Source: Candolleomyces eurysporus (Eukaryota > Basidiomycota > Agaricomycetes > Agaricales > Psathyrellaceae). Taken from it: a stretch of DNA of 64,000 nt. The position numbers were made by a program, and so were the translations under genes. The notes under the pieces were generated by a model. It saw only the letters and a program-made list of their open reading frames with translations. It made no database searches and was not told the origin of the DNA. Each line of letters opens with the position of its first letter. The first letter of the stretch is position 1. Shown one piece after another: positions 1-64,000 of the stretch. The stretch is from the NCBI GenBank assembly GCA_027579435.1, contig JANBPK010000038.1, forward strand, positions 22,319 to 86,318, written 5' to 3'.

Positions 1-2
1 AG

Positions 3-190
3 GTCCAGGAGCTGGGTCTTTATGCAAACGGCGGCGTAGATTGAGTGCCAAGCTATCCGACGCCGCTCAACGAAAGCGGGTACACCATTATGTTCCTTGG
101 AATCGATCGTCATTTCGATTGGAAGAATGTTTGGAAGACCGTCAGTACCGGAGGGATGCCCATCATGTCACGGCCAGAGCACTGAGCTTT
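3..190 (+). other. Possible 3' coding remnant at the left edge
   Basis: Reading from base 3, one frame gives VQELGLYANGGVD and a TGA at 42-44. The same frame then continues to a second stop near 188 with a protein-like stretch (GYTIMFLGIDRHFDW, then WKTVSTGGMPIMSRPEH). This could be the last exon of a gene that begins before the window, or a decayed end with an in-frame stop. I do not recognise a family. The short length makes chance a real alternative. Confidence 0.2.
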
Positions 191-226
191 CATATTGCCA
201 ATGATATCATGGGTTCCGAGGATTGA

Positions 227-1069
227 GCACTTTCATGGCTCCGAACACCCGAATAAAGTTTGATGCAATCCTATCCGATGAGGTTTGGTGTTGATGCACT
301 GATGGTTTAGACTCACCCCTTACTTGAAGGGACCTTTGCATTGCCAGAATGCTGTTGTCACTGTGGGTCCATAAGGTCCTGGTCCGGGCAGGTCGGGGCG
401 CTGCCATGAATGGCGTGGCCTCGAGGCGATGGCTTCCCTTTTGTCAGTCCCTGACATGGACTCACGGCTGACATGATAGGTAGCCGAGAAACTAGTCTCC
501 CGTAGCCAGATGATTCCTAGGAACACATTCATCAGCACCAAAGTGCTCTGACGGGTCAAAAAGTGGATGTTCACACGCATCTTCTTGGCACACACAGCGA
601 CCTATCTATCGGCCCATCCCGACGGCGATCAGCTGCCAATCAGTCAGGGTGAGCTGAAGCGCCAGATGAAACGTAAAGCTTTAAAGCTCGAGTTGCGACT
701 ATCAATGAAACAGCAGTGCGGGACCGCCATCACATCAACTCCTTGGTTTATTCCATTGCATTTTTCAAGTTGATTGGGGCCATCGCTGTGCCAACCGTAA
801 TTCGGGAGGATAGACATTGACAGTGACACCCAGTTCCAACCAGTGGCACCCCTGGACTTGGACATGTCACGATCTGTCATTACCAAAAGTGCGACGAACG
901 TCGATCCAGACGTTTTTCCTCTCATCCCCCATCTCTCACCAAGGTTTTGGCAAATTACCTAGCCCCAAGATTCGTGCACTCGACGCCCACCGTCTTTCAT
1001 ATGACGACATCAGCCACAGGATGTGAGTTCTACGTTTTATGATTATACGAAGCTCAAGAAGCGCCTAGG
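227..1069. other. Intergenic, no supported gene
   Basis: Short overlapping open frames on both strands contradict each other and none carries a recognisable motif. The last part is presumably the promoter and 5' UTR of the arrestin-like gene. I see no clear TATA box. Confidence 0.5.
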
Positions 1070-3641
1070 ATGTCCCAAGTTCTTCCTGCGAGTGACTCGG
1101 AGCACACTCCTTCCGCGGCCAACCCAGCGCCCACAAATCTCAGCATTACACTCTCTACACCCAGACAAACCGAGAGACGTGAAAGCTTCTCTACTAGTCC
1201 AACAGATACCCTGCCCCGGTATTCAAGGATCGAATTCTTGTCAGAAGCAGCGTCATCAGACTGGGAACAGACGAATCCACCCACTGTCCGTACTTCTGGC
1301 ACCAGTGCCCGATCCAATGGCCCCTCTCAGCTTCCAAGATACTCGTCAGTGTTCGGAGTAGAACCCGATAACATCCAGCTGCTGCACGACCAAGACGATA
1401 ATCTGCAAGTGGAATACAAATATCATATCACGAAAGGCACGAAGAACGAAGCCTGGGCCACTGTCGGAATATTCTCTGCGGTGAAAGATTCGTCAAAGGA
1501 GAGGACGCCTCGGATCCCTCATTTTGAAGGCTCCGAGCCAGTCAAAGGTCAGATCGATGTATTCCTAGATAAACCCAAAACGATTCACTCGATCACGGCA
1601 ACGGTAAGTGTATGCTACATTCTTCGAGGGTAATGCCTGGACGACTCACAAGGTACTCTTGTTAGATTCGTGGTCAAATAACCACCAGTTATCTCGACAC
1701 AGACTCGCCCTACTTTCTGGAGTACTCCGTACCGGTTTACGACCGAAGTTGCGATGTGAAATACAGCAATAGTCGCTCAGACCGCAAGTTGGTTGGGTTG
1801 AATCGGTTCAGCTTTTCGTTCTCTTTTCCTCGTCATGTGGATTCGAAAGCTCGTTTGCCGTTTCCCCTCCCTTCTCCGACGGTATCAGCCCAGATTAACG
1901 GCGACTTGAACTCTCGGAATATTACCCCCTTCAACCTCCCGCTGCCCACGACAATTTCGAAGGACGAGAGATATGAGCCAAACTTCCGTCCTGGTCATGG
2001 CGATGGCGTCGTTGTGACTGAAAACCCCACCGGTACTTCCATCTCACCTTTTCCCCTTGACGTCGAAAGTCCGTCGAAGCGCTCCTTGATCCCCATTCAA
2101 GAATATTCTCCAATCATTTCATCGCCACCAGAAACTGTGATACCCTTTCCGCCGTTTCTCATTCGCTCGCAGCCCTCTTCCGAGAAACAACCCATAACGA
2201 AAGTGGAAGAAAGACATAATCGACCTCCTACCCATCTCTACTCGGGTCGCAACGAGCCTCCTGACATTCTCACTCCCTTTCCTATTGATCTCCATCCTAA
2301 CCAATGCCCATCTATATCAGAAAAGCCGAGACATGAATCACCACTACCTGCGTCTGTGTTGCCGCCTGCTGCTTCCTCATCAACAGCACCCAATGAAAAA
2401 CGAATCAGGCAGGAGATCCTTGACCAGACAACGCGACAGCTGGAGGGTCAGACCACTCGTGTACCGCTTCACGTTCACCCTGTACCACCGACCTTTCTTG
2501 AGCACAAGATACTCGCAAATGTTCACTACGAGTTGACCATTCGAATTACTCATGGCCTTCTGCGGAAGCAAGATAAGTAAGTGTTGAGTTTACCTCTTAA
2601 CGGTACACCAACATCAGTCTATGCTAACCTACGTGATTTAGAGTTAAAACCCACATTGTGTATGCTCCTTCTCCGGAGCCTGGTCCTTTCAGCTTCAAAC
2701 GCCAAGTTGCATATCAAGACGGGACCGGTACACCTATCCCAATCGAAGATCCTGAAGGATGGGAACTTCTTTCGCCAATAGCTGTCCAAGGCGAACTACT
2801 GGATGATCGAATGGTCGATCTGGAATGCACTCTCAGCCTCGCTAAACCTGTGCGTGTGCTACCTTCGAACCTCTTCGCATCAATCCTAATCCGACATAAT
2901 GCTACAGCTGACTTACACTCGCGGAAGTTTCATACCTTGTCACTTGACTATCACTAGCTCCGATATTCAGGCTCTGAATCTATTGGCCATTCCGACGGCA
3001 CAGCGGATACGACTGATGCGCAGAGTGCGCTACACCCAGAGAGTTACCAATACCGTCCACCGTAAAGCGGGGTCTACCGGCATTGCTCTTTCTCCGCTAT
3101 ATTATCCCGTCCCTGGCTCGTCGGGGTCACTCAATTCACGAGACTCCTCAAATGCAAGACAATCCATGATCAAAAACTCTTTGCAGAGACCGGAACTCCG
3201 GAGTCTTGAAGATCTTGTTGAAGTCTTTGACGAAATAACCGTCGCCAAGTGGCGAATCATTCCACCAGAACCGGGCGTATCTCCTTCAGACCTCAAGACT
3301 CGAACATTGAAAGGGGAGATTCATCTGCCCGACATCCTGAAACCTAGCTGCTCGTCTCCCCTCTTCAATATCTCTGTACGTCTCTCACTCTCTTATTCCA
3401 ACTCAGGGTTCGCTCACATGGCCGGGTTACATTTCGGCGCCNTTTTTTTTCTCAGTACGAAGTCCAGCTTCTCCCGTTCCGTTCTCATACCTTCCGTCCG
3501 TCCCCAATCGACCCTACAATGTCCCGCGGTGTGTCCGTCCAAACGCTTCAAGCACAGGTCCTCCTTTCGCGCGAGGTCTCTATTGCTACGAAATATTGCC
3601 CTGGCCTCGCTGTTCCTGTATCCTCAATAGAGGCTCAATAG
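1070..3641 (+). CDS. Arrestin-like (N-terminal fold) protein
   Basis: Five exons are supported. The first starts at ATG 1070 and ends at 1603 before GTAAGT. Exon 2 runs from 1666 to about 2578, exon 3 from about 2640 to 2849, and exon 4 to about 3375. The last exon (YEVQLLPFRSH...) begins after CAG near 3454 and stops at TAG 3639-3641. After a Ser/Pro-rich leader of about 100 residues, the segment PVKGQIDVFLDKPKTIHSI followed by TIRGQITTSYLD matches the beta-sandwich arrestin pattern of Agaricomycete proteins, where a charged ligand envelope is linked to beta strands. A long low-complexity Pro/Ser insert (about residues 240-390) interrupts the fold; the second half resumes with VHYELTIRITHGLLRKQDK. 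Fungal arrestin-like proteins usually act as adaptors in membrane-protein ubiquitination and endocytosis. I do not see a PPxY motif that would prove this role. An N base at 3442 lies in the last intron. Confidence 0.65.
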
Positions 3642-4274
3642 GCAAAACCCGGCGCTTCCCAGACGATGGGACTGTGCATTACTCCTGTACTTCTACGCAT
3701 ACCTCGATCGTAATTTTCGCGCTACATCACAAACTTCACACTATTGATTAACGTAGGCATCACATAATACTACAATCCTCTTCAAACATCAAGAATGCTG
3801 TGAGCGACAGTGGGTTCTTGAAGAGTGATGAAGTCAAGTTCAGTAGAGAACGCTGTCTGCAACTTGACGGCGATGACTATCGGACAATAGTACTCCTGCA
3901 CGTACCCCAACACGTACCCCAAAAACACCTCAACGCTCAATGTCTGCCACTCGAGTAGGTGCGATAAAAAATCCTGATGGGCGCTTGTACCACAGATGCT
4001 TGGAATCGACGACAGGTATGAGGTGATAATGTTTATTGATGATGAACCCGAGTGCTGTATCCAGCCTCAATATGATAGCCATAATTTTCTGTATATTCAT
4101 CTTTGACTTTGTACTCGTCGGGTTACAGAAGTGTGAACATGAACCCATCTCCCTCCCTGATCCTACCTTCCCCCTTGCGGCCTACATCGCGGGAGATTCA
4201 CTAGAGATCGAGTCCGAAGATATCCTTCTCATATCAGTACCATACCTAACAATGATAAAGGGATCGCGATTTCG
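3642..4274. other. Intergenic, no supported gene
   Basis: This stretch holds the 3' flank of the arrestin-like gene and AT-richer sequence with only short conflicting open frames. Nothing recognisable. Confidence 0.5.
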
Positions 4275-4640
4275 ATCTTAGCGTGGCAGCTGAGCTCGTC
4301 GAAAATATCGACACATGATTTCTTGAGCGCCTTCTTGTTTCGGGGAATGTGTACCATAAATGCGAGCCCAAAAGGAGAGTGGCCGAATNAAATCGAGCTT
4401 AACTGCTTGATTTATCTGAGCGCGGATCTAACGCCGATGGAGCTTCTGTAATATATCAGCTAGTCCTACCTGACCTTCGAAGCCACCTAAATTCAGGACA
4501 AGCTACTCACTTCAAGCCGACACACTCGTTACAGAGTTTGGCCGTTATATCCGCACGCCATGATTGGGAAGGCTGGCAGAGTGCACCAACGTGGAAGATT
4601 GAGTCCCCGAGAAAATATTCATGTGCTCTAATGACATGAA
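4275..4640 (-). pseudogene. Decayed, internally deleted copy of the S10 carboxypeptidase gene
   Basis: Two blocks match the intact carboxypeptidase gene at 12061-13997 in the same orientation. Bases 4275-4410 encode [17 protein letters not shown], corresponding to [15 protein letters not shown] of the intact copy. Bases 4440-4625 match its early N-terminal exon, including the adjoining intron (ITAKLCNECVGLK against [12 protein letters not shown]). Roughly 700 bp that carry the active-site serine are missing between the blocks. The remnant has frameshifts and an N at 4389. It lies just outside NLR gene A while the intact gene lies just inside it, so the duplication that placed NLR genes here probably carried part of this gene. 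It cannot encode an enzyme. Confidence 0.7.
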
Positions 4641-5415
4641 CAAGCCAGAAGCAGAGTGTCACGGTGGTGAGTGCCGTCGTCTTGAGGCTTCCAGTCAATC
4701 GCTACGGTACCGCACGTACCTGGAACCCTGAGTAATAATGTATATCTAGTACCGGTACAATACGCCCGCATGAGTATGTACCTCGCAACTACAAAGACTT
4801 GCTGAAGAGAACCCTCGTTATAGATAGGGCAATGAAGTTTTGTTCGCAACACTTAATGCCAAACTTGTTCTCTACGGTAGGCTTTTATTTGCTGTTGTAG
4901 ACTTTTGAAGGCGGCGGTAAGCTTGACCTATCGACGCGACGCGACCTGCCGGCTTTTCTCTGCGCACGATCTTCAACCGTCCCGTCTCTATGGGTCATAT
5001 TCGGACAATTGAGTTCTCTCCTTTGTCTTCTGAGTCACAGCCACCATGTCAGAACTTCTCCTGTGATTAGGTCATTGAAGGGCATCTCGGGCATCGATCC
5101 GAGAGGTGAATATGATACCATTGAAGCAATTTAAAGAGGATCGGCGACCGACCAACAGAAGTTCATTATTGGTGAAGGATTCTTTCTTTTATCCAAGGCC
5201 ACGAGAATAATCCAAAGTCTTTTCTTGCGCGGCCAGGTTGCGGCATCGTGTGTTATCGCAGAAGCGCCGGGCGCCCGGCAAAGTGTTTCCAAAAGCCCGT
5301 TTTGTCTCCGTACAGCCACCTCAATGCAGTTAATAACAGGGAAGACGGCTGGTCGTTCTTCCAACTTTGAGCCCCATCTCTATCTTCTGCTATCACAATC
5401 AGCGACACCGCAATC
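4641..5415 (+). promoter_or_regulatory. Upstream region of NLR gene A, conserved in gene B
   Basis: From about 4870 to the start codon this region aligns with the reverse complement of 35199-35695 upstream of gene B. Shared islands include the stretch near 4880 with TTTGCTGTTGTA (TTTGCTGCTGTA in B), the stretch at 5050-5090 with CTTCTCCTGTGATTAGG, and a perfect 14-bp palindrome GCCGGGCGCCCGGC at 5266-5279. No exon is evident upstream of the shared ATG at 5416. Confidence 0.55.
5266..5279. promoter_or_regulatory. 14-bp GC palindrome upstream of NLR gene A
   Basis: GCCGGGCGCCCGGC is a perfect palindrome 136 bp upstream of the start codon. Its central ten bases (CGGGCGCCCG) are also present upstream of gene B at 35361-35370, although flanking bases have diverged. 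Preservation of the symmetric core fits a dimeric protein-binding site, but only two copies are available. Confidence 0.35.
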
Positions 5416-8400
5416 ATGGGCGAAGCTTCGGAGCACGATTGTGATGACCCTCTCTTTACCATGTCTAAACCTTGCTGATGGCGGTCGTCTAGATTCTGTG
5501 GGTGCTTTTGCGGGGGCGAGCCACCTTGGAATCAAGAGTGTCAGTTTCCAATCCGCTGGGAAGGACATGAATGTCTACGAGAATTGCAACATCTCTGTCA
5601 CTACCGTTGCCGATGATACAGACGACAATGGTAGGCTCTCCAACTTTGCTTTCTCGCTAATCTGACAAGAGCTCTCATTTTCAATAGATATCGATTTATT
5701 ACGAAGAGTCGCCGACTGGTTGACAACGACCAGCTTTCGGAGCATTCATTCGGACGCTCTTGCTAAGAGGACTCCAGGCACAGGCCTTTGGTTCACGGAA
5801 ACCAATGAATATCGTCTTTGGACGCGAAATAACCTCAAGGTTTTATGGGGAACCGGGATGCGTGAGTGATTTAAAGCGACATTCTCCGAATGGCTGCTGA
5901 CCTCCTCGGGATTAATAGCGGGCGCTGGCAAGACAATTCTTTCGTTTGTATTTCGAATGCGTTTGTGATTCTACTCGCCTCTCACTATAAATTCAGGGCG
6001 CTCATCGCCGACCATCTCCAAAAAGAATTTTCCTCTCAGAAGCGAGTGCCTGTCATATTTGCCTATTGTCGGTACACGGAGAAATATCCCACCTCCCAAT
6101 TCCTTGCCGCATGGATTCGACAGCTGTTGGAATACGATCCAACAACCCTCCGGCATATCAGCGAAACGTTCGCTATCCATCAAAGGCAGGATACCTGGCC
6201 ATCGGAAGCGGAGCTGCATGAATTGCTCTCCACCATCTGTTCTGGGTTCGAGAAGGTCTATATTATCCTGGATGGCTTGGACGAAGCACAGGAAGACGTC
6301 AAGATACAGCTGCTCGAGGAAATCAACACTCTCCCATCCAACACTCGCACATTAATTATGTCGCGCCCTCTGAAATCATTCGAATGTCTGGTTCGTAGTG
6401 CTGTCTCCATCAATATCGAGGCTCGAAACGAAGATATAGAACTGTTCGTCGAGAAGAAAATTGCGCAAATGCCTAGACTTCAAACAATGCTTGCAGGGAA
6501 GGATGGTGAGAAGGAGCGCATTTGTAAAGCTATCAAGGAAAAGTCGGGTGGCATGTCGGTGGCTATATTTTCGATTCATGTGCACGGGTTACTCACCCGT
6601 GATGCCTGATTTTCTAGGTTCCTGGTCGCAAGCCTGCAACTTGAAGCATTGAAGGGTAGCATGAGCCCGAGGGCTTTGACAAATGCTCTCGAAACCCTTC
6701 CGACCAGCATCAACGATCTTTATAGGCACACCTTGAAGCGTATCGACGCCCAAAGCGAGCCAGAGGTCTTGTTAGCGAAGAGAGCAATCCTGTGGCTAGT
6801 ATATGCCCCCGTGCCATTGTCGACGAACCAGCTGCAGCACGCTTTGGCTACCAATCTCGACCTTGGGATCTTCGATGAAGATGACATCGTACGCGGAGAA
6901 TTCATTTTCGATGTTTGCTGCGGCCTCGTTTCCAGATCCTACGATTCGGCGTCTCCTTCTACACCCCTCAGACTCATTCGTAAGTGCCCATATTCGTGTT
7001 TTAATAACTTTAACATTATTGACTATGTTTAGATTATACTACCCATGATTTTCTCAAGGAAGCATGCTTGTCGTGGTTCCCTGCACCTCACACATTTTTG
7101 TCGTCCATCTGTGTGGTCTACCTATCTGCTCAACTCCACTACCGGAACTACCCAAATGGAGAGGATACCTTTCTTATCAATCCCAATCCCTTACGACCCT
7201 TCCTCACCTACGCTTACAATCACTGGGGCACCCACTCCCGACTCTCCAGTCAAGAAGCGGGGCTGTCGACTCATGTATCCCAATTTGTTTCGAGGCCTTT
7301 AGCCTACCCCTGGAAGTACGGTTCCTATTTCGATGAGCTCGGCTCTCACCACCTTGCCGCATTGTATGGCCTCACAGGTCTCTTGACGAGCATGTCACCC
7401 AGCTGCGGGGTCACTCCGAAGCAGCGATTCACTCTCCTCCATCTCGCTGCGATTGGTGGCCATGTCGACTCTGCCAAGATCGTCTTGGAAAGATGGCCTG
7501 AAACGTCGATCAGAGATCTCAGCCTTGATGGTCGAACCCCTCTCATGTTGGCTTCAGCGTTTAATCGTGAAGAAATGGTCAAATTCCTGCTGTCCATCGA
7601 CCCAGAAGACATTGAAACACTCAACGCAAGAGCGGCGTGCGGGTGCACTGCACTGGCTTCCGCTATCAACAGCGGTCACACCAAGATAGTTGAACTATTG
7701 GCATCATGCCAAGGTGTCCGCTCGGATGTTCAAACGTGTACACGTTCGCCACTGTCGTGGGCTGCCTCTCAAGGCCATACATCCCTTGTCCGACAACTCC
7801 TCTCTAACCCACAGATCGAGGTCAACATGCAACACCCTTTCACCGGATATACCGCCTTATGCTACGCATGTCGTCTAGGTCGCTCTGAAGTGGTTGAAAA
7901 CCTTCTTGCACGCAAAGAGGTTGATATTCACTTGGGCCCCATCTGCGGCTGTACCCCTCTTTTACTCGCAGCATCCACCAATCAGCTCACTATCATTGCA
8001 CTTCTTCTATCCAACCCTAATATCAACATTCACGCACGCTGCACGCACTCAGGGACAGCGCTGTCTGTTGCAAAAAATGATGCGTTGTTGAAACTTCTCC
8101 TATCACATGGACGGATTCTCGTAAATGCGAATGCCGACGATATCCATCTCTGCCTCAGCCTCGCCGCACGTTTAGGTCTTGAAGACACCTTCTCCAGACT
8201 AGTTCGCGACGCTCTCGAACCTGCAAGGTTACGAATGCAGCCGACAGTTCTGATTCAAGCGGCAAAGCATGGGCACACAGCAATTGTAGAGGTCGCTCTC
8301 CGATTCGTTGGTATCAATGCAGAGGATGATATGGGATGGACAGCACTTGATGCGGCCGCGGACGCAGGTCACAAACACATCGTTTCGCTCCTCCTTTCCC

Positions 8401-11036
8401 ACAAAGCTTCAGTTGTGCACGAACCTCGGGCCCTTAGCTTGCCAAAATGGCCGAAAGTCTGTGACTTCCCCAAGCTGGCTTTGGAACGCCAGACAACACT
8501 TGGTCTTGCGTTGGCCGTAGAGAGAAGTCATCGTGATGTTGTCGATGCTCTACTCTCTGTAATCGTGGATAATCATGGGGCTTCGGCAACACTATTTGCA
8601 GCATGTCGGAGTGGAAGGGATGCGGTGGTGCGGGGTCTGCTTTCACAGCCAGATATCAACGTCAATGTGGAAGATGAATACGGCTGGACACCTCTCGCTC
8701 ACGCAGCATGGAACAATCATCGAAGCATTTGCCATATGTTACTTGCCCATCCCGAAATTCAACTCTGCGCTGGAAAAGCTTCCCCCCTGGTGCGGGCAGC
8801 TTTTCGTGGTTACCATGACATCGTTCAAATGTTCCTCCAGCCAACGCATGGGGTTGATGTAAACGCGACCGAGGAGGGTTGGACGGTACTCGCGGCAGCA
8901 ACGTACAGTGGATCCACGCTATTAGTACGGACCCTCCTTGCGCGGGACGACGTTGATGTGAACCTTGGTAGACATGCACCACTCATTGTGGCAGTCTGCA
9001 AAGGCCATGCTGCAATTGTCAAGATCCTATTGACACATGGGCTCACCAACGTCAACATCCGAGACTCCAAAGACCGTCGGCAGCCTTGCGAGCCAACTGC
9101 ACTCTTTTTTGCATGTCGACGTGGGCCACAAGAGGTCGTTCAGGCACTGCTAAGCCACACAAATATTAGCATCAGCGTCAGAATCAGCCGGGAAAATGCT
9201 CATGTAGGCCATACAACTCAAGTCAACCCCACCGGGGATCACCCTCCGTTTCAATCCCTCGAGAAGCTCTGGTATGCCGATTCCCCTCCCATTCTCGATC
9301 CCGAAATCTACACCACCCCTTTACACATCGCTGCTCGTACGAAGGACTGGCATGAAATACTGCCGCTGTTGCTCGAGACAAAAGATCTTGACCCAAACAC
9401 ACTGAACGAGAAAGGCGAATCTGCTCTGCCGCTACTGTTGGACTACATTGGAGGTATCGGGAGGCTCACACTCATTCCAGGGGTATTGAAGCTGGTGACG
9501 TCACATTTCCTGGCATCATCCGATGCAATTCGAAAAGAGCCAGATCTACTCCGCAGAGCGGCACAGGCAGGCAGTATCGACGTGATCAAAGCGCTCTTGG
9601 AGCACTGCGACACCGTGACGAAGATCCCTCCTGCACTCCATGCAGCGACTTGCGCAGCGAATGCCGATATTGTCAGTCTCTTGCTTGGTGTACCCGGAAT
9701 CACCCCCAATAATGGGCTGGCTGCTGCTTGCCTTCGAGGATACCCTGTAATTGTCAAGCACTTCCTCGATCATCCCAGAATCGATCCCAATAATCTTACC
9801 AAGGCTGGATACACCCCACTAGCAGCCGCCTGCTATCGCGGCGAGGAAGAAATTGTTTCCTGGTTCCTCTCGAGAAAAGGGATCAAGGTCAATGCTGGCA
9901 AGTATCACCCGCTGATGATCGCAGTTCAGGTTGGGTGGGGACGTGTTGTAGCTCAGCTGATCGAAGGTTGCACAGACATCGATATCGATCAACATGCATA
10001 CAACCGAGGAGCATTATTGACGTGCTTTCAATCCTATCCCCCTTATCGCCCTCCTTCTCGCTGGTTTCGCTCAAAGGAGTGCTGGCTAAGTCAGAGTGCT
10101 CCCATGAACACTACTCCAATCACAGTCCTTTATGATCCCCTTCCGAGTCCTCTCAACTGTTTTGGTCGCCTCGCACCCAGGCGAACAGGCCCGTATGCTA
10201 TCGGCTTCTTCAATGGCCCTGTAGCCCGGAACAGATATTATGTCATGGCTAAAGACTCTGCCTTTGGAGAAGGAGATCCCATCCTTGTTTACTGTGTAAG
10301 GGCCGGCAATGTTGGAATGTCCAAGGCTGTCCTATCACACCGAGGTATCAAGATAAACGCCAAGGCCCGTTGCGGTTGCACGGCCCTTATTGTAGGGTCC
10401 GTCCTGCGACGGCACACCATCCTCGATCATATTATCGCTCGAGCCGACACCGACCCAACGATTCGCTGCCCGACCCATGGTACCGCGATCCTCGCTGCCG
10501 CACATCGATTGTACTTCGACACCGTCAACCAAATCATCTCGTCGCCCCTCCGCAGCAAATTGGACTTCCACGACGCTGCTGACTGCGGCTGTAACCTGTT
10601 CATTTGTGCAGCTAGGAGTGGGGACGAAGAGACATTCCTTTCCTTTCTCCCACTTACCAACTGGGAGGACTCCCCAAATGTCATCGATTGCAAGTTCGGC
10701 CGTACGGCCCTCCTCTGGGCTTCGTTTTATGGACAGGAGTCCATCGTGCGGCTCCTACTCTCCAAACCCAGTGTCGACTTGAATAATCGCGACAAAGATG
10801 GGAACACCGCATTGATTATGGCGGTGAATTCAGGACACGAGGAGGTGGTCAAGACGCTTTTAGCTTCCCCCAGCGTCAACATAAATGCCCGAAACAGGAG
10901 CGGGGACACGGCGTTGTCGCTGGCCATATGGTATGGGTATGAAAGGATTGTTCGCCTTGTCTTGGGTACGAAGGATGTGGATGTTAGTGGGCTTGAACAT
11001 CGAGGAAAAGAGATTTGGCCGTCATCAGACTTATGA
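5416..11036 (+). CDS. NACHT-ankyrin repeat NLR-like protein (copy A)
   Basis: Seven exons (5416-5440, 5493-5630, 5688-5861, 5919-5943, 5997-6554, 6618-6979, 7033-11036) give 1761 residues without a stop. The N-terminus is a short Gly/Asn-rich segment (VGAFAGASHLGI, then NVYENCNISV). A NACHT STAND ATPase follows: Walker A GMPGAGKT at about 111-118, split by an intron, Walker B VYIILDGLDEA near 215, and LIMSRP near 240. A winged-helix-like part (LETLPTSINDLYRHTLKRI, then LSTNQLQHALA) and HYTTHDFLKE near 430 come next. About 30 ankyrin repeats fill residues 500-1740. Fungal proteins of this architecture are counted as NLR-like receptors in non-self recognition and programmed cell death; the ligand here is unknown. 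Two donors are unusual (GTGATG at 5441, GTCGGT at 6555). A 1-nt insertion near 10990 relative to copy B changes the last 13 residues. Confidence 0.85.
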
Positions 11037-11195
11037 ATGTCGCTATTTTCTTCCAAATCTGCTGTATACTAGTTCACTCAATTTGCGCAATCATCTTAGC
11101 ACTTTCATCTCTACGTTCATTAGCATCTGATTCAGACCTTACGTGACCCAGGTGTCACGTCGGATAAACCGCTTCGAGGCCAGATTCATTGCGGT

Positions 11196-12060
11196 TAGTG
11201 TTGGGCAAGCATCCCAGCTCTCCTCATCCGATATAACGACGATTCAACTGTCCTCTGAGCTCCTCGTCACTCCTTCAGGCTCAGCGGTCAATTCAATCAC
11301 CTTTGCGGGCCCGGCGCTCTGTCGAACAGTTGTCTGACTTCCCGATGCGCAATGTTGGACCGAGTAAGGGAGAGCGTGGTGATTTGAATGGACGGTAATG
11401 TTCAGTGTGGTAACTTTGGACGAGATGGATTTGAGCTTCGGAGCTTCGCATCATGGCAGGCGGTCCTTTACCGAACCGCGGATGCTAACCAAGTCGAGCA
11501 CTAATGATTCAGGGCGTGGGATGCCTTTGAGGATCTTGATAGCGGACACTGAGCGGAAGACCAGCGTAGAGGGCTTGAATCCAGAGTGGCCCATCGATCC
11601 GAGTGCTCCCCCCTAACTATTGAGCTGCAACTTCCAAGGAGGGTCCCGGTTGAGAGACGTTAATTTTCAATAGAGATGCTGTATATCCTTTCGCATGGTT
11701 TAAAGATCTCAGGCTTTTCAAGGATATCTCGGTTAAGGATCGACTCGAGAAATGTCTGATTCGAGTCGTCCTCCGCCACGGTAAAGATACTTAAGAGATT
11801 GCGTCGTGGAGTGTCCGTCACTGTCCGTATTATAATAAGCTACCGATTCAATCTCATACCTATAGTCGTTCGCGGAAAGTGAGGGGAAGAGATTGAGGTG
11901 TGAAGTGACCTAGACCTGGTATCGAATGGCACCTGCTTCGCACGTTGTAATTTAAGCTACTTCTGCTTGTAGTTCACAGTGACAGGACGGTATAATTTCT
12001 GACTTCGACATGACTAATCTGACGTCGTTGCTTTACCATATCGATCGCACACGAGTCCTA
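11196..12060. other. Intergenic between NLR gene A and the carboxypeptidase gene
   Basis: This is the shared 3' side of two convergent genes. Open frames are short, in conflict, and without motifs. No match to the corresponding flank of gene B beyond about 11195. Confidence 0.5.
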
Positions 12061-13997
12061 TCAAAGATCTACGCCTTTCAACCAGCGATTGACCAAGTGC
12101 AAAGATTCCACTGGCTTATCATAGGGGACCTATCGAGACAAATTAACGCCATAAAACCAAAATAATCAGGTTGTTTCGTACCATATGCCCTGCGCCATCG
12201 ATGGTCGCAAAGGTTAGACCTCCAGATCCACGAGTCCGCCCAGCCCTCTTCCCATCAACGTACCAGTCCCTCAAGGGCTGGCTGCTAAAATTCTGTTGCC
12301 CGCTCCACTCCAAATCCAGCGTCCATCGCTCGTTTCCAACGTGGTTGCAGATCCAGTCGTTAGCCCCAACATAAATGAGCGCCCTCACCCCGCGCTCCAG
12401 CAAAGCTGATATGTAGAGGTAGGTAGGACGGAATTCGTCCATGTTAAGGAAGAATTCGTTGTTGAGTTCCCAGGAGACTGAGGAAAAGTTTGACTTGATC
12501 GAAGAGTCAACTCCAATTTTCTTGCGAACATCTGGACGGTCGAGGTACTCGGAGATGTGTCTCCAAAAAACATGAGTGTTCAGTCCGGGAGTAAATTTGG
12601 GAAAACAACTTACTTGGTGACGGGATAGCAGAATGTTTCGGTAATTTCCCCCTCGCAGTCGCGGCTTATGTCGTAGGGATTCTTACCTAGAAAGTTCGTC
12701 AGATGAGGCCGCTTTTTATGTAAATATCGCCATACCTGATAATGAGAAAGGAGTGGAGATTTCATTCCCGCAGAATGCGAGCGCAGCTTGGCAGCTGAAC
12801 TCGTCAAAGATATCGACGCACGACTCCTTAAGCCCTTTCTTGCACCGGGGGACCTACCACCGCCAATTGTAAGTATCAAAGTAGAGTTGATAGAGGAGAA
12901 TGAACTCAACCGCTTGTTTCATCCGAACACAGGTTGTGATGTCCAAGACCGGTGGAGCCGATACAGGCGTGCACGCCATATCGTAGTAGGAAGTAGCCAT
13001 AGTGTAGAAATCGGTCAAGCCGTTCCCAATCATGACGGACGCCAGATTAATAGGCGTCAAACCGGCCTCTTCAAGCTTCTGGTTCTGGTCGTACACATAT
13101 GACGCAAATACCGGAATGTACCTTCCGCCGTACGATTCCCCAGCCATGTGGAATGGCCTTCCTTTGAACTTGGTAAAGTGCTCGAAGAAGACATGCACAA
13201 AGGCAGCGATATCCTTCGCCGCCTCTTCCGTAGTTCCCTGGGATACACTATCAAGAGAGATATCCAGAAAGTACAGGTTCAGTACAGACTTACCACATGC
13301 TCTCCGTACTCCGCGTAGGAGAAACCCACGCTGACGGGCTGGTCAATGAAGAAGATGTTTGCTCGCGAGTTCCAGGACTCCGGATGGAATTTCGGTCCAT
13401 TCTCATCCAAAACTCTGCACGGGCCAAGCTCCATGAAAAGACCCAACGACGACGAGGCGCCTGGACCTGGAGCGGTAGTTCAACAAAGGTAAGTAAGGAT
13501 TCAATGTTGAATCCACAGCCGATACAACGAACCTCCGTTCGTCCACAGGATCACGTCGTCCTTATCTGGGTCATTCCTGCTTTCGAAGAAATAGAAGAAC
13601 AGATGTCTGGCTTCAACATCAATGTAGCCTGTATACGAACTAACCCTATCTGAGTTTCCAAGCCACCCCAATCCAGAAAAGGGTACCTACTTGACACTCC
13701 CGTCACAGAACTTGGTCTTTTTGATCCGAACACCATGACGAGGGAAGGCTGGATGTTTCAACGTCGTATACTGAGTCTCTGAGAGGATGTGCAAGTCCTC
13801 CAACGGCGTGAACAACCCAGAGTCATAGTCTGCTGCTGCGCAATGCAGTTAAGACTTCGCTTAAGCTCTAAATTTGTTGTACCTCACATACCTGTCATCA
13901 CGAGTTGACTCGGACCTTCGTAGCCATCGTCTCTTGCACTCCATGCCCAGGTAAGTACGCACGCCTTCAAAAGGAGCAGAAATACGGGGACTTTCAT
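12061..13997 (-). CDS. Serine carboxypeptidase, peptidase family S10 (carboxypeptidase Y type)
   Basis: The start ATG (13995-13997) opens a clear signal peptide ([19 protein letters not shown]). Downstream exons read in order: [131 protein letters not shown] and IDGAGHM. The last exon, after a GTACGA..ATAG intron, encodes [19 protein letters not shown] and ends at 12061. The family triad is visible: Ser in GESYGG, Asp in GANDW, His in GAGHM. The oxyanion-hole motif NGGPG is present, although the usual Cys after it is Ala. S10 enzymes remove C-terminal residues in the vacuole or outside the cell. The gene is co-oriented with the GH47 gene 341 bp upstream. A broken copy lies at 4275-4640. Confidence 0.88.
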
Positions 13998-14337
13998 GAT
14001 AGAGGTTCAAAGCAACCTACATCCGCGCGCAGCGCGATCTTCTTTTTCTACGACGCAATGCCGAAGTCCGGCAAGCACATGGAAGTTCTTGTCGCCGTGG
14101 TGATGGCAGACTTGCAGACTTGATTCATCAGTCCATGAGGTCAAGTCAAGCCTGGGACCCGATCTAATAATAGTCAATCCTACTCGTCTAATCGTCGGTT
14201 CCTACTTCCTGTAGCCGTCCATTCTTCTCTTCTCATCCCATCTCTTCGATATATACTTGGACTCGAGCAATCCCTTGAAAGCAGACGGTATAATTTATGC
14301 AACTAGCCACGACGTCAATCTACACTCAGCAGACCTA

Positions 14338-16883
14338 CTACGAAAACCCGGTCCGTATTGAGGGTGAAAATATAGGCAAGGGGTGCGCTTCAGTGTTGAA
14401 CACATATTCTGTTCGATCAGCAGACAAGGTTTGCGTTAGCGAACAGGAAAGGAAGACGGGCGAGAGTGGAGAAAAAACTCACGGTCTAGCGGAAGGACAC
14501 TCGAATCCGAGAAGAGGAGGTACAGATACTTGAGTGTCTCGCTCTAAAACAAGAGAGAGAAAAAGCACATCAGCAATCTTCCACGCAACGCGCAACCAGG
14601 GAGAAATCCCAAGAACAATTCGTGAGAAGGGACCCACCAGGAAGAACGTCTCCATCTTATCCTCCTTCTCGCTCTCCTTATTCATCACATCCAAAATCGA
14701 CGCATAGCCTCCACTCTCGATTTTGCAATTCCGCTCGATAGCTTGGAAGATCTTCCATCCATAATCACGGTAACGCTGGTCGCCCGTTAACCTGAACGCG
14801 ATGAAGAGCGATTCGACGGTCTCGGGTCGGAGGATGTACCGCGCGTCGTAGGAGGGTGGGTTACCTGGGAATCTGCAAGGTGTTGTAATTAGACTGTGTC
14901 AAGGGTAGGAAGAGAAGGGCGGTCCGTGGGACTTACTCCATTCCTTTCACATACCAGTCATGCCCTGCGTTCTCACTCCAATCTCTTCCGTCGTCTTCGA
15001 TATAAAAGTGGGCGATCTCGGGGGAGAGTCCGCTGTACCAAGCGTCAGTCAATTGGCTAAAGACGCAAAAACAAGAGGGGGTGCGGGAGAGCGAAAAACA
15101 AAGAGGGAAGGGAGGAATGGCCAGAAACCGGAGGACGAGGGGGAGAATAGAGGAAGAAGGCGACTAAAAACCACTCACGTAGGCGAATCGTATGTATCCA
15201 TACACGTCTCGATCAATTCATACCCCAACGCCCAGTCACTCTTGCCAATATCGCTCAACTCGTCCGCATGTGGAGGTACAGACACCTTATCCACAAACGC
15301 TCGTGAACGTACGGCACCAAGCATAAGTGAGCCTCCGAGGAAACAGACGAGATGATCTTGTTTGGGGTAGAGTCGCCAATTTAATCCACCTTCAGCCTGC
15401 CGTTCGGGGATTAACTCGAAAGTGTAGATATTGCCTTTGTTGACACCTTTTCGGATGAGAGTAGTACGAGCTGCATCCATCGATTCTTGGTACATCTGGC
15501 GGTATACCTCCTCGGTTCGGTCCTGCAGCAGCGTATAGCACGGTGAATAGGAAACGGATAATCAGACGTACGGTTTGAAGATACTGTTTCCTGTGGGGCG
15601 TCAGAGAGAAGATGTGCGTCTAGAGAGACGACGACGTACAGTAGGTACTCGTAGTATGAGTCGCCCCGGGAACCCAGTCGGATATCGGACATCATGAACT
15701 GCCCGTTTTGCGCACTACATCATAGGTGTGAGGTTTGGATGTATGAAGAGAAACGAAGGACGCACCCAATGTAAATCGGCGCCAGTTGCATCTCAGTCTT
15801 AGCGTCCTTGATCACCTTCATGACCTACACAACCATCAGCGAGCGAAAGCCTAACCCAAGCCAAACCAACTCACCTTCTCAGCTTTGTACCAATACTCCT
15901 CATTGTCCGTCAAATAACTCAAGTACCTAAATTCGAGCTGAAGGGTCGCAGCCTCGGCCGTACTAACCATCCACTGATTATACTCCTCCCCAACACCCTT
16001 GCGCTGCTTCAAGTTGACCATCGGCAGCGGCAACCCCGTCGGCGTCTCAAACGCCGCCAACAGCCTATCCGCCAAATCCACCGCCCTCTGCAAAAACACG
16101 GGGTCCTCGTCCGAGAGGTGGTACGCGGACAGCAGGCCCCCAAGCACGCGGATGGTAGTTTCGAACGTGTTGAACTTGCCGTCCTGGTCGAACGAGAGTG
16201 CGGCGGGCGAGGCGATCCAGGCGCGGGCGCGGGTGTAGTACTCGGTGAGGCCCATGAGCTGCATGGTGTCGAGGGTGTCGATGATGAAGTAGCCTATCCC
16301 GCCTGAGGAGGTGAGGTTGGAGCCTTTGCGCGCGATGGGGTGGTACTCGTCCGCGCCCATCGCGTCTCGTTCTGCGGATGCCCCATACCCGTATTTGATA
16401 AGTACGTCATTTACACGAGGCGGCAGGGTGGTTGGGTGGGGAGGCACTGACCGTAGGCTTCCCAAGCGTGCTAGAGGTAATTGGCATTGGTGGGGGGTCG
16501 AAGATAGGCTATTTTAAAGTTACTCACTCTGAAAGCAGCGACGATTGCATCCCGTTTAGGCTCATCGGCCGTATAGTTTGTCTGGATTCGCGAATCTTTC
16601 GCGGGGATGGCTTGCCATTGGGGTGGGCCGTAGAGCCCTGGACCAAGGAACTAATTCATGCATGTAAGCCCTTCATTCTCCCTGATAGCATCTGAGAACG
16701 CACCCATAAACCGACACAAGCCGTCGTCGCCGCCACCAACAGCCATCTCACCACCGGACTCGACCGTCCAAATTTTGGTTGTTTGGCCCCGCGGTCTTCA
16801 TCCCCAGTTCGGTCGGCGTATTGAAGCTGGCCTTCGTCACCTGTTAGAGTTGTTGTCCGTTTGCGCAAGTTGGTGTCCGACAT
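14338..16883 (-). CDS. Mannosyl-oligosaccharide 1,2-alpha-mannosidase, glycoside hydrolase family 47
   Basis: ATG at 16881-16883 starts a type II membrane protein: cytosolic, Arg/Lys-rich tail (MSDTNLRKRTTT) and one membrane helix (WLLVAATTACVGLWV, about residues 46-60). Family signatures appear in order over about ten exons: GGIGYFIIDTLDTMQLMGL, FETTIRVLGGLLSAYHLS, HLVCFLGGSLMLGA, LSPEIAHFY, YILRPETVESLFIAFRLTG, ETFFLSETLKYLYLLFSDS and YVFNTEAHPLPIF. The last exon follows an intron ending ATCGAACAG and stops at TAG (14338-14340). GH47 enzymes trim alpha-1,2-mannose from N-glycans in the ER or Golgi; the acidic residues in these motifs are those that bind calcium and act in catalysis in the family. 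Some exon ends in the first 400 bp are approximate. It diverges from the Galpha gene. Confidence 0.9.
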
Positions 16884-18659
16884 GGATGTGGGCGCTCCAG
16901 GTATTTCATGGGCCTAAACAGGTGCGGCGAGTGCCAGGCCGCACTTTGCACACGACACGTAGTATGAGCGTGGGAAGTCGCGTGTAATAGGGGCACTTTG
17001 ATATTATCGCGTCGCGATATGCGAGCTGGGGGTGACTCTGAGAGTGGGGAAGAAGGGAAAAGCTATAGACTACAAGTTGGGTGGACAAGCGGCGGTATGT
17101 GCTAGTCGTCGATAAACCACCATCATTTCATTATCTGAAAATCACAGATCAGCGTTTAGATTCATCAGGGCCTGGCCTAGAGACCGGCGCCGTTAGCGCG
17201 TACGACTCGTGCTATCCAAGCAAACTATACCAGACTGGTCGCTGGTCGTTCCTCGATCAGTGCCTTTCTGACTCTCTCCGCTCTCCTCCCATTCTTCTAT
17301 AATTCTCCTACCATTCTTCTCAGAGTCCGCCGCACCCGAGAAGTTTGTCTGCGCCCATCACTAGCACTTACGTTGCTGAAAGTTCGAGATCCTCACCTTA
17401 TTCTATTGGTCTCTCCCTCTGATCTGAACAGCCAGGTGTTCAGATGTGGCCTGTCACCCCCTACCTCGCTACCTATCCCTTTCGCGCTCGGCCCTGACTG
17501 GTATCGTGCGTTTCAACGCTCGCGTCTGTCCTCTCTCCGTCCGATTTCCCGCCACCTTTGGTAAACTAGTTCTGATTCCTGTTCCTCAATCTCCTTGATA
17601 GGGCACCATTACGACAAAGTGCGTAATTGTTGTCCCATCTCTAGTCTCTCGGGCCGCAGTTGCGAAAAAGCCACAGCTGAATTTTGGCTGCTCAAAACGG
17701 GAGTCCGAGAAGGAATCGCTACATACCAGGAAGCGATCGATCGAGGGGCCGAGGGGGGGGGAGGTGCGGGTTGCGGCGGGAGAGACCTCCCACCGCGATC
17801 GCCATGCGCTCTCGTCTGTTTAATCGAGCGAGGTCCCAGGGAAGCGGTGCCTCTAAACAGGGGGGACGCCTAGGCACACTCACGGACGTAACCTCACTGG
17901 GAGCGAAGGGGCTAGGAAAGGATATACCGTATGCCTAAAGATCGCGCGTGCCGACACGGGTGTGAGAGAAGGGCTGAGAAGTGACGGAATCACCTTCGGG
18001 CGGCAACGCCACTTTGATGGTGCAAGGATTTGCTTGAGCCTGAACGAGCGCAAAGTATCGATTAAAAAGATAATAGGTGTTTCTAGCAGTGATTAGGAGC
18101 TCGAGGACGGAATAGGATTCTTCCTGTCGGCGTGAACCATGTGCTTGTCGCGCCGTACAGTGATCCACTCATAGCAACCCATCGCCCTGAACGCTTAGCA
18201 GCCATCGCCTGGATGCACTTGATATTGTATTTATATATCATCGAGAACGGTTGAGCCGTCGGCCGCCAGCGATGGGGAAAGGGTCGAGGGGATTTCGTGA
18301 GCTCGTACCCTGCAGCTCAACCAGAGGCTCTACCTCGCCGGGCTCGCCAATCAAGGGCAGATGGAAGGTCAGAAGACGGAGACCGAGAAAGAAACAGGCA
18401 TATTGGCTTAATTGATGGGAAAGATAGGCGAGCGGCTATGGCCGGGACAGGGACAAGGCAAGATTGATGGGGCTAAGGCTGTCTCAGGCGCGGGATCTCG
18501 CTCTCAGCCAGCCACCTTCTTCGATTCCTGTTCGTTTCTCCTCCTTTTCCTTTGCTATTTTCCCTTTCTTTTCTTCCTCTTTCTTGTGTACATTATTCGA
18601 CACCCCCGATACCTCTCCTCGACACCAACCCACCACCGCCAGTCTTGCCCCTGACAACC
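16884..18659. promoter_or_regulatory. 1.8-kb divergent intergenic region between GH47 and Galpha genes
   Basis: No coding frame is convincing here. The last 120 bp before the Galpha start are a strong pyrimidine tract (18530-18590, TTCCTTTGCTATTTTCCC and similar), the usual core-promoter look of highly expressed basidiomycete genes. A G-rich stretch at 17745-17780 (GGGG, a run of nine G, GG, GGG, GGCGGG) could fold as a G-quadruplex. Confidence 0.5.
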
Positions 18660-20459
18660 ATGGGTTCGTGTGTATCCTCGCAGGCCGGCATGGAGTCCTC
18701 AGAGGAGGAGAAGGCGAGGAACAAGGAGGTCGAGAAGCAGCTCAAAGAGGTGTGTGTTCCCCCATTTTATCGGGCGCGGGCTGACCGTCGTCCCAGGCAA
18801 AGGCCCGGATGCAGGCCCAGGTCAAGGTATGTCGCTTAGCCGTGCGCTCGTGCGATCACCATCATCATCCCATTTGCAGGTCCTCCTTCTGGGATCAGGC
18901 GACTCTGGCAAGTCTACGATCCTCAAGCAGATGCGCCTCATCCACAAGGTCCCGTTCTCGCCCCAGGAGATCGAGTCCTACCGTCAGCTCGTCTTTGACA
19001 ACCTCACGCGCGGCATGGCCTATCTGCTCGACTCGATGGAGGACATGGACCTCCGCGTCTCAGAGGAGAACCAGCAGCACGTCGATCCCGTCATGGGTGC
19101 CCGCGACATCCGCGACGGAGANGCCCTTCCCCACCTCCTTCTACCAACCGCTCAAGGCGCTCTGGAACGACCCGAACGTACGGCAGGCGTGGAACCGGGG
19201 AAATGAGGCGGCCCTTCCAGAAAAGTGCGTGTGCAGTTCCATCAGACTTACGAGACGTTGCTCACCCTCGGTGCCCACAGCTTGTCATATTTCTACTCAT
19301 CGCTAAACCGACTCTTCGACCCCGAGTACCAGCCGACTGAGCAAGATATCATTCGTTGTCGGGCCCGTACGATTGGCATCACAGAAACTACCTTCAACCT
19401 ACGCGAACATGAGATGCTTATGGTGGATGTGGGAGGGCAGAAGAGCGAGCGTCGGAAATGGATTCATTGCTTCCAGGACGTCACGAGCATATTGTTCTTG
19501 GTCAGCCTAAGCGGGTATGATCAGTGTCTAGTGGAGGACAAGGATGCGGTAAGGCGCCCCCTCTTGCTCTCATTTCGATCTTATCGGCGCGGGATGGCAC
19601 TAAAACCTCCTCTCTCTCTCCCTTGTGTTCACAGAACCAAATGCAGGACGCAATGACGATCTGGGATTCAATATGCCATTCGCAGTGGTTTAAGCAGACA
19701 TCAATTGTACGTTGTTTGCTCTGTCCAGACGTATATGTTCTAATAACCTTTCATCCTACCGCCCGCTTAGATTCTTTTCCTTAACAAGAACGATCTCTTT
19801 GAACAGAAGATCAAGACGTCAGATATCAAGACCTTTTTCCCGGTAAGTGTCCGCACTCGACCGTTATTTCCGGGGCGCCTTATTTTACGCGTCTAATGTC
19901 CATCCTCTCTGGCTTCGGTGAATACTGATGTTGTCCACAGGACTACGATGGCGAACCAGGAGAGGTACGAGCTGGCCGGGAATACTTCAAGAAGCGGTTC
20001 GCGAGGCTCGCTCAGAAGGCGGGAAGATCGAAGGAACGAGAGATTTATATCCAGTGCGTAACGCTTCCTTGGATTTGCCCCTCGCTGTCAGTATAACTCT
20101 CACTTGTCAGTATCACCACCGCTACGGATACCGCGATGTTGAGAGTAGTAATGGCTGCTGTCGAAGGTTAGTGGGTTGTTGCTACTGTCCAAGTCGTAAT
20201 CTGACGTTGCTTCAAACCTTCCTTTCCCCTCCTTTAGAGTGAGTTTTCCCATTCTAGCTTCTCCCGCTCATCGCCCCCCGTTCTGCCCCCACTTTGTGAC
20301 CGTTTTCGTTTCCTTGGACACTCGACCGTTTCTTCTTCGTTTTCATCAAACTTCCTTTTTTTTCTCTTTCTTTTCTTCGAGGAAACTTTCAATGCTCATC
20401 GGTAAATTGCTATTAGCACGGTGCTCCGTTCGAACCTCGAGACTGCGGCGTTGATTTAG
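18660..20459 (+). CDS. Heterotrimeric G-protein alpha subunit
   Basis: Exons: 18660-18749, 18797-18826, 18880-19224, 19281-19548, 19635-19706, 19771-19842, 19941-20053, 20111-20166, one base at 20238, and 20417-20459. This gives 362 residues, normal for Galpha, if the N at 19122 is an extra base. MGSCVSS offers Gly2 for myristoylation and Cys4 for palmitoylation. All GTPase motifs are present: GSGDSGKST (45-53), switch I RARTIGITET with the arginine finger R182, DVGGQ (204-208), NKND (273-276) and TATDT (333-337). The C-terminal helix VLRSNLETAALI is found only in 20417-20459 and only joins in frame through the single base at 20238. Otherwise the protein would end as VMAAVEE at 20238-20242 without its receptor-coupling tail. 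No pertussis-toxin Cys at -4. Galpha proteins couple receptors to cAMP or MAPK signalling at the plasma membrane. Confidence 0.88.
20238..20238 (+). other. Candidate single-nucleotide exon of the Galpha gene
   Basis: Base A at 20238 is preceded by CCTTTAG and followed by GTGAGT, so it has a good acceptor and donor on either side. The preceding exon ends in phase 1 (GAA G, donor GTTAGT at 20167) and the final exon starts in phase 2 (C ACG GTG). The single A completes the codon GAC. Without it the conserved C-terminus is out of frame. Confidence 0.55.
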
Positions 20460-23400
20460 CGGGTTTCCTATGATTTGATATCTCCTTTTTCTTTTGGTGG
20501 TGCAGCGNTTTATTTCCTGCTTTCTCCGCGGCGTCTTTCATTTCCCTTCAACTGCACTATATCGGCCTTTTTTCGTAGTGTATCATTATTTCATTTCATC
20601 TAAATCGTTTTCCCCGAATCTCAGTTCGTTCCTTTTCCTCCTCTTTCCTCTCTTTTTTTTTCCTCTCCTCTTCTCGCTTTGTCTGGGGTGTGGACCTTTA
20701 TTGATGATGCTCTCTTCTTTTTCTCTCGATAACTCTCTCTCTCCAACTACGAATTTCTTTCCCAAAACGAAAACGAAAACGAAAACGAATTCGTGAACTC
20801 TAAACGGAAATTGCGAAAATCCGAAATTGCGAAACGAACCGGCCAACAACCACCGGGCGGGCTGGTTTCAAATTAAACACGCTCGTAACGGAAACGAACA
20901 CGATGGCAATCCAACCAACGCAACGGGACGAATTCGAATGGACGAACGACGATGCGGACCTTATTTGGGTGTGGATGGGTGGTATGAATTGCAATTCAAT
21001 GTGGCTGGTCTTGGTCTTGGGTTTCACATTTCCATTCGTACTATCCGCCTCCCCCTCTCTCTGTCTCCTCTCCAAACCTCCGATTCCTTCGCCCTCGATT
21101 CGATGAATGGCCGATGACACGGAATCTTTGTACGCTTGCTTCGGATGACTGCGAACGGATTACCAACCAACATCCGATACTTCGGATGCACCTCATCTCA
21201 CCCCACCCAACTCATCCCCGCCCCACCTATCACCTATCATTATCACTAATATCACCCACTCACTCACCCCGCGCTCTCGACTCGTCTCCCTCGTGGTCCC
21301 CATCATTGTCATATGATCGGCGGATTTGGGCTTGGGTACCGCAATTGTACATTGTCTCTCACCTGGGCGCTCTTTCCGTGGTCTTTTGCACGCCGACCTT
21401 GCCTCGTCGTTCCTGCTTGGCCGTTGTTGTCGCGTTGCACTTCCACTCCCTTCCCCACTATCGGTTTTTTATCACGACCCCTGTCTCGCTTTGACTTGGT
21501 TCAACGCGATACGAATCGATTCGATGATCACCTTCGTGATGACGAACCACCTGTGAACGAATGGATGGATGGACGAATGAATGAATGGGACGTACCGATA
21601 CCTGAAACCCCTGGATGGTTGACTGTCGTTGACGTCTGCATCTTGTTGGTCGTTTGGGGAATGGGTTGGTGGTATTTTTTTGCTTGTCATCAACCCCCCT
21701 TGTCGCGCCGCCTTGACATCGGGTTGCGATTTACAGCTCGATTGTTAGCAAGAATGTGAGTTTCCATGTTCTGACCTTCTTTAGAGGCTTCTTTTGGTGC
21801 TTCTTTCTTTACGGCTCCCGGGTGCCGGTATCCGCTCTTCCGAGTTGTTTGATTGTTTGTTTGGTGCTTGGTGGCTTTCTTCTTCCGTTGTCCGACGGTT
21901 TTTTTTGAGGGTGGCTACNTTTTTTTTGATGGGACTCCCGCTTGTCAACGTGAGGGGCGTTAGACTTTTGCCTTGCATAACCACCCGACTAGCGCTTCTG
22001 CTTCTTTCTATATCTATCCGCGCAAGGAATGGTTTTCATTGACTAGCGGTTACTTTTTTCTAGATTCGGAATATTATGCTTTAGGTTCAGCCACATGGGA
22101 GGACGACACGTTTACAGTGTGTACGTGAACGGACGAAAGGAAGGATCAAATGGGTTACGTGCAGGGTGCTTCCTGCAGGGTCCCAGCGTACGGTCGGTGG
22201 AGCTGGGGGAGGACCTGGGTGAAGAGGTATACATATGGATGGGGTGATGCTGCGAACTTGCACCTCCGCAGTCTTGGGCGACGCGAGCGTTCGAGGTTCC
22301 CAGGACGCGACGCGAGTTGCTGCTCTTCCTGTCTTTTTCTTCTCTTCCCCGTGTTTTCGTTGGTTTCTCCTTGGCTTCCCCGCAATCTTCCACACTCCCC
22401 TTTTCCGATTTCCTTTTTTTACCTTCAATGAAGCCTTTCTTGACCACGCTGGCCCGGCGGCCGTCAGTCTATTCAGTTGATTTTCATGAACTATTCGGAT
22501 GATATCTCACTCAGGCTAGNTTTTTTTTCAATTGCAAGTTGGTACCTGTACAGTACGCTCCATGTGTTGTTGCTATACCTTTCTTTCTTCTTGCTTTCTT
22601 TGTCTACATTGATTTCCTCTCTCTCTCGCTATCTCGATCTTTCAACTATTTAATTATTGGTATCTATCGACTAGTCGAACCCCCAACCCAACCCAATCCT
22701 TCCCTTTGAATTCTTTTGCTTGATATACCGACCTAGGCACGTCTGACATGGTGGCTATCTAAAATTCACCGTATGTATCATATGTACATATTCCATCCGA
22801 GTCTCGTTTTGTCCATTTCATTTTTCCCGATTTTTGAAGGTCCTTTGTTGCTCTATGGTTTGGTTTCTTGATGCGTCCCTAGTGGATCCGGCTTTCTATC
22901 GATTCTATTTCTATCTCTCTGGTCTGGCTCTCCTGAACCCTTTCCTCTTAGCCTCGTTTTGGGGGCCTCTGTGGTTTCTTCGTCTTGAGATTGATTGTTC
23001 TGTTTTTGCTGCCGCGTTTTGCCATACGTATACATTTGTATCCTTACATGTGCTGCTGGTCTGATGGAATGTTTTTTCTTGGGCTTGAAGGTGTAGTATG
23101 TATGTGTACTTACATGACTAGCTAACGAACCAGGACGAAAGAGAGAATGAATGAATGAAAGAGCTTCTGATGCTTCTGCCTGAGAGAATCTTGACCTGAG
23201 ACGGCCCCCGCTTGTACCTAGTATACGTCCATGTGATATTGGGTATGTACCTGCTGTACCTGTGACCTGTGCTGGTCTAGTTCGAGTGTTTGTATCCTTG
23301 GGGTTATCCTGTAGTCTGAGCGCCCAATTCCAATTCAAAGTGGCTGCAATTGCAGCTGATCGTGGTGACGTCGTCATCGTGATGGGCCGCGCCTACGGCC

Positions 23401-23576
23401 GGCCCCAGCTGACCCTGCCGTCCGTTTGTTGTCTAGACTCTACTGCTCCCACCATCCTCATCAGTCTGGCCAAGATCGTGCTCACTCTTCTTCGAGTTTC
23501 GGGCGTCTATCGAAGAGGGGTCTGTAGGTTTTTGAATAGCAATACCTGGAATAGGAGGACATATACTCGTCGCAGG
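20460..23576. other. 3.1-kb gene-poor, pyrimidine-rich region
   Basis: Long T/C-rich stretches and three isolated N bases (20508, 21919, 22520) fill this interval. Open frames on both strands are compositional and share no motif. Part is probably the long 3' UTR of Galpha. A microsatellite of ACGAAA units lies at about 20764-20790, and GAATG/GGAT-type degenerate repeats occur near 21546-21590. Confidence 0.5.
20764..20790 (+). repeat. (ACGAAA)n microsatellite
   Basis: About four tandem copies of the hexamer ACGAAA are visible in the pyrimidine/purine-skewed region downstream of the Galpha gene. Confidence 0.8.
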
Positions 23577-24650
23577 ATGTCCGAGTCAACGTCCCAATCT
23601 CAATCACCGGGAGCCCCAGGAGTTGGAAAGATCTTGGACGACGGTCGCGTAGAGCTTCCAAGTCGAGGCGTGTCTTTGCAGTTCAAGATTTCGCCTCCTC
23701 GTCGACACTCGCACCCAACGACGACGCAGCCGGGGGCGAAGACCGAGACCGGTGGCAAGAAGAAGAAGAAGAGGTTGGCAGTATGTTTGCACCCGTGGTC
23801 GTGGCTAGGCGGGCGGATGAACGATCCGTATGTGTCGCGTTTCCTCCTCCTTCTTCTCGCGCCTGGTCTTGAATGCCGATGTGCTTACCATTAGGCTTAT
23901 GTCGGTCGAATCACGAACACGAATAATTCGCATTCCGTGACCCCTGAAGAGTCCTGGCTTCGCTTCTCCATGTCCTCCATGAACACGAGTACCATGTTTT
24001 GAGGTACAACTCGCGCGGGGTTGGGACGTCCTCTGGGAGGTCCTCGTTTACGGGTATCGAGGAGGGGAAAGACCTCGAAGCGATCGTGCAGTGGGCCGTC
24101 AAAGAAGTCGGGGGAGACGACGGAGTGGACATCGTTACTATCATCGTGAGTTGGCCGTTCATTGAAAGTCTTATTGTGGGTTGCCGCTTTGGTCAAGCCC
24201 GCTGCTCCTCGTCGAGTGAATTGTAACTAACCAAGAGAATTCTTTTTTGTTTCGTTTCAGGGATACTCTCATGGTGCCCTGGTCGCCACCCTCCACCCAA
24301 ACCTCGACCTTCCCACCAAGACCGCGTTTGTCCTGCTCTCCTACCCACTGGGTCCCCGATCGTTCTTGACGCTGTTCAAGGGGTCGCATTATGACCAGAA
24401 GTTGGACGAGCTCATCACGGATACCAAGTCCAAGGTCTTTGTTGCGTTCGGAGGTCGGGACGAGTTTACTTCGTTTGATAGGTACAAGACCTGGGTGGAA
24501 CAGCTCAAGAGCAAGGCCGATACGGCGGCGACTCAGGGCAATTCAGAGGCCCTTCGAGTGTTATCTGTCCCAGAAGCCTCTCATTTCTGGCTGGATGAAT
24601 CGAATGACCGGTTGTGTGCCGAGCTCTCGAGTTGGCTGGCGTCTTTATGA
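23577..24650 (+). CDS. Alpha/beta hydrolase (KANL3/TEX30-like serine hydrolase)
   Basis: The start is ATG 23577 (MSESTSQSQSPG). Exon 1 ends after GGRMNDP; the intron from GTATGT to CTGAAG brings in VLASLLHVLHEHEYHVLRY, then NSRGVG. A further intron just after VDIVTII (GTGAGT..TTTCAG) puts GYSHGA at the start of exon 3. The visible fold features are the HPWSW loop after strand 3, the nucleophile elbow G-Y-S-H-G, an Asp in FVAFGGRDEF and a His in VPEASHFW, which form a complete Ser-Asp-His triad. The protein ends with LSSWLASL at 24650. Substrate is unknown; relatives are annotated only as predicted hydrolases. It lies about 450 bp before the glutaminase gene on the same strand. Confidence 0.75.
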
Positions 24651-25102
24651 CGTACGTACAAGGCTTGGTATGTTCTCTTCTTTTTGTCGATCTCCTGTTT
24701 TCCCCGACGTTGTTACGTTGGCTGCTAATTCATTCCAATCTGTAGTGACTCGCTAATCTGATCGTCTGCGGAATATACTTCACCTGCGTGTTATCTCCCA
24801 CTGCAAGAACTCATGACGGGTAGATATCTATCTGCCTGCTAAGATGACTCGAGAACAGCAACAGTGTCAGAGTTGAGAGCAATTCACGCAGATACAGCAT
24901 ACATGACAGTTTTGACTCGGCGCTCATCGCAGGATTTTGAGCGGGTGTACTCATTGATGTTTGTCAGTCGCCTCTTTCCCAAGATCGCCAGTATCGGCAT
25001 GTTGTCGCACCAACGAGATCCCTATCTATCTCCCTGGTTGCCTCCTCCCCTCTCATTCATTGACATTGTCTCACAGCGCGACGCAGCGACAGCGAACGAA
25101 AG
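24651..25102. promoter_or_regulatory. Intergenic / promoter of the glutaminase gene
   Basis: This 450-bp stretch contains the 3' end of the hydrolase transcript and the upstream region of the glutaminase A gene, with a pyrimidine-rich patch near 25020-25060. No gene is seen. Confidence 0.45.
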
Positions 25103-28100
25103 ATGCAGTTCCCGTCGTCGCGCTTCGCAAGGGCTCCCTCATCGACAACACTGAAGACATTCTTTACTTCTTTCTTTTTCTTTCTGCCGTTCTTAGAAAT
25201 ACTATTATTATTATGCTCGGTGCAGTCAGTTAGCGCCCAAGGCACTCTATCTGCCATACCGCGTACGATCCCTGTGGTCCATAGGTCTCCCTATTTCGGG
25301 GTATGGACGACGACGGAGGATACGAGTGTGGATCCTACTGTAGCTGGTACGGGGTTGATAAGCTGGGGCTGGAGGGTACGTTCGTCCTGCTTTCATCTTC
25401 ATATATCTCTTTCTTCGAACTTAGTCGCGTCTCTTTGTCTGACGGGTTTTCCTCTGTAGCCATTGAATTGGACAGGACTCGTTCGGGTGGACGGGCAAAT
25501 GTACCAATGGCTAGGCAACGATACGGGTGTCGCGCCGGCGAGGACGGTCAACACCTACCTGACGGCGACGAGGACGATGTTTAGGATGGAAGCTGGACCC
25601 GTCAGTTTGAATGTGTCGTTTCTGAGTCCTGTGGAGGTGCGTTTTCTCTCTCTTCCTCTTGCTATGTCTTCTTTTGAGACTGAACCGGCGATCTGGTGGG
25701 CTAGCCAACGAACTTGGTCCGACAGTCGTTCCCATTCGCCTATGTCTATGTGGATGTGAACGCAAACGATGGGCAGGCGCATTCGGTGCAGTTGTATACG
25801 GACGTTTCGGCTTGTACGTTCGTTTATCTCTTTCTTACTCCTCCAATCCTCATGATCAAACTAATCGTATCCCTCAAACCTACGTAGCTCTAGTATCCTC
25901 GCGAAATGATACGATGGAGTGGAACACCACTCGGACTTCGACTTCAATATACCACGACATACGACGAAGATCGGGGTTAGCTTTGGATACATATGATGTC
26001 GCCGAGAATGCGAATCTGTTTTATGCGACTCTGGAGGTACGCTCTTGGCTTCGCATAACCGACTCATGATAATCTGATTTGGTTATCCGTATGGTAGGGC
26101 ACGGGTGTCACTCGACAGACGGGTCCATTCTCCGAAGTCCGCCAAACGTTCACCTCCAACGGGGCTCTAAACAACTCTGAAGACACCGTCTTCCGCAACG
26201 CCTTGGTCGCGTAAGCATCATCTCCCTTTTTCCCCACCTGGTCGTACACATCCTGACCCATTGGAACCCCTTCCGTGACAGTCCCCCTGTCCTTGCATTC
26301 GCAGTCGACCTAGGAACGGTACAATCGACCAGCTCGCCTGTCGTGTGGGCTATAGGACACGTCAGGGAAAACTTATTGACGGCGTACGGGGGCTCGTTTG
26401 GCAGTGAGAGACGGGCGTCCTACTTTTGGTCGCAGTATGACGAGATCGGCTCAGCAGTAGGTCGCTTTTCCACCCCAATACCTCATCCTCGCAAGACTGC
26501 TCAAACTCACGTTGACCTATGATAGATTGACGCTTTCCTCGCTGACTTCCGGGATGCCAAAACCAGAGCGGAGCAGCTAGACGAGAAGTTGAGAGAAGAA
26601 GCTAGCGCGGTGTCGACGGAATACGCAGATTTGGTGTCGTTGTCATTGCGGCAGACTATGGGTTCTATCGAGATCACCCTACCGCAACGGTCTAGTACGC
26701 GGAATTCGTGGAATATGTCTGATATACAGGCTTTCGTGAGGGATAATGGGGTGTCTAAGTGAGTACCCGATTTCTTTCAAGTTCCTTATTTTGGCGTCGA
26801 TCGTGGGTGTTGATATATTGGTGACTTTTATAGACGAGCGAATCCTGTGGAGGTTATCTATGCAGCTATGCCTGCGCTTTTGTATCTCAACCCGAGCATC
26901 TTGTTCTATTTGCTCAAACCCCTGCTCAACTTCCAGTCTTCGCAGAGGTACCAGAATGCGTATGCGTCTCCTGACCTCGGTACGTCAAATCTCTTTTGTT
27001 GTCAAGTTCCCGCCGATTAACGTGGTTTGAATGCACCCAGGCAACGACTATCTATCCGCCACTGGGAATAATACCAATACCAAGCCTCTGGGGGTAGAAC
27101 GTCCGTATATGGTTTTTAAGCCTTTTAAACTCACAAAGGACTCAATTATGTTCGAATAGATTCGGGGAATATGCTGATCATGGCGGCTGCATACGGTATG
27201 CAGACGAAAGATTGGGCTTCTCTCAACCCATACGTTAGTTACCATCAGATAATCTCGCTCTCATCCTCCCTAATATATCGTTCTTTCTTATAGGCCGGCC
27301 TTTTCAAGACATGGGCTGACTTTCTTGTCACGGAATCCCTTCATACAAAACAGCAGTAAGCTAACCAGAAGTGCTTCAAGACTCGCAGGATGACTGATTG
27401 ACGATCTCTCTCTTCAAGGACGTCGGCCGACGGTTTGACAAGCGAAAACCAGTCTAACCTTGCACTCAAAGGTATAGTGGGAGTTTACGCCATGTCGAAG
27501 ATCAGGGAGGCATTAGGTGCTAATGGGGAGGAGAAGTATTTCTCCGTAAGTAGCCTGCTCTTTCTCTGTGCTCCGAGCTCACCCCTCTCTATCCGGCATG
27601 AAAATGTTCAGGACCAGGCAATCTCGCTTGCCAAACAATGGGAACAACTTGCTGTCGTCGATGATCATATATCTTCTTTGTATGGTCAACCCTCGACTTG
27701 GGGATTGACTTACAATGTGTTTGCTGCCCAACTCATCGCTCCGGATTTGATTACGAAAAAGGTTGGTATGCCTCTGCTTCAACAAGCTCCTACCGCGCTT
27801 TGGGACGATGATATTGATTTTCTATTTAGGTTTTCAGAGACCAATCAGACTTTTATGACAAGCAAGCAGCGTCTGGTATGTGTTCCTTGCCTATTGTCGC
27901 GTCCGTTGATGTTCACCTGGAATCCAAGCTGCACCCAATGGTCTCCCATACGATACAGCAGATCCGCATGTGGTCAAGTCTCGTACGTATATATGTCCTC
28001 CAAAAGCTACGGGCAGAAAGCTCACCCATTTTCTATTCTCCAACCTCAATGCACGACTCGTAGATTGGACCATGTTCACAGCAGCAAGCGCCACCACCCC

Positions 28101-29008
28101 GTCCACAAGAGATAAACTTGTCAACTTCATTCATTTCCGGACATTCCGGAAAGCAACGGCGGCACAGTTTAGTACGACCTATAGTGCGGATACTGGTGCA
28201 ACTCTTCCATTAGGTGGACGGTCGAGTCCAGCCCAGGGTGCTATGTTCGCGCTCTTGGCTTCTGAGTGAGTCGTCCAGCCGTCAAACATACATACACACG
28301 GCCGTTGCTGACAGCTCTTATAGGACGTTCAACGGAGGTTCTGCCTCCTCAGGGCAATTTGGCGCATCTAAAAACATCGGCGGTATCGTTGGAGGGGTTA
28401 TCGGAGGACTAGCCGCAATAATACTCCTCTCCGTTGGAGGGTTCTTCGTTTGGAGGCGGCGCAAAAACAACCAAGAGATGAAGAAGAAGGTGGAGATCGA
28501 TGGAAACTACTCCCCGACCACTTCGTTCTCCGCTCCGGAAAGACGGACTTACGCCTCGAGTCGGAACTATACAGCGAGCGCCTACACCCATATCCCATCC
28601 GAGCTCATTCCAATGCCGTTCACAGGCCTGGTATCTGGTGGGGATCATAATAACGATAACGCCAATTCCCCCACAACGAACTCGGGAGGGCGTCCCAGTC
28701 CTCCGGTGAGCGGCAAGCTCGCTCGGTATGTGGTGGCCAACCCACCTCACGCTCCTCCTACGTCTCCCTCCCTGCGCTCAGATGGGTCATCCTCGGGAGC
28801 CCAGGACCATCATTCGTATTTGCCTCCACCGTCCGGCACAAGTTCAAGTCAGAATCTTCAGCAGGAGGTGGAAGAGTTGAGGAGGGAGGTTGGTTTCTTG
28901 AGAGCGCAGCAGCAGACTCTGTCATCGCAACCGCCACGACCACCAGCTACGACGGTGTCCTTCGGTTCGCCGCCTAGCGAGCCTCCTCCTTTGTATACCT
29001 CGAGTTAA
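25103..29008 (+). CDS. gtaA: Glutaminase A (GtaA-type), membrane anchored
   Basis: About 15 exons are joined by short introns. The N-terminus is a long hydrophobic signal/anchor (FFTSFFFFLPFLEILLLLCS, about residues 20-40). Domain landmarks follow family order: ISWGW then LNWTGLVRVDGQMYQWLG (DUF5127-like part), VVWAIGHVRENLLTAYGGS, SNGVSK-type linker, NMLIMAAAYGMQTKDWASL, AGLFKTWADFLVTESLHT, NLALKGIVGVYAMSKI and STWGLTYNVFAAQLIAPDL (DUF4965/DUF1793-like part). A single C-terminal membrane span follows (GGIVGGVIGGLAAIILL, then FFVWRRRKNNQEM), and a Ser/Pro-rich cytosolic tail with a short coiled-coil-like segment ends at 29008. GtaA enzymes release ammonia from glutamine outside the cell. Exon ends near 27870-28080 (GLPYDTADPHVVKS then WTMFTAAS) are inferred. 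N-glycosylation sequons are frequent, as expected for an exposed domain. Confidence 0.82.
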
Positions 29009-29355
29009 GAACGGTTTTTAATTATTACATTATCCTATTGACTTTCTCGATCATTTCCTGACAAATGCATTTGCCAATGGTGTGTAAAATGAGTTCCCGA
29101 GGACAATCATAAAATATCATATTGATGAGGAGAGCTCGTATGCTTGCTAAATACTCACCCTATCCGTTGGAAGGTCTCATCATTGTAAAAGAACAGCAAG
29201 CCTAGTCCCGTCTTTTGTCGCAACGAACCTGACCGAAGCGGGTTGTTCGACACGGCTGGGGACACATAGGGTCTGAATCAGACAGCGATGGACGGAGACA
29301 CAACTCGAAAACGTTGATATAATCGCCCACATCAAGCAAACAGATATACAGGAGA
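29009..29355. other. Convergent 3' intergenic between glutaminase A and NLR gene B
   Basis: AT-rich 3' flanks of two convergent genes. The last part, from about 29215, aligns with the 3' flank of NLR gene A and is the end of the duplication arm. Confidence 0.6.
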
Positions 29356-32300
29356 CTAGGATAAATATCGATATTCATAAGTATAATGACGTCCAATCCT
29401 CTTGCCCTCGATCTTCAGGCCCCTAACATCCACATCCTTCCTAGCCAAGAGAAGGCGAATAATCCTCTCATACCCATACCACACTGCTAGTGACAACGCC
29501 GTGTCCCCGTTCCCATTTCTGGCATTTATGTTGACACCTGGGGAAGCCAAAATCGACCTGACTACTTCCTCGTGTCCAGAGTTCACTGCGAGAATCAACG
29601 CGTTATTCCCATCCTTGTCGCGGTAATTCGAGTTGATACTGGGGTTGGAGAGTAGGAGCCGCACAATGGACTCCTGTCCATGAAATGAAGCCCAGAGGAG
29701 CGCCGTACGGCCGAACTTGCAATCTACGACATTTGGGGAGTTCTCCCAATTGGTAAGTGGGAGGAAGGAACGGAGTGTCTCTTCATCTCCACTTCTGGCT
29801 GCACATATGAACAAGTTGCACCCGCACGCGGCAGTGTCTTGGAAAGACAGCTGGCCGCAGAGAGGCGACGACATGATTTTGTTGACGGTGTCGAAGTACA
29901 ACTGATGTGCGGCTGCGAGGATTGCGGTACCATGGGTCGGGCAGCGAATCGTCGGGTCGGTGTCGGGTCGAGCAAGAATGAGATCTAGGATGGTATGTCG
30001 TCGGAGGAAGGACCCTACAATTAGGGCTGTACAACCGCAACGGCCCTGGGCGTTAACCTTGATATCATGGTGGGACAGGATAGTTCTGAACGTTCCAATA
30101 AATCCGGCCCTCACGCAGTAAACAAGGATGGGATCTCCTTCTCCATAGGTAACGCGTTTCATCATTCCCAAAAGGTCCTTCTGGTCAGCAGGGCCATTCA
30201 AGAGACCGACAGCGTAGGGGCCCGCTCGCCTGGGTAGGAGGCGACCGAAGCAGTTGGAAGGAGTGAGCTCATGAAGAACTATTTTCGTGGCAGCGTTCAT
30301 GTAAGCGCTCTCCTGTAGCCAGCATTCCCTTTCGGAAAACGGACGATAGCGAGGATGAAAGAGAGGAGAAAAGCACGCCCTGAATGCTTTTTGACTGTAG
30401 GAATATTGATTGACATCGATGTCTGCGCAATCTTTGATCAGCTGAACTACAACACGTCCCCGCCCAGCTTGAACGGCGACCATCAGCGGGTGATACTTGC
30501 CAGCATTGACGTTGATCCCTGTTGTCGAGAGGAGCCAGGAAATGATTGGTTGTGAACCGCGATAGCAGGCCGCTGCTAACGCGGTGTATCCATTTTCAGT
30601 CGGAATATTGGGATCGATCCTGGGATGATCAAGGAATCGCTTGACAATTATAGGGTCTCCTCGAAGGCAAGCAGCGGCTAGAGCGGATTCCCCACCATTG
30701 GGGTCGACTCCGGGTGCATCAAGCAGGAGACTGATGACATCAGCACGCCCCGTGCGGGACGCTGCTGTGAGTGCAGGAGCAAGATCCATCGTGCTGTCAC
30801 AGTGCTCCAAGAGCGCTTTGACTACGTCAACGTTCCCTACTTGTGCTGCTTTCCGGAGTAGAGCTGGCTCTTTCCGAATGGAATTGGGTGATGCTACGGA
30901 AAGCGATGCCACTAGCTTCAATACCCCTGGAAAGGGTGCAATTCTGGAGCTCCGTCCGATGTCATCTGGGTCCAACATCAACGACAGAGCAGATTCGCCT
31001 CTGTCGTTCAGTGTGTTTGGGTCAAGATCCTTCGTCTCCAGCAACAGCGGCAATATTCTATACCAATCTTTAGCATGAGCTGCGACGTGCAAAGGGGTGC
31101 TGTAGATATCGTGCTCGGGAATGGCCCAGAAGGACTGGTGATACCAGAGCTGCTCGGGGGATAGAGAGGGGCGAAATGGAAGGCGACTACCAGCAGATTT
31201 AACTCGGATTGGAAGGTCTACTTGAGCACTGCCTCGGCCAAGTCTAATGGTGACATTAATATTTGGGTGGGATAACAGTGCCTGGACGACCTCGGGTGGT
31301 CCACGTTCACACGCAAAAAAGAGCGCAGTTGGCCCACAAGGCTGGCCGGGCCCTCCGGAGTCCTGAATATTGACGTTGATGCGACGATCTGCCAATAGTG
31401 TCTTGACAATTGCAGTGTGGCCTCCGCAGACTGCCACAATGAGTGGGGCATGCCTACCAAGGTTCACGTCAACGTCGTCCCGCGCAAGGAGAGTTCGTAC
31501 TAACGGCATGGATCCACTGCATGACGCTGCCGAGAGTACCGTCCATCCCCCCTCGATCGCATTTGCATCCAGCCCATAAGTCGGGTGAATGAGCATCTGA
31601 GCAATTTCATGGTTGCCGCGAAAAGCTGCGCGCACCAGGGGGGAAGCTTTTCCAGCGCAGGGTTGAACCTTGGGATGGGCGAGCAACATCTGGCAGATAC
31701 TTCGGTGGTTGTTCCACGCTGCATGAGCGAGAGGTGTCCAGCCGCGTGTGTCTTCCGTATTGACATCGATATCCGGTTCATATGCCGGCTGAAGAAGCAA
31801 CTGCACGATTTCGCGGCAGCCACGAGAAGCTGCTAACATCAAGGGGGAGACCTTTCCAGCCCGTAACTGAATTTTGGGATGGGCAAGTAGCATATGGCAA
31901 ATACTTCTATGATTGCTGCATGCTGCACGCGCGAGAGGCGTCTGGCCGAGGTCATCCTCCACGTTGACATTGATATCCGGTTGTAGAAGGAGAGCCTGCA
32001 CCACTGCATCCCTTCCACTCTGACATGCTGCAAGTAGAGTTGCTGAGTCCCCGTGATTGTTCCTGATCACGGGTAGGAGAGTGTCGACAACGTCCTGATG
32101 TCTGTTCCCTGCAGCCAATAAAAGACTGCGCGGCATCCGGCGGTCCAAAACCAACTTGGGGAGCGGTGGATTCAGGGCCCGAAGTCCGGGCATAAGTGAA
32201 GCTTTGTGAGAGAGGAGAAGCGAAACGGTGTGCGTGTGGCCTGCGTTTGCGGCAGTATCAAGTGCTGTCCACCCCATAGCGTCCTTTGCATTGATGTCGA

Positions 32301-35198
32301 CAAATCGGAGAGCAAGCTCTACGATTGCTGTGTGGCCACGCCTTGCAGCGTCAATAAGAACCCTCGACTGCATCTTTATCCTTGGGGGTTCGGGACAACC
32401 GTGAACTAGTTTGGAGAAGGTCTCCTCGAGACCCAAACGTGCGGCGAGTTCGAGGCAGAGATCGATATCGTTGGCGGTAGCATTGGCGAGAATCCGTCCA
32501 TGTGATAGGAGAAGTTTTAACAAGGTGTCATTTTTCGCAACCGAGAGTGCTGTTCCCGAAACCATACAGCGTGCGTGAATGTTGATTTTAGGGTTGGATA
32601 GAAGCAGTGCAATGATGGTGAGCTGGTTGGTGGACGCTGCAAGTAAAAGAGGGGTACAGCCACAACGGGGCCCTAAGTGTAAATCGACCTCCTCGCGTGA
32701 AAGAAGGGCTTCAACGGCTTCGCAACGACCTAGACGAGATGCGTAGCATAGGGCGGTATATCCGGTGAAGGAGTGTTGCGCATTTACATCGATTTCGGGG
32801 TTGGAGAGGAGTTGTCGAACGAGGGATATATGGCCTTCAGAGGCGGCCCACGACAGTGGCGAACGTGTACACGTTTGAACGTTCGCCTGGACACCGGGGC
32901 ATGATGCCAATAATTCGACTATCTTGACGTGACCTCTGTTGATAGCGGAAGCCAGTGCAGAGCACCCGCATGCAGCTCTTGCGTTGAGTGTTTCTATGTC
33001 TTCTGGATCGATGGACAGCAGGAATTTAACCATCTCTTCACGATCGAATGCTGAGGCTAACATGAGAGGGGTTCGACCATCAAGACTGCGATCTCTGACG
33101 GACATTTCTGGCCACTTCTCTAAAACAATCTTGGCAGAATTGACATGGCCACCGATTGCAGCGAGATGGAGGACAGTGAAACGATGCTTTGGAGTGGCCC
33201 CGCAGCTGGGCGACATGTCCGTCAAGAGATCGGTGAGGCCATACAACGCAGCAAGGTGGTGAGAGCCGAGCTGATCGGAATAGGGGCCATCGAGCCAGGG
33301 GTAGGGCAAAGGTCTTGAAACAAATTGGGATACGTGAGGTGACAGCCCCTTCTCTTGACCAGAAAGTCGGGAGTGCGTGCCCCAGTGCCTGTAAGCATAG
33401 TTGAAGACGGGTCGCGGACTCTTCGACGTGCCAAACCCTTCAAAGGCAACGTCTCCGGTTGGGGAATTGCGGTACCGGAGTTGGGCAGATAGGTAGACAA
33501 CACAGATAGACGACAGATATGTGTGAGGTGCAGGGAACCACGACAGGCATGCTTCCTTGAGAAAGTCATGGGCGGTATAATCTAAACATGGTCTTTAATA
33601 TCGACATGGTCTGCACACCACCGTAGGCACTTACGAATGAGTCTGAGGGGTGTAGAAGGAGAGGATCTCGAGACAAGGCCACAGCAAGCATCGAAAATGA
33701 ATTCTCCGGATGTGATGTCATCTTCATCGAAGGTCCCAAGGTCGAGATTGGTGGCTAAAGCATGCTGCAGCTGGTTCATTGGCAATGGTTCGAGGGTATG
33801 TACCAGCCATACGATCGTTCGCTTCGCTAAAAGGACCTCTGCATCGCTTTGGGCAGTGATGCGCTTCAACGTGTGCTCATAAAGATCGTTGATGGTCGTA
33901 GGAAGAGTTTCGAGAGCGTTCATCAACGCCCGGGGGGTCATGCTACCCTTCAATGCTTCGATTTGCAGGCTTGCAACCAGAAACCTGGAAATTAGGAATC
34001 GTGGGTGAGTCTACCATGTACACTAACCGACGATTGTAGCCACCTACATGCCACCTGACTTTTTCTTGATAGCTTCACAAATGCGGCGCTTCTCACTATC
34101 CTTCTTAGCAAGCATCGTCTGCAGCCGGGGCATCTGCGCGATTTTCTTCTCGACAAACAGCTCTATGTCTTCGTTTCGAGCCTCGACATCGATGTGGGCA
34201 GCACCACGAACCAGACATTCGAATGATTTCATAGGGCGCGACATGATTAATGTGCGAGTGTTTGGTGGAAGAGTGTTGATTCCCTCGAGCAGCCGTATCT
34301 TGACTTCTTCCTGTGCTTCGTCCAACCCATCCAATATGATATACACCTTCTTGAACCTAGTACATATGGTGGACAGCAACTCATACAGCTCTGCCTCCGA
34401 TGGCCAAGTATCTTGCCTTTGATGGATAGCGAACGTTTCGCTGATATGCCGGAGGGTTGCTGGATCGTATTCCAACAGCTGTCGGATCCATGCCGCAAGG
34501 AATTGAGAGGTGGGATGTTTCTCCGTGTACCGACAGTAGGCGAATATGACAGGCACTCGCTTCTGAGACGAAAATTCCTTTTGGAGGTGGTCAACGATGA
34601 ATGCTCTGAATTCGTAGTCAAAGACGAGTAGCATCGAAAAGACATTAGAAACACGAACGAAAGGATCGTCTTGCCAGCGCCCGCTAGAAACCCAGAATTA
34701 GATCAACAACCGTTCGGGGCATGACACTTGGATAACTCACGCATCCCGGTCCCCCATAAGATCTTGACGTTGTTTCGCGTCCAAAGATGATATTCGCTGG
34801 TCTGTGTGAACCAAAGGCCTGTGCCTGGGGTCCTCTTCGCAAGCGCATCCGAATGGATGTTCCGGAAGCTGGTCGTTGTCAACCAGTCGGCGACTCTTCG
34901 TAATAGCTCGATATCTATTCAAAAATAGGTGCACTTGTCAGATTAGCAAGAACGGAGAGAAGTTGGAGACTTTACCACTATCCTCCGTCTCACCGCCACC
35001 GGCATTCACAGAGATATTACAGTTCTCGTATACGTTCATGTTCACGTCCTTCCCAGCGGATTGGATGCTGACGTTCTTCATTCCAAACTTGCTTGCACCT
35101 GCAAAAGCGCCCACAGAATCTAGAGCACTTCTATGAGCAAAATTAAGGCATTTCAACGAGAGGGTCGTCTTACAATCGTGCTCGGAAGGTTCGTCCAT
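29356..35198 (-). CDS. NACHT-ankyrin repeat NLR-like protein (copy B)
   Basis: Seven exons on the minus strand (35174-35198, 34976-35119, 34741-34914, 34659-34683, 34048-34605, 33635-33984, 29356-33581) give 1833 residues without a stop. Exon borders match copy A one for one, and here every donor is ordinary (GTAAGA, GTAAAG, GTGAGT, GTTCGT, GTAGGT, GTAAGT). Walker A (GAGKT), Walker B (VYIILDGLDEA), LIMSRP and the winged-helix-like segment LETLPTTINDLYEHTLKRI are kept. The ankyrin part has one 204-bp unit more than A (spacing of the matching motif 31674 to 31878). The C-terminus ends IGRHYTYEYRYLS; copy A has lost this frame by a 1-nt insertion. Both copies are open, so both may work as receptors with diverged sensing repeats. 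Confidence 0.87.
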
Positions 35199-35695
35199 GA
35201 TTGCGATGACACTGGTTGTGGTAGCAGAAACAGAGACGGGGTTCGGTACTCAAAGTCGACAGAACAATTGCGACAATCAACAATCGGTCATCTCCGGCGT
35301 TAACAGCATCGAAGTGGCTGTACTTTTACAAAACGGGCCTTTGGAAACACTTCAGTCCGTCGGGCGCCCGGCGGTTCTGTGATAACACGATGCAACCTTG
35401 CTGCACGAAACGAAGGGCGTTGAGTTAGTTTCATGGACTAGGAAAAGTCCTTCCCCAATAGTGAACTGTTGTTGATCGGTCAGCGGTCCTTGCTGAATCG
35501 CTTCACTAGTAGGTAGGGTTATCGGATCCAACGCTCAGACCCATGTCCGAGATGCCCTCCAATGACACAATCACAGGAGAAATTCTGACGTGCGTGGCTG
35601 TTACTAGGGAGTAAAGAACCACGCGCGGGTTTGGTAGCCTTAGTTTACCATTGCCTTCAAACGTATACAGCAGCAAATACACGAAAGCCTAGGCT
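35199..35695 (-). promoter_or_regulatory. Promoter region of NLR gene B, conserved with gene A
   Basis: Aligned islands with the region upstream of gene A include the palindromic core CGGGCGCCCG at 35361-35370, a TTTCTCCTGTGATTGTG stretch near 35585 and a TTTGCTGCTGTA stretch near 35670. These are the parts most likely to be kept by function. Confidence 0.5.
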
Positions 35696-37760
35696 CACCA
35701 ACCACTGCCTGTGTGTAAAAAAGAAATTAGGGACTAAAAAGGAGGAAGAGGAAATATTGGAGAAAGATAAAGGAAGCTCACACTAGGTCCTCAGTGAGGT
35801 GAGTGTTGACTTTGCAGGTGAGAGGCGTTCTGGTATGCTCTCCACTCCCAATGCTTTCGGGCGGGGCCCGGGACTAAACACATAAACGAATTCGTTCTCT
35901 ACGATCACTACGATCGTCAACTCTGTAAGAAAATCAATGGAGATTGGAGAGGATGGAGAAAATGTAGTAAGAGCGCTTAATCCAGTCCTCTCGCTTTTTT
36001 GAATCGCGACGGGTCTAGCTAGAGCCTGCATAATATTAATATACAATGGGTGTGGAGAACGGGTAGCAGAGAAATTTACGAGGTCGTCGCGATAGTAATG
36101 GCAAAGCTACGATTTAGATTCTCGACCACTTACTCTGAGTCTGGGACCTACGGCATAAAGGCGACCGTGAAGGCCTCGCAATCCTGAAGGGTCCTGTGAG
36201 ATTGTCGCTGACTTGTCTCTCTGCCTCCATGAACCTAGGATAAATCCGGCCTTATCTGAGGTTGATCCGGACGGAGATCTAACTAAGCTGCTCAGATGTA
36301 CGGTGGCTTGAAGGTTGCCGCATCCAGGGATGGAACCGATCCACGCCTTCCTCCTCAGTGACCTCTCTCCGCCGACTCGTTTCTCCTGCTCTTGCGGGAT
36401 CAACTGTGCTGCACCCTTTTTTGGATCAAGGAAAGCGATCAGACTCCCTACGACCCCTCTTAAATATCATTTTCACCTCGTTCCTGGGCAACAGTCCCAG
36501 CGGGAACGATCTACTCGTTGAATAGCAGGCCAGGATTTTCATCGGTGCTGAGGAATCAGCGGTAGGAAAATCGGCGGCAAAGGGGCTGGGAAGAAAGTGA
36601 GGTTGAAGAAGAAGAGGAGGGTTTAAAGGTTGGGGAATCGCTGTCGCCAGGACTGCAAGAGAATCACAGTTCGCTATCTCGTGATTTCTGAGGAGTGTCA
36701 AATTCCAGATCGAGCCGTCTGTCCCTTTGGATTCAGCATGGGTTAGCAAATGGTAGGATCGGTGCGGATGGGTATGATATCGAGACCAAGTACACACCCC
36801 GGCTAGACTCAGACTCGTATAATTTCCCGTAGTTTAGCCTATGTCCGAGGCCTATAAGCCTCCTTTGACGGTCTGCCGATTAATTGAGGTCGATGGGTGT
36901 ACAGTATCACGTACCCTACTGCTGAAGCGCTGAAGTTCGGCGGCGACCTCCTTGGTATCACTTCTTTTGGCCTTGTTACTCGGACCCGATTTGACATCCG
37001 TGCCGCTACACGCGACTTCTGCTAGCTGAGGTATTGAAATCTCAATATCGTTCGAGAGGAAGAGACACCCGCCATCATGTCATCCATCCGCACAAACCTC
37101 AGGGCAACAAATCAATACAATCGGAGGTTAGAGCTGTTGAGAGAGTATGCTCTGCTACTAAAGAGCTTACAGCAATCAGTTATAAGATACGCTCTGCTTA
37201 CTTGGCTCTCGGTTAATCACCTTCTCAGTACGCCTTTGAAATGACTGCCAAAACTCACGACAGTCCACATATCCCCGCCTCGCTAACAGAGAGCCATGTG
37301 TGGTTGAGTATGGGAGATGGCTTGCGTTGGGGTCAAGGGCTGGAATCGCCGTAGCCAGTGTTGGGAGATACGCAGCATTGTGGATAAGTGAAAGTCAGCT
37401 TCGCAGTATACAGAGACACAGGCCTCTACATCGTGTTTGGTGGTAAGGAACGACGAAGGAGATGGGGTGATTGTCCCATCACTTCCTGATCCGATCAAAT
37501 TCTGTTCCGCCCCTTGACCAACATCTATCTCTGGTTGCTTCGTTCCAGGACCCCTGAAAACCTAGGCAGAGGCCGGAGTCAGATTTCCCCCTCGGTGTCC
37601 GGACTCCTCTTGGCGAAATGTCCGGAATTTCCTCCGGCCTCTGGCCAGAAAAGCGCAAAAAGCGCCCGTCCACCGTCCAAAAATGGCAGTTTTTTCGGGC
37701 GCTTCGCGCCCCGAACCTTCGTCGGCCCATTTCCAGGTCCCTTCCCCCCAAGATGTCCGG
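35696..37760. other. 2-kb region without supported genes
   Basis: I find only short frames in conflict on both strands (for example 36426-36797 minus), none with a motif or a partner exon. No transposon ends are obvious. Confidence 0.45.
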
Positions 37761-38570
37761 ATTTTCCAGGACCCCCGACAACCGCCTAGAATGCCACTTC
37801 CAAAACAGCCGAAATTTGGCAATTTTTATCCGACCGATTTGGGCAATTTTTATCCAAATTTTCGCCAGTGGCCTCTCAGACCCCCAGATTTTATCCAAAT
37901 TTCGGGAAGTGGCCTTTTTTACCTTTATTTTTCTTCCCGCTTCGCGGGAGGGCGTTATTTCGCGTTCTTTCAGCAGTATACATGTATTTAGCATCGTTTC
38001 TAGTAAGAGAAAAAAAAAAAAATACTGTAGTCGCCTCCTCACTGGCCTCCTCCCTCCAACACACCACCTTTCCCTTCAACTTGGTCAGCACTTGCACGAA
38101 TTGCTTGACGTTGGCGACGCTCAATTCGAGTTTTTAGTGAAACCTCAAGTCCTGCCCGACTGCTATGTCTTGATTAACAAGAGTCTATCGATGTTGGTAG
38201 ACTTTGTCATTTGGGATGATAGATAGGCGTCGGAACTGTTGCCAGATGGCGCGTCCTTGCCAGATAATGCCTATTATTTTCTATCAAGTATTGAATAGCT
38301 ACCGTCCAGTGCAGACAGCCGCTCTTCGCCGGGCGTGAAGGGGCGGCGGGACCGCCGCCCTGTATCGAAGGCCAACCAGTGGCCGAAATTTATCCAAACT
38401 GAGAACAGGCCTCCGCCAGGCAACCGGTTTTTATCCAGACTTTGGACACGGCATGTCCTCAATTTCGGGTGGTTTTTATCCGGATTGTGTGAAAGGGGTG
38501 GCCATTTTTGGCCAATTTTTATCCAACACTGCAGTGGCATTTTAGGTGGTTGTCGGGGGTCCTGGTAGCG
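37600..38570. mobile_element. Non-coding repeat element with inverted ends and TTTTATCC motifs
   Basis: The 35 bases from about 37768 (CCAGGACCCCCGACAACCGC...) recur as an inverted copy at about 38533-38567 (ending GGTTGTCGGGGGTCCTGG). Between them, seven same-strand copies of a motif close to TTTTTATCCAAA lie near 37825, 37848, 37890, 38387, 38426, 38470 and 38512. Immediately outside, TCCGGA motifs are also reiterated (37590-37760). No transposase frame is seen. The structure fits a non-autonomous element, but I cannot name its family. One end of the broken C2 gene lies directly beside it. Confidence 0.45.
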
Positions 38571-38627
38571 GGAATTGACCCTGTCGAGATCCGGTGTGCG
38601 TCTCTGCTCTCTTAGACACTCCATCGC

Positions 38628-39065
38628 TTGCAGGTCTCGCGTCGTCCAAGATCTCTCACCCCTGTTTTGAACGAAATTCGGCGCATCAAGAACGTCCCAA
38701 GCGCCCTCGACCTCGCGTTCAAAGCGCACGATAAAGGAGGTTCCGCCACTGATGTGGAAGTTCGTGATGAAAGCTGCTGGTTCAGGGATGTGCACCTGGG
38801 ATGGGATACCGAGTAACCCGCAGTGCAGCAGATCTTTGGGCAGTCTTGCGGTACGGAGTAGGATCCAAGCTGAGCATAGGATATCCAATGCTAGACTGGC
38901 GAGTATTGGGTACAGTGATGTTATGATCGATAATCGGACGGGAGGGGCAGTCGAGCAGTCAGTTTTGCTCAAGGCTGTTTTTTAGCGCAGGTCCGAGTTC
39001 CGAAGCCTTTTCTGCATTGCCCCCAGCAGAAGGAAGAGGAGGATAGGAGTGGATTAAACCTGGTC
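38628..39065 (+). pseudogene. Fragment of a C2-domain protein gene
   Basis: LNEIRRIKNVPSALDLAF followed by AHDKGGSATD matches WNEIWRVKNVPSTADLAV and VHDKDEGSATD of the gene at 59392. About 400 bp are then missing, and similarity resumes with VRSRIQAEHRISNARLASI against VRSGIQAGHRMLYARLASN. It ends after a degraded GGRGG-type stretch near 39060. Several frame changes and the deletion make it non-functional. Confidence 0.65.
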
Positions 39066-40389
39066 TGTACGCCCAGGGGCAGCTGACTGTTAGGGCTGGC
39101 AAAGATGCTGGTATCATTACGTATGTGCGTACCTTCTGACCCCCATTCTAATTGAGGATCTTTTGCTGACAACCGATTGGTTCAGTGGAATAGGTCGACC
39201 AGTGATCACGTCTTTATTGTCCGAGAAATTGCGCAAGCCCGTCGAGATTATTGGATCTGATGCTCGCCATTATGACTGTACGGCTTNCCCCCCCTGGCCA
39301 ACGAATTCGACAACGTGACTGATGGGGAAACGACAGACGAGTCCCTGAGCTTCCTCTTGTCATTCCTTGTTACGCCCCTGACACCAGGTGTAAGCATAAG
39401 CATCGCGTCTGTACATGTCCCTCCTGACACTACTTCACATACTCATAGACACTCGCTTCAGTCCGCATCTTGCATGCTGGTAAACGTTGCCGAAAGCTTT
39501 GTTGATGGTGCACGTGTGACATTGTCAATGGTTCATCCGCGTTCAAGCTCGCTCCTCTTGGTATCGTTGGGATGCTGCGGGTTCAGTTCTGACTGTTGAG
39601 TGTGTCTCGCTTGTTCGCTGGAATACTGATTTCCAACATTACGATTTACTCGATCCATGTTGCCGTCAACGAAGCCCGTTATTTTCCCATCAACATGGAA
39701 CGATTCATTATTAACTTGCTCGCTGTGAACGTGGCAAAAGTCGTCGTTCTCTGTTCCCGTTCGTTCCTATTGCTGCGCTTTGGATCAGTGCGCTGCGTCG
39801 TGCGTTTTGCCTCATCTCTTTTACTGAGATATGACCATTCAGTGACTCCTGTCCGGTTCAGTTCCGTCTGGGATAGGAGAGGGCCCCGGCGTATTCGATG
39901 CTCCCGCCTCATGATGTCAAGCATGGCATTTTCTCGTAGCCTGTCATTATTGCCTATGATTGCCTTTTCGCTTGCTGCTGTGGGTTTATGTTCTTTATTA
40001 TTCTCCCTCCCCATTTCTCCCGATATGACTCTGCTTCTGGTTCATGATCAGCTCAGACTTGCAACCACCGCGAGTGAAATTTGCAACGTTGTCTACCGTA
40101 GACGGTCCGCTGCTACCTTTCCGACGACGGGTTTGTATTTAGTCGATCACTCGCTCTTCAGCTTAAACGACCGACCTTTCTGGATCGGACGAGATTCGTG
40201 TTCTTCGCCGTCATGGGAAGGATGATCAGTGTTCTATTGCGTGAGTCCCTTCCATTCATTGTCCCGCCTCCTCGGACTACCTGAAGCTTGAAGGAATGAA
40301 TTAATGATGAATGACCTTGTCGCTTCATCAAGGTCACTGGGATCCTCCGCGTCATTGGCAGTAACAGACCTCTTCGCGTCCGACTATCT
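39066..40389. other. Uncertain region with a weak hydrophobic open frame
   Basis: After the C2 fragment, a short protein-like stretch (GIGRPVITSLLSEKLRKPV, near 39186-39260) is followed by an N in a C-run (39287). A 209-codon open frame at 39596-40225 has hydrophobic segments but begins with TTG, has no recognisable motif and faces open frames on the other strand. I do not call a gene here. Confidence 0.3.
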
Positions 40390-40594
40390 TGGTAATTCCG
40401 ATTCGGAAGGCGAGTGAGTAGATCAGAAGGTATTCCGGATGTCTATACTCAATGGTATTCTGGTGAGATGCTCGGATCATGAGGCAAGTGTAACAGTTAC
40501 GTTGCGGGAAGGTGAGTTTCTTATTGTTATCAAATAGATTACAGCATGGTGTCATTGAGACGGGCCTTAGCTGTAAAAGGATGCATGGGTTGCA

Positions 40595-40600
40595 TATAAA
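40595..40600 (+). promoter_or_regulatory. TATA box of gene F1
   Basis: TATAAA lies 101 bp upstream of the F1 start within GCATATAAATGG. The inverted F4 copy has the related CATATATGGG at the matching place (about 50564-50573). Confidence 0.5.
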
Positions 40601-40700
40601 TGGCCTCAGCAAACCCAGGGTGCTTCAGCGCCCCTTTACTCGACAGCGCAAACCTCCCCCTTGTTCAACTATACCCTACCACCCCAAGCTCACTTCAAAT

Positions 40701-41309
40701 ATGCTCGACTACAAAGGGTACAACGACCTCCTAACGATCAAGGAGGCTGACGACGCTCTTACCGATCGCGAGGAATGGTTCAAGAGAGTCGCACCATTGC
40801 TGTCACGAGAAGAACTCCGAGATAAATTCAATCTTTGCCTCGTTCACAAGCACGTCGTCCTGCAACCGGGCGAACGGATGGTCGCCACCGGACTTGTCAC
40901 GCAGCCGGAGACAGTCCATTACCCCACGCCCAGCGACATCATTCCCAGCTCCTGGACCGCGACAGGGGTCCCTTTTGAGTGGAAACGTGTCAACTCTCCT
41001 AAAGAGATTATTCCTCCCCCACCGGCAGAAGTCTTCCGAGAGTTCTCGGAGATTGTAGGAGATGGAAGCGTTCTAGGATTATCCTTGGCGCAGGACCCTG
41101 TCCCTGAAGGGCAGATTTGGTGCGAACGCGTAGACTATGGTCAACGACAGCACATCCTTGAGATGAAACCTGTTGATGGGCCTTGGGGTGACGAGGACAC
41201 GAACCACCAGACCTCCTGGGCGCTCGAGCCTTCGACCGGTGAAGGAGAGCCAACCCTCGCTCTGAAATTGTCTTGCATATGCACCAAACACCTAGGTTAC
41301 GCAGACTAG
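40701..41309 (+). CDS. Family-F conserved hypothetical protein F1
   Basis: A single-exon frame of 202 residues from ATG 40701 (MLDYKGYNDLLTIKEAD). I do not recognise a named family. Hallmarks shared by all open copies in this window: FNLCLVHKH, GERMVATGLVTQPE, DIIPSSWTATGVPFEWKRV, EIIPPPPAEV, GSVLGLSLAQ and a late C-x-C (SCICTKH). No signal peptide or membrane segment; acidic and soluble-looking. The conserved His pair in the LVHKH motif and the terminal Cys pair could be catalytic or metal-binding, but this is a guess. Codon-level similarity to F4 is very high, with a shared promoter, so the two arose by recent inverted duplication. Confidence 0.75.
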   Translation: MLDYKGYNDLLTIKEADDALTDREEWFKRVAPLLSREELRDKFNLCLVHKHVVLQPGERMVATGLVTQPETVHYPTPSDIIPSSWTATGVPFEWKRVNSPKEIIPPPPAEVFREFSEIVGDGSVLGLSLAQDPVPEGQIWCERVDYGQRQHILEMKPVDGPWGDEDTNHQTSWALEPSTGEGEPTLALKLSCICTKHLGYAD

Positions 41310-41621
41310 CTTCTTTGTCGTATTCTTCTGTTGATTATTCAATATGAAACCGCGTCTGGCACGTTACATACCTAGCCATATTTCCCCTTCCTCCTTCCTT
41401 ACGTGCTAGGGTAGCATATCAGATATGTACAGACGTTGTTGAGGTCAAAAGGCGGACAAAGTGATATCTGGTCTCTCGTTTTCGTTTTAGCTGGAATATG
41501 ACTCCTCTGAATACTATGACGACGATGATTTCCTTCAGGTTTTTACGGGTCTCTACTGTTTCAAAGTACTCGGAGAGTAGGCATGCATATCGATGTGTAA
41601 TTCAAATTCTACATCATTAAT

Positions 41622-42765
41622 TCATATGGGCAGCGACACGGCGGTAACTACTAAGGCTAAAGAGAAAGCCAGAGTATCGACAGCCCAAAGCCAGGGTCCA
41701 GATTGCCTGCCAGTCGGCGCAGATGACATCTGCACATCTGAGTACATCTGAAGCGCAAAGGAATCAAACTGGACACTTAGATCACTCGCATCTGTGCCCG
41801 GAAACTTACCAACAGCGCCTATATACACCAAAGACAGTGTGGGTCTCACGGCTTTCGTAGCCAATAGGTACGACCCTCACTGGTGGGAATTGACGGACGT
41901 GATAACAATTGGGATTCAAGCTGTCTTCGGAATGGTCGAAGCATTAGTGGTGTATGTGTGACGTTGGTCGTGTTGGATACAAAGGACCTTGAGATGTGCG
42001 TCGTCGATGAGCTTCAACAAATTCTACAATGAATTTAACAAATCTTACCGGTGGAATTGAAGTATATAGTGGCGTTGAGTATATTTATAACAAGCCTAAA
42101 TGGGCTGAGCGCTCCTCCACGAGCCGAATTCCGGTCAGTTTCTCCAAGCGAAGCTGTGGTCCATGGATTGCAAATTGAAGTGAATAGAATCTGAGCAGTT
42201 ATCTGATGGCACAGGCGCAGGAATGGCTGTGAGCGAAGGTGTGGCGGTAACTGACGTGGAGGTCGGATACGCTGCGGTGGTGCCGCCATACGGGTTAATG
42301 CAGTACACCTTTTTCGTCGCAGTTGAGTAGTGACAGCTCATGCCCAATGCTGTATTTGATGTTCGTATTGAATTGTCTTCGCAGTCTTTAGGTGTAGCTT
42401 GGAGGACTCGCGACAGCACGAACCTGGGATCCCGATAGTATCGCAACTGACTTTGGAAATTTGTTTTGCGATCCTGACAGATTGGAATCCCCCGTCGGGA
42501 GTTACAATTCCACCTTCAATACCCAGACGGTGTCTTCATCACGAATGGACATACAGTGATTTTTCCGGCAATACAGCTCACTTTTGAGGCCATTTAGAAG
42601 AGAAAGAGGATCCACGGTAAATTCTGTCCCGAGAACAATTTGCTGCAGCCTGGAGAGAGGGTCAATTACTACAACCGTCCGAATTGACGGCCTGCTCACT
42701 GTTGCGCCTGACTGTGCGAATTTAAGTGCTATGACCATACGAATGAGTATTGATTCAGAGAGCAT
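41622..42765 (-). pseudogene. Decayed copy X1 of the secreted Cys-rich protein gene
   Basis: Aligned with the intact X2 gene (52483-53810). It keeps a signal-peptide-like start (MLSESILIRMVIALKFAQ) and pieces such as GMSCHYSTATKKVYCINPYG and YIGAVGKFPGTDASDLSVQ. Lesions: about 130 bp missing around the third exon, a 5-nt deletion in the PAPVPSD stretch that shifts frame, and a loss of about 60 bp after NSTG. Three cysteines of the N-terminal exon have become Arg, Lys and Trp. It cannot make the X protein. Confidence 0.7.
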
Positions 42766-43869
42766 TGTACGTTTGCACTTGAAGTGCGCTGTCAGCAGCG
42801 GTGGTCTCTCTGTGAGCCCACACCACTTAAAGGCTCACCTCCTCCCGCTGTGAAGACTGGTAACGCCTGATTCGGTCCGGTATAGTAATCGCTTCTCTAT
42901 GGCGATAAATGCAGTGCAAAGAGAAGACACCGTTATCTTTCCCCATTACAACTTTGATAGCAGAAAGCCTGAAAGTCAAATAGCTACCGGTGCACCAATA
43001 CCGTTCGCCAGGGGTGAAAGGTTTGATTTCCAGTAGACTTTGCCATATTCGGGGGATCATTTACAGGTTTCGGGGTCCCATAAGAAGAACTGGCACTCCG
43101 TGGTACAGAATTTTCCAGGCTTTTGGTACTCTCCCTTACGTTACTTTCCGTACCTGCCCTGACCCGCCTGCCAAGATTAAGCGCCGCGCGATTGTGGCTA
43201 TTTCCTCTACTCTTTATCTTAAGGGATGCGACTCTAATGAGGCTTGTACATTCATACAGCGATCAACAAGATACGTGGTAATTAGAGTTATAGCGTGCCC
43301 CGTCAGCTATGAGGAGAGCATCTTGGTCAGAAATCACGTTGCACGCAACGGCACGACTAAAGTTATGCTAGACACATTTCTTTGAGTGTTCTAAACATTT
43401 CGTATCATCCCAGCACCACACTCGGTTCCATCCTTCACAATTATTTCTTGCTCTGGCGACGGGAGACTCAGTCAAAGCTCGGGAAAGAACAGACCTCAGC
43501 TCGAGGGCGGAGGGACGGCGAGCTAGTTCTCTTGATGTGCCCCTACTGTTCGAACTCACGATGCGCCCGGGGCCTTGCCGAAGCTAATAAATTGAGGTCA
43601 CACGCGTGACAGAAGGACCCCATCAGCTAAAAATCGAGGGTCCGACTTGGAAAGCAGCCCGAAGCTGGCCTAAAGAGAAAGGGGCCACTATCCATTCCTG
43701 TTATATATCCTAATAAAAGCTCTAATATTAAAAGCCGAAGACCGACATATGAAGCATTTCAGGGGGAAGTTTCCAATGGTTCCACCTGGGGCAAACTACA
43801 CAAGAGGCCATGACAGTTCTGGTGCCGTCACTCTCTGGCCTCCAATTTGTCTCAAATAAGAGTGAACTC
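42766..43869. other. Intergenic with a 600-bp segment absent from block 2
   Basis: Bases 42766-43060 and 43660-43870 align with 53811-54150 of block 2. Bases 43060-43660 have no counterpart there. That insert contains a 131-codon frame (42990-43385) without recognisable motif. I see no terminal repeats or target-site duplication that I would trust. Confidence 0.45.
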
Positions 43870-44334
43870 GTATAGGTTGCTGGATCCTACCAGACTAACT
43901 TCTTTCTTAATTCAGGACGTGTGGCCGTCGTCTCCCAATAGACGTGACCCTTGGGCAGGTAATCTCCCTCTAAGCGGTATATGGGCTTGCTTGCTAACAC
44001 AGTCTTGCACTCTGAGTTGTCCTCGCGAGACTCAAATGCCTCCCCGCATGCTAGCCGCTCCTGATTGGAGCTTTGTGCCGTTTCTATGATATGTTGTGCA
44101 GCGCTCTGCTATGACAACGGGGTTGTTGGGGATGGCAAGCTGAGAAGCCCATGCCACACCATCCTTCACCCTGATTGAAGTGATGATGAACGAGCGGACC
44201 TCGGAACTTCCCCTGTGTCCTTCTCTCGCAGAGAGCGGCACTAGCTTGGATAAGACTTTCTTGTGTTTGACAAATGCGGAGTCTGCATTGAGATCAAGGA
44301 AAACAATTTTAGAGTCAAAAGTGGATGTTGTCAT
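43870..44334 (-). pseudogene. Family-F relic on the minus strand, block 1
   Basis: Reading the minus strand in changing frames recovers family-F motifs: a lead-in SAFVKHKKVLSKLVPLSAR (family: WFKRVAPLLSR), LVHHHFNQGEGW (family: LVHRHFNLQPGERM) and YLPKGHVYWETTATRPEL (family: PLPEGQIWCEHSNYDLRQ). Frame changes and a stop separate the pieces. A matching relic is at 54340-54730. These are more diverged from F1-F5 than those are from each other, so an older duplication. Confidence 0.55.
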
Positions 44335-44860
44335 TTGTGGCGTAAACTAGGGGATAGGACGATAAGTGAAGGGCAGAGGGTTCGCCCAAGTAACCACCTT
44401 ATACACATTATTCATGTGAGCTGCCACATACTTGTGGGCGCCAAAACCTGACATCTAATTCAGGAAGCAACCTGCGGCCGACAATTCAGAAGGATGCTCT
44501 CGACGTCACTTCCAATTTCTCAAATGGTAGGTAGGCGGAGTGTCAGCACCAGGTCCTGTGTTATTGCTCAAGAAAGGTGCCGAAGTGGCCGAATTGGGCG
44601 GTATCACTTTGGCCAATGAGTGGCTCCGAGTTGACAAGGACGTGTTCGACGGTGGCGTTCGTTCGATGTCAGAAACCAACTTTCCGTTCTGGACTAAAAA
44701 TGAAGAGCAGGAGCTTATGTGCCCAGATTTGTCTATATTGAGCGATGTAGGCAACTATGAGTTTGGACGTTGCTGTAAAGGCTGATGGTATGTATTTTAA
44801 AAACTGCATCTCTTTTGATCCACGTTGAACCTGCAACTCAGAATTGGCTTCGATTCAACC
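44335..44860. promoter_or_regulatory. Upstream region of Y1, conserved in block 2
   Basis: This stretch aligns with 54731-55326. Frames on both strands are short and differ between the two blocks, so it is probably non-coding promoter and relic sequence. Confidence 0.4.
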
Positions 44861-46695
44861 ATGTTGCCTCTCGCGTCACACTTTGACTCTTTCACGGCAG
44901 CGCTCGGCTTCCCTCCGGATCCAGCAGAGGACAGTCCTCGATGGCGGATGCGACGTTTTCTCACATTGTCAACGGTCCTTGTCCTGGGATGCTCAACGGT
45001 CTTCATTGGGGCAGCGTCCTTAATGAAAATAAAAGAGACTACTGGTTATGCACCTCTCGTGTCGGCCCCAAGAAGACTTTTCTCCAAAGATGTACGTCTG
45101 AGCACCTATTTCGATCGTTTTCAAATAACGGCCGATTTTCCAGGTTGTTTTATTTGCGCAACCGGTCTCTGTAGACCCCGAAAGCCGCACAATCATTATC
45201 GACTGGTATCCACGCCTGACTCTCGCAAATTCTCAGTCTTGCTCTGAATATCTCACAAATCCAATGATCCGGGAGTTCCATGTTCCACCGTAATCTCTCT
45301 GCACCACTCTGCCTTTGCAATTGTTGATTTGGCCGTAGCGTCTTGCTCGATATCTCTAGTGTGGGATGGAGCCACACACCCTCATCGGAGCCGCTCTTTA
45401 CGATTAATCAAACCGCCCAGTGTATGGGCGGCGTACCTATTTCTTATACTTCGTTCCGAACTGTGACCAAGCTCCATGCGTCCACGCGACTGATCGAATC
45501 ACAAAACACTCAGCTCTCAAGTCTACAAAGTTACCCTTTTGACAAGTAGGCGAGTAGTGCATTGAGTCTGGCATGCATACTCAATACATTTGTAGATATG
45601 TCGCTCCGTTGTCCATATATGTTAGGGATCCAATAACGGGAAGACAGGAAGCTCCTTTCATCCCACAATTTATTGGAGTTGTGGTGTGAGTTAATCTTTT
45701 TTGCGATAATACGGCTGATACCCCACCCCTAACGAGATTGGAAAACTAGAAACTTTGAGATCTCATTGGTGCGAAGCATTTCCAAGTCCAACACCAATGG
45801 GAACTACCAGCTTTTGGTGGAATTTACCATCCAGCGCTCCAGGGCTGTTCAAGGATTTGTCGTGGCTACGGCCATTACTAACTGTATGCTCGTTCTCCTC
45901 GCTTGCTGAACTTTGTCGCCTACAATTTTACAAACCCATTCGACTCTTAGGGCTTGTGGCGACAGCCTTCCTCGTGATCGTCGCGGCAGCGTTGGTCTAC
46001 TCTCACCATCAAATATATGCTGAAATGTTTGTCGTTCCGGTGGGAGCCTTGTTCGCATTCACTAGCGTCCGAGTCAATCTACCGGGTGCTCCTGACGGAT
46101 TCGGTAAGTTGATACGGCTGGTCGCCATAATCCATGCTGCTTACCTTCGTTGGATTTCGAGGGACGACTCTTGGTAAGCAGGTGTTCTCTCGCTAATGTT
46201 TCGCTTATTTGATTGACCCCCAAATCTAGATATGTTCTCTATTCTTCCTGGTCTTATCGTTATGTCACTTTGTGTAAGCAAGGCTTTGAGCCCAAGTTCC
46301 GTGGCCATGGGCGCTAATCCAAGCGTATCAGAGTTTCGCCTTGCTTCTCATTGTTCTATATCGGAGAATATCACAGATAGCCGGCTCCAATCGTAGGCCA
46401 ATTTTGCCATGAACGAGACGCGACGTCAACTAAAGCACCCATATCTTGTAGGTCCGTCTATGAAGCCGGAGGCAGAACAGGAGGACCCATGCTGGACCAC
46501 CTTGGACGTGCCGACACCCGGATTAGCGATTCATCGTGCTTCTGCCAGATCAGTTGGGGCAGACGAGTAAGTCAGATGCTCCCGGCGTGGGTGCTTGATA
46601 CCTGAGGAGGCTTCCTGTTGTCTTATCGGACCATTTTATCTAGATTAGGGCGCCAATCGATTGATGGAATGAGCCTCGCGGAAGATGATCTCTGA
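44861..46695 (+). CDS. Y1, DUF4436-like multi-pass membrane protein
   Basis: Ten exons in the same pattern as Y2. ATG 44861 starts MLPLASHFDSFTAALGFPP; a first membrane helix follows (RRFLTLSTVLVLGCSTVFIG). The extracytosolic part reads VVLFAQPVSVDPESRTIIID, then SYPFDK joined to YVAPLSIYVRD through a 50-nt intron with donor GTAGGC. Three more spans follow: WLVATAFLVIVAAALVYSH, EMFVVPVGALFAFTSV, and MFSILPGLIVMSLC joined to SFALLLIVLYRR. The motif YPFDKY followed by VPVGALFAFTSVRVNLPGAP near the C-terminus is what makes me compare it with DUF4436. A cytosolic tail (RPSMKPEAEQED) ends ELGRQSIDGMSLAEDDL at TGA 46693-46695. Function unknown. A family-F copy follows downstream. Confidence 0.65.
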
Positions 46696-46839
46696 ATTGG
46701 AACGTACCTGCTGACACGCTGTTCAATGGGAAGGGGGATGTACACATTATATGCATCGGTAGATAAGGCAATCTATGAAACACACTGTGGCTGAACCTCC
46801 CTACATCGATCTGCTATAGAGCTTTTGCAAGCTGCTTCT

Positions 46840-47334
46840 TGTGTAGACGTACCCTCCTTCCTCCACTTCGAAGCTGCTTAATCATAGCAATTATAGCTTC
46901 ACTAATATCACTGAGGTCATTAAACACTTTAACAATAATTGCTAGCGCTAGAAACCCGCGCTGTTGCTGGGACGAGCCGAGTTCCGAGAAAAACTATTTG
47001 TCCACCGGCATTTCATCCTGCAACCGGTGAACGGATGGTCACGACCGACTCGTCACCCAGCCGGAAAGCTTCCAGATATCTTTCCCAGTTTATGAGCCAC
47101 AGCTAGCTGGGACTCCCTTTGAGTGGAAACGCCTCAAGGCTTCAGGCTGAGGCAATTATTACCCCACCTCCCGCTGAGCTGAACCGGGAGTTGTTGGACA
47201 TCGTAGGTGAAGGCGGCGTTTTGGGATCATCCCTGGGGCAAGAGCCTCTTCAGGAAGGGCAGGTCTGCTCCGAACTCCTAAAAAACCACTCAGGAAGGCA
47301 CTTCATTGAGATAGAACCTGCAGAAGGGCCTTGA
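46840..47334 (+). pseudogene. Family-F pseudogene F2, with RIP-like substitutions
   Basis: Recognisable parts: a CCACCGGCATTTCATCCTGC stretch equal to the HRHFILQ region of F3, GERMV, SGNASRL in a shifted frame, IITPPPAELNRELLDIVGEG and GQEPLQEGQV near the end. The first 170 bases, matching the F3 start, are full of C-to-T and G-to-A changes (for example CTCGAC to CTTAAT), the start codon is gone, and several frameshifts follow. It sits 145 bp after Y1, as F5 sits after Y2. Confidence 0.75.
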
Positions 47335-47579
47335 GTTGACTCGGGTTCGAATATCTCCTGGAAGGTCAAATGTTCGAGCATGCATGTTTGGCGCCATCCG
47401 TTTTGGGATGAGCGGCTTGTTCGGCCCTCGGCAAGTCGGCCACCCTCGGCACTTTCTCCTCGAATCCAACTTCCGCCATTGTTGCGAGTGGCTTAAGCGG
47501 GCAGACTCCCAGCCTTCTGGAATAAAGTCATGCGCTACCAGTCTCTCCACCGTTTTGTTTGACCTGAGCCCCTAAATCC

Positions 47580-48030
47580 ACATATGTTCTACATTCTTGT
47601 CCTTATCGTTGTGTCGCTTTGTGTAAGCATCCCAAGCTCCGCGGCAGTGGGCGCTAATTCAAGTGTATCAGGGTTTCGCCTCGCTTCTCATCGTTCTATA
47701 TCGGAGAATATCACAGATACTCGGTTCCAATCGTAGATCATCTTTCCCATGAACGAGACGCGACCACAACTAGAGCATACGTATTTGGTAGGCTCATCTA
47801 TGAAGCCGGAGGCAAAGGAGGACCCATGTTCGACCACATTGGACGTGACTGCTACCGCGACACCCCAATTAACCATTCATCATGCTTCTACCACGACAGT
47901 TGGGGCAAAAAAGTAAGTCAGGTGCTCCCGGCGTGGGTGCTTGATACCTGCGGAGGCTCCTGTCGTCCTATCGGATAATTCTATCCTATCGATTCGGGCC
48001 CAAATCAATTGATGAAAAGAAACTCGCGAA
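47580..48030 (+). pseudogene. 3' remnant of a Y gene
   Basis: Only the last exons are present: MFYILVLIVVSLC, then GFASLLIVLYRRISQILGSN after the intron ending TATCAG, then SMKPEAKEDPCSTTLDVTA, and GPNQLMKRNSRR after the last intron. Splice sites match those of Y1 and Y2. No upstream exons exist, because F2 lies directly before it. It shows that Y plus F was copied as a unit of about 1.35 kb. Confidence 0.7.
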
Positions 48031-48220
48031 GATGATTTTTGAATTGGACTGCACCTGCTGACGCACTGCTCAATTGGAAAGGGGGCAAAGCACATTTCAC
48101 GTATTCGTAGATAAGAGATTGATAGAACCAACAGTGGCTCGACCTCCCTGCCTTGAGCTGTCTCAAAGCCCTGCGAGGTTACTTCTTGTCCAGCCGTACC
48201 CTACCTCCTCCACTCTGAAA

Positions 48221-48862
48221 ATGCTCGACCACAACGGGTACAACAGCCTTCAGACGGTTGCGGAGGCCGATAAAACGTTTACCGATCGCCAGCAATGGTT
48301 CCAGAAACTCGCACCGTTGCTAGGACGGACGGAATTCCGAGAGAAATACAATCTATGCCTTGTCCACAGGCATTTTATCCTGCAACCAGATGAGCGGATG
48401 GTCGCCACCGGACTCGTTACCCAGCCGGAGATATTCCCAGCTTCTGACTCCACTCGAAGGGACATCATTCCCAGTTCCTGGACCGCAGCTGGGGCTCCCT
48501 TTGAGTGGAAACGCGTCGAGGCTCTGGAGGAGATTGTTGCTCCCCCTCCCGCAGAGCTGATTCGGGAGTTCCTGGGGATCGTAGGAGAAGGGAGCGTTTT
48601 AGGATTATCCCTGGCCCCCGAGCCTCTCCCCGATGGACAGATCTGGTCTGAACACGTAGACCGCGATCTACGTCAGCATATCGTCGAGATAAAACCTTTG
48701 GAAGCGCTTTCGGGTGACTCAACGTCGAACACCTCCTGGAAGGTCAAAATCTCGAGCGACGGGGGTCAAGAGGAACCATCGTTCATTTTTTCCGTGCAGT
48801 GCACCTGCCCCAAGAAAGATTCTGACGGCACGCACGGAGAACACCATCCTACGTCAGATTGA
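48221..48862 (+). CDS. Family-F conserved hypothetical protein F3
   Basis: A single-exon frame of 213 residues from ATG 48221 (MLDHNGYNSLQTVAEADKTF). It carries all family motifs: WFQKLAPLLGRTEFREKYN, LCLVHRHFILQPDERMVAT, DIIPSSWTAAGAPFEWKRV, EIVAPPPAELIREF, GSVLGLSLAPEPLPDGQIW and a C-x-C in VQCTCPKK. It is closest to F5; the C-terminus (DGTHGEHHPTSD) is His-rich and differs from F1/F4. The upstream 190 bp are what follows the last exon of the Y remnant, so its promoter lies in former Y 3' sequence. Function unknown. Confidence 0.75.
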   Translation: MLDHNGYNSLQTVAEADKTFTDRQQWFQKLAPLLGRTEFREKYNLCLVHRHFILQPDERMVATGLVTQPEIFPASDSTRRDIIPSSWTAAGAPFEWKRVEALEEIVAPPPAELIREFLGIVGEGSVLGLSLAPEPLPDGQIWSEHVDRDLRQHIVEIKPLEALSGDSTSNTSWKVKISSDGGQEEPSFIFSVQCTCPKKDSDGTHGEHHPTSD

Positions 48863-49819
48863 ACGTACAGTTCTAGAGAGTCAATATCCAAATATTCATC
48901 CTTTACAGTTTCATTTCTGAATCCCTCGCTATCCATTCGATCCATGTCTCTTAGTATACACTGGTGCTGTTCACTTGCCAGTCAAAGCAGGTAGACAGTG
49001 CAAAGCTTACTATCAGGAATGGTGCATTTATGTGATTTTTACTTTGAGCCAGGGACGTCTTGTCAAACAGACTTACTTATCCCAATTTTCTAACCTAGCT
49101 TCCATCTGTCTCTTTGGTTTATAAGCACGACTTCGGCCCCAGTGAAAACCCTGTTCCCGCGTAGGACGGCCCAGGACGGTCCAGTCCGGTCTCGATCCAC
49201 CCCGGAATGACCTCGTCGTTTCATCGCCTATTCAAGCAGGTAACTGGGATATAGGCAGTGATGCCAAAATAGCAAGTTCCAGAATGGAGTGTCCCAAGAA
49301 GACGACTGGATAGGGAGACTTCTTCGCGTCCGTTTCTGGTGGTCGAAACTCTCTCTCGTCACCAGAAGAGCTAGCCGAGGAAGATAGCTGGTGAGGGGAA
49401 GGAGAGGAGAGTGTATTGCTGCTGACCGCCGACCATGCGGCATCAACCCGTGACANTTTTTTTGACTTATGAATATCTATTTGACGCCGTCGACATCACC
49501 GCCGAGCGCCCATCATCTATTTTGTTGCCCGGCGCCGTTCTCAACCTAGAAAAACAACCACCTCGCTTTACCTGCGAGACTGCTAGTTACGACCTTCCGG
49601 TTTTTAGTCCTCTGCCACTTGCCACGCCTTCAACACTGTCACCTCAATCATCTGACCACTCTCGCGATCCACCGCCGCACCTATCTCGGATTCCCATCAC
49701 TCCTGTCAGCATACGTACATAATTCCCCTGCCTCTACCCTGTTGACAGCGGGTGATAGTTGAGGAGGGAGGGGTAGGATTAACTAGGTACATGCTATGTA
49801 GTGTAACGTACAAGACACA
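48863..49819. other. Intergenic between F3 and F4
   Basis: The first 220 bp align with the 3' flank of F5. Bases 49190-49350 resemble 40305-40385 upstream of F1. An open frame at 49435-49722 crosses an N in a T-run (49456) and has no recognisable motif. Confidence 0.4.
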
Positions 49820-50750
49820 AATAGAGGATTGAATGGATAACGGAAGCAAGAAGCTAGTCTAAGTGACCCGGGTGTCGGGCACAAATACAAGCCAGTTTCA
49901 TGGTGAGCGTTGGCTCTCCTTCACCGGTGGAAGGCTCAACCGACCAGGAGGTCTGGTGAACCACGGCCTCGTCACCCCAAGGCACATCGACGGGTTTCAT
50001 CTCAAGAATATGCTGTCGTTGACCATAGTCTACGCGTTCGCACCAAATCTGCCCTTCAGGGACAGGGTCCTGCGCCAGGGATAATCCTAGAACGCTTCCA
50101 TCTCCTACAATCTCCGAGAACTCTCGGAAGACTTCTGCAGGTGGGGGAGGAATAATCTCTTCAGGAGCGTTGACACGTTTCCACTCAAAAGGGACCCCTG
50201 TCGCGGTCCAGGAGCTGGGAATGATGTCGCTGGGCGTGGGGTAATGGACTGTCTCCGGCTGCGTGACAAGTCCGGTGGCGACCATCCGTTCGCCCGGTTG
50301 CAGGACGACGTGCTTGTGAATGAGGCAGAGATTGAATTTATCTCGGAGTTCTTCTCGTGACAGCAATGGTGCGACTCTCTTGAACCATTCCTCGCGATCG
50401 GTAAGAGCGTCGTCAGCCTCCTTAATCGTTAGGAGGTCGTTGTACCCTTTGTAGTCGAGCATATTTGAAGTGAGCTTGGAGTGGTAGGGTATGATTGAAC
50501 AAGAGAGAGCTTTGCGGGTTGTTGAGTAAAAGGGGCGCTGAGGCTCCCGTGGTTTGCTGGGCCCCCATATATGCAATACAGCCGCCCTTTTCCAGCTAAA
50601 CCCCGTGTCAGTGGCACCATGCTGTCATCTGACTGCTACACTTGCCCTCATGATCCGATTATCTCACATGAGAAGACTATTGAATAGAGAGCTGTAAAAC
50701 CTTCTGATTGACCCACTAGCCTTCCAGAATCGGAATTACCAAGGTAGTGT
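49820..50750 (-). repeat. Arm of the 0.93-kb inverted repeat carrying F4
   Basis: Reverse-complement match to 40390-41330, from promoter to stop. The two arms enclose block 1 of the cluster. Confidence 0.8.
49854..50462 (-). CDS. Family-F conserved hypothetical protein F4
   Basis: A single-exon frame of 202 residues from ATG at 50460-50462 (MLDYKGYNDLLTIKEADDAL). The open frame can be extended upstream, but the ATG matches the starts of F1, F3 and F5. It differs from F1 at only about 15 positions, mainly in the last 50 residues (PWGDEAVVHQTSW, then LACICARHPGHLD). All family motifs are intact. It is the only open F copy on the minus strand. Confidence 0.75.
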   Translation of the reverse strand: MLDYKGYNDLLTIKEADDALTDREEWFKRVAPLLSREELRDKFNLCLIHKHVVLQPGERMVATGLVTQPETVHYPTPSDIIPSSWTATGVPFEWKRVNAPEEIIPPPPAEVFREFSEIVGDGSVLGLSLAQDPVPEGQIWCERVDYGQRQHILEMKPVDVPWGDEAVVHQTSWSVEPSTGEGEPTLTMKLACICARHPGHLD

Positions 50751-52482
50751 AACGGTATCAGAAGTTGACACAAGAAGTGACCCGCCCAAATTACCTGAAC
50801 TAGCTCTTGACCCGTGCTACGCAGGGTAGGAGACGAATTCGATGATTAACGGTGATTGAGAGCCTCCATTACTTGGAATACGGTCGGAACCATTCAAAGC
50901 AAGAGAGTACAACCATATGCATGTCTTCTCTCAGCAATGCAGAGCACTCGCGCTGACGCAACAATTCGTACTCCAGAGTACTGGCCTGTGATGGCCATGG
51001 AAAGACATTGAATGAGTATTAATCGAGTTCAGAAACGGCCTTCTCAGATAATTGCAACATAGCTTTAGGTCCAGGTGAAAATAGACACGGAGGCCCGCGT
51101 CTGCGAGGGAATGAGTCAATGCAGTGCGCCATTCAAGTAAGAGGTACTCGGGGTCCCAGTTACCACTAGTTTATGAAACAATGAGGTGCTATGAAAATGT
51201 GTTCTCAAGTGCCTCACTGGCAGCACTCTGGAGATTGACTTTTTGCCTATTTGAACGGCAGCGCGCGCAATGTTGAGTGCAGGACCAGATGATGGCTTGG
51301 GTTTCCGAGTGCCGATAACGCATCGCTCAAGGCTCCGGGTCATAGGTATTATGTCAATAATTGATTTCTCACTGACTAGTGTCACTTACATTTGAGTTTG
51401 GGAGTGTTGAGATGAAAGTGCTAAAGTGCCTTCATAAACAAAGGAATGGCATCTAACATACTACACAGGCGGTAATACCCCTCCCAAGGTCACGATAGAT
51501 CTAAACCATCTCCCAACTGCTCCAATACATGATCACAGGTTCGTCGCTGGGGATGCCCTAGCATGGCTTCGCCAGTACGCATTACAGCTACCAGTGTGCC
51601 ATCGTCAAAGCGCAATGAAATTCAGCGATCGACGGTTTTTCAGGGTGCGGTTGGTTTTAGGCTGCGATCGCTGATTTTTGGCTAAGATCATTGATTCCAG
51701 CGCCCGCGAGAGCTTTGATGTTTTACTATTTTGATACGTGACTGTCCACGAGCAACTTGAAGCTGTCAGACCCGGGTCGCTCCAGCTCACCAGCATGATT
51801 GTCATCAGCGAGGCTTGCAGGACACATGTGACCACCGAGCAGGGACGCCATTGCACGATTTATTCTAATGCATCGGTCAGGCGCCGCGCGACGAAAACAT
51901 TCTCGAAAGGGATATACAGACCCCTTTCAGAGCGTCCAGTAACCTCTTCGTTTGCCCTTATCCCAGCCGTCTGGACACCTGCTATTTCCCCACCACCATA
52001 TTCACCGTCATGCCAACCAGCGGAGTCCTAATCGAAGTCCCTTTCTTGTTCTTATTGCGTAGGTTTGGTTCTCAGAGTGCGACTCACGTCCTACCGCTCA
52101 ATTACCTGTTTCAGCACTTTTGGCTCTTATGTTTATCGTCCTCGCTCTGTGGTTTGGTTTCAAGATGTCAAGGGCAGGGGCGTTATCTCAATCAGTCCTA
52201 CTAGCATTGCTATCAATATGTTACGTCTCCCCTCCTTCTACCTTCCTTCTTCCTTTATCTTCTTTGGCCAACCGCGAATTCAAACTCGCGTCCGAACGAT
52301 TCGCCTGGTTGGATACGGCGTTGCCATTTTGCATATTGATATGGCAGTCTCCTGGCGAGTTNAAAAAATTCTTACCACGCAAGCGATGAGGCCCTTCCTG
52401 TTTTTCCGAGTTGCTACGTACTCAGAGAGTAAGCCTGCATTTTGAATTCGAATTCTACATCGCTAACTAATAGGGACATGTA
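50751..52482. other. Region without clear genes; possible membrane-protein remnant
   Basis: Bases 50751-51700 show only short conflicting frames. Around 52020-52390 a hydrophobic stretch (FIVLALWFGFKMSRAG, then SQSVLLALLSICYV) resembles part of a multi-span membrane protein, but an N (52362), frame changes and lack of partner exons leave it as a possible remnant. From about 52390 the sequence belongs to duplication block 2. Confidence 0.3.
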
Positions 52483-53810
52483 CTAAAGGAGGACCAGCGA
52501 CCTGACAGCAATCATTGAAGTTACAACCAAGGCCAGAGTGTTAACAGCCCCAAAGGCAGTCTGCCTGCGAGCCGGCACAGATGAGATCTGCGCATCTGAG
52601 TAAATCTGAAGCGCGAAGGAATCAAACTGGACGCTCAGATTACTCGCGTCTGTGCCCGGAAACTTACCACCAGCGCCTATATACACCAAGGACACTGTGT
52701 GGGTCTCGCGACTATCGTAGCCAATGGGTACGATCCTCATTGGCGGGAACTGACGGACATGATAGCAATTGGGATTCAAGTTTTGTCCGCGGGCCATTTC
52801 GAGGGTCGAAGCATTAGGGTTGTATGTGTCGATGATGTTGGTCGTGTTGAAACCGTCGATGATGACGGAGAATGCCCCGCCGGTTTTCGAAGGGATGGTG
52901 CGAACCATGAATGAAGGACCTTCGGATGTGCGTCGTAGATGAGTAAGGTTCAACAAATTCTGCAATAATTTCACCAAATCTTACCGGTGTAATTGAAGGA
53001 TATAGTGGCGTTGAGTACATTTGTGACAAGCCTATACGGGCTGAACGCTCCTCCACAAGCTGAATTTCGGTCAGTTTCTTCAAGCGAAATTGTGGTCCAC
53101 GCATCGCTTGGAGTGAATGAAATTTGAGCAGCTGAGCTATCTGATGGCGCCGGCGCAGGAATAGCTGTGAGCGAAGGCGTGGCGGTGATCGTCGTGGAGG
53201 CCGGATACGCTACGGTGGTGACGCCATACGGGTTAATACAGTACACCTTTTTCGTCGCGCTTGTGTAGTGGCAGCTCATGCCAACCGCTAGATTTAATGT
53301 TCGTGTTGGCTCGCCTTCGCAATCCGTGGGTATAACATAAAGGACTTACGACAGCAGGCCCCTGTGATCCCGATAGTATCGCAACTGACTTTGGAAAAGT
53401 GTTTCGTAAGTTGGTAGGCTGGAGGAAGTTCTACCGATGGAAACCTACATATGTATGGATTCCCACTCGAGCACGCCACGTCGTCGTAGCCATTAACGTA
53501 GTCATTAGTGAGATCCTGACAGATTGGAATCCCCCGTCGGTAGTTACACCTCCACCTTTGACACCCAGATGGTGGGTTTATCAGGAATGGATTTACAGTG
53601 ATTGTTTCGACCAATACTCACTGGTCAGGACAGCATGTGGAGAAGAAAGAGGATCCACAGTAAGTTTCACTTCCTGAACAATTTGCTTCAACCTGGGGAG
53701 GAGAGGTCAATCGCAACAAACATCCAAATTGATGATCTGCTTACCGTTCCGCCCGGCTGTACGATTGTGGATAAGATGACCATACAGACGAGTAGCGATT
53801 TAGAGAGCAT
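52483..53810 (-). CDS. X2, secreted Cys-rich protein with hydrophobic C-terminus
   Basis: Six exons on the minus strand. Exon 1 is a signal peptide (MLSKSLLVCMVILSTIVQP) from ATG 53808-53810, donor GTAAGC. Exon 2 encodes VEANCSGSETYCGSSFFST and CCPDQ; exon 3 WRCNYRRGIPICQDLTNDY then VACSSGNPYI; exon 4 SCDTIGITGACC; exon 5 GMSCHYTSATKKVYCINPYG, a Thr/Ala/Pro linker, and a beta-sandwich-like part with DAWTTISLEETDRNSACGG. The last exon runs PSFMVRTIPSKTGGAFSVII to GKFPGTDASNLSVQFDSF and ends in a hydrophobic stretch (TLALVVTSMIAVRSLVLL) that could be a GPI signal or membrane anchor. The second half resembles the galactose-binding-like sandwich common in Agaricomycete surface proteins. Role unknown; a cell-wall or apoplastic role is inference. 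Confidence 0.6.
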
Positions 53811-54339
53811 TGTATATGTGTACTTGTAGTGTGCTGGCGGCGCTATTTCCTCTCTGTGTGGACCCACACCACTTATAGGCTCGCGCTCCTCCTCTCGAAC
53901 GAACTTGGTAAAGGAAGATTCAGTCCTTTCTAGCTCCCGCTTCTTTGTGGCAAATCAATGTCAAAGAGGGCATGGAGAGAGGATACCGTTATCTTTCCCC
54001 ATTACGACCTTGGTAGTAGAAAAAGATTGAAAGTTAAATAGCTACCGGTACATCAGGATAGCAAAAAATGAAAGGACAAAGCTGGCTTAATGCAAAAAGG
54101 TACCACTATCCACTCTCTCCATCCTACAAAAAAGCTCTAAAAATGAAAGGCGATGACCGTCCAATGTCACACGTCCTGGAAATTAAGGAACGGGTCGATC
54201 TCGTGAGCTCCTGCAGCCTATTCAAGTTCAATATTCTAATCCAAGACAAGTTGGAAGCGGGAACGGGAACTCTAGTGGTACTGTGCTGTGCAGTTTGCAC
54301 CCGGTCGAACCATTCAAACACCCCTGAAATACTTCAATA
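53811..54339. other. Intergenic, block 2
   Basis: Promoter of X2 and stretches that align with block 1. A 90-codon frame at 54068-54340 is not kept in block 1 and has no motif. Confidence 0.4.
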
Positions 54340-54730
54340 AGCCTGACCCTTGGGTAGAGCGCCTCCCGCTAGAGCTAGACCAATATGGATGTCCGTTTGC
54401 CGACGCAATAGTCTGAACTCAGGAAAGGGAAACCCGGTGGCGGCGGGACTATCTCGTACTCCAAATTGAGTTAGCAAAGCTTGAACACCTCCCCATATAC
54501 TGTCCAGATTGAAGGGGTCGTCGGCATGCGAGACCAACTATCCCTTCATTCTGATTGAGATCGAAGTGATGATGAACGAGGTGAACTTCGCAAGTTTCCC
54601 TGTCATTCATCTCGCAAAGAACGGCGCTAGCTTGGAGAAAACTTTCACCCGTTCGACAAATGCAGAGTTCGCGCCCGAGAACGTGGGAAGCCAGTTACGG
54701 TAGACTTTAGAGTTGAAAATGGATGCCATA
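54340..54730 (-). pseudogene. Family-F relic on the minus strand, block 2
   Basis: Minus-strand pieces in shifting frames: SKLAPFFAR, ETCEVHLVHHHFDLNQNEG (family: FNLCLVHRHFNLQPGE), YEIVPPPP (family: EIVAPPPAE) and GLALAGGALPKGQA (family: GLSLAQDPLPEGQI), in family order. Stops and at least two frame changes separate them. It pairs with 43870-44334. Confidence 0.6.
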
Positions 54731-55326
54731 ATTCATGGTGTATACTAGGGAACGGAATGTCGGCCCTAGATAAGTGAAGGGCAGAGGGTTCACCCTGATC
54801 ACCTTAAATGCACAACATGAAATATCAATTCATTCGTATTGAAGGATAAACGATATTCACTTCTCCGTAAGTGGCCACATGCTCGCAGACGTCAAAGCTG
54901 TCATCTACTCCAGCGAGCCACTTGCATGATTCAGAAGGCCGCTGTTAGATGTAAGACACTAGGCGTTCAGAAAGTGACATGGTCACTTCCAGTTTTTCAA
55001 ATCGTAGGTAGGTAGGCAGGACCCAAGTCCTGTGTTATCTCCAAGAAAGGCGCCCAATTCGCCAATTCAGCCGATGTCACTTCGGCGTGCATATGAGTGG
55101 CCATTGTGTCCGGGATAAAAGGACATGATTGACGGCGGCGTTCGTTCGATGTCAGAAATCAGTTCCGGTCGGAAGGAAGAAAGGAGGTCATGAACCCAGA
55201 TTTGTCTCTATTATACAGCACATCCAAGTTTGAGTTTGGAAGCTGCTGTAGAGGCTGGTGGTATACTTTAAAACTGCATATGTCCATCTTTGAGTCCGTA
55301 ACTCAGAACTGAATTTCAATTCGACC
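54731..55326. promoter_or_regulatory. Upstream region of Y2
   Basis: Aligns with 44335-44860. No conserved coding frame between the blocks. Confidence 0.4.
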
Positions 55327-57144
55327 ATGTTTGATCTTGCATCACCTCTCGACTCGGTCGCGGCAGCGTTCGGCTTTCCAGCGGAGGACAATCCTCGATG
55401 GCGGATGCGACGTTTTCTCGCATTATCGACTATCTTTGTGCTAGGATCCTCGACAATCTTCATCGGAGCAGCGTCCATGATGAAGGTGAAAGAGACTGCG
55501 ACTCATCCACCTATTTTCTCGGCCCCCAAGAGACTTCTCTCAAAAGATGTATGTCTTTCACCTATCTCGATTGTCTTCGAGCAATAAACGAGCTGCCAGA
55601 TTGTTTTATTTGCGCAACCGGTCTCTGTAGATCCTGGAAGCCGTACGATCATTATCGATTGGTTTCCACGCCTGGATCTTGCAAATTCTCAGTCTTGCTC
55701 CGAATATCTCTCGAATCCAATGATACGACAGTTCTATGTTTCACCGTAATCTCTTTGCATATTCCTCTCCTTACAATTGCTGATTTTCCCATAGTGTCTT
55801 ACTCGATACTTCTAGTCCGGGATGGAGTTCTTCACCCTCTTCATCGGAGCCGCTCTTTACGCTCAATCAAACCGCCCAATGTATGGGCAGCGTACCTCTT
55901 TCTTATACTTCGTTCCGAACCGTGACCAAGCTCCATGCATCCACGCGACTTATCGAGTCACAAAGTACCCGACTTTCAAGTCTACAGAGCTACCCTTTCG
56001 ACAAGTATGAAAGTCTCACGTTGAGTCTGCCATGTTTGCTCAAAAACCTTCGAGATATATCGCTCCGTTAGCCATTTATGTCAAGGACCCGACAACCGGA
56101 AGACGAGAAGCTCCTTTTATCTCCCATTTTATTGGAGTCGTGGTGTGAGTTATTTCTTTTTGCAGAGCGTCTGATATCTCTGGGTCTAACGAGATTGACA
56201 AACTAGAAATTTTGAAATCTCACTTGAGCAAATTCTTTCCACGTCCGATCTGAACGGAAACTACCAGCTCTTGGTGGAGCTTCGCATCGAGCGGTCCAAG
56301 GCTGTTCAAGGATTCGTCGTGGCCACAGCCATTACAAACTGTACGTTCGCTTTTGCTTGTGTGCCAAGCTTTGTTGCTCATCATTTACAAACCCATGCAA
56401 TTCTAAGGGCTCGTGGCGACAGCCTTCCTCATTATCGTGGCCGCAACATTGGTCTACTCTCACCACCAGATATACGCTGAAATGTTCGTTGTTCCGGTCG
56501 GAGCCTTGTTCGCATTCACGAGCATCCGAGCTAATTTACCGGGTGCTCCTGACGGGTTTGGTAAGCAGATATGGCTGGTCGCACTGACCTATGCAGCTTA
56601 CCTCCACCTCCTCACTGGATTTCAAGGAACAACTCTCGGTGAGAGGGGGTTATCACTCTGCCGTAGTGCTTATCGAGCTGACGTCCAGATCCAGATATGT
56701 TCTCTATTCTTCCCGTCCTTATCATTATGTCGCTCTGTGTAAGCATGGCTTCAAACTCAAGTTCCATGCCGGCGGGCGCTAACGCAGCTGTATCAGAGCT
56801 TCGCCTTGCTTCTCATTGTTCTGTATCGGAGAATATCGCAAATACACAATACCGATCGTAGGTTATCTTTCCCATGAGGGAGACGATAAATTGACTGGAA
56901 CACACGCATTTGGTAGTTCCGCCTATAAACTCGGAGGAAAAGAGGAGCACATGCCCATCCACATTGGATGTGACTAACATCGCGGCTTCTACCACGTCAT
57001 TTCCGGCGAATAGGTAAGTCAGATGCTCCCAGCGTGGGTGCCTGATTTCTGCGAGGCTTCCCCTTGTCTTATCGAATAATTCTATGGTATAGATCAGGGC
57101 GCCAATCGATTGATGGAATGAGGCTCGCGGGGGATAATCCTTGA
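55327..57144 (+). CDS. Y2, DUF4436-like multi-pass membrane protein
   Basis: Ten exons (55327-55548, 55600-55745, 55795-56004, 56055-56144, 56207-56340, 56408-56560, 56695-56738, 56797-56857, 56917-57013, 57093-57144) give 402 residues without a stop, all with GT-AG borders. First helix RRFLALSTIFVLGSSTIFIG near residue 30. The lumenal part includes LFAQPVSVDPGSRTIIIDW and SYPFDKYIAPLAIYVKD. Later spans are WLVATAFLIIVAATLVYSH, MFVVPVGALFAFTSI and MFSILPVLIIMSLCSFALL. A polar tail ends RSGRQSIDGMRLAGDNP. The 50-nt intron at 56005-56054 is essential: without it the frame is closed. Comparison to DUF4436 rests on YPFDKY and FAFTSIRANLPGAP. Family-F gene F5 begins 182 bp after its stop. Confidence 0.7.
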
Positions 57145-57326
57145 ATTGGACTGTACCTGCTGATACGCCGCTCAATTGGAGGGAGAAAGTGCGCATTTCA
57201 TGTATGGGTAGATAAGGAGATCAATGGAATCAAGGGTGGTTCAACCTCCCTGCTTCGACCTGCTCTGAAAGCTCTGCGAGCTTCTTTCTTGTCTGACCGT
57301 ACTTTACCTCCTCCTCCTCTTCGAAG

Positions 57327-57968
57327 ATGCTCGACCACATCGGGTACAATAACCTCCTAATGGTCACGGAGGCCGACAAAACGTTCACCTACCGCCAGCA
57401 ATGGTTCCAGAAACTCGCACCGTTGCTGGGACGAACCGAATTTCGCGATATATACAATCTGTGCCTTGTCCACAGGCATTTTAACCTGCAACCAGGTGAA
57501 CGGATGGTCGCCACCGGACTCATCACCCAGCCGGAGATACTCCCAGCTTCCGACTCCACTCCTAGTGACATCATTCCCAGTTCCTGGACCGCAGCTGGAA
57601 TTCCCTTCGAGTGGAAGCGCGTCAATGACCCTGCAGAGATTGTCGCTCCCCCTCCCGCAGAGCTGGTCCGGGAGTTTTCGGAGATCGTAGGAGAAGGGAG
57701 CATTTTAGGATTATCTTTGGCGCAAGACCCTCTCCCAGAAGGAGAGATCTGGTGCGAACACTCAAACTATGATCTACGACAGCACATCCTCGAGATAAAA
57801 CCTGTCGAAGTGCTTTCGGGTGGCCAGGCTTCGGACACCTGCTGGAAGATTAAAGTCTCGAGCGACGGCGGTCAAGCGGAAGTGATTTTCGTCAACGGGT
57901 GCAAGTGCACAGAGCAACCGCATAACCCCAAGCCCCACAGTAGCCAGACGCCGGCGCAGGTCTCATAA
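57327..57968 (+). CDS. Family-F conserved hypothetical protein F5
   Basis: A single-exon frame of 213 residues from ATG 57327 (MLDHIGYNNLLMVTEADKTF). Family motifs: LCLVHRHFNLQPGERMVAT, DIIPSSWTAAGIPFEWKRV, EIVAPPPAELVREFSEI, GSILGLSLAQDPLPEGEIW and GCKCTEQ. The C-terminus is Pro/Ser-rich (KPHSSQTPAQVS). It follows Y2 on the same strand, 182 bp apart, which may mean coordinated expression or only a shared duplication history. Function unknown. Confidence 0.75.
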   Translation: MLDHIGYNNLLMVTEADKTFTYRQQWFQKLAPLLGRTEFRDIYNLCLVHRHFNLQPGERMVATGLITQPEILPASDSTPSDIIPSSWTAAGIPFEWKRVNDPAEIVAPPPAELVREFSEIVGEGSILGLSLAQDPLPEGEIWCEHSNYDLRQHILEIKPVEVLSGGQASDTCWKIKVSSDGGQAEVIFVNGCKCTEQPHNPKPHSSQTPAQVS

Positions 57969-58790
57969 GAGTGGTCTGTTGTAGAAACCAGTCGTTCCGA
58001 GAAGTCGTTATTCATTCGTTGTCGTATTGTTCATAAATCCCTCCCTATCCATTCAATTCGCGTCTAGCACATACAGGAGCAATATCCACTTTCCAGGAGA
58101 CGTAGTTAGGTAGTATAAACAGCATAAATAAAGGTCGCTATTAGGAACATGTGTTTGTTAATTCCAAGGCCATTTCGAGCTACAAACGTCTTGTGAAAGT
58201 TGAAATCGACTCACGCCCAATTTTATCACTTGGCTCCTGTATGTCCACATTGGTGAGGGCCCTCCAGGCGACAATAACCTAGTACACTTTTTTATTCTAT
58301 TCGTAGTCTACGTTCACGCAGTCCTGTATCCTGCTTCCGCAGTTAACCTGAGCCCGTCCCAATTTGCCTTAAGCTTCTCCTGTGCCTCGCTGCGCAGCAC
58401 TGGCAACACTCTTACAGAGGGAATTTTCTTCTCTCATTGAGAATCTGATCCAGGGTTCCGTCTCGAGTACTCATTTCTCTTTCTCACTATCTCACATTTT
58501 GTTGCCCTCCACTTCCCGGACCTAAGGAGAGGTTTTGTCGATTCGGCTATCTCCGAGCGCTTGGTAAAAGCTATTTTTGGCCCAGGTCGGGTAACGGGTT
58601 GGGTGTTGCGCTATATTTGGCTAAATTCAGCGCCCGCGCCGGTCTGATCAAGGGTTTGAACGGCCTTCACCTCAATCCTCCCTCAGACTCCTCCTCAACT
58701 CCCACTTGGCACTCGCCGCTGACACCACACGAAGCCAAGGGAGACTACTGAACGTTCCTGATAGATACCCGGCCCTCAGACCTCCAGTTC
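57969..58790. other. Intergenic
   Basis: The first 230 bp align with the 3' flank of F3. The rest shows only short frames. Confidence 0.4.
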
Positions 58791-59036
58791 GACAAGCCAA
58801 GGAAGCCTGTGTGATCTTCTCGGATTCTCGGCGCATCGCTTTTTCTATAACCTGGGCGGTGACTCGGTCATTCAGGCTTAGGCTTAGGAGGCGCCCACAG
58901 CCCTTGCCGGCCCACTATAATTAGGGCGGCATCCCATCGATCTCGTATCATCTCTTGGGATTCTTACTCCCACTGGAGTATTCCAGAGACCACTCGAGTC
59001 CGCGCAGGCTCAGATAACTAGGTGAGGAGCACCTCG
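58791..59036 (+). pseudogene. Relic of an NRPS-type carrier (thiolation) domain
   Basis: One frame reads SQGSLCDLLGFSAHRFFYNL and then GGDSVIQA, stopping at TAG. LGGDS is the phosphopantetheine attachment motif of peptidyl carrier domains, and the LCDLLGFS lead-in has the expected form. In another frame just downstream, IIRAASHRSRIISWDSYSHW then SIPETTRV resembles the end of such a domain (hydrophobic helix, then D-x-F-x-H-x-T-I). No adenylation or reductase sequence is seen around it. It is a small broken fragment of an NRPS or alpha-aminoadipate-reductase-type gene. Confidence 0.5.
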
Positions 59037-59391
59037 TATAGCGTCGAGGGCAAGGATCCAATGCTCTATTCCGGCACGCTGGCATCGACTAAATATACGG
59101 ATCACACCCGCGATCTAATCTAATCTAACCTACCTACCACTCCGCCAGGATCCCCTACCACTTTTGTTTGACGAGCGCCAGTGACGACCGGAACCGAGCC
59201 TGATCCCCTTTGGCTCCGTGCATCGGTCATAACGACTACAACGATTTCTGATACGCAAGTGAATTCAGAAGAGCGGGACGACGACCTCTACGAACCTCCG
59301 AAACGTACGGGTGCGAAGGAGCACCACTAGTAGGACGAGCCACAAACCGATCCGCCAAGCAAGAACAGTCGCACTCGAAGATCATTCGAAG
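59037..59391. promoter_or_regulatory. Upstream region of the C2-domain gene
   Basis: About 350 bp of unremarkable sequence before ATG 59392. Nothing else is seen. Confidence 0.4.
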
Positions 59392-61215
59392 ATGCCTGGA
59401 AAGCGAAACCTGTTGAGTATGAGCAACATGCTCGAGTCTTTGAACGAGGCCGTTCACAAGACGAAAGAGGCTGCGAATAGGGAAAAGGGCGCCCTGACGA
59501 GAAAGCTTGGGGAGATGGGGATTGAGGTTTCGTTGGTAGATGTTGAGATTCAGGTGCGTGTTATCGATTTTTATCCCTGTATATGAGATTTTGACGTTGC
59601 GGTTGGTTTGTATCATAGTTTATCGGAGCATCAGGGCTACCCAAGATGGACGTCGTTGGGAGCGCCGACCCCTACTTTGTCGCGAAGATCGACCACCGGA
59701 TTTCCTTTGTGTACGTCTACCCCTCTGAGACATCCATCCAACCTCAAACCAAACATCGCTCATAGGTCCAACGTCGTTCGGAACTCCCTCGCTCCAGTCT
59801 GGAACGAAATCTGGCGCGTCAAAAACGTTCCAAGCACCGCCGACCTAGCAGTAGAAGTGCACGATAAAGACGAAGGGTCCGCCACCGACGATTTTATCGG
59901 CAAATTCAACATCAGTTTATCAGCTGGTGCAAAGGAAGTTCAGATCGAAGGCCCCGTCTTGGCTCTTCGCAAATCAAAAGGAACGTTCTGGCTGAAGATC
60001 GACTCTACACCCTCGACAATGCGCAAGAAAGAGGAGTTCCAGTACCTCTTCGACGGGCCCATCAGGTTTACGAGGCATTTTTCGCCTACGGTTGGGCTGT
60101 TCACCAGTTCGGCGACCACGACCAATACAGCTGGTAGCAACGCCGACCCAGGTGGACGCTCTAGTATACATGGGCACCGACGCGATGTCCGGTTTTGCTC
60201 GACGTGAAAATTCGTGAACAAGGCTGTGCCCCTTTTCTTTAGGAATGTCCATCAGGATTGGAACACCAAGTATCCAGCACAGAAGAATTTTGGGGCGGGT
60301 CCGACGAGTGTTGCGGTGCGCAGTGGTATCCAAGCTGGGCACCGGATGCTCTATGCGAGGCTGGCGAGTAATGGGTATGGTTATCGATAATCGGATGGAA
60401 GGAGGAGTCGAAGAACCTGTTTCGCTCAAGGCTATCCTAAACGCAGGTTCGGGGCCCGAAGGCGTCTCTTTAACGGCAGAAGGAGGGGCCGGGGGAGAAC
60501 GGATCAAACCAGCTGTGTACACCTACATCATCTCGTCCGCGGATGACACTCTCAGGTTCGGCGAGACGGGCGCGGCGTTCTTTGTGGACTTTTCTTCGAA
60601 GGATGGTTTGCACTCTAGCTGTGCGCAGCATGTCTGGTATTCGGGCGAGTTTCACCCAAGACCTGTGGGCGGATGGGCGAACTTCAATGACTCCATCGCG
60701 GATGAAGACATCGATTGGGAGCTGGTCGTCGATAACAATTCGGGGACGTACGCACCTGACAAGATGATGTTGCCAACTGTTCAAGAATGCTTGGAGTATA
60801 ACTTTGGATGCGGGTTGGCTGAGAGGAATTCGAGAGAGTTTAAATTGTTGTGTATGATAGGGAGGACGAGAGGTTGGTCGAGAGTAGGGAGGCGTGTAGG
60901 AATTATGCGGTCAACGTGAGAGGGATTACTCAGGATGACTTTGAATCCTATGTACACGATGGGGAGGTTAAGCTGAACCAGGCGGCGTCGCTCACCCTGC
61001 AGGAAACGTTTAATGTACCAAGCAGCTTACAACCACTTGCCACACCTGTGGGAAGCGGCCGATGCTGCGCACGGCAGGTGCCCAGGCATTTTGGCACAAC
61101 AAAAACTCTCGGGACGCTGATCCTTCCCTCATGCCGTATCTGCCGACACCTCCTCCTCTACCAATGTTTCACTGTCCGCTCCTTATCAACGTGAATACCA
61201 GGGGGGCGGGGGGAA
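59392..61215 (+). pseudogene. C2-domain protein gene with multiple disabling lesions
   Basis: ATG 59392 starts MPGKRNLLSMSNMLESLNEA; introns after VEIQ and ISFV lead into a C2 domain (FIGASGLPKMDVVGSADPYF, VWNEIWRVKNVPSTADLAV, VHDKDEGSATDDFIGKFN). The C-terminal part typical of Agaricomycete C2 proteins follows (WNTKYPAQKNFGAGPTSVAV, HVWYSGEFHPRPVGGWANF, YDREDERLVESREACRNYA, YNHLPHLWEAADAAHGRCPG, YLPTPPPLPMF). Lesions: TGA at 60205-60207 where the family has Trp; an 8-bp loss near 60380 compared with the fragment at 38628; two extra bases near 60849; one extra base near 61018; one more shift near 61118. So many breaks argue for a pseudogene, although single-base sequencing errors cannot be excluded. 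Confidence 0.65.
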
Positions 61216-61990
61216 TTGTTGACCGTCAGGCAAGATTGAGTAATCTAGCACAATTGACCAGAACTAAAGGTATGGAAAACGGAAGGACGGAAATGGAGCG
61301 GAGCTAGTGGAAACAGCCGAAGGACGGAACGATGCCGGTGGCATGATGGATTTCATTCTTGGCCCCCAACTTGCCCCCTTGAGTACCCTCAGCAAAATGC
61401 CTCAGCGACCGGAATCATAAATTTGAAGCCGATAGACATGCCAAAGATTTCTCTGATTTATATTGTATACTAATCGCTTATTACTTCTATATTCTCTCAC
61501 TGTACTCATACAATCAAGTGCTTGCTCTCGTCCTTTGTTTCATTGGTTTGAGGAATGTTTGAACATCTTGGGGTTTGTAATGTCGCCAAAGTTAATGCGG
61601 TGCCGCGATCCATTGGACCACGCCAACTAGACGATGTCGGGAGCCAACATCCCATACTGTTCTTCTCCAAAAATGCAAGATGGATGAAGGTAGGACGAAG
61701 GCCAGCACCAGCCAAGCGATGACATGCTGGGGAGGTAACTGCACTTGCTCAAAGCTTCTTTATATCACTATTGGTTCTCTGGCAGTGCCACCCCGAAAAT
61801 GCTTGCAAGATTGGCAAGGGAATTTCAGGAACAGGCCCCATCAGGCTTCATCACCTCATTGCTTAGTTGAAAATTTGGGCCATATATGTGCCATAGTTCT
61901 TTTAAACCTAGCAAAGTAGGTCCATTTAGGTAGTTCAAAGTGAAGCTGCTGAATTTGTGACCAGAGGAGCTATTAGGTAAGCAGAGGTTT
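61216..61990. other. Intergenic, no supported gene
   Basis: AT-richer sequence with short open frames only. Composition shifts towards that of the retroelement relic that follows. Confidence 0.4.
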
Positions 61991-62530
61991 CTTTTGTTTC
62001 TATTTATTGTGGAGGTAGAAGCCCAATATGTAGCTAGTCAGAGGGTCTGTGACAGTGGCCAGTGGATGGTGAGGGGAAGGAACAAAGTGATCCACTGTAT
62101 AAACCTCAAGTTTCTGGGGGTCCATACATCTTGAGGAAACAAACTCGGAGACCCATGCTCAGAATGGGCTCAGACGGATGTGCAGAATCAAGGATTTGAG
62201 AGGCTATTTTCCCTCGAATATTTTGTATCATGACAAGGACAGGCTTGAATGCACCTCTGTTTGTTTCTCCTTCACTATCGGCAATTCTAATCCAGCCGGT
62301 TGGTTGTCATGGCATGGCAAGAGGTGGTAGACCACAGCATAGCAACTATCTCTACAGTTTGGATGTGAGCTGAGACAAAGAACTGAAGTTACCTTAGCAA
62401 ATACAGGTTTCCCCTGCCCGCTGTTCTCAAGGTCAATGAGGAACGGTGCAAGCACAAGCCTAACCAGAGGGTGCACAAAGTTCATTGATGTCTCAACTCT
62501 AACAGTGAGATGAAGGCTAGTCCAAGCCTC
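61990..62530 (+). mobile_element. Degraded Ty1/copia-like RNase H fragment
   Basis: VEVEAQYVASQ near 62009 resembles the copia RNase H motif (S-x-V-E-A-E-Y-x-A). TLANTGFPCP near 62393 and TKFIDVSTLTVR near 62480 resemble the later motif (L-A-x-N-P then R-T-K-H-I-D-V-R). Spacing between the two is about 300 bp too long and stops interrupt the frames, so this is a relic with an insertion or rearrangement. No LTRs are identified with confidence. Confidence 0.35.
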
Positions 62531-64000
62531 TGCTAGTCAGAGAGGCTAACCACCAGCGCTCAATAGCTTTGATCATGCAGAGCATTGCTTAACTGGACCC
62601 CAGGAGGATGCAAGCAACCATGGAACTAAGATGTTAACTATACAATGGACTAGTAGGTATAGTACAGTTGTCTTCTATCCTACTCGACACTAATTGAACA
62701 AAGAGAAGAAGAAACAATATCATGACTACAAAGCATGGACAACTGTGCTTTGGAAGCGTGTTCCAATTGATGGGACTTTCCTGGGCATGTGCAGAGTTGG
62801 ACAAGGGTTGGTTCAGCTTGACCGTTGATACACTGCCTGCATAGACACCCTCTCAAATCTGTGAATCTATTTGTAAAGTTCGCAAACCGACGTAGCTAAT
62901 TAAATAGATCTTCTTGAAGGAAGGGAAATATAAGAGTTGGAGCTATCCCTGACTGTCAAATAAGCAGACACCCTAGAGAACAAAGGAACATTGAGTACGA
63001 CGGTTCTGCGATGACACTTTAACTTCACAAAGGTCTCGCGAATGTATCCGAAATGCAGTAATACTATTCAAAGTCTAACTAGCATGCCTGACCTGGCGAG
63101 GTACAGTGCTAGGGGAGCTGTGCACACTACAAGGGAATTTGCCCTGACACTCACTAAGCAGAAGTCTTCATGAAGCAGCCGGTGGCTTCGAGAATTGATG
63201 AGCGATCCGCTAAGTCAATAAGCGTTGACGTGACTGGAATGGGAAGGAACGGAAGGAGTGATCAACGTCGGACAGCTAATCTGAAGTTTGTGAACCTGCT
63301 CGGAAAACCAGAAAGCACGACTAAAGCTTATGTGGTCATTTACCCAAAGCTCAGTCAGCCTGTCCACAGCCAAGAGAAAGAAAGAGTCAGCAGAGTAGTG
63401 AAGCAGTGTGGCTTGGTGGAGCCAAGCACCCAAAGTTTGGATCAATTCATCGGATTGGGTTCACAAACGGTGATACGACCGTGTTCGCGTTTTCGCAAAT
63501 AAATACCCAAGTTTATTGAATACATTGTTCATAATTCAATTAACGGTCGTGTCTATCTAATCTCTATGTTACAAAACCCTTCCAGTCTTAAGATAACTTG
63601 CACGGTGCGAAGGATAAAGTAAGAGTACACTACTCCTGGGTTCACAAGAGTTGGAGTCTACTCGAGAACTGCCGACTTAGAGGTGCGCCCGCCATATACC
63701 CAAGATTAGGGTTTAGTAAGCCAGCCGGTTGGTGCCGCTTCAGATCAAATGGCCTACCCTGCAGCTGAAAGGCTCAATTTCACTACTAAAGCAATAGAGG
63801 TGGTTTCCTAGGCACTAAAGGTACCTACCCTCTCGCACGGCCTCACATCAATTGAGTATATTCAGTGCTAGAGCAGTAGGGCGAGTCCCTAAGCATATAA
63901 AGAGATGTGCGGCAAGGTTTCGGCACATCAGACGGCATGATGGCTGGCGCGGCACGAGAAAGGAGCTCAAAAGTACTCTGAAAGGAAAGTCGTTCACGGA
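62531..64000. other. Right-edge region without supported genes
   Basis: The longest frame (63170-63502, 110 codons) has no recognisable motif. AT-rich, possibly retroelement-derived sequence. Confidence 0.35.

Follow-up and report, generated by a model that had tools for sequence, protein, structure and literature searches.

NLR-like proteins that join a NACHT domain to an ankyrin array are an already known protein kind in fungi, and lineage-specific expansion and birth-and-death evolution are described for them by Dyrka et al. (2014; PMC4986451). In that study, Podospora ANK genes display a high internal conservation of their repeats and an excess at the ankyrin binding face. NACHT-ANK is also listed, in PMC9815663, among the architectures of Agaricomycete NLRs with short amyloid-like N-termini. 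The window analyzed here is a 64,000 nt stretch of Candolleomyces eurysporus DNA with two genes, A and B, that display the same NACHT and ankyrin combination and the same lineage-specific expansion. They are members of this protein kind, with probable birth and death by segmental duplication.

Genes A and B have the same seven-exon structure with GT-AG introns and no internal stop codon (Table 1). Both are open over more than 1750 codons, as in the original prediction, which had also given seven matching exons per arm. Residues 1–600 of gene A score 105.3 bits for NPHP3_N and 29.6 bits for NACHT (Pfam, NACHT cut-off 26.7). These two scores refer to gene A only; B is judged by alignment and Walker motifs, where its NACHT part aligns with that of A at a dN of 0.04 and both motifs are kept. 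Walker A (GAGKT) and Walker B (LDGLDE) are present in all five family copies. Ank_2 matches the last exon, with 412.6 bits in A and 451.2 bits in B, and B displays a 68 aa insertion in the ankyrin part that is common to its relative N3. The predicted NLR-like NACHT-ankyrin identity is supported by the Pfam domains and the Walker motifs. The NACHT domain of A and B is split over exons, and therefore the 86 NACHT places of a domain survey include neither gene and the count misses genes of this type.

The N-terminus of A shows no Pfam match before residue 85. A pattern FAGAS...AG(K/N)(D/N) is seen by eye in this region of about 50 aa in all five copies. The length and the common pattern are a possible likeness to the NLRs in PMC9815663. 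A difference from those NLRs is that no further protein carrying this motif is found in this genome, where all six matches are the five genes and one 5′ fragment. Unlike the Podospora ANK genes in PMC4986451, none of the five copies has highly conserved internal repeats (more than 85% over at least 100 aa), the best ungapped self-identity over 100 aa being 0.31–0.45, and no binding-face excess over other surface positions is present in the 16 gapless repeats of A that were compared.

Table 1. Features of the window and their positions
Feature	Position	Strand	Basis or remark
Gene A, NACHT-ankyrin protein, 7 exons, 1761 aa	5416..11036	+	gene model, Pfam
Gene A exons	5416-5440, 5493-5630, 5688-5861, 5919-5943, 5997-6554, 6618-6979, 7033-11036	+	
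Gene B, NACHT-ankyrin protein, 7 exons, 1833 aa	29356..35198	-	gene model, Pfam
Gene B exons	35198-35174, 35119-34976, 34914-34741, 34683-34659, 34605-34048, 33984-33635, 33581-29356	-	
Arm A (5′ flank, NLR-like gene, short 3′ flank)	4884..11075	+	blastn, N3 comparison
Arm B (5′ flank, NLR-like gene, short 3′ flank)	29339..35696	-	blastn, N3 comparison
Gene X, arrestin-like protein, 768 aa, 5-exon model, upstream of arm A	1070..3641	+	gene model
S10 serine carboxypeptidase, 500 aa model, exon 3 start uncertain	12061..13997	-	Pfam Peptidase_S10
GH47 alpha-mannosidase region, limits approximate	14479..16913	-	Pfam, single exon
G-protein alpha subunit region, limits approximate	18660..20000	+	Pfam, single exon
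Alpha/beta-hydrolase-like gene, limits approximate	23900..24650	+	by eye
Glutaminase GtaA, 17 exons, 944 aa	25103..29008	+	gene model, Pfam single exon
A+S10 unit	5414..14015	.	two counterparts, C1027:149440-157490 and 161329-169696
B+GtaA unit	25048..35696	.	counterpart C1027:192616-201984

The two genes are located in arms of opposite orientation, 6.2–6.4 kb each. In a self-blastn of the window, positions 31820–35605 align to 8809–5033 (80.4%) and 29345–31776 to 11068–8649 (78.6%), both on the minus strand with E = 0, and the two inverted arms of the original prediction are therefore present. With N3 as the ruler, the distal homology begins near 4884 in arm A and at 35696 in arm B, close to the predicted 4870 and 35695. 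The earlier description needs correction on two points: identity between the arms is about 80%, and they represent two of the five full-length family members found.

Between the arms are the S10 carboxypeptidase, GH47, G-alpha, hydrolase-like and GtaA genes. Four of these five predicted genes are supported by Pfam matches of single exons; the hydrolase-like gene shows no Pfam match on the exon tested (24231–24647) and is assigned by eye only, from a GYSHG-like motif. GH47 and G-alpha are present in one copy each in the assembly by DNA search. Gene X has Arrestin_N and Arrestin_C matches that fall below the Pfam cut-off. It is multicopy, on C907 (two copies), C620, C600 and C1027, and stands before A and also before N3.

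The full-length relatives N1, N2 and N3 are found on contig C1027, and family fragments on C1027 and C1141. The closest relative of B is N3 (dS 0.20), not A. N1 and N2 differ by a dS of 0.35 and the eight remaining pairs by 0.46–0.48; among these is the A–B pair (0.475), A being roughly equidistant from the other four members. Copies of S10 adjoin A, N1 and N2, and copies of GtaA adjoin B and N3, which suggests that receptor and neighbour were duplicated as units. The GtaA copy beside N3 is broken, with 810 of 2835 coding bases missing. Positions 28438–35696, i.e. the GtaA end and arm B, match C1027 at 89.7% over 7.3 kb.

A and B are old and intact, and belong to a lineage-specific family of NACHT-ankyrin STAND ATPases. 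We consider it probable that this family has grown by segmental duplications in which a receptor gene was copied jointly with the gene on its 3′ side. Each duplication would carry an NLR with S10 (A, N1, N2) or with GtaA (B, N3). The copies have since diverged under purifying selection, which is more relaxed in the ankyrin array than in NACHT. The opposed arms would result from an A+S10 unit lying opposite in orientation to a B+GtaA unit. The family, its copies, their flanks and the selection are shown by the data, and the direction of the duplications is inferred.

Several observations run counter to this explanation. By sequence, A does not group with N1 and N2: a tree built on residues 1–950 places it with B and N3 (95/97), and by dS it is no nearer to N1 and N2 than to B and N3. 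Only the adjoining S10 gene, a blastn identity that is slightly higher and a portion of the ankyrin repeats link A to N1 and N2. The presence of gene X before both A and N3 is also unforeseen by a simple history of two units.

Relatives were searched for with the first 900 residues of A as the query. Among the 120 of 204 matches listed, with proteins of up to about 1575 aa considered, are EST38_g10741 and EST38_g11573 of Candolleomyces aberdarensis, whose NLR parts are 83% and 82% identical to A. These models are partial or fused, unlike the full-length A and B, and that of EST38_g10741 joins an NLR to glutamyl-tRNA synthetase (GluRS). It is tagged near the S10 gene EST38_g10743, the longest contig given for both being 30942 bp, similar to N2 near its S10 here; GluRS is located beside these two at C1027:171.5–173.1 kb. 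The GluRS-NLR-S10 arrangement on C1027 thus matches that given by the C. aberdarensis locus tags, and it is probable that the A+S10 unit was copied into the window from another place, with the direction read from the locus tags of one other species. Exon matches above 100 bits to EST38_g10743 are 87–95% identical for the C1027 copies of S10 and 84–93% for the window copy. By another count against the C. aberdarensis protein, the N1-linked S10 displays 85.0% identity, and the N2-linked S10 (79.3%) is no closer than the window copy (79.6%), which is also counter to the explanation by duplicated units.

The original prediction had further suggested that A–B recombination could flip the 18-kb interval or convert the repeats. 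That the arms are such an active pair is very unlikely, although the inverted arms exist and C1027 has an X-type gene upstream of a B-like NLR with GtaA, the order expected at one inverted end. The low arm identity speaks against it. Exchange was analyzed by window distances, longest shared runs (1000 shuffles), clustered-site segments (nine contrasts, 2000 shuffles) and a distal-arm site comparison. An excess shared tract between A and B is absent, the longest run of 9 sites being matched in 499 of 1000 shuffles, and clustered A+B sites are absent in the segment analysis (uncorrected P 0.72 and 0.87). In the distal arm, sites where N3 equals B or A are found at 23:4 (4860–4959) and 12:4 (4960–5059), followed by one undecided window of 12:11 (5060–5159) and then 17:3 onward in favor of B. 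Thus N3 is B-like to the distal end beside an A-type upstream gene, which gives no obvious within-arm crossover hybrid, and no A–B hybrid arm is seen among the five family copies of this one assembly. B is moreover nearest to N3, which has its own GtaA copy. By the tests run in this assembly, inversion or conversion through the arms is not borne out. The other longest runs are matched in 888 (A–N1), 650 (A–N3), 82 (B–N3), 57 (B–N1), 31 (N1–N2), 25 (N1–N3), 22 (A–N2) and 0 (B–N2 and N2–N3) of 1000 shuffles. The runs of B–N2, N2–N3, B–N1 and N1–N3 all fall in A residues 1747–1756, a tail where A alone differs, and are thus not read as conversion. The mosaic sites are among A, N1 and N2: A+N2 exceeds N1+N2 by 35:13 in A residues 791–1161 (0 of 2000 shuffles, uncorrected) and A+N1 exceeds N1+N2 by 19:7 in residues 766–1052 (uncorrected P 0.0005). 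Uncorrected P values are 0.28 and 0.35 for A+N1 and A+N2 against each other, 0.002 for B+N1 (4 sites), 0.039 for A+N3 and 0.06 for B+N2.

It is possible but unlikely that two distant NLR loci swapped modules of receptor and neighbour both ways. In that case the window would have received A+S10 from the locus with GluRS and given B+GtaA to C1027, where it lies next to X, and conversion would later have taken place among the copies flanked by S10. The junction of X with an NLR on both contigs may then be a preferred breakpoint, or the trace of an old inversion of the entire A–B block that was broken just beyond the arms. C907 and C1027 could instead represent a single NLR locus whose two haplotypes in the dikaryon have diverged strongly, i.e. 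a balanced polymorphism, which we regard as distinctly unlikely. Two of three RPB2-type genes are present twice (pairs 94.8% and 98.0% identical), so that both nuclei appear partly assembled, and the long B–N3 match fits as well. However, the B–N3 divergence exceeds that of both allelic test pairs, the stretch from GH47 to G-alpha is single apart from a weak 93-base match, the GtaA copy on C1027 is broken, and C1027 has two NLR+S10 units and GluRS vs. one unit on C907, where a GluRS match is absent within the 84 kb compared. The partly diploid state of the assembly is nonetheless a further point counter to the explanation by duplicated units. It is hardly credible that either arm is a pseudogene or an artefact of the assembly: single N placeholders do follow homopolymers in two C1027 copies, but none of the nine Ns of the window is inside either arm, about 20% of sites differ between the arms, their flanks are different and both frames are open.

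Under the preferred explanation of duplicated units, the locus illustrates, with flanks and with gene models at exon level, the multiplication of NLR-like genes in agaric mushrooms. An unrelated neighbour is copied along with the receptor, which remains intact for long (dS near 0.5), and conservation is much higher in NACHT than in the ankyrin array. An allelic relation of C907 and C1027 would have a bearing on allorecognition. The most likely mode of action of the A and B proteins is the one assumed for other fungal NLRs: the ankyrin repeats would sense a ligand, NACHT would bind and hydrolyse ATP and oligomerise, and the short N-terminus would relay the signal.

The A–B dN/dS is 0.31 over the whole sequence, 0.11 for NACHT and 0.35 for the ankyrin part, pairwise values that leave room for positive selection at a few sites. 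These are well below 1, in agreement with the suggested selection on both copies, and provide the separate NACHT and ankyrin comparison that had been proposed. Diversifying selection on the ankyrin binding face was considered and rejected. In the 16 gapless repeats of A only, with position classes that we take to be those of designed ankyrin proteins, dN/dS at binding positions 1, 2, 3, 5, 13, 14 and 33 is 0.34–0.63 (five of ten pairs), without excess over other surface positions (0.35–0.49); structural positions show 0.20–0.27. The upper value of 0.63 is from the pair B–N3 alone. Of the A–B indels, 11 of 12 in coding sequence are multiples of three vs. 1 of 17 in introns and flanks.

Self-comparison of the window agrees with the original prediction of two opposite-facing arms: positions 5033–11074 (arm A, +) and 35605–29339 (arm B, −) are 78.6–80.4% identical, and a weaker distal homology begins at about 4884 in A and at 35696 in B. 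Each arm carries an NLR-like NACHT-ankyrin gene, termed A and B. The predicted seven matching exons and more than 1750 open codons are also found, as hand-built models give both genes the same seven exons and open frames of 1761 (A) and 1833 (B) residues. A 25-base exon holds part of the P-loop, and the Candolleomyces aberdarensis protein P0005 agrees with the reading across it. By Pfam, A has matches to NPHP3_N and NACHT, and extended ankyrin arrays are present in A and B alike. Introns of A and B are 64–81% identical and exons 80–92%.

Searches of the assembly (65.85 Mb, 1296 contigs) show that A matches three more full-length genes, N1, N2 and N3, all on contig C1027. A 68-residue ankyrin insertion in B is common to N3. 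A ends in residues unlike those of B, N1, N2 and N3; the probable cause is the one coding indel whose length is not divisible by three. The alignment counts five frame interruptions in N2 and N3; four are a single N after a homopolymer and one is a longer homopolymer. As these Ns are sequencing placeholders that break reading frames, N2 and N3 are not called pseudogenes. The window itself has nine single Ns (3442, 4389, 19122, 20508, 21919, 22520, 39287, 49456 and 52362). More distant relatives lie at seven places on C1003, on C692 and C494, and elsewhere; the seven NLR N-terminal matches at C1003:18–83 kb are 38–45% identical. Of 1132 candidate places in a search for NACHT, 86 were scored and all 86 matched; A and B are not in this set.

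Relatives of gene A in the genome and copies of a repeated open reading frame in the window
Feature	Location	Strand	Remarks
N1	C1027:157.5–151.8 kb	−	match to A; open throughout
N2	C1027:169.7–163.6 kb	−	match to A; frame interruptions
N3	C1027:192.7–199.0 kb	+	match to A; frame interruptions
A-like fragment	C1027:160.6–161.1 kb		match to A
A-like fragment	C1027:182.5–183.2 kb		match to A
A-like fragment	C1141, about 1 kb		match to A
Repeated ORF, copy 1 of 4	40494–41306	+	223–271 aa
Repeated ORF, copy 2 of 4	48062–48859	+	223–271 aa
Repeated ORF, copy 3 of 4	49857–50624	−	223–271 aa
Repeated ORF, copy 4 of 4	57297–57965	+	223–271 aa

On average, both A and B are clearly under purifying selection, in line with the selection proposed originally. 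By the Nei-Gojobori method, partitioned by protein region, A–B dN/dS is 0.31 overall (0.146/0.475), 0.11 for NACHT (0.040/0.364), 0.22 for the region following it, 0.33 for the linker and 0.35 for the ankyrin part (0.171/0.487). The top partition value across ten pairs is 0.89 (N2–N3, N-terminal 57 residues, with few changes). A and B differ at 27.6% of third, 15.2% of first and 12.9% of second codon positions. Length is divisible by three in 11 of the 12 coding indels and in 1 of the 17 in introns and flanks. Within the ankyrin array, variability at the binding face does not exceed that at other surface positions.

Judged by sequence, neither A nor B has the other as its closest relative, and the comparisons differ on where A belongs. 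Four comparisons underlie this. The dS value is 0.20 for B–N3, 0.35 for N1–N2 and 0.46–0.48 for the eight remaining pairs. Two-state informative sites number 195 for B+N3, 120 for N1+N2, 69 for A+N2 and 54 for A+N1, with weaker splits for A+N3 (26), A+B (16) and the other four (10–15). In a protein tree built from nine rows over the first 950 residues, with three of its six inner branches unresolved, B pairs with N3 (100/100) and A joins B+N3 (95/97). In blastn, the first 3.8–3.9 kb of A lean slightly towards N2 and N1, with 83.5% identity to N2, 82.2% to N1, 80.8% to N3 and 80.4% to B.

Window positions 5414–14015 (arm A and the serine carboxypeptidase gene S10) match two C1027 units, and 25048–35696 (the glutaminase gene GtaA and arm B) match C1027:192616–201984. 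Thus an S10 copy is 3′ of A, N1 and N2, and a GtaA copy is 3′ of B and N3. The end of GtaA plus B is 89.7% identical to C1027 and the remainder of GtaA 83–88%. The GtaA copy beside N3 (C1027:199256–201984) is broken, without 810 of 2835 coding bases; the C. eurysporus glutaminase fragment H1R20_g512 spans, by eye, the window GtaA exons.

In C. aberdarensis the gene model of the NLR EST38_g10741 is fused to glutamyl-tRNA synthetase (GluRS); it and the S10 gene EST38_g10743 have near-neighbour tags and are both listed with a 30942-bp contig. In the assembly of the window, GluRS is at C1027:171.5–173.1 kb, adjoining N2 and its linked S10, and C1008 carries another GluRS-like gene. The larger matches to C. 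aberdarensis S10 are 87–95% for the C1027 copies and 84–93% for the window copy; a cruder count gives 85.0% (N1-linked), 79.3% (N2-linked) and 79.6% (window). We infer that the NLR+S10 unit has its conserved location on C1027 and that the window A+S10 is a relocated copy, B+GtaA having been copied in the reverse direction, from the window to C1027. A+S10 diverged from the C1027 units as long ago as A did from B, so this movement is old rather than recent. The window S10 (12061–13997) displays GGPGASS for GGPGCSS and DQPVSVG for DQPIGVG relative to three aligned relatives, and its catalytic motifs seem retained by eye. These changes at conserved positions suggest relaxed evolution after relocation.

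Strong haplotype divergence at the NLR locus is a live rival explanation for the copies on C1027 and on C907, the contig that holds the window at 22319–86318. Of the three RPB2-type genes expected, one is single-copy and the other two are each present in duplicate (seven rows, including two genes each split in two pieces), the doubled pairs C788/C992 and C1176/C1010 being 94.8% and 98.0% identical. Because of these pairs the assembly seems partly diploid, holding parts of both nuclei as haplotype divergence would have it, but the GH47 to G-alpha stretch between the arms has one copy in the assembly and gene content is accounted for less well.

One arrangement fits this account less neatly, and the whole A–B block may have inverted. 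Both A and N3 are preceded by the arrestin-like gene X together with the stretch upstream of it (734–3833 at A, C1027:189.3–192.4 kb at N3), the order expected after such an inversion. Further gene X copies are on C907, C620 and C600. B-like versus A-like sites of N3 run, from the distal end, 23:4, 12:4, 12:11 (one window) and then 17:3 onward. As N3 is B-like right to the distal end and gene X is multicopy, a breakpoint is most simply placed outside the arm, in C1027:192397–192615, and nothing points to crossing over within the arms. Gene conversion between the arms, also suggested originally, is not supported: the longest A–B shared run, 9 sites, is reached in 499 of 1000 shuffles, and a shuffle test found no clustered A+B sites. 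A+N2 versus N1+N2 sites are clustered at A residues 791–1161 (35:13, 0 of 2000 shuffles). Two readings are suggested: homogenisation of N1 and N2, which lie close together on C1027, outside this ankyrin segment, or exchange between A and N2 within it. Exchange therefore seems to occur in the family, though it is not seen between the arms.

By analogy with fungal NLRs (PMC9815663; PMC12881547), ligand binding to the ankyrin array would make the NACHT ATPase oligomerise, and an effector would be recruited or templated by the short N-terminus, with a putative role in immunity or allorecognition. The five copies share a short N-terminal motif, which by look resembles the agaricomycete amyloid-like motifs of PMC9815663; a search for a partner protein with the same motif found none. 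The internal ankyrin repeats differ markedly from one another, with identity across 100 residues no higher than 0.45, unlike the highly conserved, reshuffling repeats described by Dyrka et al. (PMC4986451).

A second repeated block is at window positions 38600–58000, with related stretches at C1027:205–217 kb. Its repeated open reading frame has no Pfam match and is adjoined by a repeated multi-exon membrane-protein-like gene; one inverted pair of its copies is 90.8% identical across 0.78 kb. A 0.8-kb element at 37766–38565 has 33-base terminal inverted repeats (94%), is 99% identical to C1027:202094–202889 and has weaker copies on other contigs; from these features it resembles a small DNA transposon with recent activity.
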